A stretch of 64,000 bases of DNA. Origin: Ectocarpus siliculosus. Lineage: Eukaryota > Sar > Phaeophyceae > Ectocarpales > Ectocarpaceae. Positions within the stretch are counted from its first letter, which is position 1. Each line of letters starts with the position of its first letter. Where the stretch lies: assembly GCA_000310025.1 (NCBI GenBank), contig FN649751.1:1081132-1145131 (forward strand). The letters are read 5' to 3'. Under the pieces are notes generated by a model. It searched no databases. It saw nothing but the letters and a program-made list of their open reading frames with translations, and was not told where the DNA came from. The translations under genes and the position numbers were made by a program. Below are positions 1 to 64,000 of the stretch, in pieces.

Positions 1-2602
1 AACTATTTATCATTGTTTCACCTGCCACTCTTATCATGCGTATTTCTATAATGCACTCTTCCTTGGTGTACTTTTCATTTATCAGGCTGTGATCCCCCTT
101 ACGCCTCTCCTCCGCCATGAACTCCTGTTTCTGTACGGCCTCTCTTTGTCTTCTGCGTGTCAAACCCGTACCATCGAACATAGGATTTATCGGCAACGCA
201 GCTTGCATCACCCAAGCGTACTAACCCTAAGAACATGGGCGTCGTTGTCATGACGGAGAATTGTGTGTGACGACGGTGCCGCCATGACAGTGGTGAAAGA
301 ACGGACGGACACCGATCGCCTATAACCCGATGTAGATACCGCAGACGAGGCGAAGACTCTCACCATCATCGACCCTTGAGTGCAAAGGTTACGCTTAACC
401 TCTTGTTGCATCTACAGAGAGGTGTGCTTCGAACCTCTCGTTGGCGCGAGCCAAAGGAGTGTGTAGACAAGAAGCCATTGGGAGCGCATCCTGCTGATTG
501 GATGACGCTTCAACTTGATGGCGAGTAGACAAGCTTGCGTACAAATTGATCGACGTCAGAGCATTTTCGTGTCGAGGGCACCTGCGTGCTATGAGGTTGA
601 GACGGCCGACCACCGACACAGCAAACGCTAACTCAGGAGGCACTAACTGGTTGTATGTTGCTAGCGCAAGGATGGGGGACTTATCGCGCCTCCGGGGTTC
701 GACAAAAAAACCAAACGTGTTTCAGGGCTTCCGGCTGAATGGCATCAGAGACATTTGTTTTCGAAGGACAAAGGAACGGTAAATCCTCCAGAGACCGTAT
801 CGGTCTCTTAGAGGATTTTTGTTGTGGTCACAAGGTCCTATTGTGCACTGCGAAACCGACACATGTTGTGGCTTGAACTTGCTGCCCCTTTCACCGGTCA
901 ATTGTTCAACAACAACCACAAAAACAGGTGTTTGTGGGGAACCTCTGCATACCGTGCAGCCCCTGTGCATTCGATGAAAGGAAACAGTCTTCGTTCATTG
1001 TAGGACGCATCATCTTGTGCCTCTCCGCTTCTTTGCTTTAGGTCCGCTTCTTGACGCGGCGATGACCCTTGTCGCTCGTATATGGTCGAAGTACAGCGGG
1101 AAGACGAAGACTTACTGGGTGAATTAATGAAAGTCGGCGGGGCGGCGGAGTATTCACCTCGAGGCACATGCACAAGGCTGCGGAAACAGTCTAGTGCCGC
1201 CTCAGTGCCGTGAATCTAGTTTGCGTGTCTGCTTGGTCGTGTGTTGCGACTGCGCATTGCGGCCTAATGACAAAACACTCGCGTACGAGTGCTTGACTCA
1301 AAAGATAGCCGAAAGCGTGGGGCATGTACTCATCGTTCCTTCCACCCCGCAAGAGGGTAAATGGAGTCTATCAACCAGATTTGTTAATCGAACATCATTC
1401 TGAGATCATCGTCGAGCTGTTCGAAGAGTTAAGAAAACGTGGATCAATGGCCATGATTATGAGGTCTTCGAACCTTCATCCAGCGCTTCATTGCTTTACC
1501 CTGCCGCGCTATTTGCTCCGCAACACACAACAGAACGAAAACGTTGAGGTTCATTTCAACTTCCGAGTGCATCTCACGGCAGCGAAGCAATCGCTCAAAA
1601 CTGCACTAATCAACCCAACGATGATCTGCGCGATGTTTCGCTAGCAACAGAATTTCAGCTTAGGGTGCGAAGACAATAGTTGCAGTAGAGCAGCGCGGGA
1701 GGGATAGCGTCAATCATGTACCAAGGTACGACATGCGAGCCTATACCACGTATTGTACGCTCCGGCAGGCCTAAGGCTGTGATCGCGGACAATCAAAAGA
1801 ATACGAAGAGTGTGAGCCCTGCACATTGGCGTTCGAGCTGCAGAAGAATGCGTTGGGCACACGTGCGGCGACCGAGCTACATGTTCATCGATCCTCGAAC
1901 GTCGACCGCCCTGATGAGCCGAAGCGTCCCGCTACGAATTCGTGAAAGAACACACCAAAAGCACTGCTCCGGCTGGGAAAGGCACGAAAATGGAAATACT
2001 CCGGAGTCGTTCATGGTGGATTCCTTGAATAGAGGCTGATGGGTAAAGTTCACGTTGACTGTGGGGTGAGGGCTAGATTAGTTGGGGTGGTTAATCCACA
2101 ACCAGAGGGGTGGATCCCCGCTACATTACTTCTAAAAGCAACTCCGCTCCCTGTTCGATGAAGTCTCCTAGCACTCCGGTTACAAGCAGAGAGGCCGGTT
2201 GCTGGATAAATGCCTCGACCAACAGAGCCAGCACACACGTGGCCAGCCAATCGGTCGAGGTCGTTCTGCCACGGCGAAGAGCGGCGGACAGAGCACACAC
2301 ACATAACCCATGTCATCATGAAGTCTCTACAGTCTAGTGAATGGTGGGATTTACTTGATCTTGGGTAATGTTGTTTTTATGTACTTCTGCCTCGGTTTGG
2401 GATGGCGCAACCTTGTGATCATGGAGAATTTGAGGCTGTACGATTGAAGGGTGGTGTCCAAGAGGAAGAAGTGGAAAGAGGCAGAGAGCGTTGAATGTGA
2501 ATAGCAAAAAACAGAAACAACTCTTGCGAAGTTCGGGGGGGGTTCTGCGGTAAACGAGGTCAACGGAGCAACAGCTGTTGAGTTGGACAAGAAGAAGCTC
2601 AC
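1..2602. other. Left end: no supported gene
   Basis: Open frames here are short and overlap on both strands. The longest (1324-1644 plus, 1716-2039 plus) show no recognisable motif. This stretch may hold the last exon(s) and 3' UTR of the large minus-strand gene: a candidate terminal piece at about 575-505 follows an acceptor-like CACGCAG, but I cannot show its phase. Poly-pyrimidine and splice-like signals alone are not enough to call it. Confidence 0.4.
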
Positions 2603-4785
2603 CGATCAAACTTGATGGCGAAGACCATGTTGGTGTAGATTAGACACAGGATGGTTGTGTATAGTGCCCCACTCGCAAGCACTTGCATGCCACGTCGTTG
2701 CCGACGACAGCCATGCAACCATGTGTTGAACTCTAGTGCTCGGGTCATCCTCACGGACGCATGATGAGCTCTGCCCAGACATCGTCCAACAGCATCATGC
2801 GTGTATAATTCGTGCGAACGTTCATCTTTGCCGTACCAACTGAGGTGTCCGAAAGATGAAAACGCAGATTTTCTTGCTTGGTCTATTTCATGGTGCGGGA
2901 GGGACCAACGTTGTGACAGTGCAAAAGAACAGTTCAAGAAACTCCCACACAAAGCGTAAGCCGGTAACTCGACGGCCGATGAAGATAGTGACACCAAAAC
3001 GATATCAACCAACTGAACTTTCAGCTTTCGTTACGCCCACACCACGGTGTCTCGCCGTCAAACGATGGCAACAATGACCATATCTGCTGCAGATTCAACA
3101 ACCAAACTGCAGTTTCACGCGAATCGCACCTGTAGCAACGCTGAACAATTTCTGCGGCCATGTGCATTTCCCTGGTGGGCTGCGACCACGCGGCGACCAG
3201 ATCGCCCTCGATCAATTCGTTCAGAATATCTTCATATTTTCGTTGAACTCCGACCAAATACGAACCGACCAGCGCCACAGCCGCACCAAGAACAGCCCCT
3301 GGTCAAGGTTCAGTACCGCGAGCGCGGTGTTGGCACTAGCGCATCAAACGCGACGGTAGCAAGGCATGCTAAAAGCATCGGCCTTAAGTGGCTTCGACAA
3401 CCGCACTTGAAAAGGAGCAAGAAGGCTTGCAATGGTTTCCCCGTCAGCAGGCGAAGTTGTTGACATCGAAAACGCAAGTGGCCTCGATGAGGTGGCATCA
3501 ACACGTGCACTCACCCGCTGCAATGGAAGCACTCGAGTTGTACATTAGAACTCCGCACAACGCCAGACCTGGGGCGACCACCGCCTGGAACGTCGTCGTC
3601 TGTACCATGATGCGAGCGCTGCGACTCACGACAGCAAAGGCTGACAACGCGCATAACACAGAACACGCCACGCTAAGAGATGTGACCATGTTGTGCAAGA
3701 ACGCGTACTCATCTCCCCCGGCTGCTTCAGCTTCCCGCGAAATTCTTAGCACCTGCCATTTGCACAGAACACGGTATTGGCATTTCAGTTCAGAACGCGA
3801 GGTGAAACAAGCTGAGCATGAGCAGATGTTATTTTGAGAAGTCTTTCCAACTCACCAGGGCACTTCGATTACATTTGTTTTGCGCAAGGTCGTCCACTGT
3901 GACATCGTGCCGATGTCCTTGTTGCTGTGCGGGCATGCAGCACGGAAGACACAGGCGTTGAGGAGTGAAGAAAAGCTACGTTGCGTGAAAAAGTGACACC
4001 AACATCACGGTTTGTATGTGGGTAAACACTGTTCATCTACCTTTAGTGTGGCACGTCTATCCTGCTCCGGAAATTCACCTCAGATACGAGCATCGCCAGC
4101 AACATGGGAAGCGGGAGGTAGACCAGAAGCAGCGTTTTCTGCATCGCCACAACGTCCCTGTAAGCTGCTGTTTGAACGACCGGCGTCGCGTTGGTCGCCG
4201 AGAAATAGAACTCGTTGGGTGAGCGTCTTACGTTCGCCACGAACCTGAAGGTATTAGACAAGCCAAAGTCGGCTTCAAATATCACTGGTGGACATTGAAC
4301 GTGAAAACCTATTTCTATTATTGGGTTGTATTCAATGATACATTCTTTCTCAAACGCATGTTGCTTCTGAAACGTCGAGCTGCATTTAACGGCGAGCTGC
4401 TCGGTGTACCTTTTTTCGGGATGCCAAACCCCATGAATTCCACAACAGCAGAGAGGTTGAAAACGTACTGACTGCTCACAGAGTCGGGACCACGTACATG
4501 GGTATACATATAATGCGGTGTGACCGCCAATAGCGGGGTGATAGTTCGATAGGACCCGAATGAGTTGTGATGTGTGCATTGGCTGTACACCTTGGTTCTC
4601 AACACATGAGTCCCACCCTGTCCCATGTCCACAAGAACCCTACCGTTACTGTGATCGGCCAAGAAAATGTTCTTGGAGAAAGCGTCGCATTCCGCCTTAC
4701 CTGGTGGGTGCTGTCTTGCGCGGAGGGCTGTCTCGTGGGGCGCTGAAGCCACCGCGATGCATCTGCTCCCGCGCGCTTGAGCGTG
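2603..4785 (-). other. C-terminal membrane exons (tentative)
   Basis: Coding-like hydrophobic blocks with splice borders continue downstream. They are 4785-4701; about 4560-4430 (YVFNLSAVVEFMGFGIPKK); a block ending at 4079 (TLLLVYLPLPMLLAMLVSE); a block ending at 3515 (VTSLSVACSVLCALSAFAVV, then a second helix); 3298-3130 (AVLGAAVALVGSYLVGVQRK); and 2732-2603 (LASGALYTTILCLIYTNMVF). They would add at least five helices. Several 5' borders are not fixed, and the donor after 2603 means that coding continues further left. Confidence 0.48.
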
Positions 4786-7700
4786 CTGTCAACAAGAATA
4801 AAAAATAGTGGGCCCAAGCAATTGTTGATCAGGGGAGCATGCTCGGCACGATCCATGAAAGAAATGTTTCTATTAAATCACGCGAACATGTTGGTTCATG
4901 TCCCACACACGGACCTTGCCGAAGCTAGCAAGACAAGTAGTACTTCAGGTCAAAGGCATGGCCATGCATGGGTGCGATGCAGGCTGTACCGACACTTGCT
5001 GGGACGTATCGACGGAGACCGTTCACCGTCTTGGAGAGCTGTCCGAAAATCGTCCACGCGCTCCTCCTGTTTTCGTTGGAGCTCATCGTAGAGGTCATGG
5101 TTGGGGCCCTCTGGTTCCTCCTGTCGGACTGGAACCCTCTTTAGCGTTTGTGATGCGGGTGGGGTGTTGCCAGCCCGTAGCAGAGCTGGGAAAATCACGC
5201 CGGTCGGGAGCATCAACAGTGCGCTAATGACCGTCATTTCCACCTGCGCGGAAAATGGAGCGCAATAATCTGGCGTTGCACGTTCCTGTGACAGAGCTTG
5301 TATCCATCTACAGGGGCAACGCTTGCGTGTCCAAGTATTGGGCGTTGCATAACACCCTGTCGTCGTAGGGCAGCGATGTGAACAGCAGCATCTCACCTTT
5401 TTCCTCACGCCAAACTGACTTTTGCCATAGAAAATAGCCTGCAGCAGAATGGCGCTCATCCAGTCAGCCAGTAGAAGGACAAGGTGCTGAGACCTGCCAA
5501 ATATGTCGGGGTGTTGGTACGGGATGAATCATCCGTACCTACATACCATGTGAAGATTTGTTGGAAGGTCAAGGTTCTCGAAAGCCTATTCAGTACTGAG
5601 GGGCCCCCGACGATAGGAGATTGGACACCACGTCTTCTGGGGCACATCGGATTCGCACGGAATGGGCCACGACAAAGACATGTTCAGTAGCCTACCTTGT
5701 GAGTAGCGTCTTGCTGAAATGGGCCGTTGGAGATTCGCTGAGATGCCGCCAAGAGTGGTTGAACAGGACACTCTCAGCCGCTACCTGGATGATGCGTAGC
5801 CGTCACGGTGTCCAAAAGTGTTTTAGTACTGATAGTTTTCCTATCAATATTCCTGTCATCCTCGTATACCACTTGAGGCAATTCAGGACCATTAAAGCGC
5901 TGTTTGGCATCAGGGGCTCACATCATCTTAATATACCTCCGATAGAGGCATTTGCTCTGCCTAACAGAAGCAACAAGTGCTGTTCTACATAGTTTGCCCG
6001 CTGCTTGAACTTGCATGTTGCTGCTCTTTCTGCCACCTGCAATACCCTGAGGTCGAACTACAGGAAGTCAACCTGGCCTTCAGAATAAATGGCCTCGAGG
6101 ACGCACCTTGCTCATGTTCTTCTCGTTCTTGAAGACCACGGGCATATGGTGGAAGACGTTGCCGTCTCTCTCACGGGCCCGGTCTTCCATCAACGCTTGA
6201 CGGGCGGCCTGTGCCCTATCACGTACCTGGCAAGAGTTCACAACGTGGGAAGGGTAGGTTTTTGTGAATCAATTGTGAAAGACATGGGCGCCCTTTCACA
6301 GGTTGTGCCAGCGCGGGCAGCTTTACTGTGTTACGCAAACCAAACTTCCTGTCTGCTTTCCAACTGAAAAAGTGCGCCGGAATATCATTCACATCTTATC
6401 GGACTGCTGATATACACCCCAGAGACGCCCTCGAGTGAAATAAGCACGTACTATGCCCGGTGCAACCGTCCACAAGCTTGGTACTCTATATCATGAACAG
6501 TTACCTGTTGGAGGCTAGACCACCAATTATGCTCCGTGACGAACAATATATGGCAGCAAAGGCAAGATCTCTCCGTGTGCTAAAGACAGCATCAGTCTAG
6601 TCAATGTGCCGTGTGCCAAAGCTGTTTGAGTCAAACATGTACGTGCACCCGGTTTTTCATGGGGCGTGTTTCGCGACCGCTCCTGCCGCGTGCCAAGTAC
6701 GTAGTCCAAAGGGCTTCAATGCCGTCACGATGTCGGCCGGGCTTCGTGTCCTACAAGTGCGTGAAAGGTGAAAGCGAAGAACACAGCGAGGTACATAGCC
6801 TAGACAAATGAGTCAAACTGGTGCGAGTTAAGCAAGGAGAAGAACAGCGCAACAAACCATAGTCCATGGTCGCAACACGCGTATCAATAGCTTCTCATTC
6901 GCGCGGACCTGCGATTTAGACGAGAGGGAGGATCGGAGAGGCGGCAATGAGGTGCCCGACAACCAAGTGGTGCACCCTGTGACCCTCTAACCTTGCGGGA
7001 GAACCATGCGGCAGGAATGAGAAGTGCAGCTACGACGCAGCTCAAGAAGAGGAGACCTGCCCAGCTTTCGGCACCGTACTGCCAGGACACACACACGTGA
7101 GAATATTGCGGTGGCTCGGTTAGGCTTGTAGTGTGCAATGAACAACGTGATATTTCCTCGTCACTGTCCACTATACCATGCATGCCGTCCACGAAAAGAA
7201 AACTCGCCCTTCGCAGACGGTGCGGAAGTGTGATTGCACACGCATGTACATCATCTGAAGGCCTGAAGGCTTCCTGTGCCACCAGTTTGGTAGAGAAAGG
7301 TGGGCAAATCATTGAGCATTGGCAACGAGCGGTATTTTGTTTTGCCTGGAATACAGGTTCCAGCGATGTCATTGGGAGAAAATAGCAGGTGCATCCTAAA
7401 ACTCTTCACGACGTTGAGCAAATGTTGTCCCATACCTGTGCCAGGACAGTGAAGTCAGTAACTAGATCGAGCGTATTCCATTGCGGGGTCGTCGAGTCCA
7501 CCCGGCTTGTGAACGCCGTGAGATGGTACGTTGCGCATTGGATAACGGCAGCGGTCGAGTCCAGATCCCGTTCCAGCGAACCGAGCACCACTCCATCCGT
7601 TTCCCAGCTACCACTCTCTTCCGACCAGTAGCCGCAGCCAAGGTGGCCAACATCACCTTTCTCGATATCAGCTCCAAGATCGATGGCGTCCGGTTCCTAT

Positions 7701-10700
7701 GCACACGGCACAAGCAAGAACATATTTATCAGGTATGTTCTGGAATAGTTGGCCCTTTTACGATCATACTCCGCACGTCCGGCGGGCACTGAACCGGCCA
7801 GAGTCTTTCTCGACCATAGCCTATCCTAAGCTCGATTGCGTGTTTTGCGAGTGTACATGTCACCAGAATATTTTGTCAATCTCTGTGTTTCTGTTCCTGT
7901 TGCGTGACGGGGCATCTCACCGGAATCGCCATGGACAAGTCGATGGGCCAAGAAAACTGTTTCTCTGGAACTCCCGCCGAATCCCAAGCATCAACGACGG
8001 TCACACCGTCCATATCTGCAGCAACATCGGAAGTGCCCAGAGACACGCATTTTGCTTCAGGTAAAGGGACATGGGTATGTCAAGATTGGTCTGTGTAGCA
8101 GTGCCCGATTATTTGGTTCACCACAAAGTCTACCAGACGGTTCGTCCACACAGACCTCTCTGTCTGTATGCCACCCGTTTCAAGCTCACGATATCTGTTG
8201 AAACAAGATACTTCTATCCGGACCATACACACAGTCGTGTGAGAAATTGGCGAGCGTGCTGCCACCGAGAGTGTTGCTCACCTGATAGGGAGGTTTAAGC
8301 GCAGGAGTTGCCCTGGGCTCTACTCGCAGCATTCTTACACCGTCATACCCTAGGGACTCCAATCGCGTGCATTAAAACGAGAAGCTAGAGATGCAACTAT
8401 CATCTGACAACATTGTTCTGGTGGTACGTCTTATCGAAGACACCGTATCCTACAAAACATGTGTCTTTTCGAGTTCGACTCCGTTAGAGCCAAGGAACAA
8501 CGAGCTACGTACGGTGTTTAGACGCCACCGTGGAAGGTCAGCATTCGACGTGGGATCCATTTCAATTTGTTGTAAGTGCAGTTTCCGCCGATCGCTACAT
8601 TATCCTGACCTTACTCGGTGGCCTAACAAGTATTTGACGAGCGATTGCTTCCTGGTGTTTCCAAAATCCAATCCAAGCTGATCCGTTTCTGCAGGAAATG
8701 AGGTCGTCTTTCTAGCTTCAGGTTTACGTTACACCAGCACGTGAGAAGACCGGAAACCTTGTCACCTGAGCCTGTGGAGCTGAAACCTGCCACCGAAAAC
8801 GTCCGCGCGCCACCGAAGTCCTGATCGGAACCGATGGCGGCATCCCATGAACTGAAAGAGATGTGCGTTCCATTTGGTCCTACAGATATGGTTGTCGCTG
8901 ACATGTCCATCGAATGAACTTTGGCGGGCTGCAAAACGTCAAAGCGACGACAGGGGGATGGGGGGAGCACGTGGAAGAATGCGAAAAAGATATCGTGATC
9001 CAGTATCCGAGTGCGCTCGGCAGCAGAAAGGTAGGGCAGGGTCGTCTAGAGCCAGAATAAACCAATCGGAACATGCAGGCACGTCTTCAAAAAGGTACCG
9101 GCTGAACGCTCGGTTCTCGAGCGAAGAGATTCCTCTAGCCCACGCTCCGTATTGTTCGGTCGTTGTTTGTCTCGTCGTGGTGCTATGTCGTTTCCAAAAC
9201 GTGTTGGAAGATCCGCATCCCGTTCCCTTGTCTGCCTCGACCTGCGGGGACGCCGTTGGTATATCTACACCCAGAACCACGGAAATATCACGACCGATTC
9301 AAACGCACCTGCACGACCAAAGAACCCGCGCTCGTCTCCCCCAGCTCCTCTTCCGCTTCGGATCCGAAAGCCAGGGCGTTGCCAACGTCGGCAAGGAGGG
9401 CTAATTGGTCCCCATTCTCGGCGAAAGCTGCTCCCTCGTTGGAAGTGGTAGGAGAAGCGGACAGTCCATCGAAAAGCGCGGACGTCACCTGCGAATGGTG
9501 AACGAAGCGTTGCTGCTGGGTCGCACATGACGAGAACTAAGCTTAAACCCGAAACACGCATGCGCTGTCTGTTCCACCGTAACTAACCCAGCGTTTCACG
9601 CACTCACCAACACCAACGATACGGCGGCGGCATCGTCAAGAACTGCTCCGTGGTTGGCCACTCTATCCACCATGTCTGCAGCGGCGCTACTTGCTTCAGA
9701 CAAGGTTGATTCCGCGGATGATCCGATTTCCTGTGCCGGGTGGTCAAAAGGTAGAATGTCCGTTGACAGCATACGCTCGATTTCTTGCACACCAAGAATC
9801 GTGGTTTGATTCTGTTCGAAGTTGTCGCGTTTGACGCGACAATGCCACGATTAGCCACATTCACGTGAAGTATATTACGGGTCCAGTGTCGAAAACCTTG
9901 TGACATTGACAATTCCACCAGTAGAACGTGCTTATTTCCGTTGTCTGGGCTTTGGTGTGACGGGTGTCAACACAGAACATGATGTAGCCATAACAATTGG
10001 CTTGATTGGGCCTATTTCACGAGTACATAGATTGTAGCCTTTGAAACTGTACTCACCAAAATGTTCACCAGAATGCTCCCCTCTCCTAGCCCATAACGCA
10101 CACATACCAGAGGCAGGCAAACGTCTGGTACCCCCCGAGTCATACGGCGTTCACCACGTGGTTCTTTTCGGTGGTGCACAAGCGCTCCCCACTATCCCCT
10201 TAATAATAAACGCAGCATGACAACACTTCAACGTACAGCTGAAAGAAGCAGGGCTTCCGCAAGAGCTTGAGACCCTGATGCGATACTGCTCGATGTTCCT
10301 TCTAGCGAGAAATAAGCCTTGACGATAAGACCCACGATATCCGCCTGGAGTAGTTGGTGGTGAGTGCCAGTTGGAATTTTTTTCTTGTTAGCAGAACGAT
10401 CGTTAACTCAGTTGAGAAGCGGGTGTGGGCAAGGAAGTTCCTTAGCGCACTGTTGTTCATTTCACAACGTTGCTCGTCTCATGTACGTGATGCGTCTAGC
10501 CGCTAGATCGTTGGCTACCTAAGGTACGACTGGAAGTGAGGAACAAAGAACGGCTAGACCTCGAGCACCGGGCAGCCTGATAAAATGGAAGACACATTCT
10601 TTCTATATTCGTGCGCATCGACATTTTTCAAGCGAAAAGGCGCAGCTGTGAGTACACGCAACAACGACGGAGGGGCTGCTGAACCCGTCTCGCATTATGA

Positions 10701-13700
10701 AGGGAAGCACCGCTGGAGTAAAGGCAGGAAATTCCTCCTGTGTGAACATCGCTGGTGCGTCAAAAATACTAAAAGGTGTAGGTTGGCGCCCAGAACTGGT
10801 GAAATGACGAAACGATTTGAACCAAAAGGTTTTTTGAAACAGCGCATGGATCCCACCTTGCAGCCTCGCGCGAGTGGAGGTGAACACTTCAGAAAACTCA
10901 TCTTTCACTCTCACCCCAAGTTGCCGAAGACAGAAGGAGGACTGTCGGAAAGCCCTACCGTGGTGATGTGTTCTCACTACTGATACTCTGTGATCCCCAC
11001 CTGAAGGGAACTCGTGCTTTCGACACCGTCCGACGTTGTGAGAGGCACGTGTTGGAGTAGAGCCGTCGCGACACGCGCGTCTCGCAGAGTGTCCTCGGGA
11101 TAGGGCAAAGATCCATTCTGACACGACGGCTCGCCTGGATAACACGTCAGGTTGTATGCCAACGGCAGCAGAGACGCCTGCGTGCAGGCATCACCGGTGG
11201 ATATTGCCATATTTGGAGTGTGGGACAACCGGTGGAGTGTGTCGTGATGTACATACGAAGTGATGTTCCTTGAAAGTCTATTTTACTCGCAGCAAGTATT
11301 CCGCCAGCGGTTGTTTGACGTTAGACCCTCAACCGTTGCACACGGGTATGGTGGGTCCTCCTGGAAGTGTGCCAGATCCAGTACTTTTCCAACTATCTCG
11401 CCAGTTATCTCGCCAGATATCTAGTTTCCCGGGGTATCCATATTTCCCCCATTTCTGACCCTAAGACCCAGGATACCTGGCGAAATGGATACACCAGACT
11501 ACCACGGGTGTATTCATGTTGAGCCCGCGGTTAACTCCTCTCAACGCCCAGTTTCAAGGGTTTTATCCGCGAAAAGTTGGTGTCCGTCGGCCGCTCACCT
11601 CCTCTGGTGCAACGGATGTTACTACCATCGGTGCTCCATCTTCTCCGAGGTTTGTTGCTGCCGTGGATCCTAGCGTATCCGACGCTGACACCACAATTGT
11701 AAGGTTGAACTCATTACGTGATAGACCAGCCGGAACGTTGGTGGTGAGGGTAGTTGAAACCGACGGAGAGGAAGACAGCCGGTTCACGAGCGCCGATTCG
11801 CTGCTGACGCAAAGACGAAGGAAAGACATGCCAAGAAGGCAACGGCCATCAGCTGGACGGGAATAAGCAAGTGGTTGCTGTTGATGTGTCTGGGTTCACT
11901 CTACGATACTGCGCCTTGCAAGATACACGGACCCAGGTTCAATGACGCACGGGCCTCGAGAGCCAGCGCAGCTGCATCCTACCCAGTTAAGCGCGTTGCA
12001 GACTTGTAATCCCACCTACGTAATATTATTTCACCGGGGTTGTCGCGGGCACCCTACACTGCTAAACGTGCACTACGGCGGGCTCTCGTAGTGCGAGAGA
12101 GGAGGTGGAAGCCGCAACAACGGGAAGGATCCCCCCATTGTGATTTCATTCGGCCCGGCTTCACAATTCCACGATACCTTGCGATGGCGATCACTTCGTG
12201 GTACCCTTGGATGTATCCAAAGGAGTACGTGAGCGGAAGGTCGTCAATATCATCCGTCCACCCCAGGGTCTGGAGTACCACCGGATTCACACCAGCGGTT
12301 GCAGATAGTCGATCCGACTTCAAGTGCCCCCCAGAGGGCGGGGCGTTTGTCTCGAACGAAAACTCTGTCATGACGAAGGGGGAAACAATGGCAATTACGA
12401 CGTAGGGATACGAATCGAGATGAGTCTTATGTAGAAGCACGTGCGGCTAAGATAGCAACGACAGTCAGTGGTTCGGGTCGCAAGAGACAAACAAAATGTC
12501 TTCTTTCGAACCACAATTCTCCGCAAGCAGATTTGATGGACATGCAACATGACTCGCCCGTTTTGGCCGACATCCCTTGGAGAGGGTGCGGTGGAACAGA
12601 CGGAAACCTGGGCAGATCGGATGAACCCATGCACGCTGCTTGGTGATACATGTCAGCGGCCTACCTGCGTAGCCGACGAGCCCGGATGCATCCGTCGCAG
12701 AGAGAGAGAAGCTGTAAACCTGCCCGGCGCCGAGGGCACCTTTTCGGGTGACGAGAGTCCGAGCGTTTACAGGTGTGCTGAATGCCTTGGTCCACCCGTT
12801 TCTGAGATCGAGGTTGCCATTCTCCTGGTGAAACGTGCAACGGCGGGGTATGTGTAGGGAGCCTGTCGGTGTCGAATGCGGGTGGTGGCTGTACCCAGGT
12901 AACGGCGAAGAAGAATAACGTAAACGTACCTGAGTTCCGGAGCGTAGTGCGCGTTGCACTGCTTACCTGTCGCCACGTTAGCCCGAACGAGGACGACGTC
13001 GAGGAATCGCATGGCCCCTCCGGAGAAGACGATGCACAGGCGTAGAGGACTATCTTTTCCGAAGGGTTGTACTTGCGTAGGATGGTCTACGAAAAGACAG
13101 AGCAAACACAACAGAGCGCGTTAGCTCACCCCATCCAACGGTGCATTACTGTAGACAAGCCAACCTCGAACGCCAGCAAAACGTTCACTGTGTGCTTCTT
13201 GTGAAGTCCAGAGAGGGGGGGCAGAGCATGCTGTAATCGGCTGTAGTCCCTTCGTACCAACGCTTGAACTTGTTCCGTATTCAGACGAGCACCGTGCAAT
13301 TACAGCTACATGTGCCGGCTCTTGTGTCCAATTTGATGGGTTTGTACCCTTCACTATGAATAGTACAAACTCGTCAAAAGCTTTCAGGTTCACGAAAAGC
13401 GCGGAGTATCTCTTGGCAGTTGCCCAGAGAGCTTTTCAGTTTGATGTACGTTCGGTCCTGCATCTACGTACGTAGTTCCAGGGACTCACACTTTTTGGCA
13501 ATATCTTGGATGCAAACACCCTTCGAATCTCTGCAAACTGTCGCATCTCACAACGACCAACATCCTCACAAGGGATTACGAGAATCACCGTACGCGTCAA
13601 GCCCCTGGTTTCTGGTATACTGGCACAAGAGCTTCTTGAAACGAACCTTGGGAGATATGGACACGTTCGGTATACTCTCTGCGAAAGTAGAGATTGTACA

Positions 13701-16700
13701 TGCAGTCTGGTCGCTTCGGACTTCACTCAGATCCCCCGTATCGAGCTCTCCCTTCCAGATACTGACACCAAAACGGTAGTGGACACCTGCAGGCAAGACG
13801 TTGGACAGATGACTCAGGATACCCACACGAAACTTTTATATGCTGCGAAAGTTTGGTGACGGTCGTTTTTCAGGTTCTACCTCAGGGCCCGATTTGGGTG
13901 GAGGAGGAAAACGTGTTGATTGCCATCAGCCCACCTCAGCACCACTCAACGCGTGATGTATACCCACCAATAGGAAGAGTGTCAGCAGGGACGATCAGCA
14001 ACCCTCCGCTAGCGAATGAGTCGAAATCCAGGGATGCTGCGCTTCGCGACTGGCAAACCGCTCCGGCTTCGTCGGTGCAATTCCATCTGAACTCGAAGGG
14101 GAGCTGGTCCACCTGATCGTTGTCTACCGACTCTGACGCGTTCAAGTAAAGAGTCTGGGGGGCGGACAGAATTGTGACTCGTCTTCGCCCTTCACGGGTC
14201 AATCCAGAGTTGGCCGCAGTGCAAAAGAAAAGGGCCAAATAATTCCATCGGTGTACATGACCAAAGGTGTGCACAGCTCGCGAAACTACACCCTACGCAT
14301 CAAGCTCAAACAAAGGGCGTACCTGCGAAGCGCCTAGCCTCCTCGCCGTTCCACCAGCTATGTAAGCGATGATAGCTCCACTGACGACCTCAACTTCTCG
14401 AGCAGTGCGTGGAAAGCACCGTCGGGTCAGCGCACAAGGCCCAAGCGGGAACGCGGGGTATATTACTTCAACCTACGATATTCCTGGAATGGTACAAACC
14501 CAATCCCTCGATGCACGATACACAGTTCATGGGTACGTCCATGCTGCCGTCTGAAGAGACGCGTGTCTATGCTTCTTTTCTCGTCGTATGCTTTGCTGCA
14601 AGGACCCACCTGTTGCGGTAGCCGACGTAGCGCTCTGGATACCGTCAGCCAAATCCACCCGAAAGACATACGCACTTCCGGCGTAACCCAGCGTGTATGG
14701 AGGAAGTGTGAGAACGCTGGGATTTCTTCCGCTGGTCAGGACAATGGGCGGAAAGTCCGCCGTCGCACTGGATTCCGACAACACGGTCCAAGCGTACGTG
14801 TTGTTGCCGTTTTCGACGCGAGGTAGGGACACCTCGGTACGGATGGTGAGCTGGAGACCACGCCAATGCTTCCGCGATGCCGACCCGGCGATCTGTATTC
14901 CAACGACGTTAAGCGCGCGGGAGAGAGGAGAGACGAGGAACACGGTAGGTGTGCTGAACGTCGTAGATGTGTTCAGGCGGAGGGGCGTAGTTCTCCCCAA
15001 TACAGGAGTGTTTGATGCTTGAACGGATGGCAGCTTTCCTAGAAATGTAGGCAACAAGGTATCGAGGCCACGGATTTTGTCACCTTATTGCTGACGTCCT
15101 GTGGTCTACAGTAGTCAATAGAAGAAAGCCTGTTTCAGTCGGAAACGATCAACACATGTCGCACCCTCAAAGCGGGAAGTGCTTCAGCGGACTTGAAAAC
15201 TTCGACGCTGGCCTCTCCCGACACACCAAGCGCTGACTCGACGCGCAGGCCGAACGTGTACGTAGACCCTTCATCCAAGCTAGTGCTGGGTAGCGTGACG
15301 ACAAAGCCTTTGGCAGCGGCAGCCTGTTGTGAAGTGACGAGATGAACGGTGTTCAGCAGCGGCCTACCTCAAACATGTCGGCATATGTCTTAATTGTACG
15401 TTGGCCAAAGGCGTGTTGTCGATCCATACCGACATACCTGCAATACGGATGCATTTGCCAAATGGCGATATGCTGGCAGCAGACTGCAAGATGTTCCAGC
15501 TGTGCAGCGGATATATTTGTATCAGACCTGAGCTCTTGCTGCTCGTCTGGACATAGCAGTATGCGACGACTTGGTGTGGCCTTCGCTCTTGGTCGTCCAA
15601 TTTTTCACTCTTCCTACCATCTTCGTCGCGGTTGATACAGAGTGATTTCGTGGAGGGGTTGCACCAAACTGAAAATTCTCCTTCATGCCTGCTAACGAGC
15701 GCCCTACTGGTAAATCAAACTCACCTGTTCAAAGGCTGCTCTCGCATCGGTCAGGTCGAACGTTCCGTTGCCATCTGTGGCCTCGATAGTCCAGTTCAAC
15801 TCGATATCTAGATGGCAAGCACCGGTGAACGAGGAGAGCGCAAGAAAAGGCCATTTGAGTATTCCAAAGAAGATATTGCCCCGTGATTCTTTAACGATAC
15901 ATAGCGTCTTCTGTTGTCACTGAGTACAATTTCGCAAATGCACACTCGCTTGGACCGGCGAATGCAAAGGTTCTTGTCTCCCTTGGTTGGCCAAAAAAGT
16001 ACCTATTTCCCGGATAAAGTACACGTTACACACGAGTCGATTCCGCACCCCGCAGCGCTGCCTTTTTGTAGCTGGAGTTGAACTTGATAAGAGTTCAGGA
16101 CCCAGAATATGGGGTGGGTTCTGGCGAGAGTACACCAGCGGCTATGTCATGCCTACGTTCGTGTGTGCGCGGCGTTCGATTTGCCTTGGTGATGTACGAA
16201 CGTTCCATACACTGGCAGTTCCCTTGAAAACACCGCAAGTTCCGCGACATTGCAATATACGACCACCCACGCTCTCGACGAACCTGTGGAAGGGTAGCTC
16301 CCAACGCCTTCCAAGATCAGGTTCGAACAGCAACCCACCACTTCCGGAGCGCTGATTTCCACCACCGGTTCGTTTGGATTTAACGCCGGACCGACCGCCA
16401 CGCATCCAGGTTCCGACGAAAGAAAAGCCTCCATCTATGGGAGGGTATGCGAATGTGTTTCGGGGTTACGTACATTTCTTCAGGCACGTCTTCTCTACAC
16501 TTAAGATGGCAGGGGTTCTCCCTGGTAACTCGTACCCGGACAATACTTAACTCAGAGTCGAAGCATTGCATTGCTGAAACGCGGCAACACCGCATGGCAC
16601 TAGGCGGTCCGAGCTGGTCCGGATACTCTGATATTGGTAGTGTAAATGCCCACCTCCGTGCGAACTACTCCTCCCAGTAACGACAGCGAAGTGCCGTCGC

Positions 16701-19700
16701 CGTCGGTGCAATTGGAAAAGCTCGAGGGCCGGATCGTGTAGTGAAATCCGAGCGTGATCTGAGTGTGTGTGCGAGGACCGTCAAAATCAAGGTTTGGTGG
16801 TTGTCCGCGATAATGCGCGGTTACGGCTACGCAATCACCAAAGGTACCTGGCAAGGCACGTCGTACAGACACGTTGTTGTCAACCCCATAAAAAAAATGG
16901 TGCCTGAACGGAATGGGGCGTGCTCTCCTTACCCTATCTCACACCTCTGGGCACCTTCGGTGGAACTATTGTCTCGCTGAACTCGTTAGGCCCTGAGTAT
17001 AAAGTCCCTCCTCTTCACTGTCCTCACCGCAAGGGTCGACGCGGAAGTGAACTGGCTAGTGCAGCCTATGCCCAACGTGACCGCAGAGGTGTTGGAGAAA
17101 ACCTCCTCGCAAGCCGCGGGAGCATAGTTACCGTTGACTTCCCGCGAAGATTCGCTCCCTTCAAAATACACAAACACCTGCAGGTACAGCAGAGAACGCT
17201 CACCGTGAAATGCGTATGCGCAGAACCAAATTAATTTCTGACGACACCGTTAACCTCTGGGTGTATTGAAACAAGGTATCTGTGATTCATTCAGGGAAAA
17301 ATCAGCCCATCAATCAACCTCTGGCGGAAGTAGGAAAAGGCGCCGCTCTCCAGCACATCAGCCGGAAGCAATCACCATCAGGGACGGGCAGCTGCTTATT
17401 GGGCAGTATTCTGACAGCAGCTTGATGGAATTGTCAGCGTTCTCGGCCGCAGCTTTCAGGTTTCCAGTCGACAATATGATTTCGAAAGTGAAGAACCAAC
17501 CCGATATCGATTGGCCTACAGCACGGAACCGAAGAACCAAATTTTACTCCCGACCAGAACACCGCATGATAAGAGCAACCGAGCGCCACAGAAAACGCAT
17601 CAACAGGAGCCTCCAACACTGTCGAATGCCTTGTAACAATCAGAAATGGACCGCTGCATACTATGGACAGTACTCCGTGCGTGTACACCGAGGAAGGCGT
17701 TTGCTAATCCATGGACACAAAGCCTATCATTTGTTATGAGCAAAAACATTTTGTTGTGGGGCAAACCTGTTGACCGGTGTCTGAAAACCGCGCAGACGAC
17801 AGCTCTGGCGGGAGCATGCGACCCTGCAGAACCACCGATCCTAACGATGCATCGAGATGGGCAAATGCACGTCGGATTTCCGATAAAATTGAAATAGGCT
17901 AACGGCAGTGAGAATCGTAAATGGCACCTCGCTATTAAATGATGTAGTGGCAAGAAGGCCGTAGCACTTTGCAGGCAACCTCGAAGGCACCCCTCGACAG
18001 CGAAAGAAAGATGCTCATGCACGCACCCGATTTACATTTGGACGTACAACATGAATGTGTAGCTCCCTACAGACTAAAACAAGAGCAGATGCAACCCAAA
18101 GGAGCGAAGAAGAAAAGCAAACCTCACCCTTCCTTCGATAAAGCTAGAGAAAAGAAAACAAGCCTTCAGAAGCAAGAAAAACGACCGAAAAAACAAGAGC
18201 CATGTGTTGTATATATTGCTATGCATTGCTGACCCCTCCCCCTGGCCCTCTGCGTAGAGCTGGTACGGTCATCAGCAGCAGCACGTGTACAACTACCGGT
18301 GGTATGAGGCCTGTGCATGGCGTCTGTGTGTGTGTCCATTTTTTTCGGCATCGACCGCGCTAACCGACTGACCAATGACAAGAAGCCAGTCTCAGTACGG
18401 TTGAACAGAGAAAATAAATGGTTCTCAAGGCCATGATACGGGACCCTGCTTGGTACAATACATGCGTGCGCAACAAATTTTCGCTGCACTTTCCCGGTAC
18501 GCTCTCCGGGGGGTTGAGTAACATATATCAAATGTTTTGGCATGGCGCCAGATGATAGTATGAGGTAGTGCCGTGCTTCCCATCACCTGTGGCGTATTCG
18601 GTGCAGCCATTACAGCCAGCAAGGTACTCGCCCGAAGGGTTCAACGTGATGACGGATTGTTCGCCCAACGAATAACCTGCGTAACAGGGTCGCATGAAAG
18701 GCTGACGTCATCATGCTAAACGGTAGCGCCTATTTTAAACAGTGAATGGCTGGCCTCAGCTTCACTCATCGTCTTGACTGTTTCCAGTGCCGGCGGGTGT
18801 TGTTGGACGCAGCATGTCTAGCATGCGGGCGCCTCGTGCTCCGTCAGTACAACGGACGAGTAAGTGATTGCTGGCGTTTGTCGTGGTAACCTCGAAGCTA
18901 CCCTTGCAGATTGAACCGGCCGTGGCATGCCAATAACACCACGCAGAGGCCATATTCGTGGTATCGTCAGAAAATCGAGAGGTTAACCTTCGCCAAAAAC
19001 GACTGTTGCCGTGGTTTCGTCCGTCCAAGCGCACGATGGGGCGCTGCCTAGGCTCGCCACCGTGTCTTCGTCGAGCAAGTCGCCCACGGTGCACTTAGAC
19101 CCGACGCACGTCCCTCCATTGCACCACAGTCCTGATGAAGCAGCAGCGTCATATTTGCTCTTCCAGTCAAAACTATGGCTGATTCACCTCTTCATCCGTA
19201 TTTACACCTATGACTGTGGCTAAACAAATGCTGTTCGGACCTTTTTCCGTCTGCCCCTGTATTCTTCTCGCACGGTTTTGAGAACAATGTATGTGTGTGG
19301 GTAGGGGAAATGCGTTGTTGTCCGTAACCCCAACGTGCATCAAAAGCAAACATCAGGCGTTAAGGATTCTCTGCACCGGATAACATTGTGGATTCGGTAG
19401 AATGCACGCAAAATCTCATCCAATACCTGAGCTGGTTATCCCGAGTCCAAACGCTAAGTCCATCCCTATCAAGGCCGCCGCCAGCCTAGCCTCCTCGAGC
19501 TTCGGGCGCGATGATAGCATCGTTGGCCCGGGCGTCGTTGTGGGTGTCGGGGATGGTGTTGGTGAAAGGGTCGGTGCCAGAGTCGGTGCCAGAGTCGGCG
19601 CAAGAGTCGGCGCAAGAGTCGGCGCAGGAGTCGGTGCCAGAGTTGGCGCAAGAGTCGATGTAGATGTCGGCGCAAGAGTCGGCGCGGGAGTCGGCGCGGG

Positions 19701-22700
19701 AGTCGGTGCCAGAGTTGGTGCCGGAGTCGGCGCGGGAATCGGCGGTGGAGTGGGTGCCAGATTTGGCGCAGGAGTCGGCGCGGGAGTCGGTGGTGGAGTC
19801 GGTGCCAGAGTCGGCGCAGGAGTCGGTGCAGGAGTCGGTGGTGGAGCCGGTGCCAGAGTCGGCACGGGAGTCGGTGCCAGAGTCGGCGCGGGAGTCGGCG
19901 CTGTGGTCGGTGCTGTGGTCGGTGCTGGTGTCGGTGCTGAGGGGTCGGCGCACGCAATCGGTGCAGGCGTTGGTACTGGGGCCGGCACTAAAGTCGGCGT
20001 GGGAGTCGGCGCGGGAGTCGGTGGATGGTCCAACTTTCACTAGGTTGGGGCATTTCGGTACTCACGGTGTACGTAGCATGTCGATGAAGGGTCACGACAG
20101 TTGTAGGTTGATGACAGGCCGCAGATGTAGGCCGCATCAACGCAATCGCATTCGCAGCCTGATGATCAGGGTGGTTGTTTGGTGACGGACATGCAGGAAA
20201 GTTAGGACGCAATAGACGACAACGTCGAATAGGAAACGCTCAAAGCTATAGGAGTGACCAGCGGTCAATGAGCAGTGAGCGAGGGTACATTCAACTCAAC
20301 GAGCACACACGGCTTGGTTCATACTCACAGTCTCCGCCATCCCATTTGCATTCCTCGTTGTTGTTATCGGCTGTTTGACCTGGTGAGCTGTAACCTGTTG
20401 AGGCGGAGCGCCGGCAGAGCAAGAGAGCGTGACGCGTCATCGGGAGTACGGCTTTGCAAGATGCAATCCAGACAGGGCGCTCGACGCGAGCCTCTCTACT
20501 GCCTATAGGTAGAGGCTGTACGTGTTGACTATTAAAGCCTGTTCAACATGAGCGCCGCCCTTCCAGACTCACCGTCAATGTCATCACAAATGCCATCGCC
20601 TATCCAGTCTTCGTCCCCACCACATGCTGCATGGAGGGGAATCATGGGATGTGGGGAGGATGACATTGGGGCGTTAGAAACCGACCTACGGACATGTGGC
20701 GTTAACCCAAAGACCCGTTCACCGAAAACCCTCTTTGAAGCGAGGACAATTCGATTCTGCGTTCGCTTTGTGTCGCTCGGCAAGCCTGCCATATCCATTG
20801 TGTACTGAGGAGGGTGGGTACGGGAGCACTCAACAATACCGACTTAGCGGAATCTCCACGGAAGAACATTAAAGCCTCCATGGGAAGCTGGTGCAGTGAA
20901 GAGCACCTACAATAGGGTCAAGATAAACGTGTGCGTGTTCTTCTCCCTCTCTTGTTCCCCAGCAGCTTCTCTGTACTGGTTTCATCACATAGGTATCTCT
21001 ATAAGGGAAATATAGCGACAGAAGCTGATTCTAAACGCACACCTTGTGTGGGAGCGGGGGTGGGAGCGGGAGTGGGTCCACACACAATGTCCATAACCAC
21101 GAGGCCGCCAGTGTCTTCGCTTGCTGCCATAGAGATGAAGAGCCTTTCCGTGGTGCTGGAAACGACAAACCCAGCGATGACCCCAGACACAGTGTTCGTT
21201 TCGCTGTTGAGATGAACCGCGACCCCACCAGATAATTCCCCAGTGGAACTGTCTCGCTGGAACACTACAACCTGCGGCGTATGGGGAGGATTATTGTACA
21301 ACGCTCATGAGCACTATGGACGTACAGATGTTCCACGTCTCGGTCAACTTTTGAGACTAGACGAGCAAAAAACGTTTTCGTCGGGCAGGATCGCACTTCC
21401 TGTCAAGGGGCACCGCTGACACAGTGCAAAAGGGTGCCACAAGAAAAAAAAACAGCGGACGGGTGTCTCTGATAGTACAACCAGTCCGCGGATCGTAAGA
21501 GTATTCTTCGGTGCCCCGATAACCACTAAAGTTTCAATGCTGAGCACAGTACATACCAACTTCGATACACCCCGAGAGGCCACAATAATTTTTCCAGCTA
21601 GTGTGGTGCCTCCAGAGAAAGAGCGTGCAACAGTCATTGAGGATGCTATCACCACGCACTCCTCCATGGTCCGCCATAGATCTCGTTTCGGGCAGATGCA
21701 TTTTTCCACCCCGTAGTGGCTCGCTGATGTTTCAAGGATGTGCATACCTCGTCAGATTCATGTCGACCGATCAAGACCGTAAGCTCGAGCGCCTGCGCTA
21801 CGAACACCTCTCCGGAAGTGCTTCCGCTTATGCTTGAGTCAGCGATGAAGGTGGTAGTCGACGTCACGACGCCGTTCGCGGCATCTAACCGTAGGTGAAT
21901 GACCACAGATGCGGCACAACCAAGGACATAGACCTGTTGGGGCGGGGGGGGTTCCGTTCTACATTGGCGGTGGACACGTCCATGATATCGCATTTTCTGC
22001 CAACTCGGCAGTAAACTCGTAAATGAAGTACGGATTGAACTTGGTCGAATAGTCCCCAAAGAAGCAAGAGAAGCCGAACGGGCATCTCTCCGCGCCTCTA
22101 GCTTGTCACCCGTGCATGTTTCATGGCCAGAGCCAAACGTAGGATCCGACACACCCACGATAAGTTCATTGCACAGCCCAGGGTTCTCTGGTGGCCCGTG
22201 ATACAGGTCGAGGTAGTCTGTCGTCTGGGCTGTTGCCGAAGGATTGGTGCTTGCATTTTAGGTATTCACAGTCTCGACCTATGTACTTGGATCTCACCGA
22301 GAGTCCATCCGGTGACACCATGATGTCGCAAAGCTCCCCGTCAGGTGCCGCTGAAGACCAAGTCGGCTCCTCGGTGCCATCGCTATTGACCGCCAATACA
22401 ACTTCGTCGGTTGTGGAAACGTAGAGGGTCGAACCGTCGGGGCTGAAAGCAACGGCTTGGACGTCGTGATATGATGAGTCCTTCCCTAAAGTGGGAAACG
22501 TTGAGGTTGTCCTTGGCGCAAACAGTCATGATGGCAGCAAGCAACACAATAAGCAAAACCAGTTAGTTTCATTTGAAGAAGCCAAGAAGACGCAAGGTGT
22601 GCACAATGCAAGCCGAAATCAAACCATTAGACTAGTCATTGAATAGTCTAATGGTTTGATTTCGGTTTACGAAAAAGTTAGTCGTGGGGTTTGTGAACTC

Positions 22701-25700
22701 CGGCACTTTCACTTCCGAGGAGGGCGACTCCCCTTGCCGGCGCACCTATCAGTCCAATCATTATTTAGTTCGCTTCATTTCATTCGTCTACTCATATCCT
22801 GTAGAACGTTCTACTTCGTAGTATCGCAGACGAGTCCTTCCGATATATCTGGCCGGTCCAGGGTCTCTGGAAAATAAACGCTTCAAAGTGTCCAGCCTAG
22901 GTGTCGAACCCACGACTGATCATCATCGTCTAAGGAAGACCCGCAATTTCCTTTGAAACACACACGGGCTCGTGGATGGATGGCAAAAGCCATGATGGCC
23001 GCGACGTTGGCTCTATTCAGAATTCCATGTGGACTAACACGTGCAGGGATTTGGTCGGGTCTCAAACCGCAGCGCCAAAGCCCACCAAGAACTGAAGACA
23101 CCGTGCGCGGAATGCAAAGAAAGTGGGGTGAAGTCTGCACGGGAGCGCTTGATGCATCGCTCAATTCACGCCATTCTCTACTAAGGATCTTACCCAAAGT
23201 TGCCGGCGTTATCAACAGTGAGTCGTCGCACGCCACCACCTTCCCCTGCAAGGGCTGCTCAAGTCATCGAGGCCAGCAAGTAACACACCGAAATGGAATC
23301 GGGAATCAATAGTGAGCACCAGCGATCCTATAATGAGGTATTGTTTATGTTTATAGGAAACACCAACGTGATTATCAAGTGACGATATATTATCGAATGC
23401 GCTCATTCGAGTACTCTGCTCCTCGTAGAAAAAACGTCCGAATGAGTGCAGGTTAACTACTGTATGAGGACTGGCCAAGGTCTCAGCGTGAGTTAAACTG
23501 CTACTGCTCTTCGTACGTCAAAAGGGCTGCTTCACTTGTTGTATCGATTTCCGAGTGAGAACCCACGTGTTTGTCACAACGCCATCTTAACGGCACATCA
23601 AGTGGTTACACAGCGACCTCACGGGTGGCCGTACACAATTCATCTCTCGCTTCCGTCTTACCGATGATCGAAACCTCTTCGATTACGCTGATGGACAACG
23701 CGTCCGTGCCTCCGCAAATTTGCGACGCATCCCCATCGCACGGGTCATCGCAAGCTGTAGATTCACCGAATACATCGTAGTCGTCATCTCCGCACCAACA
23801 CTTGTTTAGTAGTAGGCAGTGGTTGGCCGGCACCGAGTAGTCACGGACATGCGAAGAATTGCACGCGTCGTGGAAGGGGTGGCGAATCTCAAATACCTGA
23901 AGGTCTACATGACCGCGGAAGCTTGGCTTCGGAGGAACAGGGAGATGCGCAGGGTCAATAGTTTGACACGTGCCCGCCTACTACACTTGCGTTCGGCGAG
24001 GTACTGGTGCTCGACTAGGGAACAATGGCAGCAGGGTCTGATGAAATCGGCAAACACCAGATGGACGAAACAGCACTTGCATGTCTTCCTCTCCAAACGA
24101 GCTCGAACCAAGGCCACTAACATCACCCCGTGTAACATGGCGACGCGACATCGAATGCCCCGAAAACGTGCAACATACTTCTTGGAGAGGAATTCACGGA
24201 GTGTTGTGCAAGAGAAAATAGAGCATGGTTGGGGAAGCCCGTCCAACAGACCTGGAATCACGGAAGCAATGGTGGCAGCAGGTAGGTCCTCGGTGTGCTT
24301 CAGAAAACAGCACTGTGCTTGAGTTGAGACTTCTATGGGTACCTCTGTCAGTACATGTTGAGGTCCCCGGGGGATTTTCTCAACACCGTTGATCCAATGG
24401 TCCTTGGGAATCTAGAGTAGCTAAGGTATGGAGCTGGCGAGTGCCGAATCTGTCCAACCCCCTAATAGCGCTTCACTCAACTCATGAACGTCACCATTAG
24501 TGTAGAACAAGAAATAGGTTCGGATTTACGTGTTTGATTACATATCATCGGTTCAGGCTTGTGGTCGCAACTCTTCGAAGGGGAACGCTAGACCAAAACG
24601 CAGCGCTAGGCCTACGGACGTGAGCTATTGCCCCGTCTCAAATGAGCCTTTGTGGCGTTTGGTGCCGAACGTGCCTGGAAACGTGTGAAGTGCACCTAAC
24701 ATAAATCAACTCCAGGGAGATGCTTACGGCATAACAACCTTGTTGGTCTAGTTTCCAGGCTACTCCAAGGTGTCGAAGGAGAAAGTAGAGCAGCAATGTT
24801 ACCCCCTTAAAGAGTGTTTCTGTCACCAGTCTGCATGCCAGGTGTTTGGTCCCGTAAGATACCGGTCGTATTGCGAGCAATCGTGACTCTTCCTGTCGCA
24901 TGCACAAGCCAGCATTACCCCAGCAGCGTCTTTGAGTACCCTCCATAAGATCAGGTGTAACGCGGGGGCACTTAAACTCCCGACGTTTCGTCTTGCAACC
25001 ATGCAGTTTCAAGCCTTGCCACAAGCAATGCTATGTGTAAAATACAATGCCAACGACTAAAGTCTTTCGGGCGCTGCTATATGATAGTCATGCAGGGGGG
25101 CCTCGAACTCCGCCACTCGTCGGCAGGGTCGCCGCACCCATCGAAACAAAGCCCCCACATCAATGCACGTCGATTCGTTTCTGGAGTACGTTGCCCATCT
25201 ACGTGTACGTCTTTGTGGCAATAGCGACTGGCACATCCCATAACCCTTGTCCCTTCAACCCACCGAACATCGGGAGATCGAGATGATACGGATAGACTAT
25301 TGTCTAGTCTACTTTCTGAGGCAACGTTTCTCACCCAGAAAAAAGAAAACCGCTTTGCCCAAACGTACTACTCGTTCCATGGCTCACCTCGCGCGCAAAC
25401 TGAGTTCCGAAGTACTTGAAAGCGCTGCAATGCTCTTGGCACAGCTTCGTCGGCGTGGTAGGTGAGAGCACGTTTGTTCGAGGGGACAGGGGAGATTCGA
25501 CGACGTGTAAATGGGCTACAGTAACGTCTGAGGGAGAAAAAAAGCTTCCGAGATTCGAAGCTTCGTCCTTTGCGTCTGTCACCATGATCTACCTTAGCAG
25601 CCACCCAGTTCTATGTAGACAAAATTGTACGCTCTAATCTAGACACGTGTCGGAACAGCGAAGGTCCCTTTCAAGCCATGCTTCACTCACCTCTGTGGTC

Positions 25701-26770
25701 ATGGTGCCGACTAAGGAAATCTTGGTGGCGGAACTAAAGACACTATTTCCGTTGTCGTTGTCCGCGAAGCAGCCAAGGTAGGTAGCTGTGGTCAACGGAG
25801 AGCAAAACAGAAGTATAGTTGTGGTCAAGTGGCGCAGCATGGGGGAGAATCTGAACAGTGATGGGGTTCATGACCGGACGTCCCCCACCCGGACTCATGA
25901 CTAACATGCGTGTATGGCATCGAATCTCCTTCCGCAATGTTCCGGGCGTGGCTCGCCGGAGGAACAACGATCGTGATACCTTCTAGATTATCTCGCAATG
26001 TCGTTTGTCAATGGTGGCACCAGGTGCACGCGCACGTCGCTCGATAAGCTTGGTTTTGTGATGGGGATAGACAAGGGTGTTTGCGTTGTTTTCTGCGTGA
26101 TATTGTTCGGCGTGCGACGCCTTTGCCGTCGTGCCTCTACACCGTGCAACTGGGCATGTGCTACACGGCAGTCTCAGAATCCCACCTACGACTTGGGTGA
26201 CGCTATATGCAGAATCAAGCACCACATCGTCCTGATCGTTGTCTGTGGTGCTGGATGAGCCTTCCAGTTCCGGTTGGGTGATACTGGTAGAACCAAGCAG
26301 AACCAACGAATCGGTGGACGGGACGACTTCGGAGTACTCATAGGTGACAACGGTGTCCTCCTCTCCATTGACATGCGTGAACGCCTGGTGACGGTTTAAT
26401 CAGTGGGAGGTCGAACGGTCAAGGTGGTCGGCGTGTGGGGAATTCTGGGTCGGAGCCAAAGTACAACTAGCTGGTGTGCGGCGCTATTTCCACGCGTCGC
26501 CGCCTCTTCACCAGATTTCGAGGCAATAACACGTTGTGTTTCTTACAGCGCAAGCCCTGTCGGTGTAAGTACTTGCACACGACCTACGGCGATGCTCAAA
26601 CACGATCGTGGTAATCACAATTTTCCGTTTGTGGATTGCATCGCGTGTTCGCGTTCAGGAACATTTCTGATAGGTGGAACCAGTCAACCACCGATATTGT
26701 ATCTATTCAACGTGCTCCTGCAAAGGGGTACCACAACATTTATCGAGTTGCACCTTCAGCGATGCACACA

Positions 26771-26806
<36 letters not shown>

Positions 26807-27925
26807 CTTCATACTAAAAACCGTTCCGTTCTCTCTCTACCCAGTACCTTCATATGTCCGTACTGATCCAACACTTGACGCGGTTTGTTTGGATTCAAAG
26901 CGAAGAAAAATCCCAAAAGGCAACTAACGTGGATATCTGAGGATCCGGGCCGAAGCAATAGCCCCCTCAATTCGTCAACCCCCCCCGAGTCCAGATCTAT
27001 GAAGGAGTATAGCCCGGCGCTTGCGGGGTTCCAGTAGCCGGTGTTGCTCCAAGCCAGTGGTTGCGCTGAATCAGCATCTATTGTTATCACCTGGGGTCGC
27101 GTTGGAGTCGACCGAGCGTCGATAAGTTCACAGTTAGCCCTATGCCGATGGGACTAGCGGTGAGAAGTACAGAACATGCCCGGTAGTGTGGAGATCGATA
27201 TTAGTTCACTTCAAATGAATGTATCCGCATACTTCGTAAAAACGACCGAATTGTTGGCAGCCAACTTCATTCGAGAACGTATCGGTTGCCTTCAGGCATC
27301 GTGTGCGCGTGATGTAACCTTTTTTCAGTCGGCGGGTGGACATGCGACCAACATCGACCAGCCTTGGAACACAGTAAACCGCTTGCAGCTACTTCACGGA
27401 GAAGTTGTTGTGAAGAGATTATTGCGGGGGGGCTATATCTCTACCGTTCTGATGCCTCGGAGCCATGCCGAGACTTCAAATGCGAGAATCCGACCAAAGC
27501 GATGAGTCGAAGACAACGTGAGCTAGCCAGGAGAATGTTTCCCCTCCACCAGCACATGTTTCACATTCCCGACTAGCTGGCATGGCTGGGGAAGCGCCAG
27601 GAGCGAAAAGGTGGCTAAGGATAAAGTCTCCAAGGAGAAAATAGACCGAGCGAACGGAAATACTCACCCACTCTTCATTTTCACTGACGGCAATCTGATT
27701 TCCTAGCATGTACCCAGTGGTGGAGGACGTGAGCGTTGCGGAAGTTGAGGCGGAGCCAGTCCTTATCGGGACGTCCTGCACGATCTCCAAACTATCAGCC
27801 AGCGGTTAAGATACGACGGGCAGACGACGTAAGGGTGGGGTTAACACGCCCTGTTTCACCCCCTCAAAGAATGTATTTGCAAACAACCACAGAAAAAGGA
27901 CGGTCCAACCGTTGACGTTCGTCAT
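2603..27925 (-). CDS. Large WSC / beta-propeller / LNR / REJ / GPS polycystin-like membrane protein, multi-exon
   Basis: A single minus-strand gene is inferred because adjacent exons with GT-AG borders keep matching phases. Exons with good borders are: 27925-27860, 27775-27668, 27090-26929, 26384-26186, 25785-25691, 25444-25388, 23800-23662, 22485-22298, 21933-21748, 21661-21557, 21271-21043, 20626-20573, 20370-20329, 20158-20066, 19975-19427, 19131-18988, 17177-17028, 16434-16284, 15807-15725, 15499-15438, 15323-15165, about 15033-14610, 14189-13968, 13786-13589, 13353-13130, 13086-12967, 12824-12665, 12364-12178, 11803-11599, 11177-11001, 9783-9608, 9488-9309, 8879-8766, 8054-7921, 7696-7436, 7078-6992, 6750-6649, 6226-6107, 5784-5696, 5493-5409, 5243-5027, 4785-4701, then less certain exons to 2603. 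The order of domains is that of an adhesion or polycystin-1-type protein. Linkage is unproven at 17.2-19.0, 15.5-15.7, 9.8-11.0, 8.9-9.3 and 3.0-4.7 kb. The last donor (after 2603) implies at least one more 3' exon that I could not identify. It could be two adjacent genes, but the phase continuity argues for one. Confidence 0.72.
5027..6750 (-). other. Cytoplasmic loop and next membrane helices (polycystin-like)
   Basis: Exons 6750-6649 (DTKPGRHRDGIEALWTTYLA), 6226-6107 (VVFKNEKNMSK), 5784-5696 (VLFNHSWRHLSESPTAHFSK), 5493-5409 (SQHLVLLLADWMSAILLQAI then FYGKSQFG) and 5243-5027 (VISALLMLPTGVIFPALLRA) all join in phase. The H-S-W and F-Y-G patterns followed by a Pro-containing helix resemble the region after the first helix of polycystin-1-like proteins. 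A PLAT domain, normally placed between the first and second helices, is not visible: only about 70 residues separate them. Confidence 0.62.
6992..7078 (-). other. First transmembrane segment after the GPS
   Basis: An 87-base exon, phase 0 to 0, encodes YGAESWAG followed by the hydrophobic LLFLSCVVAALLIPAAW and the basic FSRK. It joins directly to the GPS exon. The size, position and basic cytoplasmic end match the first membrane helix of adhesion and polycystin-1-like receptors. Confidence 0.75.
7436..8054 (-). other. GPS (autoproteolysis) motif and preceding exon
   Basis: Exon 8054-7921 (VAADMDGVTVVDAWDS) joins in phase 0 to exon 7696-7436. The latter reads GCGYWSEESGSWETDGVVL, then IQCATYHLTAFTS, and ends FTVLAQ. 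The paired Trp and Cys followed by C-x-x-x-H-L-T-x-F is the GPS signature. H-L-T lies at 7525-7517, and in known proteins cleavage occurs between L and T. The next exon begins the first membrane segment, as expected. The site looks intact. Confidence 0.82.
8766..11177 (-). other. Exons between REJ and GPS (GAIN-like region)
   Basis: Exon 11177-11001 encodes ASLLPLAYNLTCYPGEPSC and a helical stretch. Exon 9783-9608 encodes EIERMLSTDILPFDHPAQEI and exon 9488-9309 VTSALFDGLSASPTTSNEGA, both of the helical type seen between REJ and GPS in polycystin-like proteins. Exon 8879-8766 (PNGTHISFSSWDAAIGSDQD) resembles the beta-strand part of a GAIN domain. Exons that must bridge 11001 to 9783 and 9309 to 8879 were not identified with confidence; a candidate is near 9245-9180 (EADKGTGCGSSNTFW). 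Confidence 0.5.
11599..15807 (-). other. REJ region (receptor-for-egg-jelly type), about 13 exons
   Basis: In order, the exons show IELNWTIEATDGNG, GTSCSLLPAYRH, FVVTLPSTSLDEGSTYTFGL, a 424-base exon with PPYTLGYAGSAYVFRVDLAD, then LYLNASESVDNDQ with FEFRWNCTDEAG, VHYRFGVSIWKGELD, YNPSEKIVLYACASSSPEG, LVTRKGALGAGQVYSFSLSA, TNAPPSGGHLKSD with GWTDDIDDLPLTYSFGY, and SALVNRLSSSPSV. These are the hallmarks of REJ domains of polycystin-1 and sea-urchin REJ proteins. Phases agree at nearly every join from 14189 down to 11001. Two cysteine-bearing REJ-like blocks are visible, so there may be two REJ domains or one long one. It is extracellular and probably mediates adhesion. Confidence 0.75.
16284..17177 (-). 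other. Exons leading into the REJ region
   Basis: Exon 17177-17028 (phase 0 to 0) contains VFVYFEGSESSREV and ends SASTLA before GTGAGG. A second coding block near 16860-16620 carries FHYTIRPSSFSNCTDGDG; its borders are not settled. Exon 16434-16284 begins after CCCATAG and carries LNPNEPVVEISAPEVVGCCS then LILEGVGSYPST, the classic opening of a REJ (receptor for egg jelly) domain. It ends in phase 1 and joins in frame to the next REJ exon. Confidence 0.55.
18335..18450. repeat. Dispersed repeat, copy 1 (related to 28635-28745)
   Basis: The blocks GGCATCG.CCGCGCTAACCG and GTCTCAGT.CGG.TGAA.AG occur here and again at about 28635-28745 in the same order and orientation, with a nearby CATGAT. 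This copy falls in the unresolved part of the large gene between 17.2 and 19.0 kb. The element type is unknown. Confidence 0.45.
18988..19131 (-). other. Cysteine-containing exon after the linker
   Basis: This exon starts in phase 1 (completing a Gly codon from the linker exon) and encodes about 48 residues with CNGGTCVGSKCTVGDLL and SAPSCAWTDETTATV. The donor is GGCGAAG before GTTAAC. It is clearly coding in character and fits the gene, but I do not recognise the domain. Between here and 17177 the path of the transcript is unclear; candidate coding lies near 18762-18905 and 17358-17530. Confidence 0.5.
19427..19975 (-). other. Pro/Thr-rich linker exon (PTPAP/PTLAP repeats)
   Basis: One 549-base exon encodes about 183 residues of PTPAPTLAPTPAP-type repeats, closing with a normal sequence (SSRPKLEEARLAAALIGMDL). 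It begins in phase 1 after an acceptor CCCCAG and ends at CTCAG before GTATTG. Such linkers are extended, often O-glycosylated stalks in algal wall or surface proteins. All three minus frames and the plus strand stay open here because of the repeat, so the reading frame is chosen by splice phase and by the non-repetitive end. The upstream intron is only 90 bases. Confidence 0.65.
20066..20626 (-). other. LNR (Lin-12/Notch-like) cysteine module, three small exons
   Basis: Exons of 54, 42 and 93 bases (20626-20573, 20370-20329, 20158-20066) all join in phase 1. They spell CGGDEDWIGDGICDDID, then NNNEECKWDGGDC and CECDCVDAAYICG, ending CRDPSSTC. The W-I-G-D-G-x-C-D and N-N-x-E-C-x-W-D-G-G-D-C signatures are those of the calcium-binding LNR repeat. 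The following cysteine-rich CVD segment is, from memory, seen after LNRs in stramenopile proteins. The domain sits between the propeller and the Pro/Thr linker. Confidence 0.8.
21043..22485 (-). other. Beta-propeller-like repeats (four exons)
   Basis: Exons 22485-22298, 21933-21748, 21661-21557 and 21271-21043 continue in phase from the WSC domain for about 236 residues. The pattern AVAFSPDGSTLYVSTTDEVV and the later VVVFQRDSSTGELSGGV are typical of lactonase-like or YVTN-type propeller blades, where a D-G turn follows a hydrophobic strand. The number of blades is fewer than a closed seven-bladed propeller would need, so the domain may be partial or I may have missed an exon. The last exon ends in PTPAPTPAPTQ, the start of a linker. 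It is probably extracellular. Confidence 0.6.
22613..22665. repeat. Perfect 22-bp inverted repeat (hairpin) within an intron
   Basis: The arm at 22613-22634 (CCGAAATCAAACCATTAGAC then TA) is exactly complementary to 22644-22665, with a 9-base loop. It lies in the intron between the last WSC exon and the first propeller exon. A close relative of one arm occurs at 37204-37228 inside the minisatellite, so it is a dispersed sequence, perhaps the tip of a small foldback element. Confidence 0.85.
23662..25785 (-). other. WSC domain encoded across three exons
   Basis: Exons 25785-25691, 25444-25388 and 23800-23662 join in phases 1, 0 and 0 and give one complete WSC domain of about 97 residues, around residues 179-275. 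Visible marks are the opening TYLGCFADN, the middle LCQEHCSAFKYFGTQF, then CWCGDDDYDVFG and the closing CDDPCDGDASQICGG. This is the usual cysteine spacing of a WSC domain, a putative carbohydrate-binding module found in yeast wall-stress sensors and in animal polycystin-1. The join across three exons with correct phase is strong support for the gene model and the strand. Confidence 0.88.
26186..27090 (-). other. Exons 3-4: unassigned extracellular region before the WSC domain
   Basis: Exon 27090-26929 (phase 0 to 0) and exon 26384-26186 (phase 0 to 1) encode about 120 residues rich in Asp, Ser and Thr (for example VITIDADSAQPLAW and EYSEVVPSTDSLVL). The donor after 26186 leaves one base that completes the Ala codon just before the WSC exon, which fixes the splice choice. 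I do not recognise a family; the composition fits an extracellular linker or a degenerate beta-sandwich. The intron between these exons holds a dispersed repeat with a TTG array. Confidence 0.5.
26773..26884. repeat. Dispersed repeat with a TTG array (copy 1)
   Basis: A run of TTG triplets (26773-26806) is followed by about 80 bases shared almost exactly with 45013-45103. Read on the minus strand it ends in a CAA array, as expected for the 3' end of a non-LTR element or SINE. It lies in the intron between exons 3 and 4 of the large gene. Confidence 0.7.
27668..27925 (-). other. First two exons: signal peptide of the large gene
   Basis: The ATG at 27925 opens a short hydrophobic leader (MTNVNGWTVLFLWLFANTFF), a plausible signal peptide for the secretory pathway. 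The proposed donor after 27860 and acceptor before 27775 leave an 84-base intron and keep phase 0. Exon 2 continues with a Ser/Thr-rich stretch and ends at a good donor (GAGTGG then GTGAGT) that joins in phase 0 to exon 3. An alternative in-frame ATG lies at 27946. The short intron and the choice of start are the weakest points. Confidence 0.5.
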
Positions 27926-28263
27926 AAGTCGGTCGCCGGTTCTCATCTGGCTGTTTCTGCGGTGCCTGCACCGGTAGCCTGGTTGTGAGGTACTTCTTGG
28001 TACGGACACAACTGAGCAGCCCTATTGCCCCATCTGCGTTCGGCACTATTGGTAGTTCAGTGGGACTTCCTCACGTCTTCGTGTGAGCTGTGCTCTAGGT
28101 GGGGTTCAGGAGAGGCAATTCCTTCCGAGCCACGAAAGGAAGGGGGTCAAATCGATATAGAAGGAACCTTCGCACTTTTTGTTCTGGATGTGACAGTATG
28201 TATATGCCAAGATCTCAAACTATGTAATCGCGGGAAGCTCTTACGATTTCGGTGTTTCCGATA

Positions 28264-28556
28264 ACCGTGGAAGCATTTCGTCGTCCTTCGTGGAAGTTGA
28301 GAATGCGCAAAACACCGAAATACTACATACCATCGATTTTCAAAACTATATCTCGCATAGAAGCTCGTTTGACGCCCATCGCTTCCATGGAAGATGTCAC
28401 ACTTTGGTGGAATCTGGAGTCACTTCCACAGAAGTTATGGAAGCGTTCGTCAATGCCACGGAAGCCTTCCACGAGCTTCCACCTGGGCTTCCGCCGTGGC
28501 TTCCATTGCTTGCGTGGAAGCTTCCATGAATGTCATGTAATGGAAACTTCCACGGT
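28264..28556. promoter_or_regulatory. Dense CTTCCA/TGGAAG cluster upstream of the large gene
   Basis: Within about 290 bases the motif GGAAG or its complement CTTCC, usually as CCACGGAAG, CGTGGAAG or CTTCCATGG, occurs more than a dozen times in both orientations. Several copies form short palindromes. It lies 340 to 630 bases 5' of the proposed start of the minus-strand gene. It could be a cluster of transcription-factor sites or simply a repeat; a regulatory role is inference from position. Confidence 0.4.
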
Positions 28557-28634
28557 GGTGTTCGCCGTACCTCTTTCTGGCCTGGGAACCAGGCCGTATC
28601 CCGCTTTGAGGCGGTCGCCCTAATGTGTTTGTGT

Positions 28635-28745
28635 TCCAAGCATCGGCCGCGCTAACCGGCTTTCCGATAAAAAAACGTCAGTCTCAGTGCGGCTGAAAAG
28701 CAAAATGCTACTAATGACCATGATCTGGAACCCCGTGAGGGGTTA
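28635..28745. repeat. Dispersed repeat, copy 2 (related to 18335-18450)
   Basis: It shares CATCGGCCGCGCTAACCG, then GTCAGTCTCAGT and the following AAAAGCAAAATG-like block, with the copy near 18.34 kb. No coding potential is evident. Confidence 0.45.
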
Positions 28746-28916
28746 TCATGGGGGAGGCCACAAGCTACCAAGCGTGTGTGTGTTTGTCCCATCATTCTAT
28801 CGGCAATCTACTAACCGTTCGTAGTGTAGACAGGTTCGACTTTTTAGCCGAGGTCACTCGGAGCAAGTAGCACAGGATTTTTCTTTGATGCTCACCTTTC
28901 CTCCTGCAGAACTTGC

Positions 28917-29168
28917 CTATGTTGCCGTTTTTAGAAATACAACAGCAGCATCGTATAATGGGCACAGATCTACGGAGCAGTCTGTAGATTGGAGGGAATC
29001 ACGTAGTTTCTGCTTGGTTTCCTCGGAGATTCGACAGTGGTCTGAAGAGTGACGGATGGATGTGGTGACGCGCTTGGTGTTTTCTCTCGTTTCCACGTCA
29101 CCCTCTACATGTAATTCAAGACTTTTCTTATAAGAAAAGCCCTGTTGAACTTTTTTTTTTTTTGGCAC
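28917..29168 (-). CDS. Short ORF of unknown nature, 83 aa
   Basis: A minus-strand frame begins in an A-rich run and encodes a Lys-rich start, then a non-repetitive segment with RISEETKQKLRDSLQSTD and a Cys-containing end. The composition is more protein-like than most open frames nearby, but there is no family match that I recognise and no clear start context. It could be a remnant of a mobile element or a terminal exon. It lies upstream of the large minus-strand gene. Confidence 0.15.
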   Translation of the reverse strand: MPKKKKVQQGFSYKKSLELHVEGDVETRENTKRVTTSIRHSSDHCRISEETKQKLRDSLQSTDCSVDLCPLYDAAVVFLKTAT

Positions 29169-30158
29169 TTTTTCTGATCATTTTCTGAACATTAAGAGGT
29201 GTTTTTGGTCATGTCGGCCCTCTACATGTCAAAGTCGCTTAGGGCTTTACCCTCTAGACTATACATGTCATTCAAGACTGGCCAAGCTGTCGTTCTTTTC
29301 TCCGCACACACATAAACTTTTGCCTACCCGGTTCTCCTAGAAGTCACCGCGAGAGCGGTTCAGCCGTCCCTTTCCCCCGTCAATTAAAATCCAAGTTTCC
29401 CGGTCCTGTTGCAATGTACGCGAGAGCTTCCATCACTTCCACGAGCTAGAAAAGATGGTAAATCGTCGCTAAATCGTGCATCTATCACGTACAATATGTA
29501 TCACTTACCTGCATGTGATAGCAACCAGCTCCCGCCGCCGCAAACGATTCAACGGACCAGGTGACGAGCTGGCTGCAAGAGCGTCTGGTGCAAGGTCTAA
29601 TGGAGGCCTTGTCGATCGTAGGAATGCCAAGGCGCCCTTCATTTGGCACCCTGCAAGTAGGATCGGCGCGCAGCAGATGCAACGCCTTGCCCGGTGTCGT
29701 GGCCAGTGCCAATGAGCACCCATTCTGGAGGTATTCCTCAATGGTGTGCGTCTGAAACATGCAAAATGACGAGAGCTAGATTTACCGACCACCTTCAACA
29801 CTGCTTACAGACGGACCAATATCTGGCGGACCGCGCGAAACGATGCGGCGCAACTGTACGCTACTGTCGTGATCAACGAATCAGAGCTACCGCAGCAGTA
29901 GCTACAGTATCGGTTACGGCAATTCCGCCGCATTTCCGAGCTCCTTCGCACAGTCTTCGCATCTTTGCATCGCTCGTGCACAGGTGCACTACTGTTAGCT
30001 AACTACTGCACCAATCGGGCGCAGAAATGCGCCGGCGACCACGAGCAGGCGATGACGCAACCTTCGGCCATCTTTTCTGCTGGGCAGGATGCCTCACCGG
30101 AGGAGGCTTCGAATATGCCTCTGGTCTGCAGCCTCGGATTGTATGTACAGCAGTATTA

Positions 30159-30376
30159 CCGTATATGACACAAGATAACACACCCCCTGGACCGATTTTC
30201 AAAGCTCGATTACTCCACGACGAAGAGAATGCATAAATGAAACAATACGTTTTCGAACAGCTCTCGACGAGACGGTTCCAACGCCGCCGTTTTTCGGCGC
30301 TGTGACTCTTCCTGCTGTTGAGAAATCGAGCTTTGAAAATCGGCCAAGGGGGTGTGTTATCTTGTGTCATATACGG
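30159..30376. mobile_element. MITE copy 1, long terminal inverted repeats, TA target site
   Basis: The 218-base element starts CCGTATATGACACAAGATAA and ends with its complement (TTATCTTGTGTCATATACGG). Both ends are flanked by TA. The inverted repeat extends roughly 58 bases with a few mismatches. The interior has no coding frame. It is nearly identical to the copy at 59701-59917. TA duplication and structure fit a Tc1/mariner-type non-autonomous element. No transposase source is seen in the window. Confidence 0.85.
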
Positions 30377-30586
30377 TAATGATTTTCACACGCACAACTT
30401 TCCACGGCCAGCTGGTCGCCGCGACCCGGATGTCGTTCGGCATCCACACTCGCAGAATATGTGTGCGTACCACCCTTCACTTGCGCGGTGTACTAAAACA
30501 TTGCAAGGACTCAGAGGCTTGTCTCAACTCTCTCCGGCTTCCTCTCTCAATCTCTCATCTCTGACCGATACGCGCCGCCCATGTCC

Positions 30587-30638
30587 TCTTCTCTCTCTCT
30601 CTCGCTCTCTCTCTCTCGCTCTCTCTCTCTCGCCCCTT
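30587..30638. repeat. CT-rich microsatellite
   Basis: A run of TCTCTCTC broken at regular intervals by CGCTC. No function is indicated. Confidence 0.8.
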
Positions 30639-31378
30639 TCCGGCTGAGGCATGCAATAAAACCTAGACTGACACGAGTTCACAATGAGAAGGGAAACAAC
30701 AACAACTACTACTACTACTGTATGGCTGCTGCTGCCGTGATGCACAAAAAATATCAAACGGTAAAACGGCAATGCTATGCATATTTGCTCCATCAGCAGA
30801 TCTCCTTCCACAGAGCTCCAATCGACCCCAAACCAATGGCATCGTGTAGGAATGAGCTACAGCTATCTCTCAAGCTCTTAGAAGCTAATTCGGGCTCATA
30901 CTGCAGTCGCTGCAGAGATCAAAGACTATGACAAGTATTTTGATTTCTGCAGCCACTACAGCAGTACAGTCCGATTTAGCTTCTAAGTAGCTTGAGAGAT
31001 AGCTGTCAAAGACTATGACTATTAGCCAGCTATATAGTCATAGTCTCTGGCAGAGATATTCTCAAAAAGGGGGCTCCGGGGCATCTCAGGAAGCGGCAAT
31101 CCTCTCGCAACTCCGTCCACGCAGCTCTAATTGGCCCCAAACCATCGTGCTTCAACGATCCGTGCCTTTCACACACGCTTTCGGACACCCCCATCTGACA
31201 TGTTCGTCCAGATATAGGGTCAACAGAAGGGCTTCCGCAGCATCTAGGGCGGGGGTCAATGGCAGTAGTCCCGCTGTTCCTCCCGTCACCTATTTTAGCT
31301 GAACCGCGCACAAACCTGAACACCGTGTTGGCACGGCTCACAGCTATCATTCAAGGTCATCGGGCACCCTAATCGGAC

Positions 31379-31520
31379 TACCGTATACGACACAAGATAT
31401 CACACCCACATAAGATAAGGCACCCCCCACCGAACACGACACCCGGTGCTAATATATTTGGATGTCAAACGAAGAGCCAAAATACCACCCGGGTTACATA
31501 AGATAACACACACCCTGAGG
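31379..31520. mobile_element. Degenerate relative of the MITE family
   Basis: It begins ACTACCGTATACGACACAAG, close to the MITE end, followed by TATCACACCC. Phrases such as ACACCCGGTG recur, and ATAAGATAACACACACCC appears near 31498. It seems to be an older or nested member without an intact second end. The remainder of 30.4-31.4 kb holds no supported gene. Confidence 0.45.
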
Positions 31521-32017
31521 TTAAGCCTCACGTATTCACGGAGCCCCCACAAATATCACCCCGGTGATGAACAAGAACCAGTGGTCGCTGATCGCCCACA
31601 GGATGGCTCAGCAGGGAATACGCCCACCACACCCTCTGAGTACGGGGGAACCGACCCGGACGGAGACCTCCAATTACATGAACGTGCAGGGAGAGCAAGG
31701 ATCCCACTGCAGCTATCTCTGGTCGTTCGGCAGCTATTTCGACCGCAGCAGTGGCTCGCCCGATAATAACCTCGTTCTTCCGTCAATGCGAGCAAGGTTC
31801 TACACCTGCGGCTCCTCTCGCTGCTCCTGCTGCTGCTCCTGCAGCTGCGGCAAACAAAGCTGGCACAGCAACGTGCTCTCAGCAGCACTCGAAGGTGCTG
31901 ATGATGCAGAGAGTCCACACGCATCAGTCAAGCCTCGGACGAGGACAAGGCAGGGCAGAAGCCCAGTGATGCTGTCGTTCTTTCTTAACGGTTGGACTAT
32001 TGACCATCCCTTTTTCG

Positions 32018-32280
32018 GGGGGGGCGGGGGGTGTACTGATGTAAACACATGCCGTAGTCGTTAGACCATTGACCTCGCATCCCTACAAAGCCGGGACGGA
32101 GCACGCCGGGTGCTCACCGGACCAGGCTCTCACATCACCAAGTGCGAAGCGCCGTGAGGTATTCGGCGAGTCGCATGAAGGGTGCGCTGCATCCTGCTAA
32201 GGGTGTTCGGCATCTTGTGCTTACTTCCTTGCGTACGGATGACAGCTGGTTATGACTTGGGTGGGTGGGTGGGAGAAAAG
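32018..32280 (-). repeat. Inverted copy of a poly-C-associated repeat
   Basis: The reverse complement of this segment matches 36830-37085 over about 250 bases. It includes GAGGTCAATGGTCTAACGAC followed by TACGGCATG, and ends in a G/C homopolymer run. Further shorter copies are at 37796-37896 and, more distantly, 43020-43120. The conserved TGGTCTAAC block resembles a tRNA A box, but no B box is visible. Type unresolved. Confidence 0.65.
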
Positions 32281-33344
32281 CCACGACATGACTGCTAGCT
32301 ATCGTCCAAATTTCGATGTAGCTAGCTGCTGCCCTTCTGCCGCGTGACCCAAAGCGGGCTGCATTGTCTTTCTCACAACGTGGCCCTTGGGTCCAGTGGA
32401 CAAGCGTCTATCAAACTCTTGCCGCAGGAGCAGCGAGGCAGCAGAATGAGAACTCTGTGAGACCTTTCTCTTTTTGGGACCCCAGAAAACCGAACCAAGA
32501 CATTCGAACCAACGCGCCTCCAGGGCGGCACAACAAGAACCCAAATACACACGTAGACCTGGGAGATGTTCCGAATTCTTCCGTGCACAATAAACTACAG
32601 TTTGTTCGGTCTTCGACAACAAACTTTCATTTTATTTTCTGGTGCTTTCACTTCCAGAGACAGTTGTAAGCCCTGTGTAACTGCCTCGAGGATGCTTGAC
32701 CATTTTAACACAACGTGGTGCGATCATCCCCCTTGCGCGGAGTGAGGGTTCTCCACCCCGCAAAACATGATCTACTTGACCACCATTATGATTACCGCCA
32801 AAAAAAAGCCAGAGGTAAAAAAAAACGGTAACCTGGTTGCCGAGTTCACGAAGAGAATTGGCCTGTTTTACAACGTCGTTGCCAAGCGACGAAAACCCAA
32901 CCCCGATGGCAAACACCGAGGGAGGATTTTCGGGGGGGGGGGGTAATGGAAACTTCTGCCTCACAGCGCGTGATTCCAAGGTTCTTCAATGCATAGACTA
33001 CAACTAAACTATTTTTCTTCCCCACCTTCTTGGCATATTCTCTGTTGTGCCAGGCGGTACTTCTAAATACTTTTAATATTGCATGGCAACGCATTCGCTG
33101 TAATTGATGAGGGCGCCGTTGGCGTTAATCGCCGGGCCGTGTGATCAAGAGGTGTATCACGTCCCCCGTTATCACCCCCGTCCAGTAACCCACGTACCAA
33201 GGCCCTGCAAATGCGAGAGTACGATAGTTATTTACATCCCCTAAACGTGTGGCAGCAGGCACGGTAGGTAATTCTGTGTAAGTGCTAACACACCACTTCT
33301 TTACCACACGACCCGCCCTTCGGCCCCTGCAAGTGTGCGGCAGT

Positions 33345-33640
33345 GGTATCACATCCCCCGAATATCACACCCCTGGCTATCACAGCCCCTGGTTGTAGCA
33401 GTCTTCTGGGTAGCACACCCCCTTGTTACCACACACCTTTTCGGTCCCTGCAAGTGTGGGGCAGGGGTATGACACCCCCTGGTTATCACCCCCCCGTCAT
33501 GGCTCCAACGGCCGCACTTCATCACCCGGGCTACAAAAGATATCACACCCCCCACAGAATACAACACCCGGTGATATTTTTTTTAAACGTCAAAAAGTAT
33601 CCCCGGGGTGTGATTTCTTGTGTCGTATACGGTACTCTAG
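33345..33640. repeat. Degenerate TATCACACCCC-rich block with MITE-like end
   Basis: Phrases like TATCACACCCCTGG recur every 20 to 40 bases. The block closes with GTGTGATTTCTTGTGTCGTA then TACGGTA, similar to the right end of the MITEs. It is probably a scrambled or nested family member. No gene is seen in 32.3-33.6 kb. Confidence 0.45.
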
Positions 33641-34440
33641 TGGGTGCAGAGAAACGCCCACTCACGGGGGCTCGGTGGTGCAAAGGCCGGCAGGTAGCCA
33701 TATCTGCTCCACACATCTGCTCCACTAGGCCAAATTCTATCTACAGTGCGTCGTTTGCCCTACGGAGACTTGCATTTGTGTTGGCACGGCTCACACCTAT
33801 GGTGCAAGCCATCCGGGACGTCATTCGGATCTGCAGATGCAGAGAAACGCCCACCCACGGGGGCTCGGTGGCTCAAAGGCCGGTGGAGCAGATGGCCATA
33901 TCTGTTCCACCAGGCCAAACTCTACGTACAGGGCATTGTTTCCCGTACCGCGACTTGCATTATTTTGGCACGGCTCACGGCTACCACACAAGCCATCGAG
34001 CACGTCATTCGGATCGGTAGATCCAGAAAATTACCCACCCACGGGGCCTCGGTGGCCCAAAGGCCGGTGCAGCATGTATACCATATCTGCTCCACGAGGC
34101 CAAACTCTACGCACAGGGCGTAATTTTCCCTACGGAGACTTGCATTGTGTTCGCACGACTCATAGCCATTACAAGCCATCGAGGACGTCCTTCGGATCAG
34201 TGGTTGCGGAAAAACGCCCACCCACGGGTGCTCCGTGGCTCAAAGCCGGCGGAATGGATAGGCCATATCTGCTCCACCAGGCCAACCGCTATATTCAGGT
34301 TTTCGTTTGCTCTACAAAGACTTGCATTGTGTTGGCAAGGATCACCATACAAGCCATCATCGAGATCGCCATTCGGACCGGTAGATGCAGAAAAACGCCC
34401 ACCCACGGGGGCTCGGTGGCTCAAAGGCCGGTGGCGTAGT
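33640..34440 (+). repeat. Tandem array of about 185-bp units
   Basis: A unit starting AGAAA(A)CGCCCACCCACGGG and containing GGCTCGGTGGCTCAAAGGCC, CATATCTGCTCCACCAGGCC and TTGGCACGGCTCA recurs at roughly 33649, 33838, 34024, 34208 and 34388. Spacing falls gradually from about 189 to 180 bases. Apparent long frames here are by-products of the repeat. Related inverted units lie at 35785-36235 and a partial one near 31320-31370. Confidence 0.8.
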
Positions 34441-35784
34441 CATGTCTTAAGTTGTACAGGTCGTATGTTTACGTATCGGACAAAGTTTGCTGTCGAGTCG
34501 TTAATTGACATGCTACCCACCCGATACACAAACCCCTTGTCTGTATTTCACGCGTACTGCGTAAGAAAGCAAGGGTGTCAATAGTCTGGCAGGTAATTGA
34601 AAGCTCCGAGTACAAGTAACTGTAAGATGCAAGCGCCGCTTTGGCGAAGTTGTTGGACCCAGATATTCGTGTATGGAGCCTTCACCTGTACAGCGGAGGA
34701 CCCAACACCACGCGCGGGTGTGCTGTACTGATAGGGTCCCACAGCAAACACAGACAGAGTAGGGTTCGGGTTCCCAATCCCGCCATGGGTGCGGCCGGGC
34801 GTATGCCCTAGTTTACGTGCATGCGGGGCATTGCGGCGGTGTTTCACGTTGCAGACACCGTACACACCTAGCACGGATGGATTGATTTGTTGCAAGAAAA
34901 CTGGTAAAACGGAAGAATGCCCTATTTCACTACACGCAACATACATGTATCACCCCGTATGTAGCACCATCGGTCTGCACGAGCCACGGCCATTTGGCAA
35001 GCTAGGAAAGTACAAGCATTAGTTGTGGAGAAATGTTCACAACGATTACCCTTCGTCAGTACAGGGTGTGCGGGCGATAAAACAAACGTGACGGGTAGCC
35101 TCCTCCCACCTCCGTGATGTCTGTGCCCTTGTCCTCCTCCCCTTTGGCACTGTAGACGCACTACTGTACGATCGTCGGCAACCTGAGGTTGACTTTTCGC
35201 AAAATTCACACGTGCAGGCGATTACAAGAGTGGAACGCTACAGTCTCGTCTTGGTGTCACGTTTTAACAACTCGTCCGCTTCTGTAGCATACGGCCAACG
35301 CCTCCTCGCGCCCCGGGGTGAGCATTCAACGACAATCGGTCGCCAGCGCTATCGGCCGACCCTCATGAACGCCGACTTTATCTCCTGCAGAAAACCAAGC
35401 GTACAGTACTCCCCCGGTGCTATAGATCGAGTGCCAGCGCTAATGCTGCCCTTCGCGTCCAAGAGTCGGCCACGTCCTTCTTCTTTTTCTTCTTACTCTT
35501 CCCAGACCTACCCGACCCAGCCCATTTACCAAGTACAACACATGACAATGTGTGTGCAATCCTGAAAAAATACACCTGGGACGGAGCCATTTGGCGGTGC
35601 CTGTGTTGTATGTATGGAATATCATGTAGTAGCCTTCACGACTTCGAAATCGAGATAGAGGTGGCGTACCACTTCGTGCGTCAGAGCAAATCTCCCCCGT
35701 CTTAGAGCCTGCGTCCCCCCCTAGGAGACAACATTGGACAAAACAAAAAGAAGGGTAACAGGGCTGCGAACCTCTGCACCCATT

Positions 35785-36235
35785 GATCTGAGTCAGGTGC
35801 CCGATGGCTTGTATGATGCCTGTGAGCCGCGCCAACACAATTCTGGTGACCGTAGGACAAGCAATGCCCTGTACAAGGACTTGTGCCTGGCAGAGTAGAC
35901 AAAATTCGATTCTTATCTACCCCACCTCTGCCGCCTCAGCGCCGGTGGGCCCCTGTGAGTGGGCGTTTTTGCGTTTCTTTGCAACCAATGATCGGATTTG
36001 GGTGCATGATAGTTGTGTGATAGCTGTTAGCGGCCCGAACACAATGCTAGTGTCCGTAGGTCGAACGACGCCCGATACATAGAGTAATGTCAGGTGGAGT
36101 AGATATGAAAAATCTACTCCCCAGCGTTGGCGCCACCAGGCCCCTGTCGGTGGGCGTGTCTTTGCGCCCACTTGTCCGATTGGGGTGCCCGACGGCTTGA
36201 ATGGTAGCTGTGGGCCGTGCCAACACAACGAAAAA
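35785..36235 (-). repeat. Inverted units of the 185-bp repeat
   Basis: Two or more units read on the minus strand match the array at 33640-34440: GTTGGCACGGC, the CGCCCAC..ACAGGGGCC block and GGCACCC. Units are more diverged than those of the plus-strand array. The stretch 34440-35780 between the two arrays contains nothing that I can support. Confidence 0.65.
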
Positions 36236-36829
36236 CGCGGCAAACATCCTCGCTCTCGTATCGTTAGCTGTTTTGCATCTGCTCGTCATCGATGCCGGCC
36301 CACGCTCACCCAGCCGTGCTACTACAGGAAAACACACGGAAACAAGCAGCCGAGCTTGCATAGCGCCTCATACCTACTAAAGTACAGTAACGACCAACAG
36401 CTCATCGAACAACCCAAAATTCTTTTGGAACAGGTCATTGACCAACTTTCACAAGTGCTGACAACCATCCATTGAACCACCTGCCATACAAACTTGCCCT
36501 TGCCGCTTCTAGCACTGCACAACAGGGAACAGAATCTCGCAAATCTACTCGTCGTAGCCTTGGTCTTTGTAGGGTTATGTTTGGCTTGACCAATCGGCCA
36601 CGCGGGCGATTGGCGGCCTAGCGGCTGCTCCTAGATTCTCATGGGGGTATCATGAGAAGATTGCGAAGACGACCCTGAAGTGTGCAGGGTGTCTACCATC
36701 TCTCGGCGTTCTCCACAGGTCTACACCGCCAGCAGCGCCAGCGGTGATGCACACCATGCAAGAGCCGTACGCCAAAGCGCCGACGCCTCGGCGTAAAACC
36801 CGGGGGTACATGGGTGTATGCCCCCCTCC

Positions 36830-37085
36830 CCCCCCCAAGAAAATAAGTTAGGTCATACGCAGCTGTCATCCGTACGCAAGGAAGCAAGCACAGGATGCCG
36901 AACACCCTTCGCAGGATGCAGCGCACCCTTCACGCGAATCGCCGAATACCTCACGGCGCTTCGCGCTTGGTGATGTGAGAGCCTGGTCCGGTGAGAACTC
37001 GGCGTGCTCCGTGCCGGCTTTGTAAGAGTGCGAGGTCAATGGTCTAACGACTACGGCATGCACGACTATGAGTACACCCCCCCCG
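36830..37085 (+). repeat. Direct-strand copy of the poly-C-associated repeat
   Basis: This is the mirror partner of 32018-32280 in inverted orientation, ending ACGACTATGAGTAC then a run of C. The last 85 bases are repeated again at 37796-37880, so the minisatellite between them is bracketed by direct repeats. Confidence 0.65.
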
Positions 37086-37108
37086 CAAGTCACACACACA
37101 CCCCACGG

Positions 37109-37712
37109 GAGTGAGGATAGCTGCATATTGAAACCTCACGGGTTGAGTGATGTTGAAGATTGCCGGACACATAGAGGTGATGAGTGAGGTATAGAAGCCG
37201 AGCGACTAGTCTAATCGTTTGATTTCGGCTTCTATAGAGGACAGCTGCATACTGAAAGCTCACAGGCTGATTGGTATTGGAGATTACCGGACACATAGAC
37301 GGCGTTGAGTGAGGATAGCTGCAAACTGAAACCTCACAGTTGGATTGATGATTGAGGTTGCCGGACACATAGACGCGTTGAGTGAGGATAGCTGCATACT
37401 GAAACGTCACAGGTTGATTGGTATTGAAGAGTGCCGAACACATAGACGAGTAAGGATAGTTGCAAACTGAAACCTCACAGTTGGATTGATGCTTGAGATT
37501 GCCGGACACATAGACGCGTTGAGTGAGGATAGCTGCTGCATACTGACACCTCATGGGTTGACTGAAGGTTGAGATTGCCGGGCACATGGGCTCGTTGATC
37601 TAGGATAGCTGCATACTGACACCTCATGGTTGATATTGTTTGAGATTGCCGGACACATAGAAGCGTTGAGTGGAGATTGCTGCATAATGAAAACTCACAA
37701 GTAACATAGTGA
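37109..37712 (-). repeat. Minisatellite with 70-76 bp period
   Basis: Seven anchors of the form GCCGGACACATAG occur near 37162, 37287, 37360, 37432, 37500, 37577 and 37648. Each is preceded by AGTGAGGATAGCTGCATACT and ..CTCACAGGTTGATTG. The wider first interval is explained by an inserted foldback (12-bp arms 37190-37201 and 37225-37236). Translated frames through it are artefacts. Confidence 0.82.
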
Positions 37713-37795
37713 GGGGACAATTCGAGACTGCATTACACCTAGACCCGATCTCCAACCCGTACCCGAACCCCTCCTGGAAATAGAGCCCCCCCCTG

Positions 37796-37896
37796 GCGTG
37801 CTCCGTCCCGGCTTTGTAGGGATGCGAGGTCAATGGTCTAACGACTACGGCATGCACGACTATGAGTACCCCCCCCCCCCCCCCCCCCCCCCCCCC
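37796..37896 (+). repeat. Poly-C-associated repeat copy abutting the gap
   Basis: GTGCTCCGTCCCGGCTTTGT, then GAGGTCAATGGTCTAACGAC and TACGGCATG, ending in a run of nearly 30 C. The sequence stops in the assembly gap, as expected if the homopolymer defeated assembly. Confidence 0.7.
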
Positions 37897-38264
37897 NNNN
37901 NNNNNNNNNNNNNNNNNNNNNNNNNNNNNNNNNNNNNNNNNNNNNNNNNNNNNNNNNNNNNNNNNNNNNNNNNNNNNNNNNNNNNNNNNNNNNNNNNNNN
38001 NNNNNNNNNNNNNNNNNNNNNNNNNNNNNNNNNNNNNNNNNNNNNNNNNNNNNNNNNNNNNNNNNNNNNNNNNNNNNNNNNNNNNNNNNNNNNNNNNNNN
38101 NNNNNNNNNNNNNNNNNNNNNNNNNNNNNNNNNNNNNNNNNNNNNNNNNNNNNNNNNNNNNNNNNNNNNNNNNNNNNNNNNNNNNNNNNNNNNNNNNNNN
38201 NNNNNNNNNNNNNNNNNNNNNNNNNNNNNNNNNNNNNNNNNNNNNNNNNNNNNNNNNNNNNNNN
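37897..38264. other. Assembly gap (368 N)
   Basis: Unknown bases flanked on both sides by long C runs. Any open frame spanning it is meaningless. Confidence 0.99.
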
Positions 38265-39180
38265 TGCACGGTTTTTTTGATAACCCCCCCCCCCCCCCCT
38301 TTTTTCCTTCCCCGGGAGACAGAGAGAGGGGGGTACAGTTCAAAGTAGGCACAAGCCTACCCAAGGTTAATTTTTATTGGTACGGCACCAGCAAAAGTAC
38401 TGCAGTCCCCATTGGGCGGTTGAGGATTTAGAGATAAGACACCCCAAAACCCTCCAGCGTGAGATCCAAAATGGTTCGGACGGTGGAGGGGGGGGGGGGG
38501 GTGTTCGTTGCCTGAAGTGGATCCATAAAACATGGAGCCACCAAAGAAAAGCTTTTTGCTCACGTCGAGCACCGACAAACGACTGACCAACCACACAAGA
38601 ACTGCGGAGCTAGATGTGCGGCACGCACAACGCATTGTTTTCGGTTGGAGAGAGGCGAGTACAAAGCAGTAAGGAACTGTTGGCCAAACGCTCGGCAGAT
38701 AGGTCTACTCGGGAGCGTAATTGGGGTAGCAACCCCGTGGTGGAGTGTAGATGAGAAGGTGGACGGTGGCGTACGCTCCCTTTCGGCGTGTGAGTAAGAT
38801 CTTAGGCTATGCATGTCGTCCCTGAACTTATTGTGGTGAACATGACCTCCCAGGAGGAAAGTAACCTGTACCGCGGGACTTCGGAGATGATAAATTGGGT
38901 GGTCGGTGGACGCCTGGGTGTTTACTAAGCAGAGCGCCCGAACAAGACTGGGGTACTTGTGCCAGGAGGTGTGAACTTGGATCTAGACTACGAGCCCATG
39001 TTGGAGGCGCGATTTAGCGCCGGTGAGCCGGCAAAAGAACTGAAAGGAACCACAACCCCCACCGGACACTCGGATTGGGAACGCCGAGTATTCCGTATAC
39101 CTTCCTGAAAACATGCGAAAAACATGTGGCCACGGTCCAGTTGACACAGAGATCATGAGGATGGTAAAGAAACCAAGAGG

Positions 39181-42100
39181 TTGGATGCAGAAGAGTGGAA
39201 GGGAGAAAGGTTGGGGCTGCTGCTGTTTGAAATTCCAAGGGACACTACGAGGATAGAGTTCAAGAACTGCTATGACAGGGAGGGACTACATTGCCTAGCA
39301 AGGGGAGAAGTAGGCAGAGAGCATGAACGTTTCCGGGTGAAATTGACCAAGGGAGACAGCAAAGAGTGCAGGGGTGCTGACATCGAGAAGCTGTCGAACT
39401 ACGTAAGAAAGTTTGGATGGAGGGTTTGCATCGCGAACATGATAGAAACAGAGAAGGTAAGAAGACGAGAGGCGAAGGCGATGGAGGCGAAGAAGGGACC
39501 GGGCGAGGGAGGCAAGCAGGCAAGTCAGAAGAACGCCGAGAAGAAGCGGAAGTCGAACGACAGAGTGCGCAAAATCTCCAATAGGGAAAAGCACAAGCTG
39601 AGAGTGGGATCGTGGAACGTGTGCGGGTTCGCAACGAGTGAGCACAAACGATTGGAAATAGTGGACCAAGTAGAACAAAGCGATCTAGACGCAAAGAGAC
39701 GTGTGGGAATTGAAGGGTGGAGACGTGGTAAGCAAACTAGGGACATCCCGGTGGGTAGGGAAGGCAAGAAAGGGCGTAGACCCGAAGAAAAGGGGGGAGG
39801 GGGGAGTCGGATTCCTGATCAAGGAACACTTGTTTGACGTGGTGGAAGTAGTGGTAAAAACGGAGTTCGAGGAAAACCTATGGCTTAAGATACCTAGGGA
39901 GCGTGAGAAAGATTTGTTTCTAGGGAACGAATACGTACCACCGTCGCCGAAGAAAGTCGCAAGCATGGCGCAGGAAAATGGGGGAAGATGTCCAGAGGTC
40001 CAGCAGGAAGGGATAAGTTGTCGTGGTGGGCGATTTCAACTCCAGAGTAGGAGGACAGGCGATCGGGCAGCACGGAGAAGACAAAGTGAATGACAATGGA
40101 GTGAGGATGCTTGAATTCTTGGGAAGCAACGAGAAGGGAATGTGATAAGCCGGAGTCCACCAGACAAAGGGCAGTCTGCAATGAGTACTCGGTTCTCGAC
40201 TACATCCTGGTAGATAGCGGGAGCACACAGATCCCAGAGTTGCACATAAGTGCGATAGATATGGGTTCGACCGACGAATTCCTCATATGGGCAAACATCG
40301 ACCGAGCTAGGAAGGCGGAGAGTAAGAAACAGAGGAAAGTGTTCCGGTGGAAAGTAGAGGGTTTGGGAGACGAGGGGACACTAGATGATTTCCAGAAGGG
40401 GCTGGCTGGGAGTGTAGAACACTTCAGGAATTTTCTGAGCAGCGTTGAAGACGGACATGTAAACGTACAAGCAGCAGGGGACAGGGTGATTGAAGGGTGG
40501 GAGTCCATTGTGAACACAACGGCAGAGAGAGTGGTGGGAAAGAAGGTGGTACGATGTGGGGGATCGGTCAAGTGGTGGGATGGCGAAGAAGAAATAGGGG
40601 AACGTAGAGAAGTCTTCAAGCAGTACCCGAGTGAGGGGTCTGAGAGGAGTTGGGAAAAGTACAGGGCCAAGAGAAAACAGGTGAAGGGGCTATTGAAAAC
40701 GAAGAAAAAGTGCATTTGGGACGAAGTAGTGCAGAAGGCCAACGGAGGCCTGGAGGGGAACGTCAAGCAGCTGTGGCAAGGGACTAGTTGGATAGTAAAA
40801 AAGACCACGCAGGGGGGGGATACAGGGGTAGCAACTTTGCGAGGTGTGAACGGTGGGCTAGTGAACAGCAGGAAGGGAAAAGGGGAAGATCTAGCAGGAC
40901 ACTACAAGAGACTTGGAGTGCCGTCGGAGAATGAAACCTTTGACCAAGTGTTTAAGAAGGAGGTGGACGAATGGGCCAAGGGAGAAGAAGAAACACCGAA
41001 GGCAGACGTTGGGAACGTAGAGCTAGAGACGGAGCTCACTGAGGACGAGGTGGAGACTTGTGTGAACAAGTTGCAGTGTCACAAAGCAGCAGGGGCGGAT
41101 GGGATAGTCAACGAATTCATGAAGTTTGTTGGGAAGGGGATGATCCAGCTGATGGTACTGCTGTACAACTGGGCGTGGAAAAACGAATATGCGCCAAGTA
41201 GATGGAGGAAACGGGTGGTTGTGAACTTGTTTAAGAAAGGAGACAAGACTGACCCAGGAAACTACAGGGGGATCACACTGTTGAACACAGTAGTAGGAAA
41301 CGTGTTCTGTAAGCTGCTGAACGATAGGATAGGGGCGTATTGGAGAAGGAACGTATGATAAGTGAGGGCCAGGCAGGTTTCCGAAAGAAGAGAGGGGGCG
41401 CGTAGACCACGTATTCACGGTAGGGAGAATCATCCAAGGTAGAAAGAGGGAGGGGAAGCCGACGTACTGCTGCTTCCTGGACGTACTAAAGGCATACGAT
41501 ACAGAGTATGGAGAACTGGGCTGTGGAAACAGTTGTCCGAGTACGGGATCAAGGGGAAATGTGGAGAGTGCTAAAGAAGATGACAAGAGTGTATGTACGA
41601 AAAGCGCGGTCATGCTAGACGGAGAACTGTCTAAATTCTTCAACATTGAACAGGGAGTCCCACAAGGTTTCACTTTGTCCCCACCATTGTTCCCAGGTGT
41701 TCATCAACGATCTGTTGAAAGTCATAGAAGCAGTCGAGAGGTAGAAGAGGTAGGGGAAAGCACGGTGTCGGGAATGCTGTTTGCGGATGACTTTGTTGGA
41801 GTGTCTGACACCGCAAAAGCAAATTGATGCGGCGAAGGAGTTTGCTGATAAGTGGGGGTTGTCTGCCAACGCTAAGAACAGTGCCGCCGTCATGGCATGC
41901 AACGAGGACAGGGAGGAACCAGTAGAACATAGATGGAAGTGGGGGGTCAAGGAGATTGCAGTAGTGGACCAGTACACATACCTCGGAGTAGAGATTGCAA
42001 AAGACTGCTCGTGGAATGCACACATGTCGAAGGTAACGGAAAAGGGTAAAGCACGAGCAGGGAAGCTGCACCCAATACTCGAAAACCCGCACCTCGATAC

Positions 42101-42955
42101 ACGCATCAAATTGACGGTTTTGAAGAGCGTAATCGTACCGCCGCTAGAGTACGCCGGAGAAGTATAGGAAGGAAATAAGAAGGTAGTCAAAGAGCTCGAG
42201 GCGGCGAGATGAAAACAGTGAAAGTCATCCTGCTCAAAGCGCACAAGTACTGCAGCCGTCAGGGCAGAACTGGGGATCCAATCCCTACGGTCGGGACAAG
42301 ACGCAAGGAAGCTGACATGGCGGTATCGCATGTGCGGTGTGGGAGAGGAGAGGTTACCGAGAATAGCCTGGGAGGCGAAGTGGGAAAACAAGAAGAGAGG
42401 TAGACAACCCACGGAGTGGAGGTCAAGGTTGTAGGTGACGTATGGAAAGGGTTCGAAATTGACGAAGACGATACGCTGGATACGGGGGTCTACGGGGGTT
42501 CAAGGAGAAGATATATGTTGCTTTTGCCGAGAGAGAAGAACATAACCTAAGAAAAGAACCCAAGGAAAAGGAGGGCACAGAAGTGTACGGAATGTTGAAA
42601 GAAGGAATAGGGTTCAAGGAATACCTACATGGACCGATGGATGCAGGGACAAAGCTGAAGGTCAATTCAGGACCGGGGACATTGGTCTTCGAGAACATAG
42701 CCGAAGACTTCGGAAGATAGACGATGAAGTTCAAATGTGATTGCGGCTCCGAGCGCGAAGACCGTGTTCATGTAGTCGCGGAATGTCGGCTGTACAAGAA
42801 GGAGAGGGAATTTTACATGACTGGGCTGGGAAAGTAGAAGAGAAGTACAGGGAGATGTTCGAGGCATGGGATAGCCAGGAGAGGACGGTAGCTGTACTGG
42901 GGAGTAGGAAGTGGTTTCAAAAGGCGGCAAGTGATATCGTCGGATAGACAGACTA
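39181..42955 (+). pseudogene. Broken non-LTR (LINE-type) retrotransposon with endonuclease and reverse transcriptase
   Basis: The remnant reads in order: a basic N-terminal region; the AP-endonuclease start RVGSWNVCGF near 39600; the endonuclease block VVVGDFNSRVGG near 40021; a linker; reverse transcriptase with HKAAGADGIVNEFMKF and FKKGDKTDPGNYRGITLLN (about 41085-41290); QGVPQG at 41651-41668; the catalytic FADD at 41780-41791 in place of the common YADD; and a C-terminal Cys/His finger CDCGSEREDRVHVVAEC near 42735. Frames change near 39700 and 39990 and are cut after 41358, 41827 and 42167, so it cannot make a full protein. The 5' boundary is not clear (perhaps 38.4-39.1 kb). The clade is not determined. 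Confidence 0.88.
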
Positions 42956-43019
42956 GGGACGACATTCTTGAGTCACCTTTGGCAAAGTGGGAAGGAGCGA
43001 TTGGCCATCGGTGATCGGT

Positions 43020-43120
43020 CCTGTAGGAACAATGCCCCGTCCTCTCGAGGACGCGTGGTCAATGGTCTAACCGCTAAGGCATGCAAAACATTAAGAGTTA
43101 CCCCCCCCCCCCCCCCCCAC
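43020..43120 (+). repeat. Diverged poly-C-associated repeat
   Basis: GCGTGGTCAATGGTCTAACC, then GCTAAGGCATGC and a run of 18 C. It follows directly after the retrotransposon remnant, so it may be an insertion at its 3' end or a shared tail. Apart from this, 42.96-44.43 kb has only an A-rich stretch (43.6-43.8 kb) that yields a Lys-rich frame with no support. Confidence 0.5.
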
Positions 43121-44430
43121 GGACCCCGATGTTCGATTGGTAGGCCCATGTGTCTTGATTTTTTGTTCACCGTGTGTACCCTTGGCGGTGCCGTTACAAG
43201 ACAAGCCGTTACAAGACAAGATCGATTGCAAAGACCACATATATATTATACGAGTAGATGAACACATATTTATCTAAAGAAAACAGGGGGAAAGTATGCC
43301 GTCGTTTTGCTGCACATCTGAATCTACTGCTGTAGGATACCATGTACAAGAGTACATTTACTACATTTACATCACGAGCGAGCTCCTACTATTTCCGAGT
43401 ACAGACGAACTTGGGTTAGGGTTAGCACTCCAGACAGCAGTACGCTGTAGTCGACAAACTTTCATTTTGGTAAAGTGTGGGACAGGGGGGTGATGCTGCT
43501 GTAGTCGAATGAATGTAGTTTGTTGTTGTCTTGTTGTTGGTTCTCACATTAGCTCTAGACTACTAGTAAAAGTCCCCAAAAATGGGGAGCCCGTGGTCCC
43601 AAAACCCGGCACATACGACGCCGCGGGGAAACAAAAAAACAAGAATAGAGTACAAACCACTCGGAAAAAGAACACAAAATGATAGAAAGAAAAGAACAGC
43701 TACCGCACCGACCGGTCGAGAAAAGGAGCCCTGGGAAACCGATCAAAATAAAACAAAACAAAAACAAAGGCAAAAATAAAAAGGGAAAAAGGGAAAAAGG
43801 AGGACGCTTCCCACTCCCGCCTAAAAAAATCAAAGGGTACCGTACCAGCATCAGGCACTACGCACCAGTAGTGTGTGGACGGGTAGTTCAGTTAGTTTTG
43901 GGCACGCAACCGTGCTGCAGGGATTGATTGTATGTAGGTGTACCTCTTCGGGCTTGTTGTGTACCCTTCCTTTTCTTCTTGCTGGTTGCGTGTTCTTTAG
44001 ACTAGATGTTCTGGTGGCTCTAGCATTTTTGTGACCACGGACCGAGTCTTTGCTAGATTTTGGGATTAGCAACCGACACGAAGACAACAACAACAGACGA
44101 CGAACTTGAACACCACATTAATTTGTTGTGAGCTGAGTCCCCCACACACCCACACACCGAAACCTATATTGCGACCATTCAACCATTCGTAGCAGATGAC
44201 CAATAGGAACTACCAAAACTTGGCAGAACCCGAGCCTCGGCCGAAACTACAGACTACACTTAGATAGGTTCTAATACGTATGTGCGGGCGTGCGGGCGCG
44301 TAGTCTACCCCAATTGATCTACACACAAGATGATGTCCTCCGCCGTTGGTTCTCTCATCATTTTTGACCCGGGTTCGATCGTCTGCACATTCCGATTAGT
44401 TTTCGTTTTCGATTGGGTATAGTGTGTAGG

Positions 44431-44737
44431 TCGCCCCGGTGGTACTAGTTGGTATCCTCCAAACCTTCTTGTTGTAGAGGTCAGGTCAGGGGTTCGAATC
44501 CCGGCGTAAAGCGAGCTTGCAAAGTGAGTTTTCCGCTCGCTTCCGCTCCTGGCCTAGTGGATAGTGCTGGTTCGTGTGTACACAGATTGCTGAACTCTTC
44601 TCGCATTAAAAATCGAAGGCAAAGTACCGCAGGAGGGGAGGGTAGAGAGGGGCTCTTCTGTGTGACCACGGGTTGGAGTAAACGGCACTAAAGCTGTGAG
44701 CGCTGATTTGAAGTGAAGACAAAAAAAAAGAAAAAGT
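44431..44737 (+). mobile_element. tRNA-derived SINE, copy 1
   Basis: The head resembles a tRNA (GCCCCGGTGGTACTAGTTGG) and holds a B box GGTTCGAATCC at 44491-44501. A shared body of about 200 bases (GTGGATAG.GCT.GTTCGTGT, CTGAACTCTTCTCGCATTAA, GTGAGCGCTGATTTGAAGTG) follows, with an A-rich tail. The same order is repeated at 46047-46363. Pol III-type promoter boxes inside a non-coding repeat with an A tail define a SINE. Confidence 0.82.
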
Positions 44738-45012
44738 ATGTAGTCTACACATGTACAGCAGCGTCGTCCACAACCTTTCTATGTCAACACGACCAGTTGA
44801 ACAAAGAGAACTGACGAGAACTATGTACCTCCAACGCTTTGTTTTAGTCGCACGGCGGGATGAAGAACGCATTGCCGTCTTTTGGGCAACAGCAACGTGT
44901 AGGTGGCTGGTCGAGAGAAGATTGCACAAGATAGTTGGTTTTTGTTCCGAAATATGTACATCGGTGCAATGGTTCTTGTTGTTGTTGTTGTTGTTCCGAT
45001 CTCTTGGTGAAA

Positions 45013-45103
45013 TGGTTGTTGTTGTCTTCACATTAAAAACCGTTCCGATCTCTCTCTACCCAGTACCTTCGTATGTCCGTACTGATCCAACACTCGACGC
45101 GGT
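45013..45103. repeat. Dispersed repeat with TTG array (copy 2)
   Basis: TTG triplets at 44976-44995 and 45014-45025 precede CTCTCTCTACCCAGTACCTT and the block through GATCCAACACT, shared with 26773-26884. It lies between the two SINEs. Confidence 0.7.
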
Positions 45104-46046
45104 CGATTCCCGTGGTCACAGGTTAACTTACCCTAACAAGGTACACTCAAATGAACTGGCCCCGAGGGGTCCGGAAGTCAATAGACATCAACGACAGATA
45201 TTCTGGAACGAAATGGTTGGAGAAATGGTTGGAGAACGGCGAACCAAGAGACCAAGACACACACACCATTATTGGGAAAACGACTAAAAAGATCCGAATC
45301 TATAGAAGAAACATTTGGAAGTCGCGCTGCTGCTGTGGCATTGTATTGACCGGCGTTGTCATCAGTTATCAGGCATCAGGCGCGCCCCGCGACCCAGCGG
45401 AAAGCGGGAGAGGTTCTGCCTACTCTTGGGCTCCAACTTCCGCTGAAGGTCTGGACACACCGGAGATATCCAATTGGTCGTCGCGGCGAATGCCCACTAC
45501 CAGGACTTCCACGAACGACGTTCGAAGAGAGAGGGGCCACACCGGTAGCTCCCCACAGGTAGATAGGTGTGTTTGTGTGATGCGTCGCCCGGAACTTGTA
45601 CGTTCGCAATCATCGAAACTGGCCCACCCTCCCGCCATGTCTGCTACTCGCGACCTTCAAGGAGAGCGCAGCTCAAACCTCTCCTTTCGCACGGAACCAG
45701 AAAGATTAATGTTGTCTATTCGCGCAGACTGTACACAGGATCACACTACATAGAATTCTCAGTTCTCCGCTCCCCTGATGTACGGGACAGGTCACAATCG
45801 CAGGCAAGGAGTCAGTTTGTCGCGTAGTCTTTGGTGGGTCAACTGCTCTGGCAGGCCGGCTCAACCGGACTTGTGCCGGGCTTCCGCACTACAGCACGAA
45901 TCAGCATGTTGAGGAATAGATTCAGCAGTACCGTAGTACATAGTGTACGACTTCTCTTCAGCAAATGGCGGAAAACAGCGGCAAAAGGGCAGCGCCTGGC
46001 AACATCCTACGAACCGTCAATCCATTCATGTACATCCTACGAGCCG

Positions 46047-46363
46047 GTCGCCCCGGTGGTCTAGTTGGTAGCCTCGTAACCTTCTAGAGGTCAGGTCGGG
46101 GGTTCGAATCCCGGCGTAGGCGAGCTTTTCTTGCAAAGTGAGTTTTTCTCTCGCTTCTTCTGCTCCTGGCCAAGTGGATAGCGCTAGTTCGTGTGTACAC
46201 AGAGGGAAGAGAGTGCTGAACTCTTCTCGCATTAAAAATTGAAGGCGAAGTACCGCAGGAGGGGAGGGTAGATGCTCTTCTGTGTGACCACGGGTTGGAA
46301 GCAACGGCACTAGTGCTGTGAGCGCTGATTTGAAGTGAAGAACAAAAAAAATAATAATAATAC
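46047..46363 (+). mobile_element. tRNA-derived SINE, copy 2
   Basis: A better-preserved head than copy 1: an A-box-like TGGTCTAGTTGG at 46057-46068 and the B box GGTTCGAATCC at 46101-46111. The body is the same, and the tail runs into AAAAAAATAATAATAATA. The head does not fold into a clean anticodon arm, so I do not call a functional tRNA. The rest of 45.1-47.3 kb has no gene that I can support. Confidence 0.85.
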
Positions 46364-47981
46364 TGTATATATTTAGGCTGAACTGCATACAGCAAGTACA
46401 CGCCTACTGTAGTCTTCCAATCTTCTTATTCTGTCCTCATGTCCATGTTTTTCGTGCGTGCTGAGAAACCTTGTTCCACTTTTTGTATGGGGAAAACAGA
46501 TTATTATCTAGACTGTGTGTGTAAATAAATGCGGTGCACGTATGTATGTGCCTACGCTATTAATTGTTGTAGATCTATGCTTTCAGACAGCTGCTGAGCA
46601 GTACAGCGCCGGTTTGTATGCATATATATGCTGATGTACACGTACGACCGTAGTAGACTGTACACATGTAGCACACACGCACACAAGGCAAAGAATTGTT
46701 GGCGGGCGCTCAGACTCAGGCTTGATTGTTTTCAGCTGACTGATTGTTTTGCCGCTGCTGCCCTTCCCATCTCCTCAGTTTGTCCTCCTGTCTCCTGATG
46801 ATGTCCTTTGGTGCGGAATGAATGATGGGTGCGTGGTGTGCATAAAGGGGAACTATATGTATGTAGGGTCGTTTGAGAGCAAAAAAAACGCTCGGTGTAT
46901 GCATACGTTAGTCGAGTCTGTTGATATTTATTTATTTCCAGTGCCGACGTTCTCAAATAGTAGAATAGTAGCAGGGGGGGGGAATGGTGTGTAAAATTTA
47001 ATAATTGGTCGGGCCGTCGGGTGAATGGACGTTAGGAACGAACGTCGTTTGGCGAGTGAGCAAAGAAGCCATCAGATCAATTGTTTCAAGTTGAAGACAG
47101 GTGGTGCGCGTCTCGTACACAGCAGCACCTGCCCTGTCCACCACCACCGTCGCTTCCGTATGCACTGACTGATGGTGGTACAGGCAACACATGTGGTGAT
47201 AACTACCACGCATGCGTTGCCCTCGAGGCCGTAGAAACAAACGAGGCCAGCAGCGTGGTGAAGATGACGCCATCGATCTTGGTTTTTAGGAGATTCTTTG
47301 GTGTGTGCAAGCTGCTCACACACACACACCGCACGTGAGCACTTTCTTTCACTGATCACAGCACACAACACGAGCGTCAAAGGATGCCTGCCATGATGGT
47401 ACAGACTCGGGCTGTCGATTCGCTTCGATCAAGGGTGAGAAGAGAGGAGCGAGGTGCTGTGAAAAACGGTTGATGGTTGTGAACTGATGGGCGGGGGTGG
47501 TGCTGCGAAGAGAAAATGCCCGGGAGAACGGGGAGAATGTCGCTATGCCTTTACCCGGTCGGATGTCGGATAGATGCGTTTGTCCGACGATCCGCCACTG
47601 GCTGGCGAAGCGGATGGCCAGGATTATCTTCTTCTGTGAAAGATAGGTTGGACCCATTCCTCCGATGGCGGTTATAGAACAACGAGGAATGCAGCCTCGT
47701 GTAAAGTTCTTTGTACTATCCAAACAAAGATCGAAAGATCCCATATTAAGAAAAAAAAAAAAAGATCCCGGAACTTTCAGATTGGTGTTCGGGACAGACT
47801 GTGGAAAGCTCCCAATCACAGTGTGTATGTAGTGCGACAACAGGGATTCAATTTGAAGATTCTGAAGACTATAACCTAAAATACACGATCGCAACGGTAT
47901 GAAGTGTCGTTCGTAATTTCTAGGCTTGACTCTGGTGGTAGTGAAATTTTTTCACGGTTCCTCCACAGGGGTGAGACTTGT

Positions 47982-48539
47982 CTAATTGGAATACTTTCGA
48001 GCTTTCCGGAGCTCGCCAGGCATCAACCCCCATCCGGTCCGGGGTTCGTGTGTTTGAAGCTTACATCTCCTTGGACTGGATCTATTTTCTTGAAGTGCTA
48101 CGCGCGAACCAATGTTGGAAGCCGTAGATGCGGCAAGAAAAGCCCGCATTCTCTCTTTTGTTAACAAAAAAAAAGGCCTCCCGCTGCCACGACAACTACA
48201 AAACGCGCCAATCATAAACGAATAACCCAAGAATAAAGTAAACAGACCATATGATGAGTATGTTGGTGCTCGGTCAAGCTGCACTACATTTCCTAAATAG
48301 CCAATGTAGGTTACCCCACAGAGAAAATAAGAAACGAGCCCGAGGGCCAAAACAAGACGTGGGGGCGCGTTCTGGGCCGCTTCTGTAAAGAACTGCAACA
48401 TGAAGTCCATCATATGCAATCCTGCTCGTGCTGTTGCTCCTTCGACATATGTCACCCCCGGGAAGGCCCGAGTTGGCCGGGCATGGTCGGATAGGGACCA
48501 TATACATACGTAATCCATGACGTGTTTCGAGTTCGACAA
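47982..48539 (-). CDS. Candidate ORF with two hydrophobic segments, 185 aa
   Basis: An uninterrupted minus-strand frame encodes a central hydrophobic part: RLVLALGLVSYFLCGVTYIG, then after a short loop YGLFTLFLGYSFMIGAF. It is followed by a basic, low-complexity tail. It lies divergent to the gene that starts at 49272, with about 730 bases between. The hydrophobic pattern could be real (a small two-helix membrane protein or one exon of one) or chance. The neighbouring minus-strand frame at 47349-47894 has no recognisable features, and I did not call it. Confidence 0.25.
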   Translation of the reverse strand: MSNSKHVMDYVCIWSLSDHARPTRAFPGVTYVEGATARAGLHMMDFMLQFFTEAAQNAPPRLVLALGLVSYFLCGVTYIGYLGNVVQLDRAPTYSSYGLFTLFLGYSFMIGAFCSCRGSGRPFFLLTKERMRAFLAASTASNIGSRVALQENRSSPRRCKLQTHEPRTGWGLMPGELRKARKYSN

Positions 48540-49271
48540 GAAACGTGAAACAGTAACTCTGGAGGGTCATCGCAGTGCCGGCCCGCTCGTAAGAAACAAC
48601 CTCGTAAGGATCGGAGCCCCAGATTCTTGAAGAAGCAAGACAAAGATCGTACGAAGTTGAGCTAATCTGGTGGACCATAAAAGGAAATGGAGACAAAAAC
48701 TCGCACGATACAGACCTCCCAATGACAAGAAAAGCGGGGATCTAGGGTTGAGTCGGGCGAAGAAACGACCTCTAATCCCTGTCACAGCTCGACGGCGATC
48801 ATGAACTCGACCCCGACGAGGACATCTTTGCGATGAAGCGTCCGGACGAATTCGTCTTACCCCCCCCCAGAGCGTTTTCTCACTGGAGTGTAGTTGCGTA
48901 AGCCTCCGCCCTACCGTAGCGTAGTTTCTTTGTTGACAGGTTCCCGGACCATTCCGACTTGGCGTGGCCGAAACTGCAGGGAGAAGAAATGATCGGAAAG
49001 TGCAGGTCACATGGGTCCCTGGTGATGCCAACGTTTGTGATGTCCTGGTTCTCGATTGATTGCAAACTGAACGAAATGTGAGTCCATCTACATTGACCGA
49101 TTGCCGCCTGCCTACAAATACACTCCTGGCACACAATCAATGGCTAGACGCGTCTTTGCCTCTGCATGTGCCTCAGTAGACACGATCCGTCCAGGCGGGT
49201 GGCAAGAAGAAGAGAACGAAGGGCCAAGGCCGTCATTGTGAAGCAGAACCGAGCGGACGACGAATGAAAAG

Positions 49272-49961
49272 ATGACACCTCAGGTACCGGGAGCCCTCAA
49301 GCTTCCTTTCGTTGCAGCCTTGGCTTTGGCGTTAGTCCTCCCGGCATCTGCCATCGACGGGTCCGTAGTGGGAACATCCTGCCACCGCGAAGCCACGGCC
49401 TGCGACGCCAACGCGGAGTGCTCGACATGTCGGGGTGGACTGGAGCGGGGGATGCTCGCGACGGAATGTCAAGGCTATTCAGGTCTCTTGGACCCACGAC
49501 GCAGCTTCTGCAAAGTTCTTGAGGCATCATACTGCTGCAACGTGGGGGAGAGCGGTCAGACTCAGGCCTGTTTGGCGGAGGATCTGATTATGGAATACTT
49601 GGAGTGCCTGCTGGGCGGTCGGGAGTGCTCTACCATAGAAGATATGCCCTGCTACGGTGAGGAGTCTCGAGCTTCGGTGCCGCGCGAACTCTCAGCCGCA
49701 GGAGAGGACGAAGTGTCTTCTGTCGACGCCGGCTACGTCGAGGACAGCGGCAGTAGCCCATCGCCTTCGTATCCCTTGACCACGACACCTGGTCCTACCT
49801 CGCAGCTAAAGTTTTTCACCAGCGCGACCGGTTCTCCGACATCCATGGCGGTCGGGTTGGAGGGGGGCTTGGGAACGGGGGTGGTGAAGGGGACGTTGTC
49901 TGCGATGGGTGTGCCGATGTCTTTGATTGACGAGGTCGGGGAAAAGGTCGCCGTTCAAGAG
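49272..49961 (+). other. Signal peptide and cysteine-rich ectodomain exon
   Basis: The ATG at 49272 starts a hydrophobic leader ending ALVLPASAIDG, then a region with about 14 cysteines including TSCHREATACDANAECSTC and LEASYCCNVGESGQTQAC. The spacing suggests disulfide pairing, but I do not know the domain. The donor is CAAGAG before GTGAGA at 49962, phase 0. A possible alternative donor is at about 50009. Confidence 0.75.
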
Positions 49962-52900
49962 GTGAGAGATGTATTGGGCAGGTGTTTACCCGTGTGTTAC
50001 TCTTACCGTGAGTGTGTGCCGGCCGCAATATGTCACGTGCGCCCCTACTTAGTTGTCTCCTCTTTTTTTGAGTCCATGTCCCTGTCGCTTCCACGATGAG
50101 AGATGGTACGGTTACCAGTCCGTTTCCCCCTTGCTCGCACAGGCAGTGTGCGCGCTTACTCTTTGCCCTGGAGGCTCTAGCTCGGTCATCGTGGGAGAGT
50201 CCGAGCTCGGCAGCGATTCTCGTCGGGCCCTCGAGACAGTGAAAGCAGCACGACCGCGGCGGTGGCCGGCACGCCGGCGCCTGCTTGTGTTCGAAGCTGT
50301 AGCGTTCGCGATACCCACCGGGCAGGGGATGACAGGATCCCAGCAAGCCGCGGCGATGTTCAATAAAATGGCGCTCCTGGTATGGGTTGGTCCTGCGAGT
50401 CGTAGGATGGCCTCCTTTGGATGGAGCATCTCGATTTTTGTTGATTGCCTCTTTCGGAATCCTGAGTTGAGTACTGCTCGGACACCGAAAAAGTGAACAG
50501 TTCGGTTCGAGTGGCAGGAACGGTGCCAAAACACCTTTGCCCATCATCAACTAGATTGGATGGTACTGCGGTAGGGGACGAGTGTTCCACCACTACTTTT
50601 ATTAACGTGGTAGAGATGCCGTACTGCATTCTATCAGGGGAGACGTTCTAGCTTGTCGAGCCCGTGCATGTAAGCTTTGCGCTCTTGCTGCCGGTAGACC
50701 AAGGACACAGCCTTACAGTGATGAAGTGATCGCAACTGTGATATTTACCATCTCAGCGCTGGGAAGAACAAAACTGTCGCGATGACGCAGTCAGCGCTCG
50801 TGCTGCCAAGGTGGCACACGTGGCATCGTACGAACGGCCTCCTTTTCTGGCCATGCGTAACCTGCTGTCCGTTTCGTGCTTTCACCGCCGCATGAACACC
50901 CACCACCGGTGCCTCCAGCGTTTCTCCCGCGATTGCGAGCAAACTGCCACGGCTTCGTTGTTGATCGTACCCCCGCCCCCTTCTCCTCCTTGTATAGGAG
51001 ACTCTCTCCCCGGCAGCAAGCGTGCTCGGCGTGGATGTAGAAAACCTATCCTTCGACAACCTGCGCTACTTCCAGGGGGCGGAATCTGAAGTGTCAATCA
51101 CTGTCAACCCCGAGTTTCTCGTGGACCAGGATGAGATTGGCGGGGGGACCACTACCGGTGAGATTCAAGGCCTGGCCAGTCTTGCCCATGGCGATACAAG
51201 TAGCCAAAGGCAGGCGGAATTGGTGTAGGGGCTGACACGAGATCAGCACCTACGATAGACTTTATGTTCTTGTTGCAACCTGCACTGCCGAACTTCCTGC
51301 GGTGATTTCGACCGTGCTGTGCAGTGCAGGATGGACGTTTGTGCTGAAAGCCAGAGTATCTGTGCACGAGATACATGAAGAGGTATCGTGTCATCAGCTG
51401 TTTGATAACATCCGGTTCGCTCTGCCCCACCTGTTGGTTGTGTGTGCTCTCTCGTTTCGCCCTGGTCATGATGGAAATAGGAAGTGCGGCATTCGCGGGG
51501 ATTGCGATGGGGCTTCTGGCTCCACTGATGTGCTGCACACTCTGTTTGAGGTGTTGCCAAGGGAACAAGAAGTCTAGAACAGCAATGGTGATTGAGGTGG
51601 GTAGCGCACACATGAAGCTCGGAGTTCTGGCGCCACTCTCATGAGATGCCGGCTACGTGTTCTGGGCATGGTTTCCATCCAGGAACGCCTAGGTTGCTTG
51701 GCGCAAGCGGTGTTAGACTGGCGCGCACTATCACGAAATCTCGAGCACCTTGACGCTTCGGGCAGATTATGTCCGAGCTCCACGATGGTGCATCAGAGTG
51801 TCATGAATCTTGTGCAAGCGTACACGTTACGGGTGTACTATGCATGCAAAAACTGGTGATATGTAGTACACTGCTGTCGTGTGTTTTTTTCCCTTCACTG
51901 TGTAATACACCACAATGTACCGTGGCTCTCCACGATCGATCAAATGAGAAACGAATCATTCGGTTGCCGCCTTTCTCAAAACCAGCCCTTCGCGGGACAC
52001 GATCCTGGCAACCCCCTACATATATTCTTGTTACCTGCCAACTTGAATAATGCAATCAGAACACGAAATCTCGTTCCCCCTGCTTCACGAAAACGCCTCC
52101 TCCTTTGCCAAAACTCGCTACAGACGTATTCATTCGAATCATGGTAAGGGGATGGTTTCATCCTATTTGTTCCCTCGACACGAGACAGGAATAACACGCG
52201 ACAAGCATCTTGCCACGATCTATAGGCATAGAAAACATCCGTTGCGCTGAGCAAGCCCTTCCCGTAATCTCGTGAACCCGCTGTGCGTCCAATCGTGTGT
52301 TTACCTGCCTGTAGGACGAAGAACGAGGAAGTAGTGCCGGGGAAGCGCCTCCACAACAATCGGCAACGGAAGTCATCCAAAAACAAACGACCGCCCAGCT
52401 TCAGCTGGCGACGTATTCGACGGGGCTCGCTACTACACACTCCTCCCTTACATCGGACGCCCTTGCCGCAATGCATTCTTTGCCTACAGGGGTCGTGGGC
52501 GCTACCGGTGATGCAGAGACCCACCTGATGGCAAAGGTAAGCAGAAAAGCAAAAACGACACTCACACGAGCAGTCGAACATGATACGCAGGAAATTGCTG
52601 GGTCTCTGCGACTTACAATGTCAGGGTTACTACAATGACAGGGTTGTTGATACCGTTTTCGGGAAAGTGCGGATTGTTGTGTGGATGAGATGCGGTTATT
52701 CGGACTGACGTCCCCAGAAAGGTTGGCATCCTGGAGGGTAAATGACCGGACGATGCTATCGTTGGTTGCACGATGCAAGACACCACACGCCCTGGGCTGG
52801 TATTTGTTGCTCCATGTCGGCACCGCAGCAAACGTGCAAGAGTCGGAAAAGGGTGGCATGGAACGGCTGTTGTCAAGAGCGCTTCCAAACGACACATCGT

Positions 52901-55900
52901 TCGATAGATGAGAATCCGGTTATTGTCGAGGTATCGAGCGTCAAAATTCGCTCCAGATGGTGTGGTACTCTCCGTCGCCAACAGCCGGGGTACCACGAAA
53001 CTCCGGGCGAAAAGGGGGCTCTTTTTCAGGGTCCTCCATACAAAAGATTGTAGGTACCATTTGATCCGTTGGGCGCTTGGGTGTGTTATGTACAAGCATG
53101 TGAGCCGTTGCTGCCGTAGATGATGATGGCTCGTATGGTTGCCACTGAAGGTAACCGCTACAGTGAACCTCGCGGCCGCTTCAGATCCATTCAACATGGT
53201 CTTGGTGGATGGTGTATGTTCATCCTCTTGTGTTTTTTCGATTGGCATGTCTCACATGTGAAAGATTTGGGAAATCCTCTACTAGTGCCCACCATCATCC
53301 TCGTTTCCTCCTTTCACTACTGGCGACGTGTCGATTTTCCCACTTCGGTGACGCGTTTACTCTACAGTCCACAGGATTAGGCGAGAAGAAATCACCGCTC
53401 CACACAAGCGGGAACCGCCTCTCGCAGAGTTATGCCCAAGATCTGGTGCAGCTGTACGCTGAGTGAGTAAACCGCAAAATCTGCCTTGATGCATTAGGCT
53501 CCATAGGTGGTATGGTCCAGCGTGCTTTCCCACATGGGAAGGAAGGGAATGCTGCGCCCGGATAGCTCACAGCGAGTAGGGCGCCGAAGCCAACGACTCA
53601 GCCATTTGCGTGTTCTTGGAAACTTCTTTCGGAAGGAGCTTTTCGGCACATTTTTTTGTCACCCAGGAGATCAACACAATAGGGGGGGGGTATACTAGGT
53701 TAACCTGAGGAAGGTGAATTTGTGGTGCTAGCTCATATGTATACAGAGTGCCGTATCGAGTAACGAAACTCGCGGATGATGCAGTATTATAGTGTTACCG
53801 CGCCGCGAAACGGAGCAACACCAGCACCGCTGTGCCCCCATAGGTATCAATAGTTGTGTCGTTCAATTTACGCACCAAGACGATATTACAGATGACCGCA
53901 ACTATCGTGCAGATCGTCGACGTTGTTCGCAGGGTGACTCCGAAGACTCTACAGAATACGGCATGAATGGCTCGGACGGCTCGAAATTGTTCCCATATGT
54001 CGAACAGTAAAACCAAATGAGCTACACGACACAAGGTTGCGAACCCTGCCAACTACAATACGGTAGAGATATCCCCCCCCGCCTTCTTACAGCCGCATCC
54101 CCATTCTCATCTCGTGTGTTTCCTTTCACTGTCATTTGTCCGAAACAACGGACTCATAACCCCGGTGATTCCCTCCACGTCCTGTCCGACAGGTTTAAGG
54201 ATTCCGACGTTAGCTCCGACAACGCGGCAAGCGACTTTACCCGCGATCACTCCAAAGCTCAGACCCAGAAACACAAGATGAATCCCCTCTTCGTTGACGA
54301 CAGTCGCAACCACCGCAACCAACAACGGAGTCTGCCGGGTCAAATTGCGGAAGGTGTAGAGGTGAAGGAAGCAGTGGCATTGGGGAAATCTCACGAGAGT
54401 GCCGCCGCCTCAGGCAACAAAGACCCTGTCGCGTCACGGCCGTCTCCCGTTCAGGAGAAGGTTTTGGACTCCCAGACCCGTTGCAAGAACGGAAGTAGCG
54501 ACGAACGTCCTACAACTGCCACCGTTCCATGTCTTCCCGCCTCTACAGCCACCGCCGCGAGACAACCAGCAAGCGCTACGATCACGTCTTCACGACCTCA
54601 TCTCGTGGAAGGCGATAGGTTGGGGACTTTGGCCCAGCATTGCTCAGTGACTGGCGATGGTGGAATGGCGATAGCCGTCCAGCCGGGAGACGGTCTCGCC
54701 TCTACAGCCACCGCCGCGAGACAACCAGCAAGCGCTACGATCACGTCTTCACGACCTCATCTCGTGGAAGGCGATAGGTTGGGGACTTTGGCCCAGCATT
54801 GCTCAGTGACTGGCGATGGTGGAATGGCGATAGCCGTCCAGCCGGGAGACGGTCTCGCCTCTACAGCCACCGCCGCGAGACAACCAGCAAGCGCTACGAT
54901 CACGTCTTCACGACCTCATCTCGTGGGAGGCGATAGGTTGGGGACTTTGGCCCAGCATTGCTCAGTGACTGGCGATCGTGGAATGGCGATAGCCGTCCAG
55001 CCGGGAGACGGTCTTGACCTCACGGCCGCCAAAACCACGGTCGCCAGCGTCGACCGCCCCGGCAGTACGGGCCGACGAAGCCCGGACGGGCGAGGGAGAG
55101 AAGCCGGCGCGGCGGTCTGGGGGTCCCCAGCGATCGCACATGACCGCGCCACACGAACGCCGAATGGCGCTCACCAGCAGCAAACACGCGACTGGGGAGA
55201 AGCTATTGAGGTGAGGGGATTAAGGGTTTTTCCACGTCGATGAGCCAGCGTCTACGCAGACCTAGCTTCCATGCTTTCGGAAGCGCGCGCAGGCACCAAT
55301 GTCTTCTAGACCCTGATTTTCCGGGACGTTGCCGTTACTAATGTGGCACGCCGGGAAATCTTCTCGTGCAAGTATTGCGCCGCCCGGTGCCTGGCCGCTT
55401 CACTTCGGCGCAGAAGATCATGTGTTCAGTATGAACGAACGCTGTGTGACTTCTTCTGGCATCTCAAAACCAGGCAAACAGCCCTGCCAGACGAAACTGT
55501 GAGCTTATAATACAAAGGAGTATGCTGGCCTTTCTGGGTATGTCAAGAATATTAGTGGTTCAACGTCCCACCCCATTTTCTGCCGTGTCTCGTCTCTTCC
55601 TCCCATCGCCCGCTTCCCCAAACTTCCGCCGCCGTTTTCGTCCCGCACCAAGGCGGCAGCGAAATCCGTCCTGGATGAGAACGGAGCGAACGGGGCTCGG
55701 CCAGCCCCAGTCGAGGCTTACGAGGCTCTCACGGCAAACGCCGCCGGGGTGCAAGACGCGGACTCGGAGCGGTTTCCCTCTCCCCTGCGCGACGACGTCA
55801 CCAACGACAACCCGCTCGATCCCACGGAGCCCCAAGAACAGACCATCGGTGTTGCTGTGGTTCAGGTCTACGGCAGCAGCAAAACGGGCGGCTTCGGAGG

Positions 55901-57974
55901 ACGTGGCTACCGCGAGGGAAGCAGGAAGGGAGAGCGTCCTACGACACCGAACCGCCGGTCGGCTCCGTCGCCAATCCGCGTATTCGCCACCGCACCAGTG
56001 AGCACGGGTATCCTCACAAGCGCGATGGTCGCGAAGCACTCTAGCAAGGGCGCGAAGCGCGGTACACGCGTCGGTGTGAACTGGGGTAAGCTGCCCTGTC
56101 AGGTGTTTCGCGTCCGCCTTCATTACAAGAAGTTCTTTTCTCGACGGCTGAGGGATGTTTTCGTTTGCTTGCTACCCCCTGGATATCTTCGCGGTCTGAA
56201 ACACTTTTGTCAGTGGTGTTCATCTTAGCCGTTGTGGACGTCTTGGTACCGTTGCATTGATGGGATATTGCCCGAGGTCTCAGCGATTGAGCGACGCTTT
56301 CCCCGCGAATGGGATATTACGTCCTTTCTCTTCATACCGGTTGGCGTTTCCGCGACTTGCTCTGTCCACTACTACGGCGGCAGAGTATGGTAAGGGCGAA
56401 CACGCGGCTTGAAGTACACAGGCATTCTGTAGACGGGAGCAAGTCACAACGCTGTGGCTCTTGATAGAATAAAAGCTGAAGCTTGCCGAATCCCCGTCCT
56501 TGATTGGTCCCTTCCCTTTCTTGTTGCAGCGGACAGCGACAGCGTCCTCCCGGCTCGGCGCGGGCCGTCCACTTCTCCAATCATAAAGAAGGCAAGCTAC
56601 GCGAAGCGAGTCCGTTTCTTGTCCCTCCCAGGCGAGTTCGGGCTTCATGACTCGGAAAGCATCGAAGAATCGTCTGAAAGCAGTTTATGGACGCCACCGC
56701 GACTCCCAGTCTCGAGAAGCTGGGGACAAGTGATGGGCACATATTTTGGGACAGGCTTGGCCCAGTCCCCGAAGACTTCTCCAGCCAGCGGCGGTGACGG
56801 TGGCAGGGACGAGCACGTTGACGGACATAGTGCCCCCCAGGAGCCGCAGGCAGGCAGCGTGGAGTGGGCTGGTGGAAGCAGCTTCGCCGGGGCCTGGCAG
56901 GTACGCGTGTCACACGTTTTCGCGCTGCTTTCAAGGGGGGGGGGGTTGTGTACCGCCTTTCGAGCCCGCACCGAGGCCCCTGCAAAGGGTTCAGATTCTG
57001 TAGTCAGTACACACCCACCCCCCTTTTGTTATCGCGGCGGAGTTGTAGGGAAGAAGCGGGTTTTAGTCAACTCTGAGGCTAGTCCCGGGCTGTTGTGTTG
57101 GAGATGTGGCGACATGTCCAGCTTGGGGCCTCGCCAGTGTGTATGGGACGAAAATCTCACCGTAGGCCCGTTTGTCTGTCTCGTCTCATTTTTTTTTATC
57201 AAGTTGCTCAACCCGGCCAACACAGGCCTGCAAGTACTACTTGTTGCGGACGGTTCGGAAAAGGTTCCAATGCTGTTTCGGTACGAATCACTCACCCCAA
57301 CCTTGTGCCCACTTCCCCATGTTTTATGTGAATTGCGATTTGCCACCGCTTGCTCCCCGTATTTTCAGCAGAGAAAAAAGCGTACACCCAACCTCCATGC
57401 CCGTCGTCCAAGCTCCGGGGAGTCCACGGACTCATCGCTCGCATCTCTCACCCAATCATGCCTTTTCCGCCCTGCGGCGGAAAAGATCAACCTCTTCTTA
57501 AGAGAAGGGGAGGATACCGACTCCTCGCTATCGTCGTTGACGCCGCCATCGGGCACCCGAAGTAGAAGACAGGGCGCATCTTTTCCGGACGGCCCCCCAG
57601 CCAAGGGCGAGACTGCTCCAGCCGCCGCAGGAGGAGCAGACACGGCTTCGACGGAGAACCCGTCCACCGCAAGTTCTTCTCTGCCTTGGGAGAGCACTCA
57701 GAGCCTGCAGAAGACCAACCGCCCCCAAAAGGCGCCACAGACTTGGCAAGCGGTCATCCAGAAGGCGGCGGTCGCGGCGGCGGCGGCGGAAACGAGAACG
57801 GGGGCGCTCAGAATAGAAGGAGGCCATTCTGTCGGAACTATTTCCAACGTGTACAAACGGAGCGCCACAATGCCGGGGGGGGACGACAGTGAGGATAAGG
57901 CGCCCCCATCGGTGGGGGAAGGGCGGGTACGCGCGCGGATCACAATGATCGAGCGGGGAAAGTCGGTTGGATAG
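49272..57974 (+). CDS. Type I membrane protein of unknown family, 11 exons, about 1,333 aa
   Basis: Exons: 49272-49961, 50143-50379, 50757-50810, 50998-51157, 51481-51596, 52315-52536, 53368-53462, 54193-55210, 55653-56085, 56530-56900, 57369-57974 (stop TAG). Every internal join has GT-AG borders and matching phase, and the total, 4,002 bases, is divisible by three. The protein has a signal peptide (PFVAALALALVLPASA), a Cys-rich ectodomain in exon 1 (about residues 35-140) and a Ser/Pro linker. One transmembrane helix follows in exon 5 (FAGIAMGLLAPLMCCTLCL, about residues 384-403), with a basic stop-transfer RCCQGNKKSR. A tail of about 930 polar, largely disordered residues follows. Exon 8 carries three 53-residue repeats; exon 11 has two STDSSLASLT-like motifs. 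I do not recognise the family. It may be a surface receptor or adhesion protein with a long cytoplasmic scaffold. A small exon between 52536 and 53368 could be missing. Confidence 0.8.
51481..51596 (+). other. Transmembrane exon of the 49-58 kb gene
   Basis: It starts in phase 1: the G left by exon 4 plus GA makes Gly. It encodes one helix of about 20 hydrophobic residues followed by CCQGNKKSR. The membrane-proximal cysteines are candidates for palmitoylation (inference). It is the only strong membrane segment after the signal peptide. Confidence 0.75.
54539..55015 (+). repeat. Three in-frame 159-bp tandem repeats within exon 8
   Basis: Units start at 54539, 54698 and 54857, each exactly 159 bases, so the frame is kept. 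Units 1 and 2 look identical; unit 3 differs at a few bases (for example VEGD to VGGD and GDGG to GDRG). Each encodes a 53-residue block with STATAARQPASATITSSRP and LGTLAQHCSVTGD. The near identity points to recent duplication or gene conversion. Confidence 0.95.
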
Positions 57975-59700
57975 TTTTGACGCGCGAAGGTCGAAGAAAA
58001 AGTTGAGTTGTAGCGCCTAAATAGCGCACTTGACTCTCCCCCCTTGTCGTAGGAACTCTCGACGAGTGATGAATACGTTGATTGTTGTGTGACCCTGCAG
58101 AGAGGTTGTCGTGCCGAATGGAACTGGAGGCTGGGGAGGTGGGGTGAGGCGGTAAGTGGTAGGCTAGCGCACGATGGGTGGGCATTACCAGGCGTGTTGG
58201 GACAAAGTTGAGTGCTTTCTCCGAGGGGGGTCTTCATCTCGATGGATGCAACAGCGATGGTGTGTCAATCGCGTTGGAAACCAAGGACATGCTTTGCGTG
58301 TTACACGCTTGTCTCGTAAAAGATGTCATATGTGGCTCGAGAGACGGGTGTTGCGAAGATGTGCAGTGCCGCTAGTACTGTAGCGTGGAAAGCAATTATG
58401 CGTTGCATGTACGTACAAAACAGTAGGTGTGAGACTAACGTTATCAAGAAGATGTGAGAAGTTGAGCATCTCTCTTACTTGGAGCGGAGGCCCGTTTATC
58501 CCGTCTGCATTCTAAAACATGATGTTTCTTCCCTTTCTTGCACTCTTCAGCAGTACTACGGTAAGGCCTGGTAATTTTCTGCCTTCGTCACATGCTTACG
58601 CATTCGGAATAGGCGCTTTTCGTCCAAGCAGCACATTTCTGCTGTCAGCATGCCTCAGTTCCATCGGCCCGTGACGAAACAACGAAAGACTCGCACGACA
58701 CGCGGCGACCCAACAACCACCTCAAGGCTGGTGCTGTTGTGGCTGCTGTCATCAGGCTATCCACAGCAGTCGAGAGAAAATATATCTCTTCATCCCTACA
58801 CATCCATGTACCGGCCCGGGTCCGTTTTTCAACAAGTGGGTGGGTGTGCAAAGTGCTGAGAAGCACGATGACCACTAAATAGATTCCCGCAAATTCCACA
58901 AGTAAATAATTTGTATGGCAAAAAAACTCGGCAAAAAAGCCGCGCGCAGACTGTTCGCGCAACGCAAGGAGTCTTTTGCCGTTTGATTTGGAGAACACTT
59001 CGTCTTAAGCGACCACGCACGCACGCACTTTCAAAGGACAGCGGACCACCTCGGATTGGAGGCAGCCCTGCGTGAGCAGGGCAATTTGTGTTTAGAGCGG
59101 ACAAAAAGATAATGAAAGGAGTCGGGGCATAAAAAGCAGAAACCGCACGTCTGGGATTCGAACAGGGATCGCTCAAGTTGCGTATGTATTCTACCCGCTC
59201 TTCTCGGCTCTTCATCGGATTTTGTGGGATGGTGTTGGTCTGTTACATTGATTTCTGACAGAATTTACCCCTTCTTTTGAGAGTACTACGGCCTGGATAC
59301 AAAGTTTTTTGTTTTCCAGATTCAGAAAAAGATTACTGAAGTAACCAAGCGACCTTGATTCCGTGTGCCTTACATAGGTTGTTGCACCGCCACCTCTGCA
59401 CGTTTTTATTGCATCACGAGACCGCGCCTTCGCGGGAGCGAGACACATCGCCGTTCACATCAGCTAGCTGTTGTTGTCACGGCAGGTACCTCCCTCTCCG
59501 TCCACGCGAAAAAAACAAAGGCTAGAGTGACCCCACATTGTTGCAAAGGGACAACAGCAGTACTACTACTGTATTTGCCACGAAATCGTCCTACACATGC
59601 ATAACGATTGTACTATTGTAGGCATCCATATCTACCTTGAGTAGATAGCGAAGTCCCGCGTTCGAGACAGAACTCCGCCTTTTTGGAGTCAACCCAGGTA
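57975..59700. other. Intergenic stretch, no supported gene
   Basis: The first part is presumably the 3' UTR of the upstream gene. Open frames at 58174-58383 (plus) and 58645-58998 (minus) lack recognisable motifs or splice-phase support. A CTTGAGCGATCC-like phrase with GGGATTCGAAC near 59151 resembles a tRNA T-arm, but no cloverleaf is seen around it. Confidence 0.4.
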
Positions 59701-59917
59701 CCGTATATGACACAAGATAACACACCCCCTGGACCGATTTTCAAAGCTCGATTACTCCACGACGAAGAGGATGAATAAATGAAACAATACGTTTTCGAAC
59801 AGCTCTCGACGAGACGGTTCCAACGCCGCCGTTTTCGGCGCTGTGACTCTTCCTGCTGTTGAGAAATCGAGCTTTGAAAATCGGTCAAGGGGGTGTGTTA
59901 TCTTGTGTCATATACGG
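59701..59917. mobile_element. MITE copy 2, long terminal inverted repeats, TA target site
   Basis: A 217-base element flanked by TA, almost identical to 30159-30376, including the interior GACGAGACGGTTCCAACGCC. The terminal inverted repeat is slightly better matched here (one mismatch in the CCCCCTGGACC region). It lies about 340 bases 5' of the start codon of the phosphatase gene, so it could touch its promoter. Confidence 0.87.
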
Positions 59918-60255
59918 TATGCATGTATGTATGCATACCTTGCTTGCGTGGTGCACCTCTTGATGGCGATGGCATCAACCACTATTTCCTCGTCTGTGAT
60001 GCAGTCCTCTGAACAAGGGTCACACGCGAACTTGGGCAGGGTAGACAGGAGCTCTCTCTTTCTCTCTATCCCGGAGCTCATGATAACATGACACACCAGA
60101 GGACACACACCGGACAACTAAAGGCGGCGTCTTCTTGCCCTGCCCCTCGTAATGTAGCCTACCACGTGCGTACCCCCCATCTTGTGATAAGTGACAAACC
60201 TCTCGGCAGTGTTGGTAGGTACTGCCTTCATCTCTCCTTCTCCAGCGTGTACCCG

Positions 60256-63200
60256 ATGAGGCTGAGCGCAATCCACATGTTGGCGGCGTCCGCTGCCCCC
60301 GTGAGGGCTTTTGTTGCGTCTGCCGCGCCCTCCGTGGCGCGCTTTGCGGGGGGCTCCTCCGGTATCTTCTCCGGGGCTCGACAAGGTGTGCGCGGTGTTT
60401 TTCGTGCGTGAGCCAAAATCTCGCCGCATCTCATTGCTCATGATCAAAGCGTGTGCGCAGCAAGGCAGTGTCACAACAGCGGGAGCCTTGTAGCTATGCT
60501 GTGTAGCTGAGACGATGGCCGTGAATGCGTATTTCTGTGTGTGCCTCTGTGAGTCACTTTGTCTATAGGTGTAGACGACCTGGTGTGCATGTTTCGAGTC
60601 GTGAGATGTTGAGATTCGCGCTTGATACGGGTGCAATATTGTCTGTCTGCTGTGTACCTGCTTGTTGGAGCCCAGTGCAGCAATACTGCAGTACTGCTGT
60701 ACATCGCTGGCCAAACGACCGGCGGCTTTGTTTGCACGGGCTAAGCAAGGGGTCCAGTGCAGTAATAGAGTAGTGCTGTACATGGCTGGCCAAACGACTA
60801 GCGGGTATAGCGGTCGCTCGCTGGTCAAACATGTAGACTACATTCGCGTGTTGGCGCAGACCGACTTGGTGAGTTTACGCCGACGAGGGTATATAGACTA
60901 GACACCAACCTGAGGCCGGTCGACAAGAACAAGACCTTGGCCTGAGAAGAGTTTGGCTGGCACCATTACGGGAAACGTCTCATCGATTGGGTCTCTTTCT
61001 CGGCTTGGTCGGTGGTCGGTCTTGAATGATTGAGAGTTTGGCTGGCACCACTACATACAGGAAATTCTCATCGATTGGGTCTCTCATCCGTTCTTGACCA
61101 CACTCACCGCTAACAACACCATCACAACACCACCACCACGCCATACTTCTAAAATACTGTATCCCATATCCATCTCACCGTCGCACGCGTATTGAAGTAC
61201 TACTGCTGTAGCAGGGATCATTTTCTGGTGTAGGTCGCATGTCGTGACCTTTCGTAGACGCCGATGGGTATTTTGTGCTGGGAACAGGTACGCTGTATCG
61301 GTCAGTAATATCTGAACTGCTGCAGCGCTGCTGCGATGAAGCTAAGCGCGTGCGGTGTTACTGTGGTAGGCCAGTACCCACTGCTACTAGCATTAGACGC
61401 CTGCAATCGACGGTCAGTTAGCGCACCCTGGTTCCTGGTCGGCGCTCTTTTTTCCTTTTCGGCTTGGTTTCCTGAAACCTTCAAAACTCAGAAATGTATC
61501 ACCGACCGGCAGACAGCTCGCGGGCGCGAGAACCGTCTACATGTATCACACGCGCCGTGTTGTTTTTGGCAACGGCTGAACTTGCCGCACACGCGCCGTG
61601 TAAGGTTGGGCAAAGACTTAGCGTGCGGCAGCAACAGATACTACAAGAGGATACATAGAGAGAGAGGGGGGACGGGAACACAAGTACACGCGTGCTACTT
61701 TTTACAGAGAGAGGAACAGAGAAGATCCCCATCCTCTTGGCAGACTATTTCTCCAAGTCAATCATGTGCCTGAATTTAACCCAGAAAGCCTAGTTGGGAA
61801 CTCACGGCGTGCCCCCACGCAGAGCACGCGGTTCATGACGAAAGTAGAGGGGGGTCTCAAGCAAGCCAAGCTCCATTCTTTTGCTGTTTATATTCTTCCG
61901 GCTCTGTTTTTTTAACGGGAAACAGGCTGTTTTTGTTTTTTCCGTGGCAATTTTTTCGGACCTAAAGAGACAACTTTCACGCCAAGGTTACACGTTCGAT
62001 AAGCTCTCCCAATTCGGGGTATGCTCCACCACAAACAGTAGAGTCGAAAGAATCAGAACGAAGAGATACAATAGTGTGCGTAATTTGGGGTCGCCACCTC
62101 GGCGATGCAAATAGGTCTGCAAAGTCGCCGTAGAACGCCCACAATCTGATATGTACAAGGGCGTCAGCCACAGGGTAGGCTCGACCTGCACGCAATGAGA
62201 CCTCCCAAAACTGCCATTAGTCTACCTCCAGATGTGCGTTGTAGTTCAAGTTGTGCAAGAACACCAACCGAGTTTCAGGCGCTTAGAGTGTAATGCAAGA
62301 TGTAGAACCCGTTAAAGGTATGCGCTACGTAGGGATTGTCGTCCTTGAGCAAGGGGTACAGCAGTAGGGCATGATAACCGAAGTTTCAACGCGGAACACG
62401 CTCCTGAGGCCATGTTACATCTGGCCGTAACCCAACAACGCGGCGATTTTTTCCAGTAGGGCGCAACACTTAGCTTACACTAGGCAGAGCGCAAGCGGTG
62501 TATTGATGTCTAATGGATGAGCTTCGCGAGGCCCCTGCCGGGGATAGCCAGGCAAGCCCGACCCAAACAACGGCCTCCTAGTGCGGCCTTTATCCCGTGC
62601 CCGTGCGCTGGCTGGTTCCCTTAATATTCTCGTGAGCGTAGGGCCCGACAAAACTGCGGCTTTTCAACGGCTTGCGGCGCCCACGTACGCCCTTCACGTA
62701 GGGACAAGCGAATAAAGGCCGTGCGTGTTTCTTGACTCTACCGGCCCCTCACTCTCGCTTGCGCGCTCGTCCTACCGTATGCATGATGTGCGTTTCGGAT
62801 GTAACATCGGACGCCGTCAAATTGCGCCGTTGAACCGGAATGATGGTGCCTGGATCGTTTCTTGGGCGGGGGGACGTAAGGTTTGCGCGGCGCGGTGCTG
62901 GCCTCCAAGGCCAGGCCGGTCTCAAGGACGATGCGCATGGCCAACTCCCAGCGCCTCGGCGACCCCATTGGACAAATGATGGACAAGGTACCTTGCCAGC
63001 GGCCGCAGGAGCTGGCCGGTCATGCCAGCTTGTAGACGCAGCAGGGGGCAGTGAGGTTCCGATTCTCCCGTTCGATCCGACGTTTGGGTAGAAGAAAGGA
63101 ACATCGCAAGTTTAAACGCGACATAGTCCTTTGCTAGGCACGCAGGTACGTTGCGTATTTTCCATCTCGAATAGTGGCTGTCGCTGGCAGTTCAGGCTGT

Positions 63201-64000
63201 CGCTCAGTCTCTGCGTACCGTGTGGGCATGGCTCTCTATGCCGTGACTCGATCACAGTACGTGTAGCAGACCACTGGCTAGCCGCCGCAGTAGACAAAGA
63301 ATCCCTCATCAGGGTGTTGTTGTGGACATGCCACAAAGTGCCCCGTAGCGTGGTTCTAACATGTCCATCGTTCAGAACAGAACGAAAACGTTGATGTTGC
63401 CCTGCTCTGCCCTCTGCCGGGGTGCGTCGGCCTGTTTGTTCCCTAGCAGCGCCGGCAGTGGAGTGAGTGAGGGAGTCCCTCGTGCATCACGAAAATCCCT
63501 CTTGGTTCTCAACCTGCTGCACCCATTCGCCCGCGTGTTAAAATATGCTTTCCTCGTGCCGGCTGTTCGCAGACCGACGTCTTCATCTTCGACTGTGACG
63601 GCGTGATCTGGAAGGGCGACAGCCTCATCGAAGGCGTACCGTCCGTCCTTGACCGTCTACGACAGGCTGGAAAACGGTGAGGCTCTCGTTAAGGGTAACA
63701 GATGGCGGGTTGCTTGGCTGGGAGAGCGAGCAGAGATCGTGTGGTTGTTGGGCCGGTCCACTTGGTAAAACGCGCGTGTTTTGGGAGAGGGTTACATATG
63801 TACGACACTTGTAGGCCATCTAGCCCATGAGTTAGTTCAAACGCACGGTGAGAAGTGAATATGCTCCATGTTTATGAGAAGCAAAATAACAGCGTTTTGA
63901 GCAAAGTTTCGAAAAAAGTGTGGTCGACTCTGTTGCATTTTCGAAAAAAAGGTTGCAGTAACAAATACCCCGGGCAAAAATTACTTTGGGGGAGGCAATA
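60256..64000 (+). CDS. Phosphoglycolate phosphatase-type HAD hydrolase, 5' part (runs off the window)
   Basis: Three exons join in phase: 60256-60385 (ends phase 1), 62881-62987 (phase 1 to 0) and 63573-63676 (ends phase 2). Exon 3 encodes TDVFIFDCDGVIWKGDSLIE then PSVLDRLRQAGKR. The D-C-D-G-V nucleophile motif (63591 on) and W-K-G-D are diagnostic of the phosphoglycolate/4-nitrophenyl phosphatase branch of the HAD superfamily, which hydrolyses 2-phosphoglycolate from photorespiration or DNA repair. Exons 1 and 2 encode a presequence of about 79 residues: MRLSAIHMLAASAAPVRAFV is hydrophobic with A-F at the likely cleavage site, as in heterokont plastid targeting, followed by Arg/Ser-rich sequence. 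Plastid location is inference; a mitochondrial one is possible. The acceptor before 62881 has a weak pyrimidine tract. The catalytic C-terminal motifs lie beyond 64000. Confidence 0.85.
60669..60805. repeat. Local direct duplication in intron 1 of the phosphatase gene
   Basis: CCAGTGCAG.AATA, then GTACTGCTGTACATCGCTGG and CCAAACGAC, appear at about 60669-60723 and again, slightly changed, at about 60750-60800. No function is indicated. Confidence 0.65.
60948..61090. repeat. Second local direct duplication in the same intron
   Basis: GAGTTTGGCTGGCACCA, then TCTCATCGATTGGGTCTCT, occurs at about 60948-61003 and 61028-61085. The intron (60386-62880) is the longest clear intron of the window. The remainder, 61.1-62.8 kb, shows nothing further that I can support. 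Confidence 0.7.

What the first reader, a model, noticed from the sequence alone, without database searches (positions are those of the whole stretch)
2603..27925. Mosaic algal polycystin-like protein: WSC + propeller + LNR + PT stalk + REJ + GPS + multi-pass
Seen: splice-phase-consistent exons bring together modules that are each recognisable by motif. Known: WSC with REJ and GPS occurs in animal polycystin-1, and LNR in Notch-type proteins. The specific order here, with a propeller and an LNR module before a Pro/Thr stalk, is one I do not know as a described architecture. Inference: a wall- or egg-jelly-sensing receptor, perhaps in gamete recognition or wall integrity, in a photosynthetic heterokont.
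Basis: partly seen in the sequence, partly recalled or inferred. Interest (0 to 1): 0.8.

Follow-up and report, generated by a model that had tools for sequence, protein, structure and literature searches.

The report
Mosaic gamete-type surface receptor of Ectocarpus
This stretch holds one large brown-alga gene for a cell-surface receptor in which a sugar-binding-type domain sits inside a propeller-shaped head, and it is the tandem neighbour of a published male-gamete receptor gene, so it bears on how algal gametes may recognise each other.

Summary
A curated model (window 27925 to 2121, 50 exons, 49 of 49 introns GT-AG, 2463 aa) turns weak exon hits into strong domains: REJ 161.6 bits, WSC 59.3 bits. 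The WSC does not precede the propeller. Its three exons lie at a phase-1 intron of the propeller unit, an intron that exists without WSC in paralogues. LNR motifs occur in 1 of 6 copies. GPS here is just under Pfam's cut-off, above it in three paralogues. No PLAT or PKD_channel was found, so a polycystin channel is not supported. The genome is Ectocarpus: both published qPCR primers of male-gamete gene Esi0130_0068 match the adjacent tandem copy exactly, giving the published 147 bp. The 5' halves of the two copies are 82-94% identical in aligned blocks, introns included (Ks 0.05-0.13), the 3' halves at Ks 1.2-1.4, pointing to gene conversion. Best reading: a glycan-sensing, probably gamete-surface, REJ/GPS receptor built by exon shuffling. 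Expression and ligand of this copy are untested.

The parts
27860..27925 (-). provisional first exon: ATG and signal-peptide-like stretch MTNVNGWTVLFLWLFANTFFEG
   Evidence: ATG not conserved in the tandem copy, so uncertain
26186..27775 (-). N-terminal part of the propeller unit, exons 27775-27668, 27090-26929, 26384-26186 (ends in phase 1)
   Evidence: aligns with the C15 paralogues
23662..25785 (-). WSC cassette, exons 25785-25691, 25444-25388, 23800-23662; eight Cys; flanked by phase-1 introns
   Evidence: Pfam WSC 59.3 bits, profile 1-82/82; phases; Cys count
21043..23254 (-). C-terminal part of the propeller unit, exons 23254-23194, 22511-22298, 21933-21748, 21271-21043; last exon ends CGPTPAPTPAPTQ, the start of the stalk
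   Evidence: Pfam Lactonase (7-bladed propeller) 29.7 bits, 31.6 with the WSC left out; cut-off 21.7
20066..20626 (-). LNR-like module with Cys-rich tail, exons 20626-20573, 20394-20329, 20158-20066, all phase 1-1
   Evidence: Notch/LNR 16.2 bits, below cut-off; 45 of 48 listed genome matches lie elsewhere; no such motif in the fetched DNA of the other 5 copies
19427..19987 (-). Pro/Thr stalk exon, ending in the pre-REJ segment SSRPKLEEARLAAALIGMDLAFGLG; tandem 12/24/48-bp repeats; its 5' border is uncertain
16654..19131 (-). pre-REJ ectodomain, exons 19131-18988, 18676-18587, 17840-17767, 17177-17028, 16758-16654
   Evidence: matches to the tandem copy and the C15 copies
11001..16434 (-). REJ region exons; the Pfam REJ match maps to 14805-11647
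   Evidence: 161.6 bits, E 3.2e-47
7921..10344 (-). ectodomain between REJ and GPS (position of a GAIN-like region), exons 10344-10237, 9730-9608, 9488-9309, 8928-8766, 8015-7921
   Evidence: no Pfam match
7436..7696 (-). GPS exon, C..YW......W...G......C.T.HLTAF; possible cut between L and T near 7520
   Evidence: Pfam GPS 21.5 bits (cut-off 22.5); Cb 30.9 and Cd 29.5; position
2121..7078 (-). multi-pass membrane region: TM1 exon 7078-6992, then exons 6750-6649, 6226-6107, 5784-5696, 5493-5397, 5243-5027, 4785-4701 (provisional), 4244-4079, 3752-3515, 3298-3130, 2770-2603, 2265-2121 (TAG); nine hydrophobic segments by a simple scale
   Evidence: no Pfam family over cut-off, no credible PDB match
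20861..29886 (-). tract similar to the tandem copy G000:C26:1064038-1073997 in exons and introns alike (aligned blocks 79-94%; 82-94% inside the gene); similarity falls to exons only below 20861

Best explanation
One 50-exon gene of Ectocarpus encodes a large cell-surface receptor. Its head is a seven-bladed-type propeller with a WSC domain inserted into one blade, followed by a small LNR-like module, a Pro/Thr stalk, a REJ region, a degenerate GPS site and a multi-pass membrane part without a recognised ion-channel or PLAT domain. The WSC and LNR pieces look like exon-shuffled cassettes: phase-1 flanking introns, and a WSC insertion site that matches an intron present without WSC in paralogues. 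Proposed mechanism: the WSC/propeller head binds a glycan on a partner cell surface or wall, the stalk holds it away from the membrane, and ligand or pull acting through REJ alters the GPS-cleaved junction, so that the membrane part signals through partner proteins. Because the neighbour matches the male-gamete gene Esi0130_0068, gamete recognition is the most likely setting. Shown: gene structure by computation, domains, paralogy, purifying selection, the homogenised 5' half. Inferred: glycan binding, self-cleavage, signalling, gamete expression of this copy.
For: Curated model and splice signals and its control. REJ 161.6 bits, WSC full length, lactonase-type propeller. Colinear exon matches with 5 further copies. 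Single predicted exons in 3 of 4 C15 copies spanning last blade, stalk and pre-REJ. Phase-1 intron at the WSC insertion site in A, B, Ca, Cb and Cd; a first propeller unit was not found in the fetched DNA of Cc. In 3 of 3 other WSC loci looked at (C244, C24, C21) a phase-0 donor follows MTxE and an AG precedes CWCG, the same internal intron places as here. Ka/Ks 0.17-0.33 in 6 of 6 blocks between the two tandem copies. Exact primer matches with a 147-bp product identify the neighbour as Esi0130_0068 and the genus as Ectocarpus; male-gamete expression and selection are reported in PMC4700764 and PMC3879662 (passages). PMC4700764 also mentions lectin-like receptors on male gametes.
Against: No transcript for this copy. 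The jump in Ks at about 20861 could also arise if 5' and 3' halves were separate genes, and the joins between 19.4 and 16.4 kb rest on colinearity and phase only. GPS and LNR of this copy fall below Pfam cut-offs. The best matches of the propeller lie in its later blades, so the blade count is my reading. Exon choice in the membrane part was guided by conservation with copy B, and one exon (4785-4701) has none. WSC is very common in this genome (102 listed matches), so a WSC alone does not indicate a gamete role. The WSC Ka/Ks rests on 4 synonymous and 5 non-synonymous changes.
Confidence: 0.58

Rival explanations
1. Two neighbouring genes: a secreted propeller-WSC protein upstream, and a separate REJ-GPS-membrane gene downstream, with the break somewhere between 21.0 and 16.4 kb, as the shorter published model of Esi0130_0068 (1427 aa) would suggest.
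For: Ks differs about 9-30 fold between the halves. Reading through the donor at 21043 meets a stop at the 15th codon (ORF 20999-21304). The published neighbour model has a 976-aa extracellular part and no lectin domain; by residue count it would start about six residues before the IGAFLSS exon of my B model, the counterpart of 16434 in A.
Against: Single uninterrupted predicted exons join last blade, stalk and pre-REJ in Cb, Cc and Cd. The stalk begins inside the last blade exon of A and B. Propeller units lie upstream of REJ exons on the same strand in 6 of 6 copies, with the exons in between in the same order.
Confidence: 0.15
2. A wall-integrity or osmotic sensor of vegetative cells, working like yeast Wsc sensors, with no special gamete role.
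For: PMC8307928 describes yeast WSC 1-3 as wall stress sensors signalling through RHO1, and WSC-domain proteins among brown algal wall proteins (passages).
Against: The tandem neighbour is reported as male-gamete-specific, and five REJ-like genes are reported as expressed only in male gametes. Expression of this copy is unknown.
Confidence: 0.25
3. A true polycystin that forms its own cation channel.
For: REJ plus GPS plus many membrane segments; PMC4700764 reports a polycystin channel hit inside the REJ of Esi0130_0068.
Against: No PKD_channel or PLAT match in raw frames or spliced protein. None of the 8 PKD_channel matches listed for the genome lies on C26, C15, C9, C251 or C2, where REJ loci are; weak exon-split matches may have been missed. 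The profile of the membrane part finds no channel in the PDB.
Confidence: 0.04
4. The WSC exons are a separate small secreted gene nested in an intron of the receptor gene.
For: An ATG at 25840 opens a signal-like stretch reading straight into the WSC.
Against: In the tandem copy the same ATG is out of frame with the WSC. The stretch is the pyrimidine-rich end of an intron. Phases on both sides fit splicing into the receptor.
Confidence: 0.05

Closest known systems
Ectocarpus Esi0130_0068 (male-gamete REJ gene, PMC4700764, passages read)
   Same: Both its qPCR primers match the tandem copy B exactly. B has the same chain of propeller with nested WSC, Pro/Thr stalk, REJ, GPS-like exon and membrane part.
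   Different: The window gene is a separate copy (Ks 1.2-1.4 in the 3' half), carries an LNR module not found in B, and has no primer match with up to four mismatches. The published model is shorter and was said to lack a lectin domain upstream of REJ.
Sea urchin SpREJ / human polycystin-1 family (PMC1934368, passages read)
   Same: REJ followed by GPS and membrane segments; WSC occurs in SpREJ6, 7, 10 and human PKD1.
   Different: No PLAT, PKD_channel or C-type lectin match. It has a propeller with the WSC nested in it, unlike the WSC position in PKD1 (that position is recalled).
Yeast Wsc wall sensors
   Same: WSC domain; a low-complexity stalk (Ser/Thr-rich in yeast, recalled).
   Different: Multi-pass with REJ and GPS; yeast sensors are single-pass (recalled).
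Adhesion GPCRs
   Same: GPS-type site just before the first membrane segment.
   Different: No 7tm family match in Pfam; nine hydrophobic segments by a simple scale, and REJ instead of adhesion-GPCR modules.
Exon-shuffled brown algal receptors (ROCO genes, PMC11378527, search listing only) and WSC-CAP proteins (PMC12879055, passages)
   Same: Shuffled exon cassettes, and WSC joined to other domains in brown algae.
   Different: Those are candidate immune or CAP proteins; here the cassettes enter a REJ/GPS membrane receptor.

Membership tests
Polycystin-1/SpREJ (PKD1) family | REJ domain | tested here: met
   161.6 bits, E 3.2e-47
Polycystin-1/SpREJ (PKD1) family | GPS before TM1 | tested here: inconclusive
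   not listed in the long scan; 21.5 bits against cut-off 22.5 in a short piece, 30.9 in Cb, 29.5 in Cd, 22.9 in Cc; HLT kept
Polycystin-1/SpREJ (PKD1) family | PLAT/LH2 after TM1 | tested here: not met
   no match at E up to 1 in the spliced protein nor in raw frames; only five of ten SpREJ have it
Polycystin-1/SpREJ (PKD1) family | channel-type PKD_channel region | tested here: not met
   no match; listed genome matches lie on other contigs
Polycystin-1/SpREJ (PKD1) family | 1-11 TM segments in polycystin order | tested here: inconclusive
   nine hydrophobic segments by a simple scale; a resemblance to polycystin TM2 and TM4-5 is recalled only and found no support in the PDB profile search
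Yeast-type WSC sensor | WSC domain | tested here: met
   59.3 bits, full profile
Yeast-type WSC sensor | single membrane pass with short tail | tested here: not met
   several hydrophobic segments
Notch-type (LNR) protein | LNR domain over cut-off | tested here: not met
   16.2 bits against 21.2
Adhesion GPCR | 7tm_2 membrane domain | tested here: not met
   no Pfam match at E up to 1
Seven-bladed propeller (lactonase type) | seven blades forming one ring | tested here: inconclusive
   Lactonase 31.6 bits, over cut-off, best stretch in the later blades; place of a second stretch not shown
REJ genes expressed in male gametes of Ectocarpus | male-gamete expression | not testable with these tools
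   reported for the neighbour only

The most novel reading that the evidence does not exclude
Ectocarpus diversifies a family of gamete-surface receptors by swapping ectodomain cassettes: WSC and LNR exons enter phase-1 introns of a propeller-REJ receptor, and gene conversion copies the finished 5' half between tandem genes, so that a recognition head is exchanged while the signalling half stays private to each copy. WSC and REJ were thus joined independently of the animal polycystins.
Probability: 0.25. Interest if true: 0.82.

Novelty: new variant of a known kind. Interest (0 to 1): 0.66.

Why it matters
[quoted passage not shown] Here that gene and its tandem neighbour both appear to extend upstream into a WSC-bearing propeller, a plausible glycan-binding head. 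This gives a concrete part to express and test. It also shows a WSC-REJ pairing in a position unlike the animal one (animal position recalled), and a sharp 5'/3' step in divergence that can be followed between strains with known mating barriers.

Tried and rejected
Raw three-frame Pfam scans gave only weak single-exon hits. First automatic models contained unsupported micro-exons (for example near 24.25, 8.65, 8.25 and 5.95 kb) and intron read-through; these were dropped by hand in the curated model. The models of Ca-Cd are automatic and still hold such errors. My first B model was out of frame in its later exons; it was corrected, where three introns come out as GC-AG and one exon start (1055091) still lacks an AG, so B is less exact than A. 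B's first exon and a middle Pro/Thr exon (about 1064064-1063853) were left out of B. NCBIfam gave no match to three pieces. PDB searches of the membrane part gave only chance-level hits. The phmmer hits of the propeller to WD40 proteins rest on short repeated stretches and were not used. The first LNR scan used a narrow pattern and was repeated with a wider one, with the same result. I did not see the published sequence of Esi0130_0068; the six-residue estimate is arithmetic from published lengths. The paper searches made listed no description of WSC with REJ in brown algae; the library is open-access only. Statements marked recalled come from no call.

Full report
What is there. The window is G000:C26:1081132-1145131. 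The modules lie on the minus strand. Three-frame Pfam scans of raw sequence gave only REJ at 26 and 23.8 bits and WSC at 17.7 bits. A home-made splice-aware decoder, refined with paralogue conservation and then by hand, gave a model of 50 exons from 27925 to 2121, 49 of 49 introns GT-AG, 2463 aa, no internal stop. On the spliced protein Pfam finds REJ 161.6 bits (E 3.2e-47), WSC 59.3 bits over the whole profile, and a lactonase-type seven-bladed propeller at 29.7 bits (31.6 with the WSC left out); LNR reaches 16.2 bits, under its cut-off of 21.2. GPS is not listed at E up to 1 in the scan of the 1729-aa C-terminal part. Scanned as short pieces it reaches 21.5 bits in this copy and 20.8 in copy B (cut-off 22.5), 30.9 in Cb and 29.5 in Cd; the genome scan also puts Cc over the cut-off, at 22.9.

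Is it chance? With codon scores trained only on the 3' half of copy B, the decoder scores 266.8 on the gene strand of A, 34.9 on the other strand, and 5.5-20.7 on 10 shuffled versions. It recovers 77 of 100 curated boundaries and 6471 of 7392 coding bases. Purifying selection is seen in 6 of 6 blocks compared between A and B (Ka/Ks 0.17-0.33), although the WSC block rests on only 4 synonymous and 5 non-synonymous changes.

Paralogues. Searching the own genome with the two halves of the draft protein found a second copy, B, on the same strand of C26 (about 1071.5-1047.5 kb), and further copies on C15 (only the best candidates are scored there, so counts are lower bounds). I fetched four C15 copies, Ca to Cd. 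Propeller, Pro/Thr stalk, REJ and GPS exons follow the same order in all of them. The membrane part was modelled to its conserved end in A, B, Cb and Cd. In Ca matches stop at the 5243-5027 exon and in Cc at the TM1 exon; whether the rest lies outside the fetched stretch or is missing was not checked. In Cb, Cc and Cd a single uninterrupted predicted exon runs from the last propeller blade through the stalk into the pre-REJ segment (for example C15:4859121-4858773), which makes a gene break there unlikely in A and B. In Ca this region is split over two exons. From 19.4 to 16.4 kb the joins rest on colinear matches of the same exons in B and the four C15 copies and on compatible phases, not on a spanning exon.

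The WSC is nested. In A and B the exon ending DDVVL.SAYSVTQVV is followed by three WSC exons and then by an exon beginning LAGEGGGVRRL. In Ca, Cb and Cd the corresponding pieces, ending DGVI or DGVL and beginning .LGE.GGV.R, are neighbouring exons separated by one intron, also phase 1. Thus the WSC cassette occupies an intron position that exists without it. In 3 of 3 WSC loci looked at elsewhere (C244, C24, C21) a phase-0 donor follows MTxE and an AG directly precedes CWCG, the same internal places as here. The best matches of the propeller are to its later blades. I read seven blade-like units in the spliced sequence, with the WSC in the third; this is my reading and not a computed result. 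Support for treating the N-terminal part and the later blades as one unit: Cb and Cd carry the whole unit twice, in the same order.

LNR. The three LNR exons are each phase 1-1. Motif scans in the fetched DNA of all six copies found it only in A. The spliced LNR plus tail has 48 listed matches in the genome, 3 in this gene and 45 elsewhere, including one uninterrupted frame on C17 that covers the spliced junction.

Link to a published gene. Both qPCR primers for Ectocarpus Esi0130_0068 given in PMC3879662 match copy B with no mismatch, and the product length is 147 bp, as published. Genome-wide the forward primer has one exact match and two with one mismatch. A primer of a second gene, Esi0102_0070, has one exact match. 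So the genome is taken as Ectocarpus and B as Esi0130_0068. No primer match with up to four mismatches was found in A. From passages read: Esi0130_0068 is male-gamete-specific, 1427 aa, with REJ, GPS and 6 or 7 membrane segments, shows signs of positive selection, and was judged to lack a lectin domain upstream of REJ (PMC4700764). Five REJ-like genes were expressed only in male gametes (PMC3879662). My B model is longer: arithmetic on lengths puts the published start about six residues before the exon that carries the primers, and leaves about 97 residues at the C-terminus. If so, the published model misses the propeller, WSC and stalk, unless those belong to a separate gene.

Gene conversion. 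From about 29.9 kb down to 20861, A and B align in exons and introns alike, at 79-94% in aligned blocks with some unmatched stretches between; nine introns compared are 90-96% over aligned bases. Below 20861 only exons align, at about 70-83%. Ks is 0.045, 0.069 and 0.125 in the three 5' blocks, and 1.16, 1.18 and 1.37 in the three 3' blocks. The simplest account is recent conversion of the 5' half, which could also have spread the WSC head from one copy to the other; direction unknown. Rival: two genes of different age; see above. A weaker step is visible between Cc and Cd.

How it may work. The WSC is called a putative carbohydrate-binding domain in PMC12879055 (passages). [quoted passage not shown] By analogy I propose that the WSC/propeller head binds a partner or wall glycan and that REJ and GPS pass this to the membrane part. 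No pore family is found, so signalling through partners is more likely than conduction by the protein itself. These steps are inferred.

Verdict. The kind (REJ/GPS receptor) is known, and a close relative is published. What is new here is the nested WSC, the copy-specific LNR, the likely truncated published model, and the divergence step between halves.

Noticed in passing
window 39145-39834 and 40105-41355, + strand: Two long ORFs that read like a non-LTR retroelement (start GSWNVC; motif recalled, not searched), inside a stretch of strong GC and AT skew at 38-44 kb.
   Followed up: no
window 37897-38264; G000:C26:1077080-1081131: Runs of N: one in the window, and one of about 4 kb ending exactly at the window start, between the two tandem receptor genes; gap or withheld.
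   Followed up: no
window 33645-34434, 37237-37699, 54538-55014: Tandem repeats of 185, 73/147 and 159 bp; the last has three copies at 99% matches.
   Followed up: no
G000:C15:4884640-4896080 against 4935795-4924444: Inverted pair of receptor copies Cc/Cd at 88% over 11.5 kb, falling to 69-86% towards the 3' end; Cc shows no first propeller unit in the fetched DNA.
   Followed up: partly
G000 C9, C251, C2: Further REJ loci, two of them with a GPS match nearby (C9:356889, C251:11800), without a propeller match (57 of 257 candidates scored); their architecture was not worked out.
   Followed up: no
Copy B, 1062483, 1056677 and 1050906 on C26: Three introns appear to use GC-AG instead of GT-AG.
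   Followed up: no
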